A stretch of 64,000 bases of DNA from Jejuia pallidilutea (GTDB taxonomy: Bacteria; Bacteroidota; Bacteroidia; Flavobacteriales; Flavobacteriaceae), in the NCBI RefSeq assembly GCF_002973595.1, contig NZ_PVEO01000004.1, forward strand, positions 186,001 through 250,000, given 5' to 3'. The translations under genes and the position numbers were made by a program. Positions 1-64,000 of the stretch are shown piece by piece. Position 1 is the first letter of the stretch. The number at the start of each line of letters is the position of its first letter. The notes beneath the pieces were generated by a model. It was not told the origin of the DNA. It made no database searches and saw only the letters and a list, made by a program, of their open reading frames with translations.

Positions 1-1
1 G

Positions 2-145
2 TTTAATATTAAGGGAATTCCACGAACATTTTTAATTGATACTAATGGAAATATTGTAATAGACAAAACAGGTGCCGCCAATTGGAATAGCGATACTGTG
101 CGACATACAATTGATAGTTTGTTAAATACCGCAAATGCGTTATAA
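2..145 (+). CDS. C-terminal end of a thioredoxin-fold (TlpA/AhpC-type) protein
   Basis: Only the last 47 residues are in the window, in the frame starting at base 2 and stopping at TAA 143-145. The stretch GIPRTFLID, followed by NGNIV, is the typical cis-proline loop and following beta strand of thioredoxin-like proteins of the TlpA/ResA/AhpC-TSA group. The catalytic CXXC or peroxidatic cysteine would lie upstream of the window, so the exact activity (thiol-disulfide exchange or peroxidase) cannot be judged. Its stop codon overlaps the end of the convergent crtY gene by 6 bp, so the two genes share no intergenic terminator. Confidence 0.7.
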   Translation, partial: FNIKGIPRTFLIDTNGNIVIDKTGAANWNSDTVRHTIDSLLNTANAL

Positions 146-1282
146 AGTCTTAAAAAACGCTTTTATAAAGCTCCAGGAAAAGAGTGAGGACATAATTTTT
201 AGCTCTTCCCAAAAAGTAGATTCTTCATCTAAAAAACGAAACATTGTTTCTACGCCATTTTTATCATAAAATTGCTGAAAAATCCATTCGCCTTTATGGT
301 TTTCGTCTTTAAGGACCTTTAAAAATACTTTATCGTAAAACCTGTATTTTCTTTTAAATAGCTGTTTGGATGGTATTTTATTGGCTTTAATATTTTCAAT
401 AAGTTTAGCTACTTTTTTTTCAGTATGCTTAAAGGAATATCCTGTTGATGGTTTTACCCAACCGCCACCAGTACCAATTTTTGTGATGTTTTTGGTGTTA
501 AAACTATCAAAAGGAAAAGTAGTCATAGGAATATTGCCTTGTTCAGATTCTAAAATCGTGTAAGTGTCAACTTCTAAATATGTTTTAATATACGTTTCAA
601 TAAAAGTATCATAAACAGATTCATCAACAATATTTTCAGTAAAATATGTAAATTCAACGAGTGCTTCATATTCAGAAAAAGGCAAAACGTAAGTGAATGT
701 AGTTTGTTGGCCGTCTTTTAAACGGTAATCCATCATAGTAAGTGTATCTGCATTAAAAGTTTTAGTTTCAGTTTTAATAATAATACCCTTAAAATGTTGG
801 TTAATGGTTATGCTTTTGTTTTTAGTATAAAATTCCTTAGGAATTCTACTATCAAACACATGTCCCGCTGTAAATGTTTGATGTTTCGTTTCTACAACAG
901 TTTCTAAACCATCTAGAACCGAAGTTGCTTCATCACTAATAAAATGGATGTTTTCATGATTTTTTAATTTAGATTTGGCATAATTATAAAAATCAATGGC
1001 TCTTATCGATTTATAGGTGTAGGGCGAGAGCGTTAAATCGATTGTTTTTTTTGATGAAACAATAGTGGCTTTTTTCCACGTTTTATAAGGTAAATTTAGC
1101 CAATATGAAGGATGGGTTTCCCAAAAACTCCAAGTTTTATCATTTTCGGTTTTTGGAGAAGGGTCTATAAGTGCTATTCGCTTGTCCTTAAAGAATGTAT
1201 CGTCAGCAAATTTTAGCGCCAGTTGTAAACCAGCCAAACCATTTCCAATGATAATGTAATCGAAATGGGAACTATTCGCCAT
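140..1282 (-). CDS. crtY: lycopene beta-cyclase CrtY
   Basis: This 380-residue protein would cyclise both ends of lycopene to give beta-carotene, third step of the pathway encoded by this operon. The N-terminus has a dinucleotide-binding signature (IIIGNGLAGLQLA, residues about 10-22) followed by an acidic residue at the end of the second strand (ALIDPSP), as in flavin-dependent CrtY/CrtL cyclases. Further family marks are the KTWSFWE stretch near residue 50 and a GGWVKPSTGYSF stretch near residue 275. Length fits bacterial CrtY. It is the last gene of the crt operon, 6 bp after crtZ. It is probably peripheral to the inner membrane. The call rests on motifs and operon context together. Confidence 0.9.
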   Translation of the reverse strand: MANSSHFDYIIIGNGLAGLQLALKFADDTFFKDKRIALIDPSPKTENDKTWSFWETHPSYWLNLPYKTWKKATIVSSKKTIDLTLSPYTYKSIRAIDFYNYAKSKLKNHENIHFISDEATSVLDGLETVVETKHQTFTAGHVFDSRIPKEFYTKNKSITINQHFKGIIIKTETKTFNADTLTMMDYRLKDGQQTTFTYVLPFSEYEALVEFTYFTENIVDESVYDTFIETYIKTYLEVDTYTILESEQGNIPMTTFPFDSFNTKNITKIGTGGGWVKPSTGYSFKHTEKKVAKLIENIKANKIPSKQLFKRKYRFYDKVFLKVLKDENHKGEWIFQQFYDKNGVETMFRFLDEESTFWEELKIMSSLFSWSFIKAFFKTL

Positions 1283-1288
1283 TCCGCA

Positions 1289-1741
1289 TTATTTCTTTTT
1301 AAAGTATTTAAAAGGCACAAATAACATCCCAAAGCATTCACCATCGTCTTTTCCTAAGTGTTTATGGTGAATTTTGTGAGCTCTTCGCACACCGCGTGCA
1401 TACCAGTTATTTGCATTTCTAAACATCTTGAAACGCTGGTGTATAAAAATATCGTGTACAATAAAATACGACAAGCCATAAGCAAAAATGCCCAAACCAA
1501 TAGGTAGCCCTGGCCAAAAACTGGCGTATTTCCAAAGTAAAAAGAAACCAATACTCACCACTGCGTAAAAAATAAAAAATGCATCGTTACGCTCAAACCA
1601 ACTGTCGTGGTCTTTATGGTGGTGGTCTTTATGTAAGCTCCATAAAAATCCGTGCATAATGTATTTATGCGTAAACCACGCCATAAATTCCATAAAACAA
1701 TACGTGCCTAAAAAAATAAGAATCCAATAAACTGTTTGCAT
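1289..1741 (-). CDS. crtZ: beta-carotene 3-hydroxylase CrtZ
   Basis: A 150-residue membrane di-iron hydroxylase of the fatty-acid-hydroxylase superfamily. It should hydroxylate both beta-ionone rings of beta-carotene to give zeaxanthin. The histidine clusters that bind iron are visible: HKYIMH near residue 25, HKDHHH near residue 38, and RRAHKIHHKH near residue 120. Hydrophobic segments lie at residues about 3-22 and across 55-95. The size is normal for bacterial CrtZ. It sits 9 bp after crtB and 6 bp before crtY on the minus strand, so it is surely co-transcribed. No ketolase (CrtW) gene is present in the cluster, which suggests that zeaxanthin rather than astaxanthin is the product. Confidence 0.93.
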   Translation of the reverse strand: MQTVYWILIFLGTYCFMEFMAWFTHKYIMHGFLWSLHKDHHHKDHDSWFERNDAFFIFYAVVSIGFFLLWKYASFWPGLPIGLGIFAYGLSYFIVHDIFIHQRFKMFRNANNWYARGVRRAHKIHHKHLGKDDGECFGMLFVPFKYFKKK

Positions 1742-1750
1742 AGTATAAAA

Positions 1751-2590
1751 TTACATTAAATTTAATTGATATTTTACATAACTGCGCATTAGAAGCTCAA
1801 TTTTTTTTGGATTAGAAACTCTAATACGAGTATCTTTTATTTGTAGTGCGGGTGTTTTTTTAAGTTTCTTTAAAAGTTGACTGTAGTATCGGTACGCCAT
1901 AAAAACACCAAACTTGGCTTCCATAGGTAGTTTTTTTATGCCACTTAAACCTTTTTCAAAATCACTTTCTATATCGTCAATAATTTGTTGTTTAGAATTT
2001 TCATCTAAATTATTTAGGTCTACATTAGGGAAGTAACTTCTGTTTAATTCATTAAAATCTGCCTTAATATCTCTTAGAAAGTTTACTTTTTGAAATGCAG
2101 ACCCCAAGGACATTGCAGTGTCTTTTAGTTCGTTGTATTTTTCTTCATCACCTTTTACAAAAACCTTTAAGCACATTAACCCCACTACATCTGCAGAACC
2201 ATAAATATAAGCCTTATACTCTTCTTCAGAGAGGTAATCTTTTTTGTGCAGGTCTAAACGCATACTTTTCATAAAGGCATCAACCATGCTTTTATCAATA
2301 TTGTAGGTGTGATATGTGTGTTGAAATGAGTTTAAAATAGGATTTAAGCTTATTTTGTGTTTTAAGGCATGTTCTAAATCGGTAGTAAAATTTTCAAATA
2401 ATTCGGCTTTATCAAAATCGTGAAAAGAATCCACAATTTCATCGGCAAACCTTACAAATCCATAAATATTATAAATATGCATTCTTATGGAATTCGATAG
2501 CATTTTTGTAGCTAATGAAAACGAAGTGCTGTAACTTCTTGTTACTACTTTACTGCAATTGTATGAAACGGTATCAAATAATGCTTTCAT
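1751..2590 (-). CDS. crtB: 15-cis-phytoene synthase CrtB
   Basis: A 279-residue all-helical prenyl synthase that condenses two geranylgeranyl diphosphates head to head into phytoene. Two aspartate-rich motifs that bind magnesium-diphosphate are visible: DEIVD near residue 50 and NFLRDIKAD near residue 170. The N-terminal SYSTSFSLA segment also matches the squalene/phytoene synthase family. Length is at the short end but normal for Bacteroidota. Its start lies 2 bp after the crtI stop, indicating translational coupling. No GGPP synthase is encoded nearby, so its substrate must come from a gene elsewhere. Confidence 0.94.
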   Translation of the reverse strand: MKALFDTVSYNCSKVVTRSYSTSFSLATKMLSNSIRMHIYNIYGFVRFADEIVDSFHDFDKAELFENFTTDLEHALKHKISLNPILNSFQHTYHTYNIDKSMVDAFMKSMRLDLHKKDYLSEEEYKAYIYGSADVVGLMCLKVFVKGDEEKYNELKDTAMSLGSAFQKVNFLRDIKADFNELNRSYFPNVDLNNLDENSKQQIIDDIESDFEKGLSGIKKLPMEAKFGVFMAYRYYSQLLKKLKKTPALQIKDTRIRVSNPKKIELLMRSYVKYQLNLM

Positions 2591-2592
2591 TA

Positions 2593-4053
2593 TTAATTAT
2601 GGTGTTTGTTAATAAGTTGTGCCACTAATTTACCAGAAATTAGTGATGGTGGAACTCCTGGACCTGGAACCGTAAGTTGCCCTGTAAAGTAAAGGTTATT
2701 AACTTTTTTACTTTTTAATTTTGGTCTTAAAAAGGCTGTTTGAGATAGCGTATTGGCCATTCCGTAAGCATTTCCTTTGTAAGAATTATATTCTTTTATG
2801 AAATCCCTAACACAGAAGGAATCTTTAAATATAATATTATTTAGCACATCTTGTTTTGTTAATTTTTGAAACCTCGACATTATAATATCGAAATATTGTG
2901 CCCTTATTTCATTTGTATCCTCAATTCCAGGGGCAATTGGGATTAGAAAAAAACCAGTTTCGCAGCCTTCAGGAGCCATAGATGCATCTGTTACCGAAGG
3001 AAAATTAGCGTAAAATAACGGATCTTCTGGCCATTGTGGATTATCGTAGATTTCTTCGGCATGCGTTTCAAAGCTAGTATCGAAGAATAAATTGTGGTGT
3101 TCTATATTTTTTAATTTTTTATTGAATCCAATATAAAACAATAGTGAAGAAGGAGCAAAAGTTTTTTTAGCCCAATATGCCTCAGAGTATTGTCTGTATT
3201 TTTCATCCAATAAAGTTTCAGAATGGTGATAATCTGCACCGCTTAAAACAACATCAAATGTTTTTGTTTCACCATTTACTATTATAGATTTAGCATGTTT
3301 ATCCTCAACATTTATTTTTTCTATGTTGCTGTTAGTGTAAAATTTAACCCCTAAACTTTCAGCAAGATTCTTCATAGCTTTAATAACTTCATACATGCCA
3401 CCTCTAGGGTGCCAAGTGCCCAAACCAAAATCGGCGTAATTCATAAAACTATAAAACGATGGTGTATTGCTTGGTTTAGCTCCAAGAAATAGCACAGGAA
3501 ATTCTAACGTAGAAATTAGCTTAGGATTTTTAAATTTTTTACGAACATCACCGCTAATTGTCTTAAAAAACTGGTCTACTCTTGTTGCAGTTTCTGGTGT
3601 TATTAATTCAAACGGAGAAATACCAGGCTTTAAAACTACTTTATTTATAGCGATATCGTAATTTGTTGCAGCTTTATTGATAAACTGCCTTAAAGGTTTA
3701 GAGCTTCCTGGTTCTATACGTTCAAACTCAGCACAAATTTTGTCCATGGTATCACCAATGGTAATTATTTCGTCCTTAAAAAAAATTTTGTAAGCGGGAC
3801 TTAACTTGTCTAACACATAATAATCGGATGTTGATTTTCCGAAGTCATTAAAAAACTTCTCAAAAATATCGGGCATCCAGTACCAACTAGGGCCAATATC
3901 AAAAGTGAAACCTTCTTTTTTTAGCTGTCTCGCACGACCTCCTACTGTATTATTTTTTTCGAAAACGGATACATCAAAACCTAATTGTTTTAAATAACAA
4001 CTAGCGGATAGTGCGGAGAATCCTGAGCCTATTATAGCGATTGTTTTGTTCAT
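2593..4053 (-). CDS. crtI: phytoene desaturase (lycopene-forming) CrtI
   Basis: A 486-residue FAD-dependent desaturase converting phytoene to lycopene. The N-terminal FAD-binding fold has IAIIGSGFSALSAS followed by an acidic residue (VFEKNNTVGGRA), then FDIGPSWYWMP, a CrtI hallmark. The C-terminal stretch NLYFTGQLTVPGPGVPPS is the conserved bacterial phytoene dehydrogenase signature. Length matches CrtI. It is the first structural gene after the MerR-family regulator (43 bp gap) and overlaps operonically with crtB (2 bp gap). It probably works at the inner membrane where phytoene partitions. There is no second desaturase in the window. Confidence 0.95.
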   Translation of the reverse strand: MNKTIAIIGSGFSALSASCYLKQLGFDVSVFEKNNTVGGRARQLKKEGFTFDIGPSWYWMPDIFEKFFNDFGKSTSDYYVLDKLSPAYKIFFKDEIITIGDTMDKICAEFERIEPGSSKPLRQFINKAATNYDIAINKVVLKPGISPFELITPETATRVDQFFKTISGDVRKKFKNPKLISTLEFPVLFLGAKPSNTPSFYSFMNYADFGLGTWHPRGGMYEVIKAMKNLAESLGVKFYTNSNIEKINVEDKHAKSIIVNGETKTFDVVLSGADYHHSETLLDEKYRQYSEAYWAKKTFAPSSLLFYIGFNKKLKNIEHHNLFFDTSFETHAEEIYDNPQWPEDPLFYANFPSVTDASMAPEGCETGFFLIPIAPGIEDTNEIRAQYFDIIMSRFQKLTKQDVLNNIIFKDSFCVRDFIKEYNSYKGNAYGMANTLSQTAFLRPKLKSKKVNNLYFTGQLTVPGPGVPPSLISGKLVAQLINKHHN

Positions 4054-4096
4054 TGTTTAACAAATGTAATAAAAAGTTAAACAAAAATAAATGAAT

Positions 4097-4999
4097 TTAT
4101 AAATCTTTAACTAAGTTTTCTATGGAATTGTATAAAGTAATGCGTTCAGGTATTTTAGCATCTTCGTCTAGACCTATTAATTTGGGGCCTAGAAGTAGTA
4201 AATCAGTTCTATCGTTATTTAAAAGCAAATCATCAAAATCCTTCAAATATTTTGGGATTTCACTAAGTTCAGGGTTTACGGTAAAGTACGATATGAATGT
4301 AATTTCATTAAAAAATTCTAAAACGCTAACTAAGCTAGACATTGGCACGCTCTCACCTAAAAATATGGTATGGTAGCCTTTGCTCCTTAACTCGTAATTT
4401 ATAAATAAAAGGCCAATATCGTGTACTTCGTTATCTGGTAAATATAAAATAAATGTTTTAGATTCAGGTTTTGGCTCTAATATTTGTAGGCGTTCTATGT
4501 TAATTAGTATTTTTTGCTTTATGTGAGACGTTAAAAAGTGCTCGTGTGCAGGAGTAATAGTATCGGTTTGCCACAATAAACCTATTTCGTTAAGCAGGGG
4601 CAAAAACACATCGTAAAACACTTTTTTAAACGACTTGTGCTCTATCAAATTATTATAAGTATTATAAAATAAAACTTGATCGAAATTGAGCATTGAAAGT
4701 TTAAACGCATTAATGGCGTGGTCTTCTACCTTGGCTCTAGAAGCTATTTCCCTTACTTTTATGGGGATTTCACTTTCCGAGAGTTTTGCTATTTTAGAAA
4801 TTTTGTATCCATTATTGTTCAAAAAGGATATATTAAGTAATTTTTGCAAACTCGCTAAGCTGTAACTTCTAATATTGGTATCGCTTCTATTAGGACGCAA
4901 CAAATTATAACGCTTTTCCCATATTCTAATGGTGTGAGCCTTAATACCTGTTAGGTTTTCTAAATCCTTAATACTAAAATTAACCTGTATATTGTTCAT
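4097..4999 (-). CDS. carH: MerR-family regulator with CarH-like B12-binding light-sensing domain
   Basis: A probable repressor of the crt operon, which it heads. Residues about 6-75 form a MerR winged helix (FSIKDLENLTG, then HTIRIWEKRY). The C-terminal part carries the cobalamin-sensing signature of CarH/LitR proteins: W143 followed nine residues later by E153-H154 (the Wx9EH motif of the four-helix bundle), and EVHDIG with H193 in the position of the lower axial ligand of cobalt. In CarH, adenosylcobalamin holds the repressor as a DNA-bound tetramer in the dark and light releases it. One difference is that the residue after W143 is Gln, where Thermus CarH has the His that caps cobalt after photolysis. 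ATG at 4999 is preferred to an in-frame TTG one codon upstream. Confidence 0.85.
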   Translation of the reverse strand: MNNIQVNFSIKDLENLTGIKAHTIRIWEKRYNLLRPNRSDTNIRSYSLASLQKLLNISFLNNNGYKISKIAKLSESEIPIKVREIASRAKVEDHAINAFKLSMLNFDQVLFYNTYNNLIEHKSFKKVFYDVFLPLLNEIGLLWQTDTITPAHEHFLTSHIKQKILINIERLQILEPKPESKTFILYLPDNEVHDIGLLFINYELRSKGYHTIFLGESVPMSSLVSVLEFFNEITFISYFTVNPELSEIPKYLKDFDDLLLNNDRTDLLLLGPKLIGLDEDAKIPERITLYNSIENLVKDL

Positions 5000-5020
5000 C
5001 AAAAATTAATTTTTCTTAAA

Positions 5021-5028
5021 CAAAATTA
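5021..5028 (-). promoter_or_regulatory. possible -7 box of the carH-crt operon promoter
   Basis: On the minus strand these bases read TAATTTTG, an exact match to the Bacteroidota -7 consensus TAnnTTTG, lying 22 bp before the ATG of the carH-like gene. No TTTG lies at the ideal 19-21 bp upstream distance: the nearest are 14 and 24 bp away. The site is therefore only a candidate, and the short leader would leave little room. Confidence 0.3.
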
Positions 5029-5169
5029 CAAATAGATTATGACAAATCACTACAAAAGGATTTAAAATTTTAAAAATTAACACTTAATTTTTATCGTTTT
5101 ATTGAATAACTTACTAAAATTGACTAATTATGAATGCTTTAGCCTAGTATTTTTAGAATATGAAAACCC

Positions 5170-5200
5170 TTTGATACTGCTAGATTATTAAGTATTTTTG
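5170..5200 (+). promoter_or_regulatory. Bacteroidota-type promoter of the octaheme cytochrome gene
   Basis: TTTG at 5170-5173 and TATTTTTG at 5193-5200 are separated by exactly 19 bp, matching the TTTG-N19-TAnnTTTG promoter of Bacteroidota sigma factor RpoD. The start codon of the downstream gene is 49 bp further on, leaving a short leader. This is the best-matching promoter seen in the window. Confidence 0.6.
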
Positions 5201-5249
5201 AAGGGTAATTGCCAACTTCTTTTATTTAAAATTTTTATAGGTATAATTT

Positions 5250-7490
5250 ATGCGTTTAGTCTTTTTAATTTTAACACTTTTAGTATGTTTTTCCTGTAAA
5301 AATGACAAATCGGAATATGTTGACATTCAAGATTTTGAGGAAAAAACCTTCGCGTCTACGGCGCAAATCCCAGACGATCACTTTTTAGGTGACGCAGCCT
5401 GTAAATCTTGCCATAAAGAGGCGTTTAAAGATTGGAAAGGCTCCCATCATGACAAAGCGATGCAAATTGCTACAGATTCTACTATATTGGGAGATTTTAA
5501 TAATAAAACGTTTACCAGCCAAGGTATAACATCGCGATTCTTCCAAAAAAATGGTGAGTTTTATGTAAATACAGAAGGACGAGACGGTAAGTACCACGAT
5601 TATAAAATTGAATATACCTTTGGTATTACGCCCTTACAACAATACATAGTTAAGTTTCCTGATGGGCATTACCAATGTTTAAGAACTGCTTGGGATACCG
5701 AAAAAAATAAGTGGTTTGATTTATACCCAGATTTTAAAGTGGTGCACTCTGAGTGGCTGCACTGGTCTAGAGGCGGATTAAATTGGAACAATATGTGTGC
5801 CGATTGTCATTCTACTAATGTTAGAAAAAATTACGATATAGAAACTCATAGCTATGATACAAAATATGCGCTTATTAATGTAAGTTGTGAAGCATGCCAC
5901 GGTCCTGGTAAAGCCCACGTAGAAAATGCAAATAGGTTAGGAGCGGCCTATAAAGTTGCAGGTGATTTGAAAATGACTTTTAATACAGAGCCTAAACAAT
6001 TAGTTGATGATTGCGCCAGATGCCATGTAAGAAGGGAGCAATACACTAAATTTTATAATTTTGAAGGTACTTTTCTGGATCATTATTTTCCTCAAGTGTT
6101 AGTAAATAATTTGTATCATCCAGATGGGCAAATTTTAGATGAGGTTTACGTATATGGTTCTTTTCTTCAAAGTAAAATGTATCAAAATAACGTTACGTGC
6201 ACCAATTGCCATAATCCACACTCATTAAAATTAAGGTTTGAGGGAAATAAACTCTGCGCCCAATGCCATGATACCAAAGTTTACGAAGCGCCTTCTCATC
6301 ATTTTCATGACATGAATTCAGAAGGCGCCCAATGTATAAACTGCCATATGACGGGTAAAATTTACATGGGTAACGATTATCGTAGAGACCACAGTTTTAG
6401 GATTCCAAGACCAGATTTAAGCTTAAAATATGGCACCCCCAATGCTTGTGTACAATGCCATACCGATAAAGATGATGCCTGGGCTTGGGAACATTATCAG
6501 AAAACACATGGCACACCAAAATCCAAACATTTTTCAGAGCTACTAGCCCCGGGTTTAACAGGAGATCCACATGGGTTCGAAAAATTACTAGAATTATCAA
6601 AAGATACTATTTATCCAGAAATAGCTAGGGCATCTGCTGTTACAGCCATGACCAATTACATGGATGAAAACACAATAAATACAATGCTATCGTTTTTAAA
6701 TGACGAATCGCCTATTGTAAGAGGAGCAACAATTGATGCGTTAGGCGACATGTATACAGCAGATTATGCTACATATTTCCTCCCTTTACTTAATGATAAA
6801 AAGCGTAGCGTTAGGGTAAAAGCTTTTATGGCTGTGGCTGTTTTAAATGAATTTCAAATACCAGAAGCTTATAAGGAAGTTTACAAAAAAGTAGAGGAAG
6901 AGTTTAATGCACAAATTGAAGTTACAGGCGATTTTTCTGGTGGTAGAGCAAAAAAAGCATCGTATTATCTAAAAAAAGGAGATGTTGTAAATGCAATTTC
7001 ATGGTACGAAAAAGCGCTGGAAATAGATAACTTGAATAATATAATACGTATGAATTTAGCAAATTTATACTATCGTAATAAAGAGTTTGATAAAGCTGAA
7101 AATGCATTTAAACTTGTTATAGAGCAAGAACCAGAATTCTCGCAAACTTATTACTCTTATGCTTTGTTGTTGGCAGAATTAAATAGGGTGGAAGAGGCCA
7201 TTAAACAAATGGAACTAGCCATAAAACATACGCCAAACAATGTTAGGTTTTATTATAATTTAAGTTTGTTGTACGATAAAATAAATAAACTTAAAAAAGC
7301 AGAACAGATAGCTGCCAAAGGTTTAAAAATAGCACCAGATAACGAGAGTTTACTATATGTTTTGGCTTATGTTTACCAAAAAAGTGGACAATTTAGTAAG
7401 GCTACAAATGTAGCCTCTAGGTTGGTGCAACTTTACCCTAATAATCAACAATACCGTACCTTTTACAATCAATTAAAAGCTTTAAAATAG
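5250..7490 (+). CDS. octaheme c-type cytochrome lipoprotein with HEAT and TPR repeats
   Basis: A 746-residue protein. The N-terminus is a lipoprotein signal with lipobox CFSC at residues 14-17. There are eight CXXCH heme-binding motifs (CKSCH, CADCH, CEACH, CARCH, CTNCH, CAQCH, CINCH, CVQCH) between residues about 50 and 410, resembling the cytochrome c554/doubled-CXXCH multiheme group. Residues about 440-540 look like HEAT repeats. Residues about 555-746 are tandem TPR units (for example AISWYEKALEIDNLN). It should sit in the periplasm or outer membrane and carry electrons, with the repeats recruiting partners. No dedicated reductase partner is adjacent, so donor, acceptor and substrate are unknown. 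It is divergent from the crt operon and monocistronic. Confidence 0.85.
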   Translation: MRLVFLILTLLVCFSCKNDKSEYVDIQDFEEKTFASTAQIPDDHFLGDAACKSCHKEAFKDWKGSHHDKAMQIATDSTILGDFNNKTFTSQGITSRFFQKNGEFYVNTEGRDGKYHDYKIEYTFGITPLQQYIVKFPDGHYQCLRTAWDTEKNKWFDLYPDFKVVHSEWLHWSRGGLNWNNMCADCHSTNVRKNYDIETHSYDTKYALINVSCEACHGPGKAHVENANRLGAAYKVAGDLKMTFNTEPKQLVDDCARCHVRREQYTKFYNFEGTFLDHYFPQVLVNNLYHPDGQILDEVYVYGSFLQSKMYQNNVTCTNCHNPHSLKLRFEGNKLCAQCHDTKVYEAPSHHFHDMNSEGAQCINCHMTGKIYMGNDYRRDHSFRIPRPDLSLKYGTPNACVQCHTDKDDAWAWEHYQKTHGTPKSKHFSELLAPGLTGDPHGFEKLLELSKDTIYPEIARASAVTAMTNYMDENTINTMLSFLNDESPIVRGATIDALGDMYTADYATYFLPLLNDKKRSVRVKAFMAVAVLNEFQIPEAYKEVYKKVEEEFNAQIEVTGDFSGGRAKKASYYLKKGDVVNAISWYEKALEIDNLNNIIRMNLANLYYRNKEFDKAENAFKLVIEQEPEFSQTYYSYALLLAELNRVEEAIKQMELAIKHTPNNVRFYYNLSLLYDKINKLKKAEQIAAKGLKIAPDNESLLYVLAYVYQKSGQFSKATNVASRLVQLYPNNQQYRTFYNQLKALK

Positions 7491-7568
7491 TTTTACTAAA
7501 TAGCTGCGATTGTTTCGTGTAAAAATAAAATTTTAAAAATATAAAGGTGTAAATACTAAAAACAAGAG

Positions 7569-7653
7569 TGCACACGAGAAGATTCGAACTTCCACATCCT
7601 AAACGGATACTGGCCCCTCAAGCCAGCGCGTCTACCAATTCCGCCACGTGTGC
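7569..7653 (-). tRNA. tRNA-Leu(GAG)
   Basis: Read on the minus strand, an 85-nt cloverleaf folds. It has a 7-bp acceptor stem GCACACG/CGTGTGC, a D-arm GGCGGAATTGGTAGAC typical of leucine tRNAs, and an anticodon stem CTGGC/GCCAG around loop TTGAGGG (anticodon GAG). A long class II variable arm follows, and the T-arm contains GTTCGAATC. The discriminator base is A and CCA is not encoded. It would read CUU and CUC codons. Confidence 0.96.
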
Positions 7654-8175
7654 TTATTTAAAAAAGTACGCTAAAATAGAAAAATTAGGCGAGATAGCTT
7701 AAATTTTTTTCGCCAAATTCAGAACATAGTATTACTTCTTAATTTGGCAGAAATCTGTAATACAATTAAAGATTTGTTATATGTATGTTGTAACTACTTC
7801 AATGCCTGTTTTGTAAAATTTAATCTTAAAAAATTTAATAGGTAGTATTTTACTTTAATAAATGTAAAGTATTGTAAACACTGCGTTTATTTGTAAATAA
7901 TTTCAGTTTTGTTATTCAATAAAAAGGATAAAAAAATAATTCCAAAAATAAATAAGATATAGATGGGTTAATTGCGATATACTAAAAATAGTATTATATT
8001 TCGCAGTATTTTAGGTTGTAAAAATTCTACACAATTAAGTTTAAATTTAATTAATCATTTTTATAAAAATTACGTTTTCATAAAGCTTAGTTTCACTATT
8101 AAATGTTTAAATATTAAATTGTATAACGAGAGTATTTTGCCCTAACCAATTAAGCCAACCAACTAAAGTTTTAAA
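7654..8175 (+). other. AT-rich intergenic region before the first HTCS gene
   Basis: These 522 bases are very AT-rich, and no open reading frame longer than a few codons with a plausible start was found. No CRISPR, rRNA or clear terminator was seen. The last 35 bases form a leader rich in AACCAA (8144-8149 and 8157-8162), a pattern also seen before other genes here. No promoter with both the -33 and -7 Bacteroidota elements was recognised. Confidence 0.6.
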
Positions 8176-11100
8176 ATGAAATCTAGAATATACATTACAT
8201 TATCCTACTTTTTGCTTTGTAACCTTTTATGTGCACAGTTTAATAACCTTAAGTTTGAAAATTTAGATACAACTGAGGGATTATCAAGTAGTACTTGTTT
8301 TGAAATTTTTCAAGATAAGGAAGGTTTTCTGTGGTTTGGAACAATTGATGGTCTTAATAAATACAACGGATACGAATTTGAAGTCTTTAGATCGATTTTG
8401 AACGATCCACATTCCATAAGCAATAATAGAATAAATGTAATAGAAGAAGATAACGAAGGCAATTTATGGATAGGAACAAACAACGGACTAAACCTGTATA
8501 ACAAAAGAACTAATAAATTTTTACGTATAGATTTATATAAACAATTATCGCTCTCTAACAGTAATCAAAAAATTATAAACGATCTTTTGTACGATTCCAT
8601 TAGTAACCATCTATGGGTGGCAACAAACAATGGTGTTATAAAAATAGTGTTGCAAGACGATGCCTCTAACTACGAAAATTTTAAGTTTTCTTATTATATA
8701 AATGATGAAAACAACCCTAGCTCTCTAGATAACAATACAGCCAATGTAATTTTACTAGATGAAAACAACAGTATTTGGGTAGGTACCAATGGGGATTATT
8801 TAAACCATTATAATACAGGTAAAGATAATTTTGAGCGTATTTTAATTAATAATAAAAAGCCTTATGAGCTAAACCATATACCTAAAAAGGTTTTTATTGA
8901 TTCTGATGGGGATTTTTGGATAGGTAACGATTTTTCTAATCTCATACTATGGAATAGAGCTAGTAATACCTTTAGGCATGTGTCGATGGTAGAAAATACC
9001 ACCCCAATTTTAGGAATACACCAAGACAAAGGAGGGCTATTTTGGGTATCTACAGATGTTAACGGTATTTATTTGTTTGAAAAGAAATCCCTTAAGGTAA
9101 AACAACATATAGTAAATAACCCCTCAGACCCGTTTTCGCTTCCAAATAACAAACCTTCTAAAGTTTTTGTTGATAGAAAAGGTATTTATTGGATAGGGAG
9201 TTATGATAAAGGTGTAAGTAAATTCGATCCATCAAAAAACCTATTTGGTCATTATTATTACAAACCAGGCGAACCTAATGGTATGAGTGAAAAAACAGTA
9301 CAATCTGTTTTACAAGACTCAAAAGGGAGAATTTGGATAAGTGCTTATAACGGAGGTCTCAATTTATTTCTAGAGAAAAACAACAGTTTTAAGCATTACG
9401 GGAATAATGGAAAAAAAGAGACCTCATTAAGTTCCACAAAAATATTATATACGTTTGAGGGTAGCGATGGCAACATATGGGTGTGTACCTTAGATGGAGG
9501 TCTAAATAAGTTTAACCCAAATAATAAGACTTTTAAGCACTATTTACATAATGCTTCAGACACCTTAAGTATTGCTCAAAACTCCGTTTGGACTGGTGTT
9601 GAGGATTCTAAAAAAAGATTGTGGTTTGGTTTAAGAACGCAAGGTATAAGTTTGTATAACCCAAAAACTCAAAATTTTCATAATTATAAAAATACGTTTT
9701 CAACCAAAAATGGGTTAGTAAGCAATAATATTCTATTCACTTTTATAGATTCTAAAAACCGTTTATTAATAGGAACTTTCTTGGGTTTAAATGTTTTAGA
9801 TCTTAATTCTTTAAATGAGGATGTGCCATTAGAAATTAAATTCACTCATATTAAAGGTAAAGGCATTGAAGAAACAGGGATAAACCATATAACGGAAGAC
9901 CACTTAGGCAATATTTGGTTGGGTGCCGATAGCGGCGTACATAAACTTAATGCGTCTTTAGAGTTGGTAAAATCGTATTCATCTCAAGATGGGCTTCCCA
10001 ATAACTTAGTTGTTGGCATTCAAGAAGATAATAATCATAATTTATGGATAAGTACAAAAGGAGGTATATCTTTATTTAATCCACGAACAAATCAGTTTAA
10101 AAATTTTAACTCCCATGATGGTTTACAAGGGTTGGAGTTTCAAAGTAAATCTATTGAGAAAACTAAAGATGGAAGAATTATTGTTGGTGGAATAAACGGA
10201 TTTAATATTTTTCATCCAGATAATATTAAAGAGAGCGATTCAGTAAACCTTCAACCAAAAATTGTAAACTTTAAGCTAAATAATAAGACCGTTATTTCTG
10301 GTGACTCTATAAATGGTAGGGTTCTTTTAAGAAAACATATATCGCAAACAGATAATTTACAGCTAAACTACGATGAGAATTATATCTCATTTGAATTTCT
10401 TGCCCTTAATTTTGATAATCCAGAGAACGTACAGTATGCATACAGAATGCAGGGTTTAGATGAAGAGTTTATAAATGTTGGCTCCAATAGAACTGTAAAC
10501 CTCTCTAACCTAGAATATGGCGATTATACTTTTGAGGTTAGAGCATCGGTAGATGGAGAGTGGAGTAAAGCATCTGTAGCATCGCTTAACATAGAAATTT
10601 TGCCACCATATTGGAGAACTTGGTGGGCATATTTAATTTACCTGATAATTGGTGCTGCTATTTTTTGGATTATTGTACATTATTATACCCTAAAAGTTCA
10701 AGAAAAGCAACAGCACGAGTTAGACCAAATGAAACTTAAATTCTTTGTAAACGTATCTCATGAATTTAGAACACCATTAACACTAATTTTAAATCCTGTA
10801 GATAAAATACTTTCTAACTTTAATAACGATACAGAAACCATAAAGCAGTCTGCACAATCAATACAGCGAAGTGCCAGAAGGCTATTACATTTGGTTAACC
10901 AATTACTCGATTACAGAAAGATGGATGCAGGCATGGCGCCATTAAGGTTGCAAAAAGGCGATATTGTTAAGTTTAGTAAGGACATTTTTTTGCTGTTTAA
11001 AGACATAGCCTTTAAAAAACAAATTGTTTATAATTTTAATTCTAATGCCGATTCTATTACAGGAAATTTTGATTTTGATAAGGTAGAGAAGATAACTACC

Positions 11101-12348
11101 AATTTAATTTCAAACGCCCTAAAGTTTACAAATAGCGGTGGTGAAATTAGTGTATCTATTAATAAAATAAGAGATGAAAAAAGCACCACTTTAGGGGCCT
11201 TTTTCAAAAAGAAGATATCGGGAGATTATATTGAAATTATTGTGGAAGATACAGGTATAGGTCTTGATAAGGAACAGCAAAACAATATTTTTTCTCGATT
11301 TTATAATGTAAAAAATGATAAATCTGGTACAGGAATAGGCTTAAATTTTACCAAAGCATTGGTAGAGATTCATCAAGGCGATATTTCATTTGAAAGTCAA
11401 CTAAACGTAGGTACTAAATTTATTGTAAAATTACCTATAGATTTAGAATCTAAAACAGAAAAAGCAGCAAATATTAAAGATGAATTTTTAATAAATACAT
11501 TTAATGCTTTAGAATATGATATGCTTACATCTGATGATGAGGTAGTTGCCGCAAATAGCGTTGAAAAAGATACGTCTAAAAAACCCGTTGTACTCATTGT
11601 TGAAGACAATAAAGAGCTAAGAGTTCATTTATCTAACGATTTAAAAGGACATTATCTTGTAAAAGAAGCTGTAAATGGAGAGCAAGGGTTAAAAATGGTA
11701 AAGAAAATTATGCCAGATATAGTTATTAGCGATGTTATGATGCCTAAAATGGACGGTTTTAAAATGTGCGAACTACTTAAAACAGATTTTGATACCTGCC
11801 ATATACCAATTATTCTGTTAACAGCTAAAACATTAGATGAAGATAGGGTGCAAGGATACAATCAAGGGGCAGACGGTTACATATCCAAGCCTTTCGTAAC
11901 AAGTGTATTAAGGGCGAGAATAGATAATTTATTAGAAGCTAAGAGAAGGTTAAGAAAACGTTTTTCTGAAATTGGTGGGGCATTTATATCTCATGAGATT
12001 ACTACCAATAATTTAGATGAAGTCTTTCTAGATAAAGCTACAAAAATTGTAATGGATAATATAACACAAGTAGATTTTAAACAAGAACAGCTTTTAAAGG
12101 AAATGGGTATTGGTCGCTCACAATTTTATAGAAAAATAAATTCCCTAACAGGTAGTAATCCAAGTAATTTTATACGTACTATACGGTTACGTTATGCCTC
12201 AGAGTTATTATTGCAACAGCGTTACTCTATAAAAGAAGTAACCCATATGTCTGGGTTTAATTCTACGGCTTATTTTAGTAAAACCTTTCGAGAGTTATTT
12301 AATGTAACTCCCAGTCAGTTTGTTGAGCAGAACAAAAAAGATAGCTAA
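8176..12348 (+). CDS. hybrid two-component sensor/AraC regulator (HTCS) of the fasciclin-SUS operon
   Basis: A 1390-residue one-protein signalling system. It starts with a signal peptide (residues 1-20). About 14 two-component-propeller repeats (pattern LWIGT, FWFGT, WVGT) extend to residue about 680 and form the periplasmic sensor. A Y_Y_Y domain (about 735-810) and one membrane helix (about 815-838) follow. The cytoplasmic part has a histidine kinase with VSHEFRTP (phospho-acceptor H862) and ATPase boxes (DTGIGL), a receiver domain with D1186 in SDVMMPKMDG and KPF, and a C-terminal AraC helix-turn-helix (about 1290-1385). HTCS proteins sense glycan fragments and activate the adjacent PUL. 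It precedes the fasciclin-SUS operon by 391 bp and is its likely activator. The ligand is unknown. Confidence 0.93.
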   Translation: MKSRIYITLSYFLLCNLLCAQFNNLKFENLDTTEGLSSSTCFEIFQDKEGFLWFGTIDGLNKYNGYEFEVFRSILNDPHSISNNRINVIEEDNEGNLWIGTNNGLNLYNKRTNKFLRIDLYKQLSLSNSNQKIINDLLYDSISNHLWVATNNGVIKIVLQDDASNYENFKFSYYINDENNPSSLDNNTANVILLDENNSIWVGTNGDYLNHYNTGKDNFERILINNKKPYELNHIPKKVFIDSDGDFWIGNDFSNLILWNRASNTFRHVSMVENTTPILGIHQDKGGLFWVSTDVNGIYLFEKKSLKVKQHIVNNPSDPFSLPNNKPSKVFVDRKGIYWIGSYDKGVSKFDPSKNLFGHYYYKPGEPNGMSEKTVQSVLQDSKGRIWISAYNGGLNLFLEKNNSFKHYGNNGKKETSLSSTKILYTFEGSDGNIWVCTLDGGLNKFNPNNKTFKHYLHNASDTLSIAQNSVWTGVEDSKKRLWFGLRTQGISLYNPKTQNFHNYKNTFSTKNGLVSNNILFTFIDSKNRLLIGTFLGLNVLDLNSLNEDVPLEIKFTHIKGKGIEETGINHITEDHLGNIWLGADSGVHKLNASLELVKSYSSQDGLPNNLVVGIQEDNNHNLWISTKGGISLFNPRTNQFKNFNSHDGLQGLEFQSKSIEKTKDGRIIVGGINGFNIFHPDNIKESDSVNLQPKIVNFKLNNKTVISGDSINGRVLLRKHISQTDNLQLNYDENYISFEFLALNFDNPENVQYAYRMQGLDEEFINVGSNRTVNLSNLEYGDYTFEVRASVDGEWSKASVASLNIEILPPYWRTWWAYLIYLIIGAAIFWIIVHYYTLKVQEKQQHELDQMKLKFFVNVSHEFRTPLTLILNPVDKILSNFNNDTETIKQSAQSIQRSARRLLHLVNQLLDYRKMDAGMAPLRLQKGDIVKFSKDIFLLFKDIAFKKQIVYNFNSNADSITGNFDFDKVEKITTNLISNALKFTNSGGEISVSINKIRDEKSTTLGAFFKKKISGDYIEIIVEDTGIGLDKEQQNNIFSRFYNVKNDKSGTGIGLNFTKALVEIHQGDISFESQLNVGTKFIVKLPIDLESKTEKAANIKDEFLINTFNALEYDMLTSDDEVVAANSVEKDTSKKPVVLIVEDNKELRVHLSNDLKGHYLVKEAVNGEQGLKMVKKIMPDIVISDVMMPKMDGFKMCELLKTDFDTCHIPIILLTAKTLDEDRVQGYNQGADGYISKPFVTSVLRARIDNLLEAKRRLRKRFSEIGGAFISHEITTNNLDEVFLDKATKIVMDNITQVDFKQEQLLKEMGIGRSQFYRKINSLTGSNPSNFIRTIRLRYASELLLQQRYSIKEVTHMSGFNSTAYFSKTFRELFNVTPSQFVEQNKKDS

Positions 12349-12739
12349 CATAAACAGTATTTTTATTTTTAATAGTGCGCTACCAACTTTCCTGTAATAA
12401 TGTCTCTCACTTTTAATTAAAAACGCAACTAACCTTTAAAAAATTAAATACTTAGAATATATGAATAAGATATTCTAAAAATAGCATGTTAAATTTTTAT
12501 TTAAAGCTATTTAAAAAGTAAAATATTCAATATTTAACAATCTACAACGATATAGTGTTTTTTTTATGTTAAAAGAACTATAATTTATCTCTAAAGAGCA
12601 ATAATTTATATAGGTAAAACACCTGCTTTCTTAAGTTTGTCTTAAAATATTGTTAATGAAAACCAAAATTTTATGGTTTTTAGAAATTAGTATTATCAAC
12701 CAATTTTTTAACTATAATAATTTAAATTAATAATTAAGT
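12349..12739 (+). promoter_or_regulatory. promoter region of the fasciclin-SUS operon
   Basis: This 391-bp gap has no gene. A TAAGTTTG at 12632-12639 fits the Bacteroidota -7 consensus TAnnTTTG, but no good -33 TTTG is present. A perfect 7-bp inverted repeat AAAACCA/TGGTTTT with an 8-base spacer lies at 12659-12680. On the minus strand TTGGTTGATA (12694-12703) and TTGGTTTT (12659-12666) begin 37 bp apart, a spacing shared with the region at 33996-34041. These are candidate binding sites for the AraC domain of the upstream HTCS. Confidence 0.4.
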
Positions 12740-15055
12740 ATGGCAAAACAATTAAAGCACAAAAAAGTTATAATTATGATGCTCATAATTATGACTGCTT
12801 TTGGATGTAAACCAGATCCACTAGAATATGCGCGTCCAGATAACTTAGTAGGGACAATCTATCCGCAATTAGAGGCATTAGGTACATTTAATTATTATCT
12901 TCAGGCATTGGAGAAAACAGAATACAAGGACCCCTTAACCAAAGGTGGGTCGTGGACTGTATTTGCACCAACCGATGAGGCCTTCGAAAAATTTATGCAA
13001 AAAGAAGGTTATGCAAACCTTGAGGCTATTCCAGCTGAAAGAATCGAAAACATTATTAAATACTCTATAATAATTGATGCTTGGAATACTACCACTCTAA
13101 CATATTATTACAGGGGGTTTTATGAGGGTAATTCATTTAAACGCAGAACTCAATACCAAGACCCTGTAGTTGAAGTTGATGCTTCAGATTATCCTTTCTT
13201 AATGGAAGAACCAGATCCAGGAAAGTACTTAATAGATACAAGTAACGGAAGAATTAAAACAATCAGTTATTTCTTAGATTCTTATTTTGATGTGAAACCC
13301 TCAACGGAAACCTCTGATTATAATTATATGTTCCCAGGTAAACAGCATGAACAGGGTGATATGAAAGTTTTTGAAGCCCATGTAGAACAAACAAATATTA
13401 TTGCTGAAAACGGTATGATATATGCTTTAGACGAAGTAATAGAGCCGAGAAAGAATTTATATCAAAACCTTTCTTCTGAAGAATATGGTGGTAAATACAG
13501 CACTTTTAAAAGGTTGTTAGAGCGTTTTGCTACTATTAATTATGTAGGTGACGAGGAAAATCCTGAGACTGGTGAAATAGAAGAAATACATAGATTAAAT
13601 TTCGCCACTGGAATTACCCAGAATTTGTTGCCATTTAATCCAAACGAAGAAAACTACCCAAGATTATTAAGTAATGTAGATAGAACACTAGCAAATAGTA
13701 CCGGTCTTTTAGTGCCAACAAATGATGCGTTACAAAATTATTTGGATGGAGATAATATTCTAGGTCAGTTTTACGACTCCTACGATGATATGCCTCTAGA
13801 TGTATTAGGTAAGTTCTTAAAACCTTTTTTCTTTGCAAACTTCTGGGATATATGTCCAAGTAACTTTGGTCAGTCTTTTAATGTTGCTTTAAACTTAGTT
13901 GATTATAAAGAAGAAGACGTTGTAGATAAAAAATTCTGCAGTAATGGTTTCTTCGCAGGTATAAATACGGTCTATACTAACGATAGTTTTGCCACCAGTA
14001 TGGGACCTCTTTTATTAGATCCAGATTATACCATTATGCTTAAAGCTGTACAGGAGTTGGGTATAGATAATGCTTTACAAAGCCAAGGTATTGATTTTTC
14101 TGTATTTGGAATAAGAAATGACCAATTTGTTAATATAGCAGATCCTAATAGTGCTTCAAGAAAGATAACAGTAGTTGATTTTGAACCAGACCTATCTATC
14201 ATTTATATGCAAGTTGATGGAGACCCTGTTGAATCGAACAATAGAGTATATCCAGACCCAAATTCTTCAAACCCAAGTTCTTCAGATATTAATTATGTTA
14301 CAACAACACTAAAAGATATTGTTTTAAATCAAATTGTAGAAGAAGCAATAGATTTTAATTCAAACAACTATTACGTTACAAAAAGTGGCGAATACATCTA
14401 TGCTTCTGGCGGTAAAATAGCTGGTGGAGGTGATATACAAAACGGCTCACAGTTAGATATAGTATCTGTTCGAGAAACTGATAATGGTAAATTTTACGAA
14501 ATGAGCGGCGCTATTGAAAGACCATTGCAGTTCACATATTCTGCGTTGGTTGATAATGCCGCATCGTTCTCAATGTTTATTCAGGTTCTTGAAGGTGCAG
14601 AAGCTGTAATACCTATACCTGGTTCTGAAGATAAATTGATAAACCTTTTAAACTTACAAAAATCCTTTACGTTGCTAGCTCCTAATAACGATGCTGTAAC
14701 CCAAGCTATAAGTGATGGTGTTATACCTAGTCCAGACCCAAGTTATCTAGAAGGGCTAGATCCTTTGGAGTTGGCTACAGCTAAGAAAAACCTTTTAGAT
14801 TTTGCTAAGAAGCACTTTATACAACAAGCCATTCCTGCTGACGGAAGATTAACAGGAAGTTTCCCGTCATTATACTTTGATAGAGTGATTGATTTTGTTC
14901 CGGTTTATGATGAGTTTATTGTAGAAAACGATAAAGCAACATCAACTCTAACATTAACAAATACCGTAACAGGCAACGCAATAACTACGAGCGGAATCTC
15001 AAATCTGTTGTCGAAAAAGGTGGTAATACACGAAATAGATAATTATATAAAATAA
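12740..15055 (+). CDS. multi-domain fasciclin (FAS1) lipoprotein
   Basis: A 771-residue surface or periplasmic lipoprotein (lipobox FGC, cysteine near residue 29). Fasciclin signatures recur. The first domain has WTVFAPTDEAF near residue 72 and closes with GMIYALDEVIEP near 226. A second begins near 255 with LLVPTNDAL near 323. A degenerate third is near 434 (LKAVQELGIDNAL). The last begins near 598, with FTLLAPNNDAV near 644 and VVIHEIDNYIK at the C-terminus. FAS1 domains mediate adhesion or ligand binding. It opens a seven-gene operon and lies 29 bp before a SusC gene, so a role in binding substrate for that transporter is likely but unproven. No catalytic motif was recognised. Confidence 0.85.
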   Translation: MAKQLKHKKVIIMMLIIMTAFGCKPDPLEYARPDNLVGTIYPQLEALGTFNYYLQALEKTEYKDPLTKGGSWTVFAPTDEAFEKFMQKEGYANLEAIPAERIENIIKYSIIIDAWNTTTLTYYYRGFYEGNSFKRRTQYQDPVVEVDASDYPFLMEEPDPGKYLIDTSNGRIKTISYFLDSYFDVKPSTETSDYNYMFPGKQHEQGDMKVFEAHVEQTNIIAENGMIYALDEVIEPRKNLYQNLSSEEYGGKYSTFKRLLERFATINYVGDEENPETGEIEEIHRLNFATGITQNLLPFNPNEENYPRLLSNVDRTLANSTGLLVPTNDALQNYLDGDNILGQFYDSYDDMPLDVLGKFLKPFFFANFWDICPSNFGQSFNVALNLVDYKEEDVVDKKFCSNGFFAGINTVYTNDSFATSMGPLLLDPDYTIMLKAVQELGIDNALQSQGIDFSVFGIRNDQFVNIADPNSASRKITVVDFEPDLSIIYMQVDGDPVESNNRVYPDPNSSNPSSSDINYVTTTLKDIVLNQIVEEAIDFNSNNYYVTKSGEYIYASGGKIAGGGDIQNGSQLDIVSVRETDNGKFYEMSGAIERPLQFTYSALVDNAASFSMFIQVLEGAEAVIPIPGSEDKLINLLNLQKSFTLLAPNNDAVTQAISDGVIPSPDPSYLEGLDPLELATAKKNLLDFAKKHFIQQAIPADGRLTGSFPSLYFDRVIDFVPVYDEFIVENDKATSTLTLTNTVTGNAITTSGISNLLSKKVVIHEIDNYIK

Positions 15056-15084
15056 CTAACCAACAAACTAAAAGTTTATAAAAT

Positions 15085-18000
15085 ATGAAGGATAAATATA
15101 GGTCATATTCGTATGTCTTAGTGGTAATATGTATGTTGCTATCAGTATACAGCATGTCTGCACAAGAAAAGGTTATTATATCTGGAACTATCACCTCAGA
15201 GGCAGATGGTTTACCTCTTCCTGGAGCAACTGTTGGTGAAAAAGATAAAGATAATCGAATTATAAATGGTGTAGCCACAGATTTTAACGGCAATTATTCA
15301 ATCGCACTTAAAAATCCGAATAATACCTTAACTTACTCTTACGTTGGTTTTGTTACAAAAGAGATAGTACCTGGTAATAGAACAACAATTGATGTTGTAT
15401 TAAAAGAAGATATTGCCGAATTAGATGTAGTTCTCGTTCGAGGTGTAAAAAAGGTTTTCAATGGAGAACTCGAAGTAACTAAACGAAGAACAGCTACAGC
15501 TATCGAGACCATTTCCACCAAAGAAATCAGTGAAACAGTATCAGCTGGAATTGTAGATCAATTACAAGGACGCTTAAGTGGAGTAGATATCGTTGCTAAT
15601 TCTGGAGAACCCGGTGCAGGTATGTCCATTCGTATTCGTGGTACATCATCGTTAAACGCGTCTGCTGAACCATTAATTGTTATAAATGGGGTGCCTTTTG
15701 AAACAGAAATTGACGAACTTTTCGATTTTGGATCAGCCGATGAGCAACAGTATTCTGCACTAATAGGTGTTTCTCCTGATGATATTGAAGAAATATCAGT
15801 ACTAAAAGATGCAGCAGCAACTGCATTATTTGGCTCCAGAGCAGCAAATGGGGTTCTTTTAATTAAAACCAAACGTGGTACAAGAGGCCCTGCTAGATTT
15901 AGTTATAGCGCTAGAGCCACTGTGGGATGGCAGCCAGAAGGTATACCTATGTTAAACGGAGACCAATATTCCACACTCATAAAAGACGAACTCATAGCGG
16001 TTAATAGCGAGCTTGAGGTGCCGCAGATAGAATTCGACCCTGAGTATGAGTTGTTCAATTTGTATAATAAAAATATTAATTGGATTGACGAAATCACCCA
16101 AACAGGGACAACACAAGAACATTTTCTTGGAGTTTCTGGTGGTGGAGCAAAATCATCATACCGAGTTTCTGCAAGTTATAAAGATCAGTTAGGAACAACA
16201 ATAGGAAGTGCCTTTAAACTATTTACTGCTAGAGCTATATTAGACTATAATATTTCAGATAAAATAAGTATTTCCTCAGAGTTGTCATATAGTCATGGAT
16301 CTCTAGATAGGTCTTATGCTAGAGATGGAAGTTTAGGGCAACAGGCGCTTAGAGCTTTAGCGCTTATTAAAATGCCAAACCAATCTATTTATCAAGTGGA
16401 TGAAAACGGTAATCTAACCGATCAATTCTATACGCCAATTAATGCCTTTCAAGGTAATGGCGTAGAGTATTACAACCCGGTAGCTATGGCGAGGCTTTCT
16501 CGAAATAATACCGAAAATAATAGAATAACTCCAATATTTAGGTTTAACTATAAACCCATTACATCCTTAGAGTTTCGTTCCATTATTTCGTTAGATATTA
16601 ATGTAGACAAAACTTCTAGATTTGTACCAGAGCAAGCTCTAGGAGCAGCTTGGACTAATTCGGCAGCAAATAGATCTACGTTTGGAGATGCAGAGTTCTT
16701 TGTTTTCAGAACAGATAACCGCTTAAATTGGACTCCAGATTTCGGTACAGAAGACCATTCACTTTTAACAAGTTTTGCGCTTCAAACATTTGAAAAAACA
16801 AGTGAAGGTTACACTGCTGTCGCCAGTAATTCTCCTAGTAATTTCATTCAAACTCCAATTGCTAACACGCGTATAGAGGGAAATGGAAACACATTAAACT
16901 CTAGTTTTACACAAAATAGAAATGTAGCGTTTAACTTTACGTTTAATTATCAATATTTAGATCGCTACATACTTAGCGGAGGTGTGCGCTCAGAAGGAAA
17001 TTCTAAATTTGGTAGTAGTTATAGATATGGTACATTTCCAAGTATAGCTGCAAAATGGATTTTGTCTAGTGAACCTTTCATGAAGGATTATGAGTTTATA
17101 GACGAAATTGGTATAAGGGCTAGTTATGGGGTTAATGGTAATGCACCAAATTTTAATTACGGCCAATACAATACTTATAGAACATTTGACTATAATTACC
17201 TAGACGACCGACCTGTAATTCCTGAAAATATGGAACTAACAGATTTAAGATGGGAAACTATCATTCAAAAAAACATAGGTCTTACATATTCATTTTTTGA
17301 TAGAAGAATAAGCGGTGATTTTGAAATTTATCAAAGTGAAAGTAGAGATATTCTAACTAGTAATACTCCAATACCTTCAACATCAGGTTTTTCAAGAGTA
17401 CCATTTCTTAATTTGGGAGATATTAGTAATGAAGGATTTGAATTAAGTGTAAGAACCAAAATCATTCAAAAAGAAAATTTTGGCTTAGATTTTAATTTCA
17501 ACATCGCAAGAAATAGAAACTTAATAAAGCGCATTGCAGAATCGCAAGATGCTGAGGAAGGTAACCCGCTTCAAACAGGTCCAGGTGGCTACTTAAAAAG
17601 AATTCAAGAAGGCAACCCTATTGGCTCGTTTTACGGATACCGTTACAAAGGCGTGTTTAGTACAAGAGATGATTTAATAGCTAGAGATGAAAACGGAGAA
17701 GTGATTGTGGATTTAAACGGAGAGCCTAAAACCACTGTATTTAATAATGGTTACGAATTTAGGCCAGGAGATGCCATGTATGAAGATATTAATAATGATG
17801 GAAATATCAATCGTTTAGACGTAGTATATCTAGGTAATGCAAATCCTTTATTCTTTGGTGGTTTTGGACCAACAATTCGATATAAAAACTTTCAATTAAA
17901 TGCATTTTTTAACTTTCGTTTAAAGCAAAAAATGATAAATATTGCCAGAATGCAAACTGAAAGTATGGATGATTTTGACAACCAAAATACTGCTGTTTTG

Positions 18001-18339
18001 AGACGCTGGAGATTTGAAGGCGACCAAACCGATATTCCAAGAGCTGTATTTAATAGTCCTGTAAATACTTTAGCTTCTGATAGATTCCTTGAGGATGCCT
18101 CTTTTGTAAGATTAAAATTTGTAACTTTAAGATACAATTTCCCTAAAGAATTTATTAAGAAAATAAACTTTACAAATGCTTCGGTGTTTTTAACTGGTAC
18201 AAACTTATTAACGTTTACAGAATACTCGGGTGCAGACCCTGAAACAGGAAATAGCCGAAACTGGACACAACTTGGTTACGATACAAACCAAACACCAAGA
18301 TCACAACAAATTACCTTAGGATTAAACCTTTCATTTTAA
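15085..18339 (+). CDS. SusC/RagA-family TonB-dependent transporter (fasciclin operon, first)
   Basis: A 1084-residue outer-membrane beta-barrel importer. A signal peptide (about 1-26) is followed by a carboxypeptidase-regulatory-like domain (about 30-115), then a plug with IRIRGTSSLNA, LIVINGVPF and LKDAAATALFGSRAANGV, and a barrel with typical terminal aromatic strand (LGLNLSF). It would import oligosaccharides, gated by the SusD lipoprotein encoded 22 bp downstream and powered by TonB. The usual EVVVVGYG stretch ahead of the plug is replaced by DVVLVRGVKKVFNG, so the TonB-box region is atypical. It follows the fasciclin lipoprotein in the same operon. Confidence 0.93.
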   Translation: MKDKYRSYSYVLVVICMLLSVYSMSAQEKVIISGTITSEADGLPLPGATVGEKDKDNRIINGVATDFNGNYSIALKNPNNTLTYSYVGFVTKEIVPGNRTTIDVVLKEDIAELDVVLVRGVKKVFNGELEVTKRRTATAIETISTKEISETVSAGIVDQLQGRLSGVDIVANSGEPGAGMSIRIRGTSSLNASAEPLIVINGVPFETEIDELFDFGSADEQQYSALIGVSPDDIEEISVLKDAAATALFGSRAANGVLLIKTKRGTRGPARFSYSARATVGWQPEGIPMLNGDQYSTLIKDELIAVNSELEVPQIEFDPEYELFNLYNKNINWIDEITQTGTTQEHFLGVSGGGAKSSYRVSASYKDQLGTTIGSAFKLFTARAILDYNISDKISISSELSYSHGSLDRSYARDGSLGQQALRALALIKMPNQSIYQVDENGNLTDQFYTPINAFQGNGVEYYNPVAMARLSRNNTENNRITPIFRFNYKPITSLEFRSIISLDINVDKTSRFVPEQALGAAWTNSAANRSTFGDAEFFVFRTDNRLNWTPDFGTEDHSLLTSFALQTFEKTSEGYTAVASNSPSNFIQTPIANTRIEGNGNTLNSSFTQNRNVAFNFTFNYQYLDRYILSGGVRSEGNSKFGSSYRYGTFPSIAAKWILSSEPFMKDYEFIDEIGIRASYGVNGNAPNFNYGQYNTYRTFDYNYLDDRPVIPENMELTDLRWETIIQKNIGLTYSFFDRRISGDFEIYQSESRDILTSNTPIPSTSGFSRVPFLNLGDISNEGFELSVRTKIIQKENFGLDFNFNIARNRNLIKRIAESQDAEEGNPLQTGPGGYLKRIQEGNPIGSFYGYRYKGVFSTRDDLIARDENGEVIVDLNGEPKTTVFNNGYEFRPGDAMYEDINNDGNINRLDVVYLGNANPLFFGGFGPTIRYKNFQLNAFFNFRLKQKMINIARMQTESMDDFDNQNTAVLRRWRFEGDQTDIPRAVFNSPVNTLASDRFLEDASFVRLKFVTLRYNFPKEFIKKINFTNASVFLTGTNLLTFTEYSGADPETGNSRNWTQLGYDTNQTPRSQQITLGLNLSF

Positions 18340-18361
18340 ACGATAATAACTTTTTTGTCTT

Positions 18362-19822
18362 ATGAAAAGATATACAATAAAAATATTAATAATGGTTCCA
18401 ATGCTACTAGCTGTATTATCATCTTGTGATGATTATTTACAACTGGAGCCTCAAGATAATTTAATACAACAGGAGTTTTGGCAGAATAAAGAACAGGTTG
18501 CCTCTGCTGTTGCTGGTTGTTACGCTTCCATGAACCAATCTGGTTTTACCGATAGGATTTTAAAGTGGGGAGAACTTAGAGCAGAAATGCTAGTGTCCTT
18601 AAGAGCAGGAGGAAACGAGCAAAATATGATGCGAAATTTTATTATTCCTACTAATGGTTTAGTGAATTGGGCCGATTTTTACGAAACTATAAATTACTGT
18701 AATTTAGTATTAGAATTTGCAGATGCGGCCAAAGAAAAAGATTTATCATTCACAAACCAAGAATTAGCAAACTACAAAGCAGAAGTTTTAACTATACGTG
18801 CACTAGTATATTTTATACTAGTAAAAAATTTCAAAGAAGTACCATTAGTACTAACGGCCACTTCAAACAGTCAAGTAGATTTTTATCCTGCAAAGAGCAC
18901 AGAGGATGAGGTTATTGCACAAATTATCTCAGATTTAAAAATAGCTGTACAAGATTTAAATTTAGGTTATTCGCAATCTGCTGCTTACGATAAAGGTAGA
19001 ATGACCAAAGGCGCTGCATTAGCAATTTTAGCAGATGTTTATTTATGGAACGGGCAATACAACGAATGTATAGTCGCAACCCAAGATATTATCGATTCTG
19101 GCAGATATAGTTTGGTGGAAGGATCAGACTGGTTTAATGAAATATTTTTTGAAGGTAATTCGGTAGAAGGTATTTTCGAACTTCAATTTAGCGATTTAAA
19201 TCGAACATATCAAAGCTCATTTTATGTTGGGAGTCCAATTTATGCACCATTCCCAGAAATTAGGCAAGTTTATGCTGGCTACCCAGACGATGTAAGAACA
19301 AATTTTGCAACTTTTGATCTAGAGCAAAATACCGTATTTAAATTTGCCGGAGTAGACGAAACAGGAGTATACCGCGGACAGCAAGAATTTTTTAATACGT
19401 TTATATTTTATAGATATGCAGAAGTGCTCTTAATGCAAGCCGAGGCATATTTATTATCAACCGAAAACAAAAACTTAGATAGAGCGGCAAATCTTATAGA
19501 AATGGTACACCAACGTTCAACTGGAGCTCCTCTGGAAGTTCCTATTGATGAAGTTTCATTGTTAAATGCTTTACTATTGGAACGACAAAAAGAATTTGCA
19601 TTCGAAGCTAAAAGATGGTACGATTTATTACGTTTTGCCCGCAGGAACAATTTCCAAGACCAATATTTAATAACGGACTTGGCGGATATTAAAAGTAGTG
19701 CAGATGATTACGAATTGATTTTGAGTTTTTACTCAGATAAAGAATCGTATTTTCTGCCTATTTTTCAAAATGAGGTGGATTTAAATCCTAATTTGGAACA
19801 AAACCCCTATTACGAAAACTAA
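18362..19822 (+). CDS. SusD/RagB-family outer-membrane lipoprotein (fasciclin operon, first)
   Basis: A 486-residue surface lipoprotein (lipobox LSSC, cysteine near residue 22, followed by DDYLQLEPQDN). The SusD fold is indicated by TPR-like helices (ALVYFILVKNFKEVPLV near 150) and the C-terminal signature ERQKEFAFEAKRWYDLLRFAR near residue 405. SusD proteins cap SusC and bind the incoming glycan. It is 22 bp after its SusC partner and 12 bp before the next fasciclin gene, so it is clearly part of one operon. Substrate unknown. Confidence 0.93.
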   Translation: MKRYTIKILIMVPMLLAVLSSCDDYLQLEPQDNLIQQEFWQNKEQVASAVAGCYASMNQSGFTDRILKWGELRAEMLVSLRAGGNEQNMMRNFIIPTNGLVNWADFYETINYCNLVLEFADAAKEKDLSFTNQELANYKAEVLTIRALVYFILVKNFKEVPLVLTATSNSQVDFYPAKSTEDEVIAQIISDLKIAVQDLNLGYSQSAAYDKGRMTKGAALAILADVYLWNGQYNECIVATQDIIDSGRYSLVEGSDWFNEIFFEGNSVEGIFELQFSDLNRTYQSSFYVGSPIYAPFPEIRQVYAGYPDDVRTNFATFDLEQNTVFKFAGVDETGVYRGQQEFFNTFIFYRYAEVLLMQAEAYLLSTENKNLDRAANLIEMVHQRSTGAPLEVPIDEVSLLNALLLERQKEFAFEAKRWYDLLRFARRNNFQDQYLITDLADIKSSADDYELILSFYSDKESYFLPIFQNEVDLNPNLEQNPYYEN

Positions 19823-19834
19823 AAAAAATAAATT

Positions 19835-21460
19835 ATGGAAACCAAAAAATTAATGACATGGATTGTAGGTTTATGTGTGTTTATGTTATTCCTAAATGCA
19901 TGTAACGATGATCTCGAAGACACAACGTTCTTTACTACGGACGAGATGACTATTATTGGAACTCTAGAATCAAATCCAGAGAAATTTTCATTATACCTAG
20001 AAATTCTGGAAAAAACAGAGTATTACAACGCTTTAAAAAGTTATGGTAACTATACGTGTTTTGCACCAACCAACGAAGCAATACTTAAATACATACAAGA
20101 AAACTTTAATGCAAACTCTATCGATGAGCTTTCATCTGAACAAGATATTGAGTTTTTAAAGGTTTTGGTAAAGTTCCATACTATGCCATCTGGACGACTT
20201 ACTAGTAGCTTTATTGAAGGAAGACTTCCTGATACTACCTATACAGGAGATTATTTAACAACATCCTTTTTAAGAGGAGGTGGTATTTCTAATGTAGAGA
20301 TAAATAGAGAGGTAGGTTTAGAACAATACGATATTCGCACTAATAATGGAGTTATACATGCTATAAATGGTGTAATGTCGCCATTTGTTGACCCAGTTCC
20401 TGCAGCTATGGAGAAAGCAGGAAAGCACAATATTTTTGTTGAAGCAATGAAACAAACAGGATATTACGAAATTTTTTCAGTCATTTTTGCTGATAATGGT
20501 TCTAAAAATAACTTTACAATATTGGCAGAGTCAGACGAGGTTTATGCTAAAGAAGGTATTAATTCGTTTGAAGATTTAGTTGCAAGAATATCGCCCAGTG
20601 ATTCTGATTTTACAAACCCAGATAACGACTTAAATAGATATGTAGGATATCATGCAACAAAGAACTTTTTGTACACCGCAGATTTTCCAGAAGATGCATT
20701 TATAAACACAGTATTGCCTAGAAATGCCATTAAGTCTTTTAAGACCGATAAGGAATTAAGATTAAATGAAACAGAAACAGGCGTTGATGATACCTGGACA
20801 TCTATAATAACATCTGAAAGTAATTACCCTTCGAAAAATGGTGTTTATCATACCGTTGATAAATTATTCACAATTTTTGTTCCAAAGCCTAAACATATCA
20901 TCTTTGATGTAATTAGCGATCAACCAGAATATCAATCTAGACTAATTCGTTCGCACCAAAAGGTGCCTAGTACGGCATGGGAGTTTATACGCTGGTTCCC
21001 CGAGAAAGACGTTAGATACTTAAGACAAAGTAAAAACTCAAATATCGACCACACAGTGCTGGATATTGCTGGTGTTGCATGGTTTGAATTTGATACCCCA
21101 GTAATTCCAAAGGGAAAGTACGAAATGTTGGTAATGGGTAACGGCGGTAACGGAGCGCGTGCCATCTTTCAAATATACTTTGATGGCGAACCAATTGGTT
21201 CTGTGTATAACATGACCCTTAGAGCAGGTGATATAGGATGGCCAGACGAAACTTTAATGGATTCGAGAGGTTGGAGATTAGGGTATGAAGAATATGTAGA
21301 TAATAAAGGGGTTTCGCAAGCTGAAAAATCAGGTAACAGTAGATTTATTGTATCTAGGGAATTACTAATTCCAGAACAAAAACGACATGTTGTAAGGTTT
21401 GAAACCTTAAAATCTGGAAATAGCCCTATAGATTTTATAGAGTGGATTCCAGTAGACTAA
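19835..21460 (+). CDS. two-FAS1 lipoprotein with C-terminal beta-sandwich-like domain
   Basis: A 541-residue lipoprotein (lipobox LNAC near residue 23). Two fasciclin domains are visible: the first with YTCFAPTNEAIL near residue 72 and ending in GVIHAINGVMSP near 174, the second about 190-350 with NNFTILAESDEVYA and ending in GVYHTVDKLFTIF. The remaining 190 residues (about 352-541) are not fasciclin. They are glycine- and aromatic-rich (KYEMLVMGNGGNGAR, IYFDGEPIG) and end in PIDFIEWIPVD, reminiscent of the last strand of carbohydrate-binding beta-sandwich modules. It may bind a glycan and present it to the SusC/SusD pairs on either side. No enzyme motif was seen. Confidence 0.8.
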   Translation: METKKLMTWIVGLCVFMLFLNACNDDLEDTTFFTTDEMTIIGTLESNPEKFSLYLEILEKTEYYNALKSYGNYTCFAPTNEAILKYIQENFNANSIDELSSEQDIEFLKVLVKFHTMPSGRLTSSFIEGRLPDTTYTGDYLTTSFLRGGGISNVEINREVGLEQYDIRTNNGVIHAINGVMSPFVDPVPAAMEKAGKHNIFVEAMKQTGYYEIFSVIFADNGSKNNFTILAESDEVYAKEGINSFEDLVARISPSDSDFTNPDNDLNRYVGYHATKNFLYTADFPEDAFINTVLPRNAIKSFKTDKELRLNETETGVDDTWTSIITSESNYPSKNGVYHTVDKLFTIFVPKPKHIIFDVISDQPEYQSRLIRSHQKVPSTAWEFIRWFPEKDVRYLRQSKNSNIDHTVLDIAGVAWFEFDTPVIPKGKYEMLVMGNGGNGARAIFQIYFDGEPIGSVYNMTLRAGDIGWPDETLMDSRGWRLGYEEYVDNKGVSQAEKSGNSRFIVSRELLIPEQKRHVVRFETLKSGNSPIDFIEWIPVD

Positions 21461-21488
21461 TTTAAATACTTTAATTAAAGAACTTATA

Positions 21489-23009
21489 ATGAAAAATAGA
21501 AATAATACCATTGTTAACTTTGGCCTTATTATGCTTCTAATTTGCTTGTTTACGGCTATTGGTTGTAAAGACGATGCTTGGGATGACCATTACGAGCAAC
21601 TAGACTCTAGGTTAGAGAATAACATTCTTTCAATCCTTTCAGAGGATTCTAACTATTCAACATTTGTACAATATCTCAATCAAACAGGTTATAATGAAGA
21701 ATTGGCATCTGCCCAAGCATACACAGTTTGGGCGCCTAATAACGCCGCTTTCGAGCAGGTTCCAACTGCGATTCTAAACGATCCAGATTTGCTAAAGCAA
21801 CTCATAGGAAACCATATAAGTTTGTTCTCCTATAATACCGCTCATAATGATGAGGTTTTGGTTAAGATGTTTAATGATAAGTATGTTGAATTTATAAATA
21901 CAAATGGGGATTCTAGTTTTGGAGGTGTTAATTTAGTAGAAAAGGATATTTTAGCTTCTAACGGGGTTCTGCACACTATAAATGAGGTTATTGATGTAAA
22001 TCCTAATATTTGGGGTTACTTAAATGATAATGTTGAAAGATACCCTAAATTAATGGCGTATTTAAGCCAATTTAATGAAACAGCTTTTGATGAGGCAAAT
22101 AGCGTAAAAATAGGTACCAATACCTTAGGACAGCCGGTATACGACTCAATATATACTACTACCAATACGTATTTTAAAACAATTGGCGATTTAAGTTCAG
22201 AAGAAGAACGTTTTTCTTTTATTGGTTTAACTGATGATGCATACGAAAGCATCTTCGATATTTTTGATGATTATTACAATCATCCATTAGTAGATTCTGT
22301 TAAGAATAAAACAGAGAAAACCATTTTTAGAAATTTAAACTTTCCGCAAGTAGACCCAGACAATTTAAACGGTACTACTATTACTTCAACTACAGGTAGC
22401 GAGGTTATGCTGGATCCCAGTTTAATTGTTGAAAATATTGAGTTAAGTAATGGTAATGTGTTTGTAGTAAACGAATTAGACTTTGATCCTAGAGGTGTGA
22501 TTTACAAACCAATTAGGTACGAAATAGAAAATACAGAAAAAAGAACTACAGGCTCTTTAACAGATTTTTCAATACAAAAAAGATATGATATAACGGCCTC
22601 TGAAGAATTTACAAATGAGATTACTTTGTTAGAAAATCCAACACCTGGAGATACTAATAATTTTTTCGAAATAACATTTAGCAATGTACTTGCTGCTAGT
22701 TACAAGTTAAATTTAAAGTTCACTCCAGTAGGAGCCACACAAGACACAAAATTAAAATTTCAGTTCAGTTATATTCGTTCCAATTTTCGTCCTACAATAG
22801 AAGAAATAGGGCCTATAGTAGTTAGTAATTTAGAAGATGGTGTTGTAACAATTGGCGATACTTTCGATTTTTCATTCTATGCTACCGGACAGGAGGACGA
22901 TTACTTCTTTGTGAAACTAAAAGTAATAGTAGATGTAAGTGAACCAGAGCTTTTATTGTACGACCGCCGTTTCGGTATCGATTATGCAGAATTAGTTCCA
23001 ACAGAATAA
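21489..23009 (+). CDS. FAS1 lipoprotein with C-terminal beta-rich domain
   Basis: A 506-residue lipoprotein (lipobox IGC near residue 26). The first fasciclin domain is clear (YTVWAPNNAAFEQVP near residue 78, closing with GVLHTINEVIDV near 160). A second, less conserved domain occupies about 170-335, with FSFIGLTDDAYESI in place of the usual APTNDAF and NVFVVNELDF near its end. The C-terminal 165 residues are beta-rich and finish with GIDYAELVPTE. This parallels the PIDFIEWIPVD ending of the preceding gene, although the two domains otherwise differ. It lies 28 bp after that gene and 37 bp before the second SusC. Likely role: surface glycan or protein binding. Confidence 0.78.
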   Translation: MKNRNNTIVNFGLIMLLICLFTAIGCKDDAWDDHYEQLDSRLENNILSILSEDSNYSTFVQYLNQTGYNEELASAQAYTVWAPNNAAFEQVPTAILNDPDLLKQLIGNHISLFSYNTAHNDEVLVKMFNDKYVEFINTNGDSSFGGVNLVEKDILASNGVLHTINEVIDVNPNIWGYLNDNVERYPKLMAYLSQFNETAFDEANSVKIGTNTLGQPVYDSIYTTTNTYFKTIGDLSSEEERFSFIGLTDDAYESIFDIFDDYYNHPLVDSVKNKTEKTIFRNLNFPQVDPDNLNGTTITSTTGSEVMLDPSLIVENIELSNGNVFVVNELDFDPRGVIYKPIRYEIENTEKRTTGSLTDFSIQKRYDITASEEFTNEITLLENPTPGDTNNFFEITFSNVLAASYKLNLKFTPVGATQDTKLKFQFSYIRSNFRPTIEEIGPIVVSNLEDGVVTIGDTFDFSFYATGQEDDYFFVKLKVIVDVSEPELLLYDRRFGIDYAELVPTE

Positions 23010-23046
23010 TTAATACAACCTAAAACTAAATATCAATTATCTGATC

Positions 23047-26000
23047 ATGATGAAAATAAAAAATACATATTTACTGCTTTTCATTTTATTTTTCGGAATC
23101 ACTTTTGCATTGCGAGGACAGGAAAGTACCAATTTAAGCGTTACAGGAACGGTAATAGATGCCAGGGATAAACAACCTTTAGCTGGAATAAACATTCGTA
23201 TTGGTGCATACGCTTCTGTTACTACAAACAAAGAAGGTAAGTTTACAATAAAGGTTCCCGATCCTAGGGTTACGCTTATTGTGTCTAATCCAGATTACAA
23301 AACAAAAGAAGTAGCGCTTAAAGGAAGAACAGATGTTGAAATTGAGTTGCACAATACAGATTTTAATTCGTATTACGAACAAGACGTTCATATGCTATTA
23401 AATGGTAAATCCAACGCTTCTATTGTTAACGCTATTTCTACAAAAGAAGGTGATATTGCAACACCTAGAGAATCTTTTGCCAATATTATTAATGGAGAAT
23501 TAAGTGGTATGCGCTCCATTATGCGTTCTGGAGTACCAGGAATAGGAGCAAACATGTTTATTAGAGGTTATAATACTATTAACGGAACAACCCAGCCATT
23601 AGTTATTGTTGATGGTATGATGATAGAAACAAACACTTTTGTTAACAACGATTTAATTGGTGGCTACAGCTACGATCCATTATCTGATATTAACCCCAAG
23701 GATATTGCCAATATTACTGTAATAAAGGATGCAGCATCTATTTATGGTTCTAGGGCAGCAAACGGTGTGATACTTATAGAAACAAACAAGGCCGAGGGTG
23801 TAACAACAAAAATTGATTTTTACGTTCAAGGGGGCTTAAATTTTCAGCCCAATAACTTGCCAATGATGAATAGCAAACAGTTTAGATCGTTTTTATCTAA
23901 CCAATTGAACGATTCAGGACTCTATTCAGTAGACGAAATTAGTAGGTTACCATTTTTTAATAACAACCAGGAGTTTGAAGATTACGAAAGGTATCATAAT
24001 GAAACCAATTGGCAGGATGAGGTGTTTAATAACAATTATGTAAACGACTACTATTTAAAAGTAACAGGGGGCGATGAAATTTCTAAATACGGGCTATCTA
24101 TTGGGTATACAACTAATAAAGGTGTTGTTGAGAATTCTAGTTTCGACAGGTTTACCACACGATTTAATGCTGAAACAAGTATTTCAGAAAAATTATTTTT
24201 AAATACAAATTTAAGTGTAAGTTATACTAATAGAGATGTTTTTGATGATGGTTTATTAAGCTCCTCACCAATTTTTTCAGCACTCAACAAATCTCCATTT
24301 TTAGCTCCTTTTGTTCCAAATGCAGATGGAGTAGTAACAGGTGTTTACGAGGATGTAGATAATATTGGTGGTTTTAGTAATCCTGTGGCTATTACAGATA
24401 ATACAATTTTTGCAGCTAAAGATTATAACTTATTTGGTAACTTTAAAATTTCTTATAAGATTTCAGATAAGTTAACATTTAGTACTTTAATAGGTGCCAA
24501 TTATATTAAAAACAGACAGAAAGTATTTTTACCAGATTTAGGTTTATCTACAGAATTTAACGCATTTGGAGACGAACAGGTAAGAACTTCTAAAGTGAGT
24601 GCCGAAAGTTTATTTTCTTTATACAACGATACAAGACTAAATTATGTGTTTAACGTAGACGATATTCACAATTTTTCTTTAAACCTTGGTGTACGTTACA
24701 ATCAAAACAATTACGAAAATTCTTTTTCTACCAGTGGAAATGCTGGAGATGATCAATTCACTAATTTACAAAGTGGAGATCGTTTAACCTTTGTAACATC
24801 TGGTAGCATTGGCAACTGGAACTACGGATCTATTTATGCCAATGCAGATTATTCATTTTTAAATAAGTTTTTTGTAAGCTATAATCTTGCAATAGATGCG
24901 TCTTCACGTTTTGGGGATGATAAATCTGCTGGGTTTTTTCCAGGTATTGGAGCTGCTTGGTTAGTTTCATCTGAAAAATTTATGTCTAATCTTCCTTCCG
25001 TTGATCAATTAAAACTTCGTGTAAGTTATGGATTAACAGGTAACGATGGTGTTGGAAACTACAACGCAGAATCTTATTTTGTCTCAACAAGATTTTTAGA
25101 AGGAACAGGTTTGGTTAACGGTAATATTGCTAATAGTTCTATTAGATGGGAGGAAACTGCCAAAGCAAATTTAGGGTTAGACATAGGTTTATTTAATGAG
25201 CGATTATCGTTGAATTTAGATTACTTTAATAATGTTAGTGAAGGGTTGTTAAACTTAAATGAAACTAGTCCAATTTTTGGAAGTGAAGGCTTTTTAAATA
25301 ACGACGGTAGAATAAAAAATACCGGTTTTGAATTAGGTTTGAATGCTAGAATTTTCAATACAAGTAATTTTAGTTGGGATATAGGCGGTAATATTTCAAC
25401 ATACAAAAATGAGATTCTTTCATTACCCGGAAATCAGCAAATAAACAATATTGAAGGAGTAAATGCTACTATACTAAATCAAGAAGGTAGTCCTCTAGGT
25501 CTATTTTATGGGTATAAAACAGATGGTATTTATAACGATGCTGCTGAAGCTACCTCAGCTGGTTTAAATTGGACAGACCCTCAAGGTTTTCAAAGACCAT
25601 TTGTGGCTGGAGATGTACGATTTGTAAATACAAATGCTTCAGATAATGTAATTAATGAAGATGACAGAGTAGTGATTGGAGATCCCAACCCAGATTTTAC
25701 AGGAATGATTTACAATACATTTACTTATAAAAAACTTAGTTTGTCTGCTGTATTTTCTTTTAGCCAAGGTAACGATGTTTACAATGCTTTAAGATGGCAA
25801 AACGAGTCTATGAGTGGTGTATCAAATCAAAGTTTAGCTACTGTAAATCGTTGGCAAGTAAGTAATCAAAACACTAACATTCCCAGAGCCGTTTATGGAG
25901 ATGCTCCTGGTAATTCTAGATTTTCAGATAGATGGATTGAAGATGGTTCGTTTATACGTCTTAAAACCTTATCATTGTCTTACAGTCCAGAAATTTTCAA

Positions 26001-26163
26001 TGCAACATTTTATGTAACGGCAAATAACATTATAACTTTTACAGACTATTTAGGTTTTGATCCCGAATTTAGTACTTCACAGGTAAGTTATTTGCAGGGT
26101 ATTGATGCTGGTTTTACACCACAATACAGTTCAGTATTAATTGGAGTTAGAGTAGGATTATAA
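23047..26163 (+). CDS. SusC/RagA-family TonB-dependent transporter (fasciclin operon, second)
   Basis: A 1038-residue outer-membrane importer with signal peptide (about 1-24), an N-terminal carboxypeptidase-regulatory-like domain (GTVIDARDKQPLAGINI), a plug (MFIRGYNTING, LVIVDGMMI, VIKDAASIYGSRAANGV) and a barrel. The region that normally reads EVVVVGYG between these domains is instead NSYYEQDVHMLLNGKSN, so a standard TonB box is not recognisable. It is not a near copy of the first SusC in the operon, which suggests two different ligands or two sizes of ligand. Its SusD partner follows after 28 bp. ATG at 23047 is followed at once by another ATG, so the start could shift by one codon. Confidence 0.92.
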   Translation: MMKIKNTYLLLFILFFGITFALRGQESTNLSVTGTVIDARDKQPLAGINIRIGAYASVTTNKEGKFTIKVPDPRVTLIVSNPDYKTKEVALKGRTDVEIELHNTDFNSYYEQDVHMLLNGKSNASIVNAISTKEGDIATPRESFANIINGELSGMRSIMRSGVPGIGANMFIRGYNTINGTTQPLVIVDGMMIETNTFVNNDLIGGYSYDPLSDINPKDIANITVIKDAASIYGSRAANGVILIETNKAEGVTTKIDFYVQGGLNFQPNNLPMMNSKQFRSFLSNQLNDSGLYSVDEISRLPFFNNNQEFEDYERYHNETNWQDEVFNNNYVNDYYLKVTGGDEISKYGLSIGYTTNKGVVENSSFDRFTTRFNAETSISEKLFLNTNLSVSYTNRDVFDDGLLSSSPIFSALNKSPFLAPFVPNADGVVTGVYEDVDNIGGFSNPVAITDNTIFAAKDYNLFGNFKISYKISDKLTFSTLIGANYIKNRQKVFLPDLGLSTEFNAFGDEQVRTSKVSAESLFSLYNDTRLNYVFNVDDIHNFSLNLGVRYNQNNYENSFSTSGNAGDDQFTNLQSGDRLTFVTSGSIGNWNYGSIYANADYSFLNKFFVSYNLAIDASSRFGDDKSAGFFPGIGAAWLVSSEKFMSNLPSVDQLKLRVSYGLTGNDGVGNYNAESYFVSTRFLEGTGLVNGNIANSSIRWEETAKANLGLDIGLFNERLSLNLDYFNNVSEGLLNLNETSPIFGSEGFLNNDGRIKNTGFELGLNARIFNTSNFSWDIGGNISTYKNEILSLPGNQQINNIEGVNATILNQEGSPLGLFYGYKTDGIYNDAAEATSAGLNWTDPQGFQRPFVAGDVRFVNTNASDNVINEDDRVVIGDPNPDFTGMIYNTFTYKKLSLSAVFSFSQGNDVYNALRWQNESMSGVSNQSLATVNRWQVSNQNTNIPRAVYGDAPGNSRFSDRWIEDGSFIRLKTLSLSYSPEIFNATFYVTANNIITFTDYLGFDPEFSTSQVSYLQGIDAGFTPQYSSVLIGVRVGL

Positions 26164-26191
26164 AAAAGTAAAAAAAATAAAAACATATATA

Positions 26192-27808
26192 ATGAAAAGA
26201 TATATAAATATTACGTTACTATTACTCTTTGGTTTGGCGGTGTTTACTTCCTGTGAAAGCTTGTTGGACGTTGATCCAGAAGAAGTTGTACTTTCTGATG
26301 ATTACTTAGGAGATAGCGAATTAGATGCAAGATCAGCTTTATTTGGTGTATTGTCCCAAATGCAAGAGCTAACAGGGCAGTATGTTGTGTTGGGAGAACT
26401 ACGAGCAGATCTAGTTAACGTAAATTCTAGAACAGCAGACGAGTTAAGACAAATAAGTAAGCATGAGGTAGAAGAAGGCAATAGCTATTCAGACCCTACG
26501 GCATTATTTGCCATCATAAACAATTGTAATTTTGCTATTGAAGGTATTGATACTGAGGCTTATGAAAATTTATTGCTAGACGATTATGCATCTATACTTA
26601 GAATTAGAGTTTGGGCACAAATGCAAATTTTAATACACTACGGTAAACTTCCGTACATTACAGAGCCTATAAGAACCAATGACGATTTAGAAAAGAATTA
26701 TCCGTTATTAACCATTAATGAGGCTATTGATCAACTTATATTAGATTTACAACCCATTACAGGTGTAGAAAATGTAACCAAATATGAAAATTCGTTAGGG
26801 TTTAACATATTTAAAATGATTCCTAATCAAGATATTTTACTAGGCGATTTAAATTTATGGAAAGGTAATTATGTAGAGGCAGCTATACACTACAAGCAAT
26901 TTTTAGATGATAATGTTAGTGGAGGTGGAAATTTTTACAACTTAACTAGTCAATATGGGGCTATTACAACGCAATCTGGTGGAAATTATAACGTAAGGAA
27001 CAATTGGGAAAATATTTATCAAGAAAACATTCAGAACAATGTGGTTATTAATTATGTTGCTTTCGATGATCAGTATAGACAACCAAATAGCGCATTTTCT
27101 ATTTTAATGAACGAAATAAAGCCTTCTGCCCTTGCCATTTTAAAATGGGGCGCTCAGTTTAAAGCATTTGAAGGCGAACGATACGAACTAGGCGATAATA
27201 GAGCAGAAGCATCTTACGAAGGCGAAGGAGACTTAGCTATAATTACAAAATACCAATACGAATATTTTGTTTGGAATAGAGTAGTAAAGATTTATTTAAG
27301 ATATGCCGAAGCTATAAATTATGCAGGTTTCCCAGATCAGGCCTTAACTATAGTAAATGGTATTTTTAACAATCCAGGTGTAGAGCCAAAAGATGCGCCG
27401 ATTTTTGATAATGACGAGGGGTATTTAAATTTTGATGTAGACCAATATTTTAACACCAATTCTAGCGACGAGCCCATATCTGGTAATTTAGGTGTTAGAG
27501 GACGCGTTTCTATGGAGCCAGTAACTGTTAATGAAGATTTAACTGAGGCAGAGAAAATAGAAGAAGTAGGTATGCTTATATTAGAAGAAGCGGCTCTAGA
27601 ACTTGCTTTTGAAGGCAACAGATGGGAGGACTTAATGCGTTTTGCGCTTAGAAGTAACGATGCTAGTATTTTGGCAAATGCCGTTGCTGATAAGTTTGAA
27701 ACTTCGGGAGATGATGCAGGAGCTGCAGCTATACAGGCTAAATTAATGAATCCGGAAAATTGGTTTTTACCGTTAACTATTCCAAGTAATTTTTCATCTG
27801 GTAATTAA
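26192..27808 (+). CDS. SusD/RagB-family outer-membrane lipoprotein (fasciclin operon, second)
   Basis: A 538-residue lipoprotein (lipobox FTSC near residue 21, followed by ESLLDVDPEE). SusD-like helices include LRIRVWAQMQILIHYGKLPYI near residue 140, and the C-terminal signature ELAFEGNRWEDLMRFALRS lies near 470. It ends with MNPENWFLPLTIPSN, the typical C-terminal region of SusD proteins. It should cap the SusC encoded just upstream. It is the last gene of the operon and a terminator hairpin follows 93 bp later. Ligand unknown. Confidence 0.92.
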   Translation: MKRYINITLLLLFGLAVFTSCESLLDVDPEEVVLSDDYLGDSELDARSALFGVLSQMQELTGQYVVLGELRADLVNVNSRTADELRQISKHEVEEGNSYSDPTALFAIINNCNFAIEGIDTEAYENLLLDDYASILRIRVWAQMQILIHYGKLPYITEPIRTNDDLEKNYPLLTINEAIDQLILDLQPITGVENVTKYENSLGFNIFKMIPNQDILLGDLNLWKGNYVEAAIHYKQFLDDNVSGGGNFYNLTSQYGAITTQSGGNYNVRNNWENIYQENIQNNVVINYVAFDDQYRQPNSAFSILMNEIKPSALAILKWGAQFKAFEGERYELGDNRAEASYEGEGDLAIITKYQYEYFVWNRVVKIYLRYAEAINYAGFPDQALTIVNGIFNNPGVEPKDAPIFDNDEGYLNFDVDQYFNTNSSDEPISGNLGVRGRVSMEPVTVNEDLTEAEKIEEVGMLILEEAALELAFEGNRWEDLMRFALRSNDASILANAVADKFETSGDDAGAAAIQAKLMNPENWFLPLTIPSNFSSGN

Positions 27809-27900
27809 ACTTATACCTTAGTTTTCTTAACAGAAGTTTAATTTATATTAATAATAAAGAATAAACGTAAAGTAAAAAACACTTTTTCAATTAATACAAA

Positions 27901-27932
27901 ACGTCATAAATTTATTTTTATGGCGTTTTTTT
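27901..27932 (+). terminator. rho-independent terminator of the fasciclin-SUS operon
   Basis: ACGTCATAAA pairs with TTTATGGCGT (one G-T wobble) around a 6-base loop and is followed by a run of seven T. It lies 93 bp beyond the second SusD stop codon. Confidence 0.75.
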
Positions 27933-28511
27933 ATGAATTTACGTATAAGGTTAACTTGTTTGTGTAACGCCGTTAAAATGTTTAAAACACATCTTTATTT
28001 TAATGGTTGGTTAAATATTTAAACCCATTCCATAAGTATACATTAGCAAGTGGTTTTTAAGCTAAAGTATAGTTTTAAAAAAAATTAATAGTAGATGTTA
28101 AGCTACCTCTTAAAATATTAATAAACGAGCTGTACACATTTAATAATTTGTGATTGACTCATATCTTATTTAAAAAATAATACTTCAGTACTGAATGTCA
28201 GGAACTGTTAAAAACCAAAAAATATTCATTTTTTATTCCTGTAAAGATTAGGTGTTCAAGGCAGCGAGGAATCTCATTGATTATCAATAAATGCTTCATT
28301 TCGTTCTAAATTACTAAATAGCATTATGCATAATTACGCAAATTAAGTATGCCTAATTTCTATTAAGCAATTCTACAGATTTAAGTTCTTTAAGGTTTCT
28401 CTTTATTGCATAAAAAAGTGACTTAGCAAGTAGGGTTTAGGTGAAAGTAATAGTTATATATTGAGCCCACAAAACCGTTTAAATAATACAGCAAAAATAA
28501 AGCATAAAAAA
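27933..28511. other. non-coding gap between convergent SUS operons with a possible decayed repeat
   Basis: No gene was found in these 579 bases. TTGGTTAAA at 28007-28015 lies inside a near-palindrome GGTTAAATATTTAAACC (28009-28025), similar to sequence before the SusC at 39799. TTCAGTACTGAA at 28184-28195 is a perfect 12-bp palindrome. The part at about 28230-28315 (TATTCCTGTAAAG, then GGCAGCGAGGAATCTCATTG) is reminiscent of the GAGATTCCTG-type dispersed intergenic repeats common in Flavobacteriia. The match is degenerate and from memory. Confidence 0.35.
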
Positions 28512-28533
28512 AGCCGCAGATTTAACTGCGGCT
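28512..28533 (-). terminator. rho-independent terminator of the minus-strand SusC/SusD operon
   Basis: A perfect 8-bp stem AGCCGCAG/CTGCGGCT with a 6-base loop is flanked by seven A on the left, which read as a T-run on the minus strand. It lies 78 bp beyond the SusD stop at 28612. The right flank is A-rich, so it may also stop plus-strand transcripts only weakly. Confidence 0.9.
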
Positions 28534-28611
28534 AAAAAACTAAGTAAAAACGTTGTTTTAAAATTAACTCAACAAAAACTAACTAATTCATTTTTTTTAA
28601 TCATTTTATTT

Positions 28612-30402
28612 CTAGTAGCCTGGATTTTGTAACAGGTTATCATTTAAACCAAGCTCGTTTGTTGGTAACGGAAATAAATAATTATCTCGAGAAAAGTTAC
28701 GAATTGACGACGGCTGAACTACTAAACATCTTCTAGGGCCAACTCCTGTCTCGGTTGTCTCTTCAGGGAAGCCATATTTAGAAGGATCATATAAATTAGT
28801 ATCGGTTTCCCAAACTGTACCTTCAATAACAGCACCATATATGGGTTCACCAAGTTCTTGCTCAGCAATACCCCATCGTTTTAGGTCATTAAACCTTGTA
28901 AACCCTTCAGCGTATAGTTCAATAGCACGTTCTCTTCTAATTTCGGTTCCTATGTCTAGGTTGTTAGCAGTTAAAAATGCATTGGTTAGAGGAGGTAATC
29001 CTGCTCTTTCCTTTACTAAATTTATAGATTCATTCATTTCAGCATCGCTTAAGCTGCCATTCAACTCATATAGTGCTTCTGCATACATTAAATACACTTC
29101 TGCAAGACGTATAAAGGGCATGTCGAACGCTTCAGTCTGTGTAGCTCTATAAGCCTCATCTGTACCCCATTTCCAGCTCATAAACTTAGCATTAAAGTAT
29201 CCAAAATTGTTGGTTCCATTTAATCTTAATCTGTCATCGCCTGCTATTGTAGGTATAACTCCAAGATTTCTGTGATTGGTAAAGTAAGCTCGCATTCTAA
29301 GATCTCTGTTTTGGAACTCGTCTTCAGGATTGGCGTAACCTTGGAATAATGGAGATTGATCTATTGGTAATCCATCCGAACATAAAAACAAATCAATCAT
29401 TTTTCTACTTGGTTTTACCCTTCCTTCCATTACATGGCTTAATAATGTTCCTGCTTGTCTGAATGTAAAATCGTATTTATTGTAGAAAATAAATTCTTTG
29501 TTAGTTGCCTTGTCTAGTCCTGCAGGGTTAGATCCTCCATCTTCTAAATTGAAAAGGAAATTTGAGCTTAAGTCATCAAGCTGGTCGTTGTAATTCCACA
29601 ATTCAAAAGTGCCAGAATCCATTATAGATTTTGTTAATGTAACTACTTCTTGCAAATAAGTATTAATATTTGCAGGGTTCATTCCAGCACTTCCAGCACC
29701 AAATGAAGTACCGTCACCATCGGTAGTATCACCAACGTATTTCATCCAAGTAGCTTCGTGTAGCAAAACATCGGCTTTAAAAGCCATAGCTGCTTCTTTG
29801 CTAATTTTACCTTTATCAGAGCCTGCTATATTTGCTTCATTAGGTAAACCTGCTATAGCTTGATCTAAATCTGATAAAATTTGATCGGTAACTTCATATC
29901 TACTACTGCGTGGGCCGTACAACTCTGCAGAAGAAACATCTAGAGGTTCAGTAACTAAAGGAACTCCTCCAAAACGTTGCAATAAAAAGAAGTATTGGTA
30001 AGCTCTATGAAAATGAGTAGCTGCAACATATTCTCCAATATCATTTCCTTGATAATCTTCAGCTCTTGCTAATAAAAGATTCATATCTCTAATAGCATTG
30101 TAAGCATTATTGTAATATGCATCAGATGCTGGCGCTTGTGTTTCGCCTCTACTGTATTCTTGCATATCACTGGCTTCATCATAACCAACTAAATCAGAAC
30201 CGTGATCTGAATATAAAGGTTGGTCTTGCCATCTGTGTAAGTTGGTATAAAACCTATTAGAGCCTGTTAAAAAGTGCTCAGCTTCCGTATAATAAACATC
30301 ATCTGTTATCGCCGCAGGTGGTGTTAAGTCTATAAATTCATCTTCACAGGCTGTGAAAAAGACCATTACGCATGGTATAATTATATTTATTATTTTCTTC
30401 AT
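28612..30402 (-). CDS. SusD/RagB-family outer-membrane lipoprotein
   Basis: A 596-residue lipoprotein (lipobox FTAC near residue 19, then EDEFIDLTPPA). SusD-type features are AATHFHRAYQYFFLLQRFGGVPLV near residue 130 and ERAIELYAEGFTRFNDLKRWG near residue 510, with the usual NYLFPLPTNEL close to the C-terminus. It is the partner of the SusC encoded 44 bp upstream on the same strand. It should bind glycan at the cell surface and close over the SusC barrel. It belongs to the enzyme-rich PUL by position: the GH88-type gene is divergent from this operon. Confidence 0.93.
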   Translation of the reverse strand: MKKIINIIIPCVMVFFTACEDEFIDLTPPAAITDDVYYTEAEHFLTGSNRFYTNLHRWQDQPLYSDHGSDLVGYDEASDMQEYSRGETQAPASDAYYNNAYNAIRDMNLLLARAEDYQGNDIGEYVAATHFHRAYQYFFLLQRFGGVPLVTEPLDVSSAELYGPRSSRYEVTDQILSDLDQAIAGLPNEANIAGSDKGKISKEAAMAFKADVLLHEATWMKYVGDTTDGDGTSFGAGSAGMNPANINTYLQEVVTLTKSIMDSGTFELWNYNDQLDDLSSNFLFNLEDGGSNPAGLDKATNKEFIFYNKYDFTFRQAGTLLSHVMEGRVKPSRKMIDLFLCSDGLPIDQSPLFQGYANPEDEFQNRDLRMRAYFTNHRNLGVIPTIAGDDRLRLNGTNNFGYFNAKFMSWKWGTDEAYRATQTEAFDMPFIRLAEVYLMYAEALYELNGSLSDAEMNESINLVKERAGLPPLTNAFLTANNLDIGTEIRRERAIELYAEGFTRFNDLKRWGIAEQELGEPIYGAVIEGTVWETDTNLYDPSKYGFPEETTETGVGPRRCLVVQPSSIRNFSRDNYLFPLPTNELGLNDNLLQNPGY

Positions 30403-30446
30403 TTGTATATTTTTTTATTGATTAATAAATTTTATTGTCTTAAAAT

Positions 30447-33400
30447 TTATAATGAAACTTTTACACCCAATGCCCAAGTACGCATAAATGGATAAGCACT
30501 TGCGTTTGTACTAGCTTGAAATTCAGGGTCATAACCATCTTTTACGCTGGTAAACTCAAACAAATCGTTTCCTGAAAAATAAACTCTGAACGTATTAATG
30601 TTTGTATTACCAATTTTTATATCGGGTATATTATAACCAATAATAAGCGCTTTTAGTCTTAGGTATCGATTGTTTTGTAAAATATGGTCTTTACTTCTAT
30701 AATTCCATCTAGATATTCCACGTTGTGTAGATAGTCTTGGGAATTCGGCGTTACGGTTGTCTTCTGTCCATGTTCTTCCTAACCATGCATTTGATTGGTT
30801 TTGCCATTCTGCTTGGAAAGGTTGAGCAAAATAACCTGTTCTGTATATGTTTTGTTCTAGAGTACCTTGGAAAAAGGCACTTAAATCCCAGTTTTTATAT
30901 TTTACATCAATATTTAAACCGTAATTGTAATGAGGTGCAGCATCACCTTTATAGGTTAAATCGTCTACGTTAAGAATGCCATCTCCATTAGAGTCTACAA
31001 CAATCATATCCCCAGGACGTAGCGCATCATTAGAGGTTTGTGGAGGTAAGATACCACCAGGAGTTAAGCTTGCGTAATAGGCATCTACTTGTGCTTGGGA
31101 ATCAAAATAACCAGCTGTCTCCCATAAATAAAAAGAGTTAATAGGTTTGCCTTCAATTATTTCATTACCACTATTTAGGTTTTCTGTAGGGACTCCTATA
31201 AAACCTGGTTCATCATAAAACTCAATGACTTCGTTTCTGGCATCACTCATATTAGCACTTACAGAAATATCGAAATCGCCAATTTGGTCTCTCCATCCTA
31301 ACTGTACTTCCCAACCTTTAGTTTCTAATGTTCCTTCGTTTGTAAATGGTGGGTTTGTACCTAAAATAGATGGTCTTTGTCTTCGAATAAGCATTCCAAT
31401 GTTTCTTTTGTTAAACAAGTCTACAGCACCAAATACTTTATTGTTGAACAATCTAAAATCTATACCAATTTCTTTATTAACAATACGTTCCCATGTAGTA
31501 GTGTTGCTAAATAAACTACTAGCTCTTGTAGTAACTTGTTGTTCTGCAGAAGTTTGTCCAAACACTGTAGTTCCAAAAGCAACTGTAGATAAATAGCCAA
31601 AGTTGCCAATACCAGCTGTACTACCTACTTCTCCATAACCACCACGTAGTTTTAAGAAAGAAATAACGTCGTTGTCAGCAAGAAAATCTTCAGCTGTTAA
31701 TACCCAACCAGCAGAAATACTACCATAGTTAGACCATTTTTGTCCTTGTGCGAACCTAGAAGAACCATCGCGTCTACCTTGTAGCTCTAGTAAGTACTTG
31801 CCTTTGTAGTCGTAGTTAATACGGCCAATATATCCGTAGAAGCCCCAACTGCTACCTCCACCTTCAGTTTGTACAATTTGATCTGTAGCACCTAAGTTTA
31901 AGTCGTATACGCCATAATCTATAAAACCAGTAGCTCCTTGTCTTCTTGCTCTAAGACCATTACTTACATTTTTTTCAGCTTCAACAGCCAAAAGACCAGA
32001 TAAGTTATGATCTCCAAAAGTATTACTGTAATTAATAGCAGCCTTATAGTTTTTGTATACTATAGAGCTTGTTTCTTCTTGAATAAAATTAGTGTTATTG
32101 ATATTATTAGAAAAATCGCCATCCCAACTGTAAAGAGGGACTTGTACTTGATACTCTTGGTCTTCACTATGTTGCTTGCTAAAAGCATAAGAACCAGTGA
32201 TGTTTAAATTGTCGTTAATTTTGTAAGTAGCTTGGAACGCTAATTTAAGTTGTTCATCTATATAATTTTGGCGTCCGGCATCTTTAACATGTGCTATGGC
32301 ATTTCTATCTCCGGTAATGTTAACACCACCAAAGTTTGCGTAATATTGGCCTTGTGGGTTATACGTTGGGAATAAAGGTGCATCCCAGGTAGCTGCTTCT
32401 CTAGCCAATCCTTCTGCAGGACCTGAGAAGGTATTGTTAAAGTACGAGATATTAGTAGTAACATTTAATTTATCACTAATATCATTAGAAAGGTTTACAG
32501 ATAAGTTATATCTATCTACAGTGTCATCGGCAACTTTTAAACCACCTACATTTTTGTCGTAACCGGCAGAAATACGATAACTACTTTTTTCTGTTCCGCC
32601 AGAAATACTAATGTTATGTTGGCTAGAGTAAGAGTTGCCAAACATTTCATCAAATCGGTTACCATTACCTAACCATATTCTTCCGTTTATCGGTAAATCA
32701 TAATACCCTTCTTCTCCGTTAGCAATTCTTTGTACGGTTTCTCTATCGCTCCAGAAGAAGTATCTAGGAGGTTTTCCTGTTGCTATATCTTCATCTACAG
32801 CTGCTAAATAAAGTTGTCCATATTCCTTCATGGTTGGTGAAGGAGGGCGAATACCTATAGTGCCCATACGTAATATAGAGCTTACATTCACAGAAACTTT
32901 TCCTTTTCCTTTTTTAGTAGTTACAAGTATAACACCACCAGCTGCACGAGCACCATATACAGAAGCAGAACCACCCTTTAATACACTTATATTTTCGATA
33001 TCATTTGGGTTTAAATTGTTAAAAGAATCTGCATTAATTGCTGGAATACCATCTATAACAATAAGAGGCGATATACCGTTTATAGACGATACACCTCTAA
33101 TTAAAAAGTTAACATCTTCACTACCTGGTCTAGAAGAGGTACGGGTAACAACTAATCCAGGTGTTCTACCTTGAAGTGCCAGAGCAGGACTACCCACGGC
33201 TAAATCTTCAAAAGCTTCAGCCTTTACTTGTTCTACGGCGCCAGTTAGAGTTTCCTTTTTTGCTGTACCATAACCTACTACCACAACTTCATCTAATTGC
33301 GCTAGATCTGGTCTAAGCGTAACATTAATAGTAGTTTGGTTGCCTACTACAATTTCTTGGGTAACATATCCTATGTACGAAAAAACTAATGTGCTACCAG

Positions 33401-33665
33401 ATGGAGCATCTATGGAATAATTACCATCAAAATCTGTAACAGCACCTGTTGAAGTTCCTTTTACAAGAACATTTACCCCTGGAATTCCCATATCGTCTTC
33501 GGCACTTATAACTGTACCGGTTATGGTTGTTTGAGCAACATCTAAAGTGGTAGCTTTAGTAGTTGCATGTGCTTTGTTGGATATACCACAAAACATCAAG
33601 CCTATTATCCAGAATAGACTTGCTAGCTTTTTCAGAGTTAACTGAAAGTTTTTAAGTTTAATCAT
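30447..33665 (-). CDS. SusC/RagA-family TonB-dependent transporter
   Basis: A 1072-residue importer. A long signal region (about 1-45, ending near AHA) is followed by a carboxypeptidase-regulatory-like domain (GIPGVNVLVKGTSTGAVTDFDGNY), a canonical EVVVVGYGTAKKETLTGAV stretch, a plug with FLIRGVSSING and GARAAGGVILVTTKKG, and a barrel ending in LGVKVSL. It is the first gene of a two-gene minus-strand operon with SusD. A 532-bp divergent promoter region separates it from the GH88-type gene on the plus strand. Probable cargo is an oligosaccharide processed by the enzymes of this PUL. Confidence 0.94.
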   Translation of the reverse strand: MIKLKNFQLTLKKLASLFWIIGLMFCGISNKAHATTKATTLDVAQTTITGTVISAEDDMGIPGVNVLVKGTSTGAVTDFDGNYSIDAPSGSTLVFSYIGYVTQEIVVGNQTTINVTLRPDLAQLDEVVVVGYGTAKKETLTGAVEQVKAEAFEDLAVGSPALALQGRTPGLVVTRTSSRPGSEDVNFLIRGVSSINGISPLIVIDGIPAINADSFNNLNPNDIENISVLKGGSASVYGARAAGGVILVTTKKGKGKVSVNVSSILRMGTIGIRPPSPTMKEYGQLYLAAVDEDIATGKPPRYFFWSDRETVQRIANGEEGYYDLPINGRIWLGNGNRFDEMFGNSYSSQHNISISGGTEKSSYRISAGYDKNVGGLKVADDTVDRYNLSVNLSNDISDKLNVTTNISYFNNTFSGPAEGLAREAATWDAPLFPTYNPQGQYYANFGGVNITGDRNAIAHVKDAGRQNYIDEQLKLAFQATYKINDNLNITGSYAFSKQHSEDQEYQVQVPLYSWDGDFSNNINNTNFIQEETSSIVYKNYKAAINYSNTFGDHNLSGLLAVEAEKNVSNGLRARRQGATGFIDYGVYDLNLGATDQIVQTEGGGSSWGFYGYIGRINYDYKGKYLLELQGRRDGSSRFAQGQKWSNYGSISAGWVLTAEDFLADNDVISFLKLRGGYGEVGSTAGIGNFGYLSTVAFGTTVFGQTSAEQQVTTRASSLFSNTTTWERIVNKEIGIDFRLFNNKVFGAVDLFNKRNIGMLIRRQRPSILGTNPPFTNEGTLETKGWEVQLGWRDQIGDFDISVSANMSDARNEVIEFYDEPGFIGVPTENLNSGNEIIEGKPINSFYLWETAGYFDSQAQVDAYYASLTPGGILPPQTSNDALRPGDMIVVDSNGDGILNVDDLTYKGDAAPHYNYGLNIDVKYKNWDLSAFFQGTLEQNIYRTGYFAQPFQAEWQNQSNAWLGRTWTEDNRNAEFPRLSTQRGISRWNYRSKDHILQNNRYLRLKALIIGYNIPDIKIGNTNINTFRVYFSGNDLFEFTSVKDGYDPEFQASTNASAYPFMRTWALGVKVSL

Positions 33666-34197
33666 AAAGTTTAGTTTTAATGTGTTAGTTGTCCATTCAA
33701 ATAATTCATTTGGTAATCATGAATTAAATCATGGATTAATTGTTAAAGCAATATTAAAAAAATGGAAATCGCTTTTTGATAAATTAAAGTGCAACAACTG
33801 TAAATTATTACCCTTTTATAAATGTTTGTAGGCAAGTACTAAATTTAGTTCTCTGCTTCTACTTTTATTGATATGAAAGGTTGCTTTAATTATCCCTATA
33901 TATTACCATTGTTCTTTACTGTAATATGTACCATATATAGTTTAATAAAACAATTAACCATGCAGTTTACTATTAAAACAACTAAAAACAACTCCTTGGT
34001 TGGTAAAACTTAGTAATGGTACACGGTAATAATTGGTTAAAGCATTATAAAAGAGCTATAGTTTATAGTCTTTGAATTATAATTTAATGCTCATTTAGGG
34101 TTTAATTCATAAAATTGTATACGGTAAATTATTAAACACAATAGAATCTAAAAAAAGCATGTTTCTATAAATTTAATTTGAAATTAATATTATTATA
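33666..34197. promoter_or_regulatory. divergent regulatory region between SusC and the GH88-type gene
   Basis: These 532 bases hold no gene. TTGGTTGGTA at 33996-34005 and TTGGTTAAAG at 34033-34042 are direct repeats starting 37 bp apart. TGTACCAT (33927-33934) and ATGGTACA (34016-34023) form an 8-bp inverted repeat with an 81-bp spacer. TTAACCA (33954-33960) and TGGTTAA (34034-34040) are also inverted. Such an arrangement fits binding of AraC-type domains from an HTCS. No convincing TTTG/TAnnTTTG promoter was found. Confidence 0.4.
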
Positions 34198-35433
34198 ATG
34201 AGTATAGTCAAGCCATCTTTAATTGCAGCTTTATTTTTAATGTTAGCTTGTAATTCAACAAAAAAAGAAGTATCTGCAGATAAAATCTCAGGTCTTCAAA
34301 CAAGTAAAGTTTTACAATCTAATGTTGTAAAGTTAAAAGAGGTAGTAAAAACACTATCAGATGCTGATAGTTTCCCTAGAAACATAAAAAAGGATAAAAC
34401 GGATTGGGATTTTGTAGGTGTTGAAGATTGGTGCAGTGGCTTTTGGCCTGGTGTTTTATGGTATGCTTATGAAGCTTCTAACGATCCTGAGATGAAAGCA
34501 GAAGCTATGAGGTTTACAGCTCCATTAAAAACGATAGCATATAGTTCGGCTAGAAATCATGACATAGGCTTTATGGTGTATTGTAGTTATGGTAATGGCT
34601 ACAGGTTAACGGGTAATGAAGCTTATAAAGATGTTTTGTTATCTGCTGCTGATACATTAGCAACCTTATATAGCCCCAAAGTTGGTACAATTTTATCGTG
34701 GCCTAGTCAAATGCACAAATTTAAGTACAATACTATTATAGATAATATGATGAATTTAGAGCTTTTGTTTTGGGCTGCAAAAAACGGAGGCGATACATCT
34801 TTGCACGACATAGCGGTAAGTCATGCTCAACAAACTATGGAACATATTGTTAGAAAAGATAGTGCTGTATATCATGTAGGATCTTTTGATGAAGATACTG
34901 GCGAATTTTTAAAAGGTTACACGCACCAAGGATATGCAGACGAGTCTATGTGGGCTAGAGGTCAAGGATGGGGTGTTTATGGTTTTGCTGTAGCATATAG
35001 AGAAACAGGAGATAAAGCGTTTTTAGAAACTTCAAAAAAATTAGCAGACCATTTTTTAAACCGACTACCTAAGGATGGTATTCCTTATTGGGATTTTGAT
35101 GATCCTAATATACCAGAAGCGCCTAAAGATGCATCTGCGGCAGCAGTAGTGGCTTGTGGATTGTTTGAGTTAGTAAATTTAGTAGAAGATAAAGAGTTAA
35201 AAGCAAAGTATTTTAAGGCTGCTAAAGATTTGGTGTCTACTTTAAGTTCGTCTGAATATTTAAGCGGAGATAAAAACCAAGCATTACTATTGCACTCAAC
35301 TGGGCATTATCCTAAAAACTCTGAAATTGATGTACCTATAGTATATGCCGATTATTATTATATGGAAGCATTACTTCGATTAAAAAATTTAGAAAAACTT
35401 AATTCTGAAACAGATAAGGTAGTTGCGAACTAA
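34198..35433 (+). CDS. unsaturated uronyl hydrolase (GH88, possibly GH105-like)
   Basis: A 411-residue lipoprotein (lipobox LAC near residue 18) with an (alpha/alpha)6-barrel. It should hydrate and release the 4,5-unsaturated uronic acid left at the non-reducing end of oligosaccharides by polysaccharide lyases. Family marks are WCSGFWPGVLWYAYE near residue 78, NHDIGF with D122, IDNMMNLELLFWA with D182, and YADESMWARGQGW near residue 245. The spacing of D122 and D182 matches the two catalytic aspartates of Bacillus unsaturated glucuronyl hydrolase (D88 and D149). It stands alone on the plus strand, divergent from a SusC/SusD pair. It implies that a lyase acts in this pathway. Confidence 0.88.
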   Translation: MSIVKPSLIAALFLMLACNSTKKEVSADKISGLQTSKVLQSNVVKLKEVVKTLSDADSFPRNIKKDKTDWDFVGVEDWCSGFWPGVLWYAYEASNDPEMKAEAMRFTAPLKTIAYSSARNHDIGFMVYCSYGNGYRLTGNEAYKDVLLSAADTLATLYSPKVGTILSWPSQMHKFKYNTIIDNMMNLELLFWAAKNGGDTSLHDIAVSHAQQTMEHIVRKDSAVYHVGSFDEDTGEFLKGYTHQGYADESMWARGQGWGVYGFAVAYRETGDKAFLETSKKLADHFLNRLPKDGIPYWDFDDPNIPEAPKDASAAAVVACGLFELVNLVEDKELKAKYFKAAKDLVSTLSSSEYLSGDKNQALLLHSTGHYPKNSEIDVPIVYADYYYMEALLRLKNLEKLNSETDKVVAN

Positions 35434-35487
35434 AATTTTAGTATTACCTAATTATAAGATTTTCTAGTATATAACAAACAAAATGTT

Positions 35488-35529
35488 ATGCAAAAAAAAC
35501 GAAACTGTAAGTTTCGTTTTTTTTTGCAT
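35488..35529. terminator. bidirectional rho-independent terminator
   Basis: A long hairpin with stem ACGAAAC/GTTTCGT and loop TGTAA is extended by an A-run on the left and a T-run on the right, with a further ATGC/GCAT closure. It lies between the convergent GH88-type gene (ending 35433) and the Gfo/Idh/MocA gene (ending 35541) and can serve both. Confidence 0.9.
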
Positions 35530-35540
35530 TAAATGTAAGC

Positions 35541-36725
35541 TTAATAGTAAGAAGGTGCTTTAACAATTTTGTTGTTGTACATTGCATCTAAGGCCATTTG
35601 TATACAAACAGCTGTATTAGCTCCTGTTTTTAAACCAGATATAGGTTCTTTATTATCTATAATATTATCTCTAAAGTCAATTAAAGCTTGTAAGCTAGGT
35701 TCTTTATGATCCACAACCACAGGATAACCTTTGCCTTTACTAAAACTAGATGTGGCTCCAGAAACACCATCTACAACATCTAGTTTCTTTTTGCCGCCTT
35801 CTGGATAGAACCATGCTTTTGTATAATCTAGTATTAGTGTGCCTTTGTCTCCTAATACTTTAATTTGGTAATCGTCTTTAGCATTGCTTGTTAAACAGGT
35901 AAATTTGGCTTTTACACCGCTATCGTAGTTGTATATTAAATGAATATTATCGTAAGTTTCACGTCCGTCTTTCCAATAGTCAACACCACCAGTTCCCATA
36001 ACTTGCGTTGGTTTTTCACCTAATACCCAATTGGCAAAATCTATTTGATGCGAGCAAAGTTCAGCAACTAATCCGCTAGAAAACTCTCGATACATGCGCC
36101 AGTTAATAATTTTTTCAAGTTCCGGACTAGGTACAGGACGCCTCCAATTACCGTGGCGGTTCCATTGGCATTCAAACGCAGCAATTTTACCTAATTCACC
36201 CTGTTTAATAAGGTCTACCACATGCGTATATAATCTAGAACTGTGGTACTGATGTCCTGTTTGAAATGTAAGATGTTTAGATTGGTTGGCTTTTTTAACT
36301 AAATTATCAATGTCCTGATAACCTTTTGCCATGGTTTTTTCACAGTACACGTGTTTTCCAGCATCTAAAGCATCAATAGCTATTTGCGAGTGTGTATTTA
36401 ATGGTGTGGTAACTAATATAGCATCAATATCTTTATTGTCTAATAATTTCCTGTAGTCTTTATAGCCTTTTGCTTTACCCGCAGCAGTTTTTAAACCGTT
36501 TTCTAATCTAAAAGGTAAAATATCGCAACAAGCAATAACATTAAAATTATCAATAGAATTAATGTTATGTGTAAGTCCGGTTCCTCTGTCTCCGGTACCA
36601 ATAACACCAATATTTATGGTTTCATTTGCATGTTTAAAATTAAACGCCTTATTCATGGCAAATGCCGAAGTTGTTAATGCAGCAGACGCCATAGAGCCCT
36701 TAATTATAAATTCTCTTCTTTTCAT
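35541..36725 (-). CDS. exported Gfo/Idh/MocA-family NAD(P)-dependent oxidoreductase (short)
   Basis: A 394-residue protein with a Tat-like signal (MKRREFIIKGSMASAAL). The Rossmann domain has IGVIGTGDRG near residue 40 and the conserved HVYCEKTMA (catalytic lysine motif EK) near residue 130. The C-terminal domain carries WRMYREFSSGLVAELCSHQIDFANW, the usual substrate-binding helix with histidine. Such enzymes oxidise or reduce sugar hydroxyls, often with tightly bound cofactor, which allows function outside the cytoplasm. It is last in a three-gene minus operon after another Gfo/Idh/MocA gene (55 bp gap) and a double-DUF1080 gene. A role in making or using 3-keto sugars is inferred from that context. 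Confidence 0.88.
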   Translation of the reverse strand: MKRREFIIKGSMASAALTTSAFAMNKAFNFKHANETINIGVIGTGDRGTGLTHNINSIDNFNVIACCDILPFRLENGLKTAAGKAKGYKDYRKLLDNKDIDAILVTTPLNTHSQIAIDALDAGKHVYCEKTMAKGYQDIDNLVKKANQSKHLTFQTGHQYHSSRLYTHVVDLIKQGELGKIAAFECQWNRHGNWRRPVPSPELEKIINWRMYREFSSGLVAELCSHQIDFANWVLGEKPTQVMGTGGVDYWKDGRETYDNIHLIYNYDSGVKAKFTCLTSNAKDDYQIKVLGDKGTLILDYTKAWFYPEGGKKKLDVVDGVSGATSSFSKGKGYPVVVDHKEPSLQALIDFRDNIIDNKEPISGLKTGANTAVCIQMALDAMYNNKIVKAPSYY

Positions 36726-36780
36726 GGATTATTTTAAGATTTTAGGCAATAAAGATACAATGTATATTAATAAATAAATG

Positions 36781-38130
36781 TTAGACGGGTTTAATTTCCC
36801 AACCCGGTTCATAGGTTCTAGACCATAATTTCATGGCATCCCTATTATAAATTCTACCAGTATTTTCATCAACATCAAACGATTGGTCTATTCTAGACGC
36901 AATATTAGCGTAATGTGTTAGTGTTTGGCTAATAACACCTTGATCTATGGGTGATGTTAACGGAGCTTTTCCTCTAATGGCATCAAAAAAGTTTAAAGTG
37001 TGAGCTCTTGTTAGCGCGCCTCCGCCACCAAGCGCATTACCATTTTCTAGACCAGGAATTATATTTTCTCTTATAAGCTTTCCTTTTAAATCATACAATT
37101 TGTAGCCATCTCTATCAATAAATACAGAACCTTCAGATCCATATATTATGGTACCACGTCCGGCACCGTATTTGTCGTAACCATTTCTACTACGGCCATC
37201 CCATTGTATGGTTCTATTGCCGCCAAAACGGAAGGTAGCTTCCATAGTATCGTACATTTCCCAACCATCATCTTTATAATGAAATTTACCAGATTTTACT
37301 TCAACATGTTCTGGATATTTTGCATCTAAAGCCCAACGTGCAATATCTAGCTCATGTGTAGCGTTGTTGCCCATTTCGGCTGTACCGTAATCCCAACCGT
37401 ACCAGTGCCAGTTATAGTTCCAAGTATCGTCTGTATACGGGCGTCTTGGTGCTGGTCCTTGGAATAGTTCCCAATCTAATCCTTCTGGTGGAGCCGTTTC
37501 AATTTGATTTTGTACACGGCCTCTTTTACTAGTATAAAATGCTATAGCATTATATACATCACCAATAATACCGTTATGGATATCGTTTATAATTTCTTGC
37601 GATTGCGCTGAAGAACGCTGTTGGTTGCCCATTTGTATGTGCTTGCCGTATTTTTTTTGGTAAGCGATAAGCAATTCGCCTTCTTTTAGATTATGGCTAC
37701 AAGGTTTTTCTAAATACACATGTTTGCCTGCCGCTACAGCCATACAGGCTCCTGGTGCATGCCAATGGTCTGGAGTTGCCATAAAAATAGCGTCAACATC
37801 TTTATCGTTAATTATTTTTCTAATGTCGTTTTCCAGTTTTGGTTTGTGATGACTATTTTCTTTAACCGCCTTAGCTGCTTTATCGCGCTGGCTTTTCATC
37901 ACATCGCATAAATAACTTAACTCTATATTGTTCTTTTTATCGTAAATAGGGCGCATGTACGAACCATAACGCCTTCCTAAACCTTGAATAGCAACATTAA
38001 TTCTGTCGTTAGCACCAATAATTTTACTGTAACTTTTGGCAGTCATCGCATTAACGCTATTAGAAACTAAAGTAGCTCCAACGGCTCCTAATGCTGTCTT
38101 TTTTATAAAATCTCTTCTGTTTGAACTCAT
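36781..38130 (-). CDS. exported Gfo/Idh/MocA-family NAD(P)-dependent oxidoreductase (long)
   Basis: A 449-residue protein with a Tat-like signal (SSNRRDFIKKTALGAVGATL). The nucleotide-binding fold near residue 45 reads VAIQGLGRRYG, and the catalytic motif KHVYLEKPCSHN is near residue 135. The C-terminal part has ATHELDIARWALDA, with a histidine where substrate is bound in the family. Length and QQRSSAQ motif match the larger Gfo/Idh proteins common in Bacteroidota and Planctomycetes PULs. It follows the DUF1080 gene by 12 bp and precedes a second family member. Likely periplasmic oxidation of a glycoside hydroxyl; exact sugar unknown. Confidence 0.9.
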   Translation of the reverse strand: MSSNRRDFIKKTALGAVGATLVSNSVNAMTAKSYSKIIGANDRINVAIQGLGRRYGSYMRPIYDKKNNIELSYLCDVMKSQRDKAAKAVKENSHHKPKLENDIRKIINDKDVDAIFMATPDHWHAPGACMAVAAGKHVYLEKPCSHNLKEGELLIAYQKKYGKHIQMGNQQRSSAQSQEIINDIHNGIIGDVYNAIAFYTSKRGRVQNQIETAPPEGLDWELFQGPAPRRPYTDDTWNYNWHWYGWDYGTAEMGNNATHELDIARWALDAKYPEHVEVKSGKFHYKDDGWEMYDTMEATFRFGGNRTIQWDGRSRNGYDKYGAGRGTIIYGSEGSVFIDRDGYKLYDLKGKLIRENIIPGLENGNALGGGGALTRAHTLNFFDAIRGKAPLTSPIDQGVISQTLTHYANIASRIDQSFDVDENTGRIYNRDAMKLWSRTYEPGWEIKPV

Positions 38131-38142
38131 TTTAATGTTTTT

Positions 38143-39519
38143 TTAGTTTAATGGACGAATTTTAATGTTTTTAAACGATACAAAATCGCCGTGATCTTGT
38201 AAAAGAATTTGACCTTTATCAAGTTCACCAAAATTTGGCCATTTTACATATTTACTTTCAGAAACTAATTTTCTGTACTCATCGCTTTTTCTTTCATATT
38301 CTAACACTTTCACACCGTTTAACCAATGCTCTATATGGTTGTTTTTTGAAATAATATGTGCCGTATTCCATTCGCCAATTGGCTTAATAGGTTTGTTAGG
38401 GTCTGCCTTAATTAAATCATATAATGAACTAACAGTACGACTGCCTTCATGATTTCCTTTTTTCGCATCAGGATGTAAATCATCATCTAAAATTTGATAT
38501 TCTAAACCAATTGAAGATCCAGGACCTTTATTTATTTCGGTATCTACATAATATTTAATACCGCTGTTAGCACCGGGAGTTAATTTAAAATCTACTTTTA
38601 GCTCAAAATCGCCAAATAGATCTGTAGTAACAATATCGCCACCAGCTCTAGATTCTGCACCGCCAGAGGATAAAACACTTAATACACCATCTTCAATAAC
38701 CCATCCTTTTTCAGGAAAATGGTCTAGTTTAGCACCGCGCCATCCGTTGGTGGTTTTACCATCCCATAAAAGCTTCCAGCCTTGTTTCTTCTCATCAACT
38801 GTTAGTTTGTTTTTTGTGGTAATTGGAGGAATTGTTGTGTTTTTAGAATATTTAGAAAGGTTCTCTGTAAGTATTTTAATGTTTTTCCAAGCAATTTCTG
38901 TACCTTCTTCGTGATCTGGCTTTATACTATGTACTTGAAGACATATAAATCCACTATCGGTTTTATCGTCAATTAAATGAGCAGCAGGCACGCCATTTAC
39001 CCATGTTTTAATAGTATCGCCAATGGCCTCAATACGGTAATGATTCCATTCGTTTTGTTTAAATGCTTTTTGTGCTTCAGGGTTGTTTTCTAAAGTATGT
39101 AACCAACCACGTCTAGCTTCATCATAAATACCTCCGCTATAAGCTCTATCAGAAGGGTCTATCTCAACTTGATACCCGTGTACACGTCCATTTTTATAAT
39201 ACGGAAAACTGTTGCTACGAATTTGAATACCAGAATTCATGCTTGGGTCTACCTTAAAATCTAATTCCAGAATAAAATCAGAGTACGTATCGTTGGTAGT
39301 TAAAAATGAGTTCGGGGTATTGTGCACCGTGCTTCCAACAATGGCACCATCTTTAACTGTATATTTTGCTTCACCACCTTTTTGGTGCCAGCCATCTAAG
39401 TTTTCACCATTAAACAAAGATTTCCATGGTGTATCATCTTTTGGTTTTTGGTTGCAGTTATAAAATAAACTAACAAAAGCTACAAGCAATATTTTACTGT
39501 AAAGTACAGATTTTTTCAT
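38143..39519 (-). CDS. double-DUF1080 lipoprotein, putative 3-keto-disaccharide hydrolase
   Basis: A 458-residue lipoprotein (lipobox FYNC near residue 22). Two DUF1080 (jelly-roll, 3-keto-disaccharide hydrolase family) domains lie in tandem: about residues 28-220, beginning SLFNGENLDGWHQKGG, and about 240-455, beginning LLWDGKTTNGWRGAKL. Both contain the family pattern F-LD-K---NSGI (DFKVDPSMNSGIQIR and DFKLTPGANSGIKYY). DUF1080 proteins were recently linked to cleavage of glycosides after C3 oxidation by Gfo/Idh/MocA enzymes, and two of those follow it in this operon. It is the first gene of the operon and starts divergently from the SusC at 39799. The domain call is firm; the reaction is inferred. 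Confidence 0.88.
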   Translation of the reverse strand: MKKSVLYSKILLVAFVSLFYNCNQKPKDDTPWKSLFNGENLDGWHQKGGEAKYTVKDGAIVGSTVHNTPNSFLTTNDTYSDFILELDFKVDPSMNSGIQIRSNSFPYYKNGRVHGYQVEIDPSDRAYSGGIYDEARRGWLHTLENNPEAQKAFKQNEWNHYRIEAIGDTIKTWVNGVPAAHLIDDKTDSGFICLQVHSIKPDHEEGTEIAWKNIKILTENLSKYSKNTTIPPITTKNKLTVDEKKQGWKLLWDGKTTNGWRGAKLDHFPEKGWVIEDGVLSVLSSGGAESRAGGDIVTTDLFGDFELKVDFKLTPGANSGIKYYVDTEINKGPGSSIGLEYQILDDDLHPDAKKGNHEGSRTVSSLYDLIKADPNKPIKPIGEWNTAHIISKNNHIEHWLNGVKVLEYERKSDEYRKLVSESKYVKWPNFGELDKGQILLQDHGDFVSFKNIKIRPLN

Positions 39520-39798
39520 TTTAGTAAGGTTTAAATATTATCTGAATATTAATTAAGCAAGTTATGTTTTTGAGTGTGTTTTTAAATGGAGTTATAGTTC
39601 AAATATATGGATTAATTGGTCTGCTTAAAAAGGTTTTGTTTAAAGTTTGCTCTATAAAATTTAAAAGTGTTTAATGGTATTGGTTGGTATGGTTTATTAC
39701 GTCACTTGGTTAAATAATCCATAGTTAAGAATTTTTTGTCCATTCCTTAACAAAAGTTTAACTGTAATTTGCTCTTCGATAACTAAACAAATAATCAT
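39520..39798. promoter_or_regulatory. divergent regulatory region before the main PUL SusC
   Basis: This 279-bp non-coding region separates the minus DUF1080 operon from the plus SusC/SusD operon. It contains TTGGTTGGTA (39680-39689) and TTGGTTAAA (39706-39714), the same pair of elements as in the 33.99 kb region but starting 26 instead of 37 bp apart. TGGTAT is also repeated at 39675 and 39685, one helical turn apart. GTAATTTG near 39757 resembles a -7 box but is one base short of TAnnTTTG. Confidence 0.4.
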
Positions 39799-42700
39799 AT
39801 GGAAAAACTAAAACTCTTATTAGTCGCCTTAATTATAGGCTTTACTAATGTTTCTTGGGCACAATCTAAAGTGTCGGGAACTATTAAAGATGCACAAGAG
39901 GTTCCCATACCTGGGGTTAATGTTCTTGTTAAAGGTACAAATACAGGAACAGCCTCAGATTTTGATGGGAATTACGAATTAACCATAAATAATGGTGATG
40001 TAATTGTGTTTTCTTATTTAGGGTATCAAACACAAGAAATTGTTTACAACGGACAATCTACTATTGATGTTACAATGGCAGAAGATACTTCAAGGCTTGA
40101 GGAAGTAGTGGTAATTGGTTATGGTGCTGTAAAGCGAACCGATTTAACTGGTGCTGTAGCCTCTATTGGGACACAAGAAATTACGCAACAAAAGAAAACC
40201 GATCTTGGACAAGCCTTACAAGGGCGAGTTGCAGGTGTAGATGTTAGAACCACTAACAATAAACCAGGAGCACCTTTGTCATTTGATATCAGAGGAAATA
40301 CCGTAATACAAAACAATGATGAAACTAGAGATGGTTTAAACTATGATGGAGACCTTTCAAAACCTTTGTTCGTTGTAGATGGTGTGTTTTTTGATGACAT
40401 TAATATCTTAAACCCTGCCGATATTCAACAAGTAGATATATTAAAAGACGCTTCAGCAACGGCTATCTACGGTTCCCGAGGAGCGAATGGCGTTGTAATT
40501 ATTACCACTAAAAACGGTATAGAGGGAAAAACAAGATTTACTTATGAAGCTACTATAGGTATGAATTCGGTAGTTAATAAACCAGACATGTTTAACGGTG
40601 ATGAGTATGTTGCTTTTGTTGAAGATGTGCTTAGAAGTAGTGTATGGCAAGGGTTATTTGATTACGATACACCTTATTATCCTACGGTAGACGATTATAA
40701 TAATGCCGATATAGATTTTTCAAATGAATTTAGAGCTTCAAACGAGGAAGCCGATAATGTGGCAAACCGTCGTTATACCGATTGGCAAAACGATTATCTT
40801 AAAACAGGTATTCAAACAAGCCATACTATTGCAATGTCTGGTGGTAATAATGGTTTAACCTATAATGGTTCTATAGGTTATTTAAGCAATGAAGGTATAA
40901 TGGGAATTGAAAAATTTGAGCGTTACAATTTAAGTACCGCAATTACTAAAAAGGTGTCTGAAAAATTTACAGCAGGTTTAAAAGCTTATTTGTCTCTTTC
41001 AGAACGTGAAACTGGAAGTAATGAGTTGTTTAGAAGTACGCTGCGTTTAGCGCCTACTGTAAATCCTCGCGATCCAGATGGTAATCTTATTTTATTTCCA
41101 GATGGTCAAGATGGGCGTTTTTTAAATCCATACTACGAAGCTTACGAAAATTCTTGGTTAAATAACACGAGAGCATTAGATGTAATAGCAAATGTATTTT
41201 TAACTTATCAGCCTACCGATTGGATAAGTTTTAAAACCCAATTTGCGCCTAACTTACGCACAACGCGTCATGGGCAGCAGTTTGGGTTGTTAACAAAATC
41301 TGCAAGAAATGAAACACCTCGTACCAGAGCTTATTATGATGCATTTTTTGACACCTCTTACACATGGGATAATATTGTTGACTTAAACTTTGATGTGGCC
41401 GAAGGACACAATTTAAAAACCACTTTAATATCTTCTGTGTATTACAGACAGGATGAAGGAAGCCAAATTGAAACCAGAGATTTCGATACCGATATATATC
41501 AATATTATAACACAGCCGCAGGTTTAGATGTTAGAAACTATTCAACTGGATATGAAAAAGAGACTCTAGCATCATTTGCAGGTAGATTAAACTATAGCAT
41601 TGATGACAAATATCTTTTTACGTTTACAGGCAGATATGATGGGTCTTCAAAATTAGCTGTAGGGCAGGAATGGGCGTTCTTTCCATCAGCAGCATTTGCT
41701 TGGAAAGCTAGTGACGAAACATTTTTGCAAAACGTAGATTGGTTAGATAACCTTAAATTACGATTTAGTTATGGTGAGTCTGGTAACGACAATGTTATAG
41801 GGCCATATCAGTCACTAGCATTTTTAAATGGTTCTGATTATGTGTTTGGTACAAACCACTTAAATGGTGTAGTTGTAGGTGGGTTAGCTAACCAAGAATT
41901 AACTTGGGAGCGCTCTAAAGAATTTAACTTAGGTATCGATTTAGCAGTACTTCAAAATAGAGTCCGTCTAGGTTTTGAAATTTACAACAAAAAAACGGTT
42001 GATGCTATTTTAGGTAAAACCCTATCGGCTATAACTGGTTATGGAACAGCTATAGGTAATTATGGTTCGGTAAGAAATAAAGGTGTAGAGATAACGCTTA
42101 ATACAACAAATATACAAACCGAAGATTTTAGATGGACTACAAGCTTAAATTATGCACGTAATAAAAACGAAATTATAGAGCTAGATGGCGATTTAGATGA
42201 AATCCCATATGGAAACCATGGTGTGCGTAAAATAGGAGCGCCCGTGGATGCTATTTATAGTTTCGAATTCGATGGGATTTGGCAAATAGACGAGGCAGCA
42301 GAGGCACATACTTATGGTGCGTTCCCAGGGCAATGGAAATATGTAGACCAAAATAATGATGGTGTTTTAAACCAAGATGATAATGTGGTGTTAGGTTCTA
42401 TATCACCAGATTGGATTGGGGGTATGACCAATACACTTACTTATAAGAATATAGACTTTACGGTACAAATGCACGCAAGATTTGGAACATATGGGCATTC
42501 AGAGTTTTATAACAACTTTGCGCCCTGGCAAAATGATAGAGCTAAGTTTAATAAAGTAGACTTAGATTATTGGTCGCCTAATAACCAAAACGCTAAATAC
42601 CCAGCAGCACAATATGCTTCAACAGGAAATGATTATTATGTGGATGTAGATTTTGTTAGAATTAGTAATATCGGGCTAGGATATAATTTTAATCAGAGCA

Positions 42701-42867
42701 TGTTAGATAAGCTAAAAATGTCTAGTCTAAGGTTGAGTTTAGATATTCAAAACCCATTTACCTTTACCGATTATGCAGGTCCAGATCCAGAAACCGCGTT
42801 AGGAAATACATATAACGCAGGTTATATGATGAAAACATTTTTATTCGGACTTAAGTTATCCTACTAA
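39799..42867 (+). CDS. SusC/RagA-family TonB-dependent transporter (main PUL)
   Basis: A 1022-residue outer-membrane importer: signal peptide (about 1-21, ending SWAQ), carboxypeptidase-regulatory-like domain (VPIPGVNVLVKGTNTGTASDFDG), canonical EEVVVIGYGAVKRTDLTGAV, plug with FDIRGNTVI, LFVVDGVFFDD and ILKDASATAIYGSRGANGVVIITTK, and a barrel ending LFGLKLSY. It heads the longest enzyme-containing gene run of the window and is followed after 17 bp by its SusD. The likely cargo is the fucose-containing oligosaccharide that the downstream GH29 enzymes digest, which is inference from context. Confidence 0.94.
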   Translation: MEKLKLLLVALIIGFTNVSWAQSKVSGTIKDAQEVPIPGVNVLVKGTNTGTASDFDGNYELTINNGDVIVFSYLGYQTQEIVYNGQSTIDVTMAEDTSRLEEVVVIGYGAVKRTDLTGAVASIGTQEITQQKKTDLGQALQGRVAGVDVRTTNNKPGAPLSFDIRGNTVIQNNDETRDGLNYDGDLSKPLFVVDGVFFDDINILNPADIQQVDILKDASATAIYGSRGANGVVIITTKNGIEGKTRFTYEATIGMNSVVNKPDMFNGDEYVAFVEDVLRSSVWQGLFDYDTPYYPTVDDYNNADIDFSNEFRASNEEADNVANRRYTDWQNDYLKTGIQTSHTIAMSGGNNGLTYNGSIGYLSNEGIMGIEKFERYNLSTAITKKVSEKFTAGLKAYLSLSERETGSNELFRSTLRLAPTVNPRDPDGNLILFPDGQDGRFLNPYYEAYENSWLNNTRALDVIANVFLTYQPTDWISFKTQFAPNLRTTRHGQQFGLLTKSARNETPRTRAYYDAFFDTSYTWDNIVDLNFDVAEGHNLKTTLISSVYYRQDEGSQIETRDFDTDIYQYYNTAAGLDVRNYSTGYEKETLASFAGRLNYSIDDKYLFTFTGRYDGSSKLAVGQEWAFFPSAAFAWKASDETFLQNVDWLDNLKLRFSYGESGNDNVIGPYQSLAFLNGSDYVFGTNHLNGVVVGGLANQELTWERSKEFNLGIDLAVLQNRVRLGFEIYNKKTVDAILGKTLSAITGYGTAIGNYGSVRNKGVEITLNTTNIQTEDFRWTTSLNYARNKNEIIELDGDLDEIPYGNHGVRKIGAPVDAIYSFEFDGIWQIDEAAEAHTYGAFPGQWKYVDQNNDGVLNQDDNVVLGSISPDWIGGMTNTLTYKNIDFTVQMHARFGTYGHSEFYNNFAPWQNDRAKFNKVDLDYWSPNNQNAKYPAAQYASTGNDYYVDVDFVRISNIGLGYNFNQSMLDKLKMSSLRLSLDIQNPFTFTDYAGPDPETALGNTYNAGYMMKTFLFGLKLSY

Positions 42868-42884
42868 TTATAAATATATTAAAG

Positions 42885-44531
42885 ATGAAAATATATAAAA
42901 ACATAAAACCAGTAATAGCATTGTTTGTTTTTTCAATGTTATTGAATGCCTGTGATGACTTTATACAAGAGGATGTGTATTCTGATGTAACTAGTGAAAA
43001 CTTCATCACAGAAGATACTGCCGATCAATTAATAGTAGGTGTTTACACTGCCACAAGAAACGCTTATAGAAACCATGGCTACAAATTTGCGGGAACAGAC
43101 CTATTTACTACAAAAAGCGAACTATTTGCCTTTAGTAGTGCTAACGATTATAATAATTTTATCGCACCAGAGACCGATGGGGTATGGAGTGTTAATTACA
43201 ATGTAATAGCCAAAGCAAATACAGCTATAAACCGATACGAAAACCAAGTAAGCTGGAGCGATACCAATTTAGAAGCTAAAGCTTATGGCATAGCACAAGC
43301 TCGGGCATTAAGAGCATTAGCATTTTTTAATTTAGCGGTACAATACGGTGGTGTAGTGTTAGATCTTGAAGAACCATTAACCATACGTAACGATTATATG
43401 CGTTCGACGGAGGAAGAGACTTTTGCACTAATAATTGGTGAATTGGAAGCATCTATTCCAGATCTTAAAGACAATCCTGAAATAGGACGTATTTCAAAAA
43501 GAGCAGCACAGCACCTTCTTTCGGAAGTATATTTAACACGAGCTTATAAATCGTATGCAGGAGCTAACGATTTTCAAACGGCAGCAGATTTAGCTGTTCA
43601 AGCTATAGATGGATACGATATTAGAACCCAATCCTTTGCAGAAGTGTTTGATTATGATAATCAAATTAATGATGAGATTCTTTTTGCAACGCAGTGGGAA
43701 AATAATGCATTCGCAAGCGATAGAAATAATAACAAACATTCATTATTTATGTATAATCTGTTCGATTATGCAGGTGTGAGTCGAACAAACCAATATGGTG
43801 TACAAGGAGATGGTTTGATGATGACACCCTATTTCTATTCTTTATTCGCCGATAATGATACACGCGAAGAAGCAACTATACATCGTGTAATCTACGCAGA
43901 CGAAGATGATTCTTGGGTAAATGATGTTATTGTTCCTGGAGATACCGTAGTGTATTTCCCTAAGGAGCCAATCGATATTGCTGAACTTACCGATAAATTA
44001 GATAGGTATTGGGTGTATCAACCAGATCAGTACCTATGGGGAAAACCAGACGATATTCCTGGGGTAAACTATCAATACTCTGCTACTCCATATTTTGTAA
44101 ACTTCCCAATCATGAAAAAATTTGATGATGAGGTTTATTTGGACGAAAATGGCGGTGCCCGTGATACCTTTATCTTTAGGGTAGCCGAAACACATTTATT
44201 GGCTGCCGAAGCATTTCTTGGGGCAGGTAATACCACACAGGCATTATTTCACATAAATCGAGTAAGAGAGCGTGCTACAGGTGTAGTAAATCACTATACC
44301 TCTATAGATTTAGATACTATACTTGAAGAACGTGCCTTAGAATTGGCTGGTGAAACCAACCGATGGGCAGTACTAAAGCGTATGGGTAAATTAGAAGAGC
44401 GTATAGAACTATACAATCCTCATGTTATAGATCATGGTGCTTTTGATGCATCAAAGCATTTGTTGAGACCTATTCCAACAAGAGAAATAGATTTATCGCC
44501 AAATACTATGACACAAAATCCAAATTATTAA
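42885..44531 (+). CDS. SusD/RagB-family outer-membrane lipoprotein (main PUL)
   Basis: A 548-residue lipoprotein (lipobox LNAC near residue 23, then DDFIQEDVYSD). SusD features are ARALRALAFFNLAVQYGGVVL near residue 140, a helix-rich scaffold, RVAETHLLAAEAFLGAGN near 430 and EERALELAGETNRWAVLKRMG near 490, with LLRPIPTREIDL close to the end. It is the glycan-binding lid of the SusC 17 bp upstream. A strong hairpin 50 bp downstream suggests that part of the transcript ends here, so the transporter pair can be expressed above the enzymes that follow. Confidence 0.93.
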   Translation: MKIYKNIKPVIALFVFSMLLNACDDFIQEDVYSDVTSENFITEDTADQLIVGVYTATRNAYRNHGYKFAGTDLFTTKSELFAFSSANDYNNFIAPETDGVWSVNYNVIAKANTAINRYENQVSWSDTNLEAKAYGIAQARALRALAFFNLAVQYGGVVLDLEEPLTIRNDYMRSTEEETFALIIGELEASIPDLKDNPEIGRISKRAAQHLLSEVYLTRAYKSYAGANDFQTAADLAVQAIDGYDIRTQSFAEVFDYDNQINDEILFATQWENNAFASDRNNNKHSLFMYNLFDYAGVSRTNQYGVQGDGLMMTPYFYSLFADNDTREEATIHRVIYADEDDSWVNDVIVPGDTVVYFPKEPIDIAELTDKLDRYWVYQPDQYLWGKPDDIPGVNYQYSATPYFVNFPIMKKFDDEVYLDENGGARDTFIFRVAETHLLAAEAFLGAGNTTQALFHINRVRERATGVVNHYTSIDLDTILEERALELAGETNRWAVLKRMGKLEERIELYNPHVIDHGAFDASKHLLRPIPTREIDLSPNTMTQNPNY

Positions 44532-44580
44532 GAATATAGTTTATTTAATTATTAGAGTTAGTTTATTTTAGTTTTTATAT

Positions 44581-44604
44581 AGGCAGGCGATAAATTGCCT
44601 GCCT
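44581..44604 (+). terminator. hairpin after the main SusC/SusD pair
   Basis: A perfect 8-bp GC-rich stem AGGCAGGC/GCCTGCCT with an 8-base loop. The following bases (GTATTATTAAG) are not a clean T-run, so it may be an attenuator or RNA-stabilising 3' structure rather than a full terminator. Confidence 0.55.
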
Positions 44605-44664
44605 GTATTATTAAGTGAGTGGTTAAAATTTAAATGTATTTTAAATTGGTAGTTGCAAAAAGGA

Positions 44665-44681
44665 ATGATTTACTAAATCAT
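44665..44681. promoter_or_regulatory. 17-bp perfect palindrome upstream of the GH92-like gene
   Basis: ATGATTTA, a central C, and TAAATCAT form a perfect dyad within the 222 bp between the SusD hairpin and the GH92-like gene. A short direct repeat AAGTCT-GT-AAGTCT follows at about 44684-44697. It may be an operator for a dimeric regulator. No regulator with a known matching site is encoded nearby. Confidence 0.3.
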
Positions 44682-44826
44682 ATAAGTCTGTAAGTCTATA
44701 CGTAGATAAAGATATGGAGCTACTAAAATGCTATCTCAATAAATATTAAAAATAATAGCATAAAAAGTAATGAGTCTAGCACAATACAATCTAGTCTAAA
44801 TACAATCTTATCTTAAAACAAGAATA

Positions 44827-47160
44827 ATGAAGTTAAGTTATATATGTAAAATACAAACATATACAGTAATTATTATGGTCTTTTCCTTGTTATCGTGCAA
44901 ACAAGAAGAGCAACTATTAGCAAAGACCATAGATAATAACGTTATAGATTATAGCGTTAAAGTGTATCCGTTGCTAGATTCCGAAAATTCCAGATGGTTT
45001 TTCTTTTCATCAGCTAGTAGACCTTTTGGTATGGTAAATCTTAGCCCAGATACAGAGATTGATGGTGCATGGGGCAGTGGTTACAGGTATAAAACTGATA
45101 CCATTAAAGGCTTTAGCCATATTCATGCGTGGCAAATGTCGGGTATATCCGTAATGCCTGTTACCATCACAGATTCTAACAAGAAAAATATTTATAACGA
45201 TTTTTATTCAAAATTCAGTCATAAAACAGAAAAAGTAACACCAGGATATCACTACCTAGAATTAGATAGATATCAAATTACTTCAGAATTAACTAGTACA
45301 ACGCGCGTTGGGTTTCACAAATATAACTTTCCTAAAAACACCCAAGCCGCGATTTTATTCAACCTTAATACCAAATTAGGGCCATGTAAAAATATAGATG
45401 GAGAACTCACAAAAATTAGCGAAAATGAGTTAGTCGGTAAATTGGTTATGGAAGCGACCATAAGACGGCCAAAACCTTTCACCGTTTATTTTAAAGCCAA
45501 ATTAAATACAGACATCGCTTCTTTAGAAAAAGATATTAAAACAGGAAATTATTTAGTAAATCTTGTAAACCCAAAAGATAAGGTGCTTATGAAGGTTGGT
45601 ATTTCATACACATCTATTGATAATGCCGCAAATAATATCGATAAAGAATTATCGCACTGGAATTTTAATGATGTGGTTGCCGAATCTAAAGAGCAGTGGA
45701 ACGGATTATTAGGAAGAATTGATGTAGAAGGCGGTACAGAAACAGACCAACGCAGATTTTACACTGATTTATGGCACGCCTTACAAGGTCGAAGAATTAT
45801 AAGCGACGCCAATGGGGCTTATCCTGATAACACGGGCGACAAATTTAGAATAGGGCAGTTGCCATTACATGACAATGGTACACCTAAATTTAATCATTAT
45901 AACTCTGACTCGTTTTGGGGTGCACAATGGACAATTAATACCCTTTGGGGATTAGTTTATCCTGAAATAAAAAAGGAATTTGTACATTCACTTATACAAT
46001 ATCAAAAAGATGGTGGATTAGTTCCGCGAGGACCATCGGGTGGTAATTATACGTTTGTGATGACGGGGTCTTCTAGCACACCGTTTATAGTAAGCGCCAT
46101 ACAAGAAGGCTTGATTACCGAAGATTTAGAATATATCTACCAAGCCTTAAAGCAAAACCATTTGCAAGGTGGAATTATGGAAAAGGCAGGTTACGAACAC
46201 ACTACCAATTTAGGTGGTGGTTTTAAGTATTACTTAGAAAAAGGTTATGTGCCTTACCCTATTCCAGAAGGAAGATTTGCGGGTCATCAAGATGGTGCTA
46301 GCCTTACTATGGAATATGCTTATCAAGATTGGACTCTTGCGCAATTAGCCAAAAAATTGGGGCATAATGAAGATTACAATTATTTCTTGAATCGTTCTGA
46401 AAACTTTAAAAATGTTTATGATGAAACTTCAGGTTGGATGCGCCCTAAAGATGTTAATAATATGTGGTTTAAAAATTTCGATCCTTACGATTATAAAGTT
46501 GGATTCGTAGAAGCCAATGGTGCACAAGCAACTTGGTTTGTACCACATAATTTATCGGGTTTAGCCGAATTAATGGGTGGAACAGAAAACGCAGTAAAAA
46601 AACTAAACAAGCAGTTTGAAGAGGCGAGCGCGCTTAGTTTTACGGCAGGAACTTCTCACGATTTAGAGGAACATCCAGAGTATAGAAGAATACCAATTAA
46701 CTATGGTAACCAACCCTCTATACAAACTGCATTTGTGTTTAATAAATTAGGAAGACCAGACTTAACGCAATACTGGAGCCGTAGTATCGTAGAAAAAACT
46801 TTTAGTGGTTTGTCGCCTTCTACTGGGTATAATGGAGATGAAGATCAAGGGTTAATGGGAAGCTTAGCGGTACTCATGAAAATAGGATTGTTTCAAATGA
46901 ATGGTGGTACCGATGATAATCCAGAATACCAAATAGGAAGTCCAATTTTCAATAAAATTGCCATAAAATTACATCCAGAATACTATTCAAATTCAACATT
47001 TGTTATTAATGCAGTAAATAATAGCAAAGAGAATGTTTATGTAGAATCCGCAGTTTTAAACGAGCAACCAATTCAAGGTTATGTAATTGACCATGATCAA
47101 ATTACCAAAGGAGGAACCTTAGTGTTAAAAATGACCAATAAAGCCAAAGATCAACTTTAA
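44827..47160 (+). CDS. divergent GH92-family glycosidase-like lipoprotein
   Basis: A 777-residue lipoprotein (lipobox LLSC near residue 24). The GH92 two-domain layout is visible: an N-terminal beta-sandwich with RPFGMVNLSPDT and GYRYKTDTIKGFSHIHAW (residues about 65-105), then an (alpha/alpha)6 domain with DLWHALQGRR near 315, SFWGAQWTINTLWGLVYPE near 360 and GAQATWFVPHNLSGL near 565, and a final IGSPIFNKIAIKL near 705. GH92 members are calcium-dependent alpha-mannosidases. Here the HLSGTG-like loop is HAWQMSG, and the catalytic GN(D/E)DxGxMSAW stretch is GDEDQGLMGSL, so specificity may differ or activity be lost. It is the first enzyme after the SusC/SusD pair. Confidence 0.82.
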   Translation: MKLSYICKIQTYTVIIMVFSLLSCKQEEQLLAKTIDNNVIDYSVKVYPLLDSENSRWFFFSSASRPFGMVNLSPDTEIDGAWGSGYRYKTDTIKGFSHIHAWQMSGISVMPVTITDSNKKNIYNDFYSKFSHKTEKVTPGYHYLELDRYQITSELTSTTRVGFHKYNFPKNTQAAILFNLNTKLGPCKNIDGELTKISENELVGKLVMEATIRRPKPFTVYFKAKLNTDIASLEKDIKTGNYLVNLVNPKDKVLMKVGISYTSIDNAANNIDKELSHWNFNDVVAESKEQWNGLLGRIDVEGGTETDQRRFYTDLWHALQGRRIISDANGAYPDNTGDKFRIGQLPLHDNGTPKFNHYNSDSFWGAQWTINTLWGLVYPEIKKEFVHSLIQYQKDGGLVPRGPSGGNYTFVMTGSSSTPFIVSAIQEGLITEDLEYIYQALKQNHLQGGIMEKAGYEHTTNLGGGFKYYLEKGYVPYPIPEGRFAGHQDGASLTMEYAYQDWTLAQLAKKLGHNEDYNYFLNRSENFKNVYDETSGWMRPKDVNNMWFKNFDPYDYKVGFVEANGAQATWFVPHNLSGLAELMGGTENAVKKLNKQFEEASALSFTAGTSHDLEEHPEYRRIPINYGNQPSIQTAFVFNKLGRPDLTQYWSRSIVEKTFSGLSPSTGYNGDEDQGLMGSLAVLMKIGLFQMNGGTDDNPEYQIGSPIFNKIAIKLHPEYYSNSTFVINAVNNSKENVYVESAVLNEQPIQGYVIDHDQITKGGTLVLKMTNKAKDQL

Positions 47161-47163
47161 AAA

Positions 47164-47195
47164 CATCACTACACTATATTATGATGCGTTTTTAT
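47164..47195 (+). terminator. weak terminator-like hairpin after the GH92-like gene
   Basis: CATCA and TGATG can pair around a 13-base loop and are followed by CG and five T. The stem is short, so this is only a possible partial terminator within the 126-bp gap. Confidence 0.25.
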
Positions 47196-47286
47196 TATTA
47201 AGCAATAGATAGTTGTAAAGATAAGTTTAGGGGTATTGATAATTACAATTGAATTAAAATCTCGAAAGTCAAAAAATTAAAGACTT

Positions 47287-48951
47287 ATGAAGGTTAAGAA
47301 GATGATAAAGTACGTTGTTATAATTCCTTTTGGTATACTTATGTTATTGGTTGTATTCAATAACAAACAGCTAAAGTCGCAGGTTTTTGGCACGATAAAG
47401 TATCGTAATGTAGAGATTGAATCGGGTAATATTGCAGTGCCTCACAAAAGAACTTTGGAATGGAAAACAGAATCCGCCTTTGCTGATAGTATCTATGCCG
47501 ACATTGCAAAAATGTCAATTACAGATGAAATGCTCTTTAAAAAAGGGAATACTACGCGTATACTTTTGGCTAGACTACTGCTGAAACAAAATATTTCTGA
47601 AGTCAATAGCATTTTACAAAAAATGACGGTTTGGGGAAATTGTGGTTCTTCTTGGGCACTAAATCCTAAAGGAGATTATGATTTTCCACTCACCATTCTT
47701 ACTACAATACTTTGGAAATTTGGTGAACAACCCGATTTGCTATATCCTAAAACCAAAGCACATCTATTACATGTGTTATTATCAGAAGATGGTAATGCGT
47801 TTAGTTATACGGTTCCTAAAACTTTGGGACTTGTTATGGAAACCGAAAACCATATGTTAATGACCGAAGGTTCTAGGTATCTAAAAAACAGATGGGTTAG
47901 AGAACACGGGAATTCAGATAAGTATTATAACAATGTCCAAAATGGTATGGAAGACAAACTAATGTCACTTTTGGAAGAAATGAAAACTAGTGGTTTGTAT
48001 GAATTTAACTCCATTCCGTATCTTGGATATACAATTACAGCCTTACTTAATCTAGAAGCTTTTGCTTCAGAAAAGCTGAGTAAACAAGCCCGAGATGTAC
48101 TCGATTACATAAATTGGAGTTATGCTTTAAATAGCTATAATTTAAAGCATTTTCCGCCAATGCGAAGAAGGTATGAAAAAGCAAGTATAAAAGAACTCAC
48201 AACCGATTATCATTCTGCATTTATAAAATCATGGCTCAGTTATTCCAAAATTGAGAACTATGATAAAAATGTGGGGGTTGCTAAAATTCATGCACTAATG
48301 GGGGCGTGTATGCCTTATCGTCCTGCCGACCAATGTATTGAAATGCTGTTTAATAAGCAAGATGGGTATTTTGTACGCCAAGGTCATGGCCCAAAGGCAT
48401 CACCAGAAATTAGCAGCGCAGGAAAAAACTTTTTAATAAGTGCTGGAGGTGTTAACAGGGGTAAAAAGTCATTAATTGTAGCAAGGCCTATATGCCTTTT
48501 CTTAAATGATAGTGCAGATCAGCTTTCGGAAATTGTTCACTTATCGGGTTCTACCAACGATTTTATGCAATGGAACAACACAGGGGTCTATAAAAACTTT
48601 GCCTGTGCTGCAGGTGCAGTAGTCATTCCAAAGGGTGTTTTGTCTATTGCTAAAAAAGGACATTGGTCATGTTATAAAGATGAGAATAATGTAACTATTG
48701 TGGTGTACTCCACGGAAAATTTTGGTATGATCGCAGTGTTTGAAAATGTAGAACCTTTAAAAATTTTCCAAGACGTTTTAAAAGAGAATTCAAATTCTGA
48801 AATATTAAATTCACAATTTAAATTTCCAAACGGACCGTTATTAGAATACGATGTTCTTGCTCCTAAAAATAAATGGGTAATGACAGCTGTAAATGGTAAA
48901 AAACTTAATAGGGATTTTGATTCTTGGCCGTTGCTTGAAGGAGATTTATAA
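47287..48951 (+). CDS. unrecognised membrane-anchored PUL protein, possibly an (alpha/alpha)-barrel lyase
   Basis: A 554-residue protein that I do not recognise as a named family. Residues about 7-26 form a hydrophobic N-terminal anchor without a clear cleavage site or lipobox. Residues 60-320 are helix-rich. They contain METENHMLMTEGSRYLKNRW near residue 195 and EFNSIPYLGYTITALLNLEAF near residue 240, the sort of conserved N-H and Y-containing helices found in toroidal (alpha/alpha) polysaccharide lyases of the heparinase/alginate-lyase class. Residues about 370-540 look beta-rich, as in the C-terminal sandwich of such lyases. Its place between GH92-like and GH29 genes, and the need for a lyase upstream of the GH88-type enzyme, support this idea but do not prove it. 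Confidence 0.6.
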   Translation: MKVKKMIKYVVIIPFGILMLLVVFNNKQLKSQVFGTIKYRNVEIESGNIAVPHKRTLEWKTESAFADSIYADIAKMSITDEMLFKKGNTTRILLARLLLKQNISEVNSILQKMTVWGNCGSSWALNPKGDYDFPLTILTTILWKFGEQPDLLYPKTKAHLLHVLLSEDGNAFSYTVPKTLGLVMETENHMLMTEGSRYLKNRWVREHGNSDKYYNNVQNGMEDKLMSLLEEMKTSGLYEFNSIPYLGYTITALLNLEAFASEKLSKQARDVLDYINWSYALNSYNLKHFPPMRRRYEKASIKELTTDYHSAFIKSWLSYSKIENYDKNVGVAKIHALMGACMPYRPADQCIEMLFNKQDGYFVRQGHGPKASPEISSAGKNFLISAGGVNRGKKSLIVARPICLFLNDSADQLSEIVHLSGSTNDFMQWNNTGVYKNFACAAGAVVIPKGVLSIAKKGHWSCYKDENNVTIVVYSTENFGMIAVFENVEPLKIFQDVLKENSNSEILNSQFKFPNGPLLEYDVLAPKNKWVMTAVNGKKLNRDFDSWPLLEGDL

Positions 48952-49007
48952 AAGTTTAATCTATAGTTAAAAAAACAAAAATTCTAGATATTTATTGAAA
49001 TAACACT

Positions 49008-50324
49008 ATGAAGAAGTATAAAAAATACAAATTAGTCCTATTATTTAGTTTTATAAGCGTTTCTGTGTTCAGTCAACTAAAGAATAAACCTGAACTCAAC
49101 GAACAATTTATGGATATGGGCTTTGGCATATTCATCCATTGGAGTTTAGACTCGCAGTTGGGTAGCGTTATTAGTCATTCTATGGTTGGGGCTTCCGAAG
49201 ATTATGTAAAAAGATATATGGAAGAGCTTCCCAGAACGTTTTATCCCAAAGATTTCGACCCAGACGAATGGGCGAGACTCTTCAAACTAACAGGTGCAGA
49301 ATACGTGGTGTTTACTACAAAACACCATAACGGCTTCTGTATGTGGGATACCAAAACTACCGATTTCAATATCATGAACACGCCCTACGGAAAAGATATT
49401 ACAGGCATGTTGGTGAAATCATTACGTAAATATGGTTTAAGGGTTGGGTTCTATTTTTCACCTGAAGATTTTAGTTTTATCCATAAACAAGGACATCTTA
49501 TTTCTAGAAAGGGAAAAATGACTCAAGTTACCGCTAATAAAGAACTTTTTGAATATGATAAAGCTCAGGTAAAAGAATTAATTGAAAATTACGGTCCTAT
49601 TGATGTCATGTTTTTTGATGCGTTTCATGCAAAACCCATGGCACAGTACGTGCATGAAATTGCACCTGATGTTGTAGTAACCAGAGGTGAAATGAGTACG
49701 CCAGAGCAAAAAATACCTGGAGGAGCGCAACCAGGGCCTTGGGAAACCTGCATGACCATGGGTACACAATGGGCATACAAACCTACTAACGAAGATTATA
49801 AAAGTGGAAAAGAACTTATTAATAAACTCATTGAAATTAGAGCAAAAGGTGGTAATTTTTTAATGAACGTAGGACCAAAACCAAATGGTGAAATACCCAT
49901 TGAGCAAGAGGAGCGCTTACGAGAAATAGCACTTTGGATGTTTGTTAACAACGAAGCTGTAAAAAATGTACGAACCGTACCTACCCAAATAAAAGACGGC
50001 GATATATGGTTTACAAAAGCCAAAGATAAAAACACGGTGTATGCCTTTATTACAAATCAACCCGAATGGTTTAAAGGAAAACGACGACTGTTTTACATCC
50101 ATAACGTAAAAACTACAAAAGATACAGAGATTTCGGTGTTAGGTCAAAATGATTTGGTAGTAGAATATTCACCCAATAACTTACCAGAATCTCGTTTTAA
50201 ACAACAAGAGCACAACGTGGAACTTTCAATAACCAGAGCGCAAAGAGTTTACAATAACAAGATTTGGCACAATGCGGTAGTAGTGAAATTAACCAACGTG
50301 GAGTTTGTCAACAACAATGATTAA
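49008..50324 (+). CDS. GH29 alpha-L-fucosidase-like enzyme (first of a tandem pair)
   Basis: A 438-residue exported enzyme (signal peptide about 1-22, ending VFSQ). GH29 barrel motifs are GFGIFIHW near residue 37, EYVVFTTKHHNGFCMWDT near residue 100, KYGLRVGFYFSPEDF near 145, and VMFFDAFH with probable nucleophile D204. These enzymes release alpha-L-fucose by a retaining mechanism. The usual WFDG at the nucleophile is FFDAF here, suggesting a distinct subgroup. Residues 246-325 are identical to those of the next gene. The short C-terminal domain (about 340-438) is a beta-sandwich typical of GH29. Expected location: periplasm. Confidence 0.9.
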   Translation: MKKYKKYKLVLLFSFISVSVFSQLKNKPELNEQFMDMGFGIFIHWSLDSQLGSVISHSMVGASEDYVKRYMEELPRTFYPKDFDPDEWARLFKLTGAEYVVFTTKHHNGFCMWDTKTTDFNIMNTPYGKDITGMLVKSLRKYGLRVGFYFSPEDFSFIHKQGHLISRKGKMTQVTANKELFEYDKAQVKELIENYGPIDVMFFDAFHAKPMAQYVHEIAPDVVVTRGEMSTPEQKIPGGAQPGPWETCMTMGTQWAYKPTNEDYKSGKELINKLIEIRAKGGNFLMNVGPKPNGEIPIEQEERLREIALWMFVNNEAVKNVRTVPTQIKDGDIWFTKAKDKNTVYAFITNQPEWFKGKRRLFYIHNVKTTKDTEISVLGQNDLVVEYSPNNLPESRFKQQEHNVELSITRAQRVYNNKIWHNAVVVKLTNVEFVNNND

Positions 50325-50368
50325 TTGCAATAGTTTAATAATTAAATAATAGCACAAAAAAATATAAC

Positions 50369-51670
50369 ATGCGTTTAAATTTAAAATTTACATTAATATT
50401 TTGCTTAACGATAAGTTTTTCAACATTAGCACAATTAAAAAATAAACCGGCGATTGTAGAAGATTTTATGGATATGGGCTTTGGCATATTCATCCATTGG
50501 AGCATGGATTCACAGTTGGGTACTGTAATAAGTCATTCTATGGTGGGGGCTTCCGAAGACTATGTACAACGTTACATGAACGAACTTCCAAAAACTTTCG
50601 TTCCTAATAAATTCGACCCGGATGAATGGGCAAGATTATTTAAAATTACGGGAGCCGAATATGTGGTTTTCACAACCAAACACCATAACGGATTTTGCAT
50701 GTGGGATACCAAAACTACCGATTTCAATATCATGAATACGCCTTACGGAAAAGATATTACTGGTATGTTAGCCAAATCGTTAAGAAAATATGGTATTAAG
50801 GTAGGATTCTATTTTTCTCCCGAAGATTTTAGTTTTATTTACAAACAAGGGCATTTAATTTCCCGAAAAGGAGAAATGAGCGGTGTTGATAAAAACCCAG
50901 AATTGTTGGCGTACGACAAAAAACAAATTGCAGAGTTAATTGAAAACTACAGTCCAGATATGATGTTTTTCGATTCCTTTAAAAAGGCTGATATTGTTCA
51001 GTTTGTCCATAAGAAAGATCCCAATATAATGGTAACCCGTGGCGAAATAAGTACTCCCGAACAAAAAATACCCAATACCGCTATTCCTGGGCCTTGGGAA
51101 ACCTGTATGACCATGGGAACGCAATGGGCTTACAAACCCACCAACGAAGATTATAAAAGTGGAAAGGAACTTATTAATAAACTCATTGAAATTAGAGCAA
51201 AAGGCGGTAATTTTTTAATGAATGTGGGACCTAAACCTAACGGAGAAATTCCTATTGAGCAAGAAGAACGTTTACGTGAAATAGCATTGTGGATGTTTGT
51301 AAATAACGAAGCTGTAAAAAATGTAAGAACCGTTCCTGGACTTATAAAAGATGGTGATATTTGGTTTACAAAAGCTAAAAACGAAAATACGGCTTATGTG
51401 TTTATTACCAACCAACAGCATTGGTTTAAAGGTTTTAGAAGGAATTTTTTACTAAAAAACATCAAAGCAACTAAAAACACGCAGGTGTCTGTGCTAGGGC
51501 AAAATGACAAGGTGGTAGAATATTGGCCAGAAAACGACCCGAAAACTACGTTTGTTCAACATAAGGATAGGTTAGAAATATCGGTAAGTAAGGCCCATAG
51601 ACTATACAATAACAAAATTTGGCCTAATGCCATTGTGGTAAAGGTTACCAATGTTGAATTCTCCGAGTAA
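50369..51670 (+). CDS. GH29 alpha-L-fucosidase-like enzyme (second of a tandem pair)
   Basis: A 433-residue paralogue of the preceding gene, with signal peptide (about 1-21, ending LAQ). The motifs are GFGIFIHW, TTKHHNGFCMWDT and MMFFDSFK with probable nucleophile D202. The two proteins align almost without gaps. Bases encoding MDMGFGIFIHW are also identical between the genes, showing recent duplication. The segment just after the nucleophile (residues about 203-240) has diverged strongly, which could change the aglycone preference. It lies 44 bp after its partner and 41 bp before a third GH29 gene, so all are in one transcript. Confidence 0.9.
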   Translation: MRLNLKFTLIFCLTISFSTLAQLKNKPAIVEDFMDMGFGIFIHWSMDSQLGTVISHSMVGASEDYVQRYMNELPKTFVPNKFDPDEWARLFKITGAEYVVFTTKHHNGFCMWDTKTTDFNIMNTPYGKDITGMLAKSLRKYGIKVGFYFSPEDFSFIYKQGHLISRKGEMSGVDKNPELLAYDKKQIAELIENYSPDMMFFDSFKKADIVQFVHKKDPNIMVTRGEISTPEQKIPNTAIPGPWETCMTMGTQWAYKPTNEDYKSGKELINKLIEIRAKGGNFLMNVGPKPNGEIPIEQEERLREIALWMFVNNEAVKNVRTVPGLIKDGDIWFTKAKNENTAYVFITNQQHWFKGFRRNFLLKNIKATKNTQVSVLGQNDKVVEYWPENDPKTTFVQHKDRLEISVSKAHRLYNNKIWPNAIVVKVTNVEFSE

Positions 51671-51711
51671 TACGATTGAGTTTTTAAGTTAAAAAAGAAA
51701 AATATTCCCTT

Positions 51712-53118
51712 ATGACGTTTACTAATTATAGAAAAAATATTGTCTTTATAGTACTAGTTGCTTTCATGTGCAATCTAGTTAACGCACAGTCTGCCGATAA
51801 AATGGATTGGTGGAAAGATGCCAAATTTGGTATGTTTTTGCATTGGGGTTTATATTCTAAAACTGCGGGGTATTGGAAAGGACATAAAGCCAAAGGTAAC
51901 GAGCATTTTATGATTCATGAGAAAATATCTCTAAAGGAATACGCCACCATTGCCGATGATTTTAACCCTGTAAATTTTAATGCTGAAGACTGGGTGCTTA
52001 CTGCAAAAAATGCAGGAATGAAATACATAGTTATAACCTCTAAACATCACGACGGTTTTGCAATGTTTAATTCACCATCAAGCGACTACAATATTGTAAA
52101 ACGCACGCCTTATGCCAAAGACCCCATGAAGGAATTGGTTGAAGCCTGTCGAAAGCACGGAATGAAATTCGGGTTTTATTATTCCTTAGGTCGCGATTGG
52201 GAAGACCCAGATGTGCCTACCGATTGGCCATTTAAAGGTGGACGTAGTAATATAGTAGATTACCCTGATGAAGATGCAAAAGTGTTTCATCGGTATTTCG
52301 AAAGAAAAGTAAAACCACAAGTAAAAGAGTTGCTTACACAATATGGAACTATAGATATTATATGGTTTGATACACCACATGATATTACTGGAGAAGAAAG
52401 CCAAGAATTAAAAGATTTAATTTTAAGTATTCAACCCAACTGTATTATAAATAGTAGAATTGGGAACAATTTAGGAGATTATAAAGTTCAAGAACAAAAA
52501 ATAGCAAAAGGTTTGGAGCCAGAACCATGGGAAGCTTGCATTACTATGGGAAAAAATTGGGGCTATATAGAGTACGATACCATTTATAAAACACCCGAAT
52601 TAATGACGCGTCATTTCCTAGAAATTGTGAGTAAAGGCGGTAATTTACTGCTAAATAACGGTCCTACTGCAAAAGGGGAAATAACCCCATTGGCGAAGGA
52701 AGGATTAGCGAAAATAGGAGAATGGATGGATAAGAATGGAGAGGGAATTTACGGGTCTAAACCCTGGGAAATTCAAAATGAAATACTTACCAATCAAACA
52801 AAAGCCGAAATAGTTGAAAAAAAGGAAGGAAAAAACACCTTGAAGGATGCGGTACACGATGCTACTCCAAAAGATATCATTCCAGAAGTTCAATTCACTT
52901 TTAAAAATGGTAAAATTTATGCTTACGTATGTAGCTATCATAAACCTGAAGTACTTATAAAAAGTTTTACTTCAAAATTTAAGGTTGAAAACGTGGTACA
53001 ATTGGGCTCCAATAAAAAGGTAGAATGGGAACAGGATACCAGAGGATTAAGAATTGAAATGCCAGAATACTCAGAAAATGAAATCCCTATAACGGGTTTC
53101 CAAATACATGTAAGGTAA
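51712..53118 (+). CDS. GH29 alpha-L-fucosidase-like enzyme (third)
   Basis: A 468-residue exported enzyme (signal peptide about 1-25, ending VNAQ). It is only distantly related to the tandem pair and closer in motif to the GH29 gene at 58262: MDWWKDAKFGMFLHWGLYS near residue 28, YIVITSKHHDGFAMF near residue 105, GFYYSLGRDWEDPD near 155, and DIIWFDTPHD with probable nucleophile D220. The catalytic barrel ends near residue 345 and a C-terminal beta domain of about 100 residues follows. It should release alpha-L-fucose (or a related 6-deoxy or galacto-configured sugar) from oligosaccharides in the periplasm. It precedes the esterase gene by 28 bp. Confidence 0.9.
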   Translation: MTFTNYRKNIVFIVLVAFMCNLVNAQSADKMDWWKDAKFGMFLHWGLYSKTAGYWKGHKAKGNEHFMIHEKISLKEYATIADDFNPVNFNAEDWVLTAKNAGMKYIVITSKHHDGFAMFNSPSSDYNIVKRTPYAKDPMKELVEACRKHGMKFGFYYSLGRDWEDPDVPTDWPFKGGRSNIVDYPDEDAKVFHRYFERKVKPQVKELLTQYGTIDIIWFDTPHDITGEESQELKDLILSIQPNCIINSRIGNNLGDYKVQEQKIAKGLEPEPWEACITMGKNWGYIEYDTIYKTPELMTRHFLEIVSKGGNLLLNNGPTAKGEITPLAKEGLAKIGEWMDKNGEGIYGSKPWEIQNEILTNQTKAEIVEKKEGKNTLKDAVHDATPKDIIPEVQFTFKNGKIYAYVCSYHKPEVLIKSFTSKFKVENVVQLGSNKKVEWEQDTRGLRIEMPEYSENEIPITGFQIHVR

Positions 53119-53146
53119 TAACAATTATCCTTAGTATATTCACGGT

Positions 53147-53998
53147 ATGAAATATGTGTTAGTAATAATTAGTATGTGTTTTTCATACTTAGGTTATAGT
53201 CAATCTGTTAATGTAATTGAGCTATGGCCAAATAATGTGCCTGGTGAAAATTTGCCGAAACAAAAAGCACGACAAATTGATAATACCAGCGGCAATGTAA
53301 TACGTTTGACTGATGTTAATAATCCAACGTTAACTGTTTATACACCAAAACACGCTAATAATTCAGGTGCAGGAATTATTGTTTGCCCCGGTGGAGGATA
53401 CAATATTTTGGCTATTGATAAAGAAGGCTACGAAATAGCAGAATGGTTAAATAGTTTAGGGTATACTGCATTTGTATTACAATATCGTGTGCCTCAAAAG
53501 CAAGAGGGAGCAATGCAAGATGTACAACGCGCTATAAAATGGGTAAGAAGTAAGGCTGAAATCCATAACTTACATCCACAGAAAATTGGGCTTTTAGGGT
53601 TTTCGGCAGGAGGACACTTGGCAGCTAAGGCTTCAATAAATTATCAGAACGAAACCTATCCAAAGAGTGATACTATAGATAATGTGTCGGCTCGTGTTAA
53701 TTTTACAATGCTCGTTTACCCTGCGTATTTAGATAAAGGAGAGGAAAAAACATTGAGTCCAGAGTTAAAAATAAATGAACAAACACCTCCATTTTTTGTG
53801 TTTGAAACGGCCGACGATCCATTCGGTAATAGTGCATTGGTTATTGCATCAGCGTTAAGGAATAATAAAATACTGGTAGAGCTACATATGCTGCCCAAAG
53901 GCGGTCATGGCTATGGTTTACGAAAAGGAAACCGAGCAGCCGAAACATGGCCAATATTAGCCGAAACTTGGATGGAAAATCTGTTGAATTCAGAATAA
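53147..53998 (+). CDS. alpha/beta-hydrolase carbohydrate esterase
   Basis: A 283-residue exported alpha/beta-hydrolase (signal peptide about 1-19, ending GYSQ). The oxyanion-hole segment GIIVCPGGGYNILA near residue 78, nucleophile elbow GFSAGGH with S153, acid residue in ETADDPFG near 225 and catalytic histidine in KGGHGYGL near 250 are all present. This pattern is typical of xylan acetyl-esterase-like enzymes in PULs, which remove acetyl or other acyl groups from sugar hydroxyls. It follows three GH29 genes and precedes the second HTCS by 31 bp. This suggests that the target glycan is O-acylated. Exact acyl group unknown. Confidence 0.85.
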   Translation: MKYVLVIISMCFSYLGYSQSVNVIELWPNNVPGENLPKQKARQIDNTSGNVIRLTDVNNPTLTVYTPKHANNSGAGIIVCPGGGYNILAIDKEGYEIAEWLNSLGYTAFVLQYRVPQKQEGAMQDVQRAIKWVRSKAEIHNLHPQKIGLLGFSAGGHLAAKASINYQNETYPKSDTIDNVSARVNFTMLVYPAYLDKGEEKTLSPELKINEQTPPFFVFETADDPFGNSALVIASALRNNKILVELHMLPKGGHGYGLRKGNRAAETWPILAETWMENLLNSE

Positions 53999-54029
53999 AT
54001 ATTAAAATAATAATAAATAAAATAACCTA

Positions 54030-57000
54030 ATGCTACAGCGTTTTGTACTTCTTTATATAATGTTGTTCTTTTTATGTTCTCAAGCACAGAATATAAAATT
54101 TGAGCATTATAATGATAACAATGGCTTGTCGCATAACTCTGTACGCCATATTGTGCAAGATAAACACGGGTTTTTATGGATTGGAACCTTTTCTGGACTT
54201 AACCGTTTTGATGGATACGAGTTTAAATCGTATTTAAGTACTTCTGAAGGCAGTAACAAAATAAATAATGACGATATAACCGCATTAGAGTTAGATGAAG
54301 ACGCTAATCAATTATGGATTGGTACACGAAAAGGGTTAACTGTGTTAAAATTGGATACTTATAAGTTTACTACGTTTTTAAATGATCCAAGTAACCCGAA
54401 TAGTTTACCTGAAGATGAAATCCGATCGGTTTATGTTGATAAAATCAAACGCGTATGGATAGGAACAAAAGAGCAGGGTTTACATATTTTTTATGTTAAT
54501 GAAAATAGATTTGAAAAAATAAACTTACCCAATTTTAGATACATAAAAGAAATTTTTGAAGACTCACACGGAAATATCTGGATTGGTAGCTATGAAAGTG
54601 CATCTATAGCAAAACTAACGCTTGATGATAATGGCGCAATTCAACAAACCACAACGTTTACGCTTAAAGTACCTTATACAACAGAAATAAATCCCTATCT
54701 AAATTTTATATATGAAGATTCCAAAAAAGATATTTTTGTTGGCACGCGGAAAGGACTTTACAAATTAAACGAAGACAAAAACCAGTTTGAAAATTTATAT
54801 ATAGAAAATGATGAAATTCGTGATGCTTTAGGGCCTTACATAGTTTCTGTAGCACAATCGCCAAAAGGTGAATATTGGGTAGGAACATTAGGTGGTTTGT
54901 TGGTTTGTAACCAATTAGAAGATATTGCGGTGGGAGATTTTCAATGGTATTATTCTGTGTTAACCGATCAAACCTCATTGGTAGATAATCTGGTTTCAGG
55001 CTTGTTTTTCGATGCCACAGGAATTTTATGGATTGGTACCGAAGATGGTTTAGATAAATACGACCCTTATGAAAATCAGTTTCATTTCAACAAAGATATT
55101 TCTAAACATATAGAAGGGCAGGCGCCTAGAATTAGAGGGTTTGCTAAAACCTACAATAATAAAATTGTGGCAGCAACAAGGCATAACGGACTGTTTATTG
55201 AAGAGGACGATGGATTTGTGCCATTATTCAATAACCAGAAAGATATAGCAAATATATACTCCAAGGATGGTAAGATTTTTTATTGCGGATTGTGGAATGG
55301 AAAAGTGCTGATTTACGATTTTTTGAATAACACTGCAACCGAAGTTAATGTAGGTTTTGAAGACATTCCAATTTCTGACATACAAATCATTCATGACGAT
55401 AACATAGTAGTAGGCTCGTTTGGGCAAGGGGCTAATATTTTAAAGATTAAAAGTTCTAATGTTTTATCCGATGGTACCGTTTTATTAGAGGACGGCAACA
55501 TTAATGAAATTACTATGGATAGTATTGGCAATGTTTGGTTTGCAACTGAAGCTGGGGTGGTAAAATACAATACGGCTTCAAATACAAAAACTAATTACAC
55601 GTCATCATTTAATAAAAATACGGGCTTACCACATTATAATGTGAGCGACATAATTTTCGATAACTCTGGGCAATTATGGGCAGCTACTCGTGAAGGTTTA
55701 AGCATTTTTGATGATGATAAAAACAATTTTATGCCACTTACTGGTTATAATGGCTTAGCCAGAAAATGGGTTACCGATATGCTTTTAGATAGTAACGGGA
55801 ATTTATGGTTAAACGTAAACAACAACAGTGTAGCCAAAATTAATCCAACGAATAATAACCACAATATTTATCATGTTAACAGTGGAAACCGATTAGATTT
55901 TTTTAGTTCTCGTGGATTTTTTAATTATGATGATTCAAACATTTATTTAGGAGGAAAAAATGGTATAATTTTCTTTTCGCCCTATAGCATCAACGAAAAC
56001 AAGCAATCGCCATCACCCATAATTACGGAATTAAAAATAGATAATGAGGTTATACTTCCTGGAACCGAAATTAACGATGAAACCCCTCTTACTGTAGATT
56101 TAAACGAAACTAAAAGTGTAAACCTTGGATATAAAAACCGTAATTTTTCGTTGCAATTTTCTTCACCTTCATACACCAACGAACGCCTTAATAAGTTTCA
56201 GTATAAACTAGAAAATTTTGATGACGATTGGATTACAACTAGTAGTAATTCACGAACAGTTCAGTACACCAATTTATTTCCTGGAAAGTATGTTTTTAAA
56301 ATAAAAGCCAGTAATAGCGATGGCCATTGGAGCGATGAGGTAGCCTACAATATTAAAATTGAACGCCCTTTTTGGTTAACCTATCAAGCGTTATTTTTAT
56401 TTTTATTACTAATCGCTATCATAATTTATTTTATTAGGCGAGAGGTTAGAAATCGCATGCGTTTAAAACAAGAATTGGTCACCGAAAAAGTAAATCGCGA
56501 GCGCGATGTAAAACTAAATAACGAAAAACTACGATTTTTTACCAATATTTCTCACGAGTTGCGAACGCCATTAACGCTAATTTTGGGCCCTGTTACGCAA
56601 TTGTTAGAAGAATCTAAGCACCAAAGTACCGATTATCAAAAAAGCAGATATAATCTCATACATCAAAACGCCAGTAGATTGTTAAATTTAGTAAATCAGG
56701 TGCTAGATTTTAGAAAGGCCCAAACAGGAGAGTTAAAGCTAAAAGTGTCTAAAACCGATATTTTACAGTATACGCATAACACATTCGATTCTTTTAAAGA
56801 ACTAGCTTACAATAAGCAAATACAGTTTAATTTCAATCGAGAGTCAGAAGAACTTTTTGGATGGATTGATAGAGATAAATACGATAAGATACTTTATAAT
56901 TTATTATCAAATGCTATAAAATTCACCAATAAATTCGGGCATGTAGATTTGTATGTGGGCCTAAAAGATAATGAGGATGGTTACCTTATTATGGAGGTTA

Positions 57001-58061
57001 GTGACGATGGTATAGGTATTCCAAAAAATAGTCAAGAAAAAATATTTACCAGGTTTTATCAAGCCACAAATAGTAAAGAAAATAATACGGGTTCTGGAAT
57101 TGGATTATCTTTAGTGAAGTCGTTAGTAGAACTGCATAAGGGTGAAATACACGTGAAAAGTGCGCCTAATAAAGGGAGTGTATTTACAGTTACTTTACCT
57201 ATGGAGCGCCATTTTTACGACGACGACGAAATTTTCGAAATTGTTACCAACAAAGAAAAAAACATAGTTGTTCCTAAAGTTGAGGTTAAAAAAACAACTA
57301 CAAATACCAATATAAAAGAAAAAATCTTGGTTATAGAAGACAACCTTGAGCTAAGAAAATATTTAGTGGATTACTTATCTAATCATTACAAGGTTTATGA
57401 GGCAGAAAATGGTAAAGAGGGGCTGCAATTGTGTCGTCAAGTAAAGCCTATATTGTGTGTGGCCGATGTGATGATGCCTGTTATGGACGGACTAGAATTT
57501 TGTAAAGAACTTAAAAATGATGAATTTATAAGTCATATCCCCGTAATTTTATTAACCGCCTTATCTGAAAACGAAGATATGGTAAAAGGTTTTGATGTTG
57601 GTGCCGATGGGTATTTGGCAAAACCATTCGATCCGTCGCTTTTAAAGTCTAGAATTGTTAATATTATAAAAACACGATTAGAGCTTAAATCTAAATTTTC
57701 AGATGAAGCTGATAGTGAAGTGGGCTTATTAGTACATTCTCCCATCGATAAAGAGTTTATGGAAAAAGTGTCTAATCTTATTGGAAAAAACCTTAGTAAC
57801 CCCGATTTAACTACTAGTTTTTTATGTGATAAATTAGGGGTAAGTTCGTCAAAACTATATAGGAAAATAAAAGAATTAACAGACCTATCTCCAAACGAAT
57901 TTATTAGAACTGTAAGATTAAAAAAATCGGCTCAATATTTAAAATCCAAAAAATACAACGTGTCTGAAGTAACCGATTTAGTAGGTTTTAACGACCCCTT
58001 ATATTTTAGTCGTTGCTTTAAAAAACAGTTTGGTTTTCCTCCTAGTAAATTAATTAAATAG
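54030..58061 (+). CDS. hybrid two-component sensor/AraC regulator (HTCS) of the fucose-type PUL
   Basis: A 1343-residue protein with signal peptide (about 1-20), periplasmic propeller repeats (FLWIGTFSGLNRFDGYEF, LWIGTRKGL, VWIGTKEQG and others to about residue 650), a Y_Y_Y domain (about 700-775) and a membrane helix (about 781-804). The kinase has ISHELRTP with H842 and DDGIGIP. The receiver has D1146 in ADVMMPVMDG and AKPF, and a C-terminal AraC helix-turn-helix ends in FGFPPSK. It lies inside the enzyme run, between an esterase and a GH29 gene, and is the natural regulator of the 28.6-63 kb PUL. It is similar in plan to the HTCS at 8176 but clearly a different protein, so the two probably sense different ligands. 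Confidence 0.93.
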   Translation: MLQRFVLLYIMLFFLCSQAQNIKFEHYNDNNGLSHNSVRHIVQDKHGFLWIGTFSGLNRFDGYEFKSYLSTSEGSNKINNDDITALELDEDANQLWIGTRKGLTVLKLDTYKFTTFLNDPSNPNSLPEDEIRSVYVDKIKRVWIGTKEQGLHIFYVNENRFEKINLPNFRYIKEIFEDSHGNIWIGSYESASIAKLTLDDNGAIQQTTTFTLKVPYTTEINPYLNFIYEDSKKDIFVGTRKGLYKLNEDKNQFENLYIENDEIRDALGPYIVSVAQSPKGEYWVGTLGGLLVCNQLEDIAVGDFQWYYSVLTDQTSLVDNLVSGLFFDATGILWIGTEDGLDKYDPYENQFHFNKDISKHIEGQAPRIRGFAKTYNNKIVAATRHNGLFIEEDDGFVPLFNNQKDIANIYSKDGKIFYCGLWNGKVLIYDFLNNTATEVNVGFEDIPISDIQIIHDDNIVVGSFGQGANILKIKSSNVLSDGTVLLEDGNINEITMDSIGNVWFATEAGVVKYNTASNTKTNYTSSFNKNTGLPHYNVSDIIFDNSGQLWAATREGLSIFDDDKNNFMPLTGYNGLARKWVTDMLLDSNGNLWLNVNNNSVAKINPTNNNHNIYHVNSGNRLDFFSSRGFFNYDDSNIYLGGKNGIIFFSPYSINENKQSPSPIITELKIDNEVILPGTEINDETPLTVDLNETKSVNLGYKNRNFSLQFSSPSYTNERLNKFQYKLENFDDDWITTSSNSRTVQYTNLFPGKYVFKIKASNSDGHWSDEVAYNIKIERPFWLTYQALFLFLLLIAIIIYFIRREVRNRMRLKQELVTEKVNRERDVKLNNEKLRFFTNISHELRTPLTLILGPVTQLLEESKHQSTDYQKSRYNLIHQNASRLLNLVNQVLDFRKAQTGELKLKVSKTDILQYTHNTFDSFKELAYNKQIQFNFNRESEELFGWIDRDKYDKILYNLLSNAIKFTNKFGHVDLYVGLKDNEDGYLIMEVSDDGIGIPKNSQEKIFTRFYQATNSKENNTGSGIGLSLVKSLVELHKGEIHVKSAPNKGSVFTVTLPMERHFYDDDEIFEIVTNKEKNIVVPKVEVKKTTTNTNIKEKILVIEDNLELRKYLVDYLSNHYKVYEAENGKEGLQLCRQVKPILCVADVMMPVMDGLEFCKELKNDEFISHIPVILLTALSENEDMVKGFDVGADGYLAKPFDPSLLKSRIVNIIKTRLELKSKFSDEADSEVGLLVHSPIDKEFMEKVSNLIGKNLSNPDLTTSFLCDKLGVSSSKLYRKIKELTDLSPNEFIRTVRLKKSAQYLKSKKYNVSEVTDLVGFNDPLYFSRCFKKQFGFPPSKLIK

Positions 58062-58160
58062 ATAGAGGCATAACACCAATTGTTGTAGTAGTATAATTTA
58101 TAATTCACTTGAAATTTCAACCATTGTTGCTTGCCATAGTAACAGAAAGACCAAAAGAGT

Positions 58161-58242
58161 GATAGTTTATATTCAATGCTTCATGATTTATATAAAAAAA
58201 ACCATGTAATTTCTATTATTGTGGATAGTAATATAAACTGTC
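58161..58242. promoter_or_regulatory. spaced inverted repeat upstream of the fourth GH29 gene
   Basis: GATAGTTTATAT (58161-58172) and ATATAAACTGTC (58231-58242) are inverted repeats with one mismatch and a 58-bp spacer, in the 200-bp gap between HTCS and GH29. They could form a looped operator or an RNA hairpin, and suggest that a separate transcript starts here. Confidence 0.3.
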
Positions 58243-58261
58243 GAAAAAGCAAATTTTTAGA

Positions 58262-60031
58262 ATGAAAAAGGTTGGAATTTATAGCATACTGTTGGCTCTT
58301 TTATTGAATTTTTCTTGTAACCAAAATGAGAAGAAATCTGAGGTTTCGAATGTAGCGTCTTCAAATCAAATTACAGATGAAGAACGTATGGAGTGGTGGC
58401 AAGAAGCTCGTTTTGGCATGTTTATTCACTGGGGAATTTATACAAAGTTGGCAGGGTTTTATAACGGAAAGGCACAACCCAATAGTGCGGAGTGGATTAT
58501 GAACAGAGCTGAAATTCCAATTGCAGAATACGAAAAATTAGCAGAAGACTTCAATCCTACCCAATTCAATGCAAAAGAATTTGTGGGTTTAGCAAAAGAG
58601 GCGGGCATGAAATACATGGTAATTACAGCAAAACACCATGACGGATTTTCTATGTTTCATTCTAAAGCTAGCGATTATAACATTGTAGATGCTACGCCCT
58701 TTAAACGCGATATTTTAAAAGAATTGGCTAAAGAATGTCAAGAACAAGGCATCAAATTCGGCTTTTATTATTCACAAGCTCAAGATTGGCATCACCCAGG
58801 AGGTATGGGCAACCATTGGGATAAAAGTATAAAACGTGTAAGTAGCGATGAATATGTGTATGAAAAAGCATTACCTGAAGTAAAGCAGCTGTTAACAGAA
58901 TATGGCCCCATTGCCATTTTTTGGTGGGATACGCCTCGAAAAATGACGAAATCTGTTGTAGATAGTTTGCATCATATTACCACAGCATTGCAACCAAGAA
59001 TTATTACAAACGACCGCTTAGGCGATGATTACCCAGGAGACCATAAAACCTTTGAAAGAAATGGACCAAGATACAAGCCCGAAGCTAAATATTGGGAGTT
59101 ATGTCAACCAATAAGTGGTAGCTGGGGGTATAGAAGTGATGATGATAATTTCAAATCCATTCCAACGTTAATTAGGAATTTAATAGATCAAGCAAGTAAG
59201 GGCGGAAACTATCTGTTAAATGTAAGTCCAACCCACGAAGGTACCTTAAAACAAGAAGCTGTAGAAAGACTAAAAGCTATTGGCCAATGGATGGATAAAA
59301 ACAGTAAAGCTATTTACGGTACTCAAGCTAGTCCAACTGAAACCATACCAGATTGGGGTAGAATTACCATGAAAACCGAAGATAACAAAGGTTTACTTTA
59401 TTTACATGTTTACGATTGGAAAGATGGAGCTTCACTACCCATTCGCTTAAACAATCAAGTAGAACAATGTTATCTGTTAACTGACGAATCTAGAAATTTT
59501 CAAGCAGAAACTACAGCACAAGGTATCAATGTAAAATTAACGGGTGATGCACCAGATAGTATTGCTTCAGTAATTGTTTTAAAACTGAAAAGTATGCCTA
59601 ATGCATTACCAATAAAACCACTAGGACAAGATGAAAATGGTGTTGTAGTTTTACCAGCCTACAGAGCACAATACGAGAACTTGCAAGGTCCAGGAGCACA
59701 ATACAATGAACATCTAGATTGCATTGGCGATTGGGAAAGTGAAACAGCAAGAGTGTATTGGAATTTAGAATTTAATGTGCCTGGAACATATCAGCTGGTA
59801 GCTCATTATTCAGCAAAAGAGGCGACAGAAATTTCTGTTTCTATTAACGGAGCGAGTAAAAACATAAAAATATCGGCAAGCGGAACTAATATAAAACGCT
59901 TTAAGAAAATTGAATTAGGAACGTTTTCAATTGAAAAAACTGGGAAGCAGGAAGTGTCCATAATGCCAGTAGCAGGAAAATGGAACGCTTTGAATTTAAA
60001 AGAGATAAAAATTCAACCTATTAAAAACTAA
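58262..60031 (+). CDS. GH29 alpha-L-fucosidase-like lipoprotein with extra C-terminal beta domain
   Basis: A 589-residue lipoprotein (lipobox FSC near residue 20). Catalytic-domain motifs are MEWWQEARFGMFIHWGIYT near residue 44, YMVITAKHHDGFSMF near 120, GFYYSQAQDWHHPGG near 165, and IFWWDTPR with probable nucleophile D223. The usual GH29 beta-sandwich follows to about residue 455. An added domain of about 125 residues follows (RAQYENLQGPGAQYNEHLDCIGDW region onward), ending LNLKEIKIQPI. It resembles a galactose-binding-like or carbohydrate-binding beta-sandwich. It probably acts at the cell surface or outer membrane on a larger substrate than the soluble GH29 enzymes. It begins a second gene run after the HTCS. 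Confidence 0.9.
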   Translation: MKKVGIYSILLALLLNFSCNQNEKKSEVSNVASSNQITDEERMEWWQEARFGMFIHWGIYTKLAGFYNGKAQPNSAEWIMNRAEIPIAEYEKLAEDFNPTQFNAKEFVGLAKEAGMKYMVITAKHHDGFSMFHSKASDYNIVDATPFKRDILKELAKECQEQGIKFGFYYSQAQDWHHPGGMGNHWDKSIKRVSSDEYVYEKALPEVKQLLTEYGPIAIFWWDTPRKMTKSVVDSLHHITTALQPRIITNDRLGDDYPGDHKTFERNGPRYKPEAKYWELCQPISGSWGYRSDDDNFKSIPTLIRNLIDQASKGGNYLLNVSPTHEGTLKQEAVERLKAIGQWMDKNSKAIYGTQASPTETIPDWGRITMKTEDNKGLLYLHVYDWKDGASLPIRLNNQVEQCYLLTDESRNFQAETTAQGINVKLTGDAPDSIASVIVLKLKSMPNALPIKPLGQDENGVVVLPAYRAQYENLQGPGAQYNEHLDCIGDWESETARVYWNLEFNVPGTYQLVAHYSAKEATEISVSINGASKNIKISASGTNIKRFKKIELGTFSIEKTGKQEVSIMPVAGKWNALNLKEIKIQPIKN

Positions 60032-60045
60032 TTTAACACACAACG

Positions 60046-61131
60046 ATGAAGTATATCTTTCTTTTCTTTTTTGGTGTTTTTATGTCATGCAATGCCCAAA
60101 ACGCCATTTACGATAATTTGAAAGAAGCTCCTGTAAACGGCGGTTTACAAATGGACGATTACTGGGTTTGGGGTAGTTCGGTTATAAAAGGTGATGATGG
60201 TAAATACCACATGTATGCCTCTCGATGGCCTAGTTTTTTACCGTTTCACCCTGGATGGATGGTAGCTTCAGAAATTGTGCATGCTATTTCAGATACGCCT
60301 GAAGGGCCATACCAGTTTCAAGACGTAGCTTTGGGTAGTCGTGGTACACAATTTTGGGACGGGCGCTCGTGTCACAATCCTAAAATTGTAAAATATAAAG
60401 ACACTTATATTCTTTATTATATGGGGTCTACTCATCCGTTTGAAGAGATCACTAAAAATAATGTAGAAGATTTTGATTTAAGTAGTAAATGGTGTATCGC
60501 CGCACGCTGGAGAAAACGAGTGGGGATTGCAACGTCTAAAAGTCCGTATGGCCCTTGGAAGCGATTAGACGCTCCAATTTTAGATGTTAAACCTGATTCG
60601 TATTATAGTTTTTTAACATCCAATCCATCGCCACTAATTAAAGAAGATGGTTCGGTAGTGCTGCTTTTTAAAGGAAGAAGCTATCAAGAAGATGGTATAA
60701 AACATAGTGATATGAGCATTGGTGTGGCTACAGCACCGTCGTTTGATGGTGAATATACCGTAGTGGGTACTAAGCCTTTATTTTCTATGGAGCATTTAGG
60801 CGAGGTGGAAGACCCTCATTTATGGAGCGATGATGAGGGTTTTCATTTGGTAGCCAAAGACCAACGCGGATTGATAACCGGAGGAAAAGGCGACGGACTT
60901 TTAGCGCATTCCAAAGATGGTATTCATTGGGAAGTTGATAAAAACCCTAGAGCCTATACCAAAACAGTACAATGGAATGATGGCAAAACTATAAAACAAG
61001 GACAGTTAGAACGTCCGTTTGTTTTTGTTGAAAACGGAAAACCAACGCATATCTTCTTTGCCACTATGGATGGTCCTGGGGGATTTGGTAATGGTACAAA
61101 AACTTGGAATATGGTTATTCCATTAAAATAA
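60046..61131 (+). CDS. five-bladed beta-propeller glycosidase-like lipoprotein (GH43/GH117-like fold)
   Basis: A 361-residue lipoprotein (lipobox MSC near residue 15). The sequence has the blade pattern of five-bladed propeller glycosidases: YWVWGSSVIKGDDGKYHMY near residue 40, SCHNPKIVKYKDTYILYYMG near 108, GIATSKSPYGPWKR near 165, SNPSPLIKEDGSVVLLFKG near 190, and GEVEDPHLWSDDEGFHLVAKD near 245. Acidic residues in these blades may be catalytic. I cannot place it in a numbered family with certainty. It lies 14 bp after the GH29 gene and 37 bp before the sugar porter, so it is co-transcribed with them and probably cleaves another linkage in the same glycan. Confidence 0.7.
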   Translation: MKYIFLFFFGVFMSCNAQNAIYDNLKEAPVNGGLQMDDYWVWGSSVIKGDDGKYHMYASRWPSFLPFHPGWMVASEIVHAISDTPEGPYQFQDVALGSRGTQFWDGRSCHNPKIVKYKDTYILYYMGSTHPFEEITKNNVEDFDLSSKWCIAARWRKRVGIATSKSPYGPWKRLDAPILDVKPDSYYSFLTSNPSPLIKEDGSVVLLFKGRSYQEDGIKHSDMSIGVATAPSFDGEYTVVGTKPLFSMEHLGEVEDPHLWSDDEGFHLVAKDQRGLITGGKGDGLLAHSKDGIHWEVDKNPRAYTKTVQWNDGKTIKQGQLERPFVFVENGKPTHIFFATMDGPGGFGNGTKTWNMVIPLK

Positions 61132-61168
61132 ATAACAATTAATAAAACCAACTAACACTTTATACAAG

Positions 61169-62494
61169 ATGAGTAAAAAAATATTATTATGGTCTATCAC
61201 TGCAGCATTAGCAGGGTTTCTTTTCGGATTCGACGTTGTGGTTATTTCGGGAGCCGATAAAAAATTACAAGCTATTTGGGAATCTTCCGATTCGTTCCAC
61301 GGATGGGTGGTTATGGGAGCAGCGCTTTGGGGAACCGTAGTTGGTGCTTTATTTGGAGGTTTACCAACGAATAAATACGGACGTAAAAACACGTTAATTG
61401 TTATAGGTATTTTGTTTGCAGTATCTGCTATTGGTTCTGCCTTATCAAACGATCCTTTCGTATTTGCTTTTGCACGTTTTATTGGTGGTTTAGGTGTTGG
61501 TGCTTCAACTATTGCAGCGCCTGCTTATATTTCAGAAATAGCGCCAGCTAAAGATAGAGGACGCTTAGTAGCCATGTACCAATTTAATATTGTTTTTGGT
61601 ATTATGATAGCGTTTTTATCCAATTATCTGTTGAGTGGTATAGGTGAAAATGCATGGCGATGGATGCTTGGTGTAGAAGCTATTCCAGCCGTTTTATATA
61701 TTTTATTCGCTTTAAAAGTTCCAAAAAGTCCAAGATGGTTATTGTCGCAATCAAGAGAGGCAGAGGCTAGAGAGGTATTAAAAATTATAGAGCCAGATGC
61801 TAATGTAGATGACCTAGTAAATGAATTTAATGCACATTCAGATAAAAGTGATAAAACTGAAACTATTTTTATTAAAAAATACAGATTTCCGTTAATGTTG
61901 GCATTTTTAATTGCTTTTTTCAATCAATTATCTGGTATCAACGCCTTTTTATATTATGCGCCGCGTATTTTCGAAGAAGCAGGTCTTGGTGAAAGTACAG
62001 CGCTTTTAAGTAGTATTGGAATTGGTGTTACAAATCTAATTTTTACATTATTAGGTGTGTTTTTAATTGATAAATTAGGACGAAAAACCCTTATGTATAT
62101 TGGTTCTGTAGGATATATAGTTTCCTTGGGATTAGTATCAGCAGCCTTCTTTTTAGGATGGACAGGAATGGCAGTACCCATTTTCTTATTTTTATTTATA
62201 GCGGCACATGCCGTTGGTCAAGGTGCTGTAATTTGGGTGTTTATTTCTGAAATTTTCCCTAACCATTTAAGGGCATCGGGGCAGGCGTTCGGAAGTTCAA
62301 CGCATTGGATATTAGCTGCGATAATTCCGTCGTTAATTCCATTTTTGTTCAACCACCCTATGATAGGCCCAGGCGTTGTATTTCTTGTGTTTACGGGTAT
62401 GATGATATTACAATTATTATTCGTAGCCTTTATGATGCCAGAAACCAAAGGAAAAACTTTAGAAGAATTAGAAGATGTGATGTTGAAAAAATAA
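61169..62494 (+). CDS. MFS sugar porter (sugar:proton symporter family)
   Basis: A 441-residue inner-membrane transporter with about 12 helices. Sugar-porter signatures are GFDVVVISGA in helix 1, NKYGRKN and DKLGRKT in the two loop 2/3 positions, DRGRLVAMYQ after helix 4, PKSPRWLLSQ in the central loop, FNQLSGINAFLYYAP in helix 7, and PETKGKTLEELE at the C-terminus. These match the XylE/GLUT-type family, which moves monosaccharides with protons. In this operon the likely cargo is a sugar released by the PUL enzymes, perhaps L-fucose, although fucose is usually carried by the separate FucP family. It precedes an esterase gene by 14 bp. Confidence 0.93.
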   Translation: MSKKILLWSITAALAGFLFGFDVVVISGADKKLQAIWESSDSFHGWVVMGAALWGTVVGALFGGLPTNKYGRKNTLIVIGILFAVSAIGSALSNDPFVFAFARFIGGLGVGASTIAAPAYISEIAPAKDRGRLVAMYQFNIVFGIMIAFLSNYLLSGIGENAWRWMLGVEAIPAVLYILFALKVPKSPRWLLSQSREAEAREVLKIIEPDANVDDLVNEFNAHSDKSDKTETIFIKKYRFPLMLAFLIAFFNQLSGINAFLYYAPRIFEEAGLGESTALLSSIGIGVTNLIFTLLGVFLIDKLGRKTLMYIGSVGYIVSLGLVSAAFFLGWTGMAVPIFLFLFIAAHAVGQGAVIWVFISEIFPNHLRASGQAFGSSTHWILAAIIPSLIPFLFNHPMIGPGVVFLVFTGMMILQLLFVAFMMPETKGKTLEELEDVMLKK

Positions 62495-62508
62495 ACCAGT
62501 CATCATTC

Positions 62509-63330
62509 ATGAAGAAAACCATAGCATTCATATTATGTTGTTTTATCTCCATTTCGCTTTTTGCGTCAAAGGTTGATACGCTTATGGTGCATAGTAAATC
62601 CATGGATAAAACCATAAAAAATGTAGTGATTACACCCAATTCCTACCCTAAACCAGGAAAGGAGTATTCGGTAGTGTATTTGCTCCATGGGGCTTGGGGC
62701 GATTACAAGGCTTGGTTGGACAAAGCGCCAAAAATTAAAGACTATGCCGATGCGTATGATGTAATTTTGGTGTGCCCCGATGGGGATAAATTCAGTTGGT
62801 ATTTCGATAGTCCTGTGGATGATAGCATGAGGTATGAAACCTATATTTCAAAAGAATTAATAACTAAGATTGATGAAACTTACAATACAAAAGCTGATAA
62901 AGATAACCGTGCTATAACAGGATTTAGTATGGGAGGACATGGCGCTTTGTATTTAGCCTTTAAACATCCTGATATTTGGGGAGTTGCGGCCAGTATGAGC
63001 GGTGGTGTTGATGTTAGAGGGTTTCCTTTGCAATGGGAACTGTCTAAACGGTTGGGTAAATATGCTGAACATCCAGAAAACTGGGAAAACAATATGGTAA
63101 TTAACTTAGTGCATTTATTGGATGGAAAGAATTTAAAATTTCTATTTGATTGCGGCATAGACGATTTCTTTTATGATGCCAACGTACGCCTTCATAAAAA
63201 ACTATTGGCGAGACGAATTCCGCACGATTATATTGAGCGTCCCGGAGGACATACCAATGCGTATTGGGCCAATTCTATAAAATATCATATGTTATATTTT
63301 AACGATTTTTTTAATAATTCAAATAATTAA
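62509..63330 (+). CDS. esterase-D-type alpha/beta-hydrolase (CE1-like)
   Basis: A 273-residue exported esterase. ATG at 62509 is chosen over the longer open frame because it opens a clear signal peptide (MKKTIAFILCCFISISLFA) and avoids overlap with the transporter gene, whose stop lies 14 bp upstream. Motifs are YLLHGAWGDYKAWLD (oxyanion loop) near residue 53, GFSMGGHGALYLA with nucleophile S140, CGIDDFFYD (acid) near 222 and RPGGHTNAYW (histidine) near 246. The family includes acetyl-, feruloyl- and S-formylglutathione esterases. Secretion and the PUL context favour deacylation of a polysaccharide. A sulfatase gene starts 5 bp downstream. Confidence 0.87.
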   Translation: MKKTIAFILCCFISISLFASKVDTLMVHSKSMDKTIKNVVITPNSYPKPGKEYSVVYLLHGAWGDYKAWLDKAPKIKDYADAYDVILVCPDGDKFSWYFDSPVDDSMRYETYISKELITKIDETYNTKADKDNRAITGFSMGGHGALYLAFKHPDIWGVAASMSGGVDVRGFPLQWELSKRLGKYAEHPENWENNMVINLVHLLDGKNLKFLFDCGIDDFFYDANVRLHKKLLARRIPHDYIERPGGHTNAYWANSIKYHMLYFNDFFNNSNN

Positions 63331-63335
63331 TACTA

Positions 63336-64000
63336 ATGAACTTTAAAACAGTTTGTCTTTTTTTACTTATAACTGTACTGTGTTTTTCTTGTAAAAGCAA
63401 TACAAATGCAAAAAAGCAGGAACAAGGAATTGAAACTCCAAGTCTAGCGAATACACAGCCTAATATCGTGGTGTTGTTATGTGATGATTTGGGTTATGGC
63501 GATTTATCATCATTTGGGCACCCAATTATAGAAACCAAAAACCTAGATAAGTTAGCGGAAACGGGAATAAAGCTTACCAGTTTTTATTCTACCGCACCGG
63601 TTTGTTCGCCGTCAAGAGCAGGATTGTTAACAGGTAGAAGTCCGAATAAAGCAGGTATTTACGATTTCATTCCAGGGTTGAAAAAGAGTCCCGATAACAG
63701 AGATTTGGTACACCTTCAAGCGCATGAAGAAACCATTCCTGCTATGTTAAAATCTGTAGGTTATGCCACATGTTTAGTGGGGAAATGGCACTGTAGTTCT
63801 CGATTTAATTCTGACGCGCAACCACAACCAGACGATTTTGGTTTCGACCATTGGATGGCCACTCACAACAATGCAGCACCCAGTCATAAAAACCCCACTA
63901 ACTTTGTTCGTAATCGTGAAAAAGTGGGCGAAATTGAAGGGTTTAGTAGCCAGATAATCGTTAGTGAAGCTATCGATTGGTTGAACAATAAAAAAGATGA
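63336..64000 (+). CDS. S1-family sulfatase lipoprotein (truncated by window end)
   Basis: The first 221 codons are present. The N-terminus has a lipoprotein signal (lipobox CFSC near residue 19). NIVVLLCDDLGYGD near residue 45 supplies the metal-binding aspartates, and APVCSPSRAGLLTGR carries the S1 sulfatase signature C-x-P-S-R with C90, the residue converted to formylglycine. GKWHC near residue 150 is another active-site element. It removes sulfate esters from sugars, implying a sulfated target polysaccharide. It follows the esterase by 5 bp. The required formylglycine-generating enzyme is not in the window. Subfamily cannot be assigned from the visible part. Confidence 0.93.
   Translation, partial: MNFKTVCLFLLITVLCFSCKSNTNAKKQEQGIETPSLANTQPNIVVLLCDDLGYGDLSSFGHPIIETKNLDKLAETGIKLTSFYSTAPVCSPSRAGLLTGRSPNKAGIYDFIPGLKKSPDNRDLVHLQAHEETIPAMLKSVGYATCLVGKWHCSSRFNSDAQPQPDDFGFDHWMATHNNAAPSHKNPTNFVRNREKVGEIEGFSSQIIVSEAIDWLNNKKD

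Follow-up and report, generated by a model that had tools for sequence, protein, structure and literature searches.

The window analyzed here is a 64,000-nucleotide stretch of the 4.1 Mb genome of Jejuia pallidilutea (contig NZ_PVEO01000004.1, positions 186,001 to 250,000). Between positions 12740 and 27808 it carries a run of seven genes, all on the + strand, in the order FASA, SusC1, SusD1, FASB, FASC, SusC2 and SusD2. FASA (12740..15055) encodes a 771-amino-acid lipoprotein with FAS1 (fasciclin) domains at both protein ends, as judged from Pfam, alignment and lipobox. It is followed by the TonB-dependent SusC-type importer SusC1 (15085..18339; TIGR04056, 737 bits) and the SusD-type surface lipoprotein SusD1 (18362..19822; PF07980 and PF14322). 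Two further lipoproteins, FASB (19835..21460) and FASC (21489..23009), precede a second TonB-dependent importer, SusC2 (23047..26163; TIGR04056, 641 bits), and a second SusD-type lipoprotein, SusD2 (26192..27808), whose match to PF07980 is weak at 39 bits. The gaps between these genes are, from 5′ to 3′, 29, 22, 12, 28, 37 and 28 bp. FASA, FASB, FASC, SusD1 and SusD2 each begin with a signal peptide that, read by eye, closes with a lipobox-type cysteine.

Upstream lies a gene for a hybrid two-component regulator, or HTCS (8176..12348, + strand), in which Pfam and NCBIfam recognize Reg_prop, Y_Y_Y, HisKA, HATPase, response regulator and AraC-type HTH domains. The preliminary description of this DNA grouped the HTCS and the seven genes into one array on a single strand with gaps of 12-37 bp. 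This holds for the seven genes but not for the HTCS, which is separated from FASA by 391 bp and, because of this gap, is probably its own transcription unit. The terminator proposed for the end of the operon is well supported: an intrinsic terminator follows SusD2 on the same strand (27898..27929), consisting of a 13-pair hairpin and a T run with a predicted folding energy of -13.5 kcal/mol and a z value of -4.95. A GC-based terminator scan misses this hairpin.

Several features of a Sus-like PUL are found at this locus. The HTCS, with its Reg_prop/Y_Y_Y sensor, supplies a linked sensor and probable regulator, and Pfam and NCBIfam identify two SusC/SusD pairs. The three lipoproteins with FAS1 domains, two of which (FASB and FASC) are predicted by their models to contain CBM-like folds, are candidates for the glycan-binding surface lipoproteins that such systems have in addition to SusD. 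SusC1 has as its best PDB match the SusC protein of 8aa4, from Bacteroides thetaiotaomicron, and its sequence matches that of the RagA importer as well. Pfam and NCBIfam reveal no catalytic carbohydrate domain in the HTCS or the seven cassette proteins, and no carbohydrate-active enzyme was found within 8176-27808. The earlier observation that the stretch from HTCS to SusD2 is devoid of enzyme motifs is therefore upheld, as all eight proteins lack an enzyme domain in these searches.

The only Pfam or NCBIfam family found in FASA, FASB and FASC is PF02469, with scores of 74.9, 82.3 and 65.9 bits, respectively, against a gathering cut-off of 22, which makes each a member of the FAS1 family. PF17133 (DUF5108) has no match in FASB at 1e-3 by Pfam. 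Structural models of FASB and FASC each predict two FAS1-type domains followed by a C-terminal beta-sandwich, and fold searches with these models match the tandem FAS1 proteins TGFBIp and periostin. Weaker PDB fold matches are to CBM6, CBM22, CBM35 and a xylan-binding module; the C-terminal domain models are of moderate quality, with block pLDDT values mostly of 57-87, linkers below 50 and superpositions that are in part poor. PDB searches found no solved structure that spans the full length of the FAS proteins. As anticipated when the locus was first described, a remote search might have exposed catalytic domains in the fasciclin proteins, but none is evident in any of the three by Pfam, NCBIfam or PDB profile search, nor in fold searches of the FASB and FASC models. 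Weak fold matches to GH115, GH26 and GH29 enzymes were considered as signs of a hidden catalytic domain and rejected because the matched parts of these multi-domain enzymes are short or superpose poorly, with scores in the range of isolated CBMs. From these models, and by analogy with the B. thetaiotaomicron system discussed below, the likeliest role of the FAS1 proteins is to bind glycans at the cell surface as partners of the two importers.

The gene order is not peculiar to close relatives of the window, as the preliminary description had allowed that it might be. With profiles built from its loci, the window was compared with 36 distinct further loci, from Flavobacteriaceae to Prevotella-type and Bacteroides-type genomes, and the seven genes stand in exactly this order in the window and in 35 of the others. 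The 36 were selected for a strong match to FASC and are not an unbiased sample. Counted by rows, the order was kept in 37 of 38, where two entries (L061 and L225) represent one locus that was counted once. The lone exception (G121) has a doubled FASB gene, as does Mariniflexile. In a separate count of adjacency at 59 places that carry FASC, FASB is the upstream neighbor in 54 of them and SusC2 the downstream neighbor in 56. Some assemblies miss, double or break a member of the cassette (L057, L058 and L060).

Long FASC-like proteins occur in eight of 299 genomes of the window's family, its own genome included. The block is present in seven other genera of this family, at 55-81% identity in three close genera and at about 25-42% in four distant ones. 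Named carriers are Mariniflexile fucanivorans, which is the closest named match to the window, two Aestuariibaculum species, Salegentibacter and Leeuwenhoekiella. The search of named genomes also recovered the cassette from Prevotella/Bacteroidaceae metagenome assemblies, and sampling across the phylum extended it to another class-level family, in which one genome holds two copies. One Bacteroidaceae assembly belongs to a family in which matches occur in 68 of 199 genomes, and FASC copies number as many as seven in some of these. Cassettes of the Bacteroides type share about 16-40% identity with that of the window. Shorter FAS1 matches in many phyla were not counted as cassettes, as these have a single FAS1 domain and reside in other gene contexts. 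The conserved order implies that the cassette is not a chance arrangement; rather, the seven-gene block is a real and ancient unit, found across many Bacteroidota, in bacteria from seaweed as well as in Bacteroides from the gut.

The components of this unit share a history. In a SusC tree, SusC1 and SusC2 each form one clade (100/100 support for both), and the internal groups of the two clades largely match each other. Pairwise protein distances across the cassette correlate at 0.93-0.97, a value that is in part an effect of species divergence. The two cassettes of one genome (G857, a and b) resemble each other at 41-59% in every one of the seven proteins, whereas cassette a is 59-77% alike to the cassette of another genome (G877), again in all seven. 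A third genome (G786) exhibits a similar pattern relative to a Prevotella cassette. This joint divergence of same-genome copies requires more than species relatedness for its explanation and, because paralogous cassettes diverge in all seven genes together, the comparisons indicate that the cassette moves and duplicates as one unit. Such duplication reaches several copies per genome.

Enzymes are frequent neighbors of the cassette. In Bacteroides-type genomes, it is flanked by genes for PL11 rhamnogalacturonan lyase, PL9, GH28, GH105, GH2, and SASA and GDSL esterases. Among 70 flanking proteins, which were picked by hand and do not constitute a statistical sample, the commonest families are SASA esterase, sulfatase, GH2, PL11, GH43, GH28 and GDSL. 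In one locus (G847), the gene immediately 3′ of SusD2 has a match to PF16380, ‘Rhamnogalacturonan lyase BT_4170-like’ (E 3.6e-94), and a PcRGLX-type protein, PL11 and an HTCS are encoded further downstream. In a locus of the same subclade as the window (G002), sulfatases precede the cassette, and it is followed by an alginate-lyase-like CBM6 protein, a SASA esterase, GH39, GH3 and an HTCS that is 63% identical to that of the window. Two further near relatives (G173 and G121) carry an HTCS 68-69% identical to the window's directly upstream of the cassette, and rhamnosidase-type and acetylesterase genes adjoin the cassette in G173. In Mariniflexile, GH3 and rhamnosidase-type enzymes are followed by the same oxidoreductase, 3-keto-hydrolase, SusCD and GH92 series as in the window. 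Three cassettes (G127, G490 and G628) instead adjoin genes for amino-acid metabolism, transposases or regulators, and no carbohydrate hydrolases or lyases are encoded among the nearest genes scanned. The cassette is thus modular, usually with enzymes alongside and occasionally alone.

In the window itself, genes for GH88, GH92 and GH29 enzymes, including several GH29 fucosidases, begin at 34198, downstream of the cassette. The first encodes a GH88-family unsaturated uronyl hydrolase (34198..35433, + strand; PF07470), which is the carbohydrate enzyme closest to the cassette on its strand and whose membership in the cassette is uncertain. A weak clostridial enterotoxin match in Pfam at 47287 is below the cut-off and was taken as chance. 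The downstream enzyme neighborhood is common to the window, G173 and Mariniflexile. The preliminary description viewed the FAS1 lipoproteins as standing in for enzymes in a separate, enzyme-free system, which these data do not support, since the cassettes of relatives adjoin lyases, hydrolases, esterases and sulfatases. The enzyme-free appearance is a product of the operon boundary, because genes for GH3, GH39, an esterase or a lyase-like protein adjoin the cassette in close relatives. The FAS1 proteins would take the position that SusE/F-type surface binding proteins usually hold, rather than that of enzymes.

A counterpart of this layout, which also argues against a separate system, is known from the RG-I locus of B. 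thetaiotaomicron (BT4145-BT4183). According to a review of the original work, RG-I is bound by the surface protein BT4167 and cut by BT4170, and its products are imported by the SusC/SusD complexes BT4164/65 and BT4168/69 (PMC8002723). In a transcriptome table, BT4164-69 appear together, annotated as SusC, a DUF5108 protein, hypothetical proteins and a TonB receptor (PMC10434189). Like the cassette, BT4164-BT4169 comprises two SusC/SusD pairs with two genes between them. In relatives, FASB and FASC occupy the middle slots and FASA precedes the first pair, so that the order FAS1-SusC-SusD-FAS1-FAS1-SusC-SusD is the same in Bacteroides-type RG loci; the next gene in G847 is the BT_4170-like PL9 lyase. 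No B. thetaiotaomicron genome was identified in the set searched, where the best match to a SusC segment derived from 8aa4 has 95% identity, and thus BT4163-BT4169 were mapped by synteny in relatives. From gene order and neighbors in those relatives, BT4163, BT4166 and BT4167 would correspond to FASA, FASB and FASC, and the FASC slot would be that of the RG-I surface binder BT4167. FASB of G877 has the FAS1-DUF5108 architecture (PF02469 plus PF17133); the window FASB lies in the same slot as the FAS1-DUF5108 protein of Bacteroides-type cassettes but does not reach PF17133.

Given these findings, we consider it very probable that the seven genes form a conserved cassette for capture and import within the polysaccharide-use systems of Bacteroidota, with a mechanism along the following lines. 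The two SusC/SusD pairs would take up different fragments of a single complex polysaccharide rich in uronic acid, and the three FAS1 surface lipoproteins would serve as glycan-binding partners. FASB and FASC probably grip the chain by their CBM-like C-terminal beta-sandwiches, whereas the FAS1 domains may be spacer or docking modules. Cutting would be performed by enzymes encoded next door or elsewhere in the genome, and the HTCS would detect a degradation product and turn on the cassette. We infer the binding roles, the division of labor between importers, the contact of FAS1 proteins with SusC/SusD and the control by HTCS; the path from surface capture to the two importers, and its regulation, are suggested by the FASB and FASC fold matches together with the B. 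thetaiotaomicron data. The binding-and-import machine that was among the options originally raised is the reading that fits best.

One could suppose that the window cassette simply conducts RG-I (pectin) uptake as in Bacteroides. Cassette counterparts do occur in loci with PL9, PL11, GH28 and GH105, rhamnosidase-type and acetylesterase genes lie beside the G173 cassette, and the GH88-family gene at 34198 would be compatible with such a ligand. However, a genome-wide search for PL11 and GH28 finds no PL11 and a single GH28 located about 40 kb beyond the window. In addition, the genome has about 50 sulfatase matches, several of them just past the window on the same contig, and the cassette is followed by several GH29 fucosidase genes. 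We therefore regard pectin uptake as improbable. The absence of PL11, the single GH28, the many sulfatases and the downstream GH88, GH92 and GH29 genes point instead, tentatively and with a little short of an even chance, to a ligand of algal origin: a sulfated polysaccharide containing uronic acid together with fucose or rhamnose.

A second possibility is that the cassette operates as a stand-alone scavenger, taking in oligosaccharides freed by other organisms without dedicated enzymes. The lack of any enzyme in the operon would be explained, as would the G127, G490 and G628 cassettes with their unrelated neighbors. Nevertheless, the immediate neighbors of the cassette in close relatives include GH3, GH39, a SASA esterase and an alginate-lyase-like CBM6 protein, and the window's downstream enzyme neighborhood recurs in G173 and Mariniflexile, which leaves scavenging an unlikely account. 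An adhesion or protein/peptide-ligand system, in which FAS1 proteins anchor cells to surfaces or matrix and SusC/SusD handle a FAS1-bound ligand in the manner of RagAB, would draw on the adhesion that FAS1 domains mediate in animals and plants (PMC6032426) and on the sequence match of SusC1 to RagA. This seems highly improbable given the recurrence of glycan-enzyme neighbors in relatives, a regulator of the HTCS class that is typical of glycan loci, and the glycan-binding role reported for the corresponding slot in B. thetaiotaomicron. Beyond the preferred capture-and-import reading, a bolder version holds that the seven proteins are one obligate twin-importer surface machine, whose three FAS1 subunits are a new glycan-binding class bridging two SusCD importers of differing size or charge preference, reused across Bacteroidota for several uronic-acid-rich polysaccharides. 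We view this version as rather doubtful.

The conservation of the cassette turns a local operon into a testable general unit, whose order is kept though its fasciclin proteins share about 20% identity. If the FAS1 proteins are glycan-binding subunits, then many fasciclin, DUF5108 or hypothetical annotations gain a likely role, and the cassette would mark loci, whether in gut, rumen or sea, that handle glycans resembling rhamnogalacturonan or rich in uronic acid. Why, then, are two different importers and three fixed partners maintained for one ligand class?

The cassette can be compared with the SusCD ‘utilisome’ complexes of the levan and dextran systems of B. thetaiotaomicron. Like these, it pairs SusC/SusD with accessory surface lipoproteins, where complex formation is hypothetical for the window cassette. 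Unlike these, its accessories are FAS1 proteins, it has two different SusC/SusD pairs and its operon includes no enzyme. The RagAB system of Porphyromonas gingivalis, a SusCD-type peptide importer, likewise has an operon without enzymes, but differs in having a single pair, no FAS1 proteins and a peptide ligand. Compared with the RG-I locus of B. thetaiotaomicron, the window cassette has no adjoining RG lyase, with no PL9, PL11 or GH28 among the window genes scanned, and it resides among fucosidase genes in a sulfatase-rich genome; lacking the RG lyase feature, it falls outside the RG-I locus class. Open-access papers yielded no link between fasciclin and surface glycan binding or SusCD cassettes, and the cassette appears to be undescribed as a general unit in the literature searched. 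It is nonetheless a version of the Sus-like capture-and-import system, rather than a categorically new one.

In the window, two MocA-type oxidoreductase genes and a 3-keto-disaccharide hydrolase gene (35541-39519) form a set that recurs beside the seven-gene FAS1-SusC-SusD cassette in Mariniflexile and, in part, in genome G173. Together, these genes and their conservation beside the cassette suggest that the window locus provides a route for 3-keto glycoside cleavage. A single run at 58262-63330 carries a GH29 gene, a weak GH43-like gene, a sugar transporter gene and an esterase gene, and counterparts of all four (75-93% identical) adjoin the cassette in genome G121 (L281). G121 and Mariniflexile fucanivorans each carry a tandem duplication of FASB, the fourth cassette gene (L033, L051).

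The 554-aa protein encoded at 47287-48951, flanked by a GH92 gene and three GH29 fucosidase genes, exceeds the cut-off of no Pfam family; it may represent an enzyme or a binding protein that has gone unrecognised. Elsewhere in the window, tRNA-Leu(GAG) (7568-7653) adjoins the gene for a fusion-like protein (5250-7490) with multiheme cytochrome motifs and HEAT and TPR repeats.

Complete cassettes at L161 (G490), L163 (G628) and L041 (G127) are possible stand-alone importers: they adjoin leuA/leuB-type, transposase, aminotransferase or LacI/ROK genes, and none of the scanned neighbours encodes a carbohydrate hydrolase or lyase. In G916 (L265-L267), two cassettes bracket one rhamnogalacturonan-type locus containing PL9, GH2, PL11, HTCS (hybrid two-component regulator), GH105 and GH28 genes, several genes there being split by frameshifts, possibly through assembly error. 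Finally, in four Bacteroides-type genomes the cassette is followed immediately 3' by a gene for a 703-aa protein (L212:4505-6616; 95-99% identical among them), then by DUF4450 protein and GH28 genes. This protein, which lacks any Pfam match, is a candidate new enzyme family.
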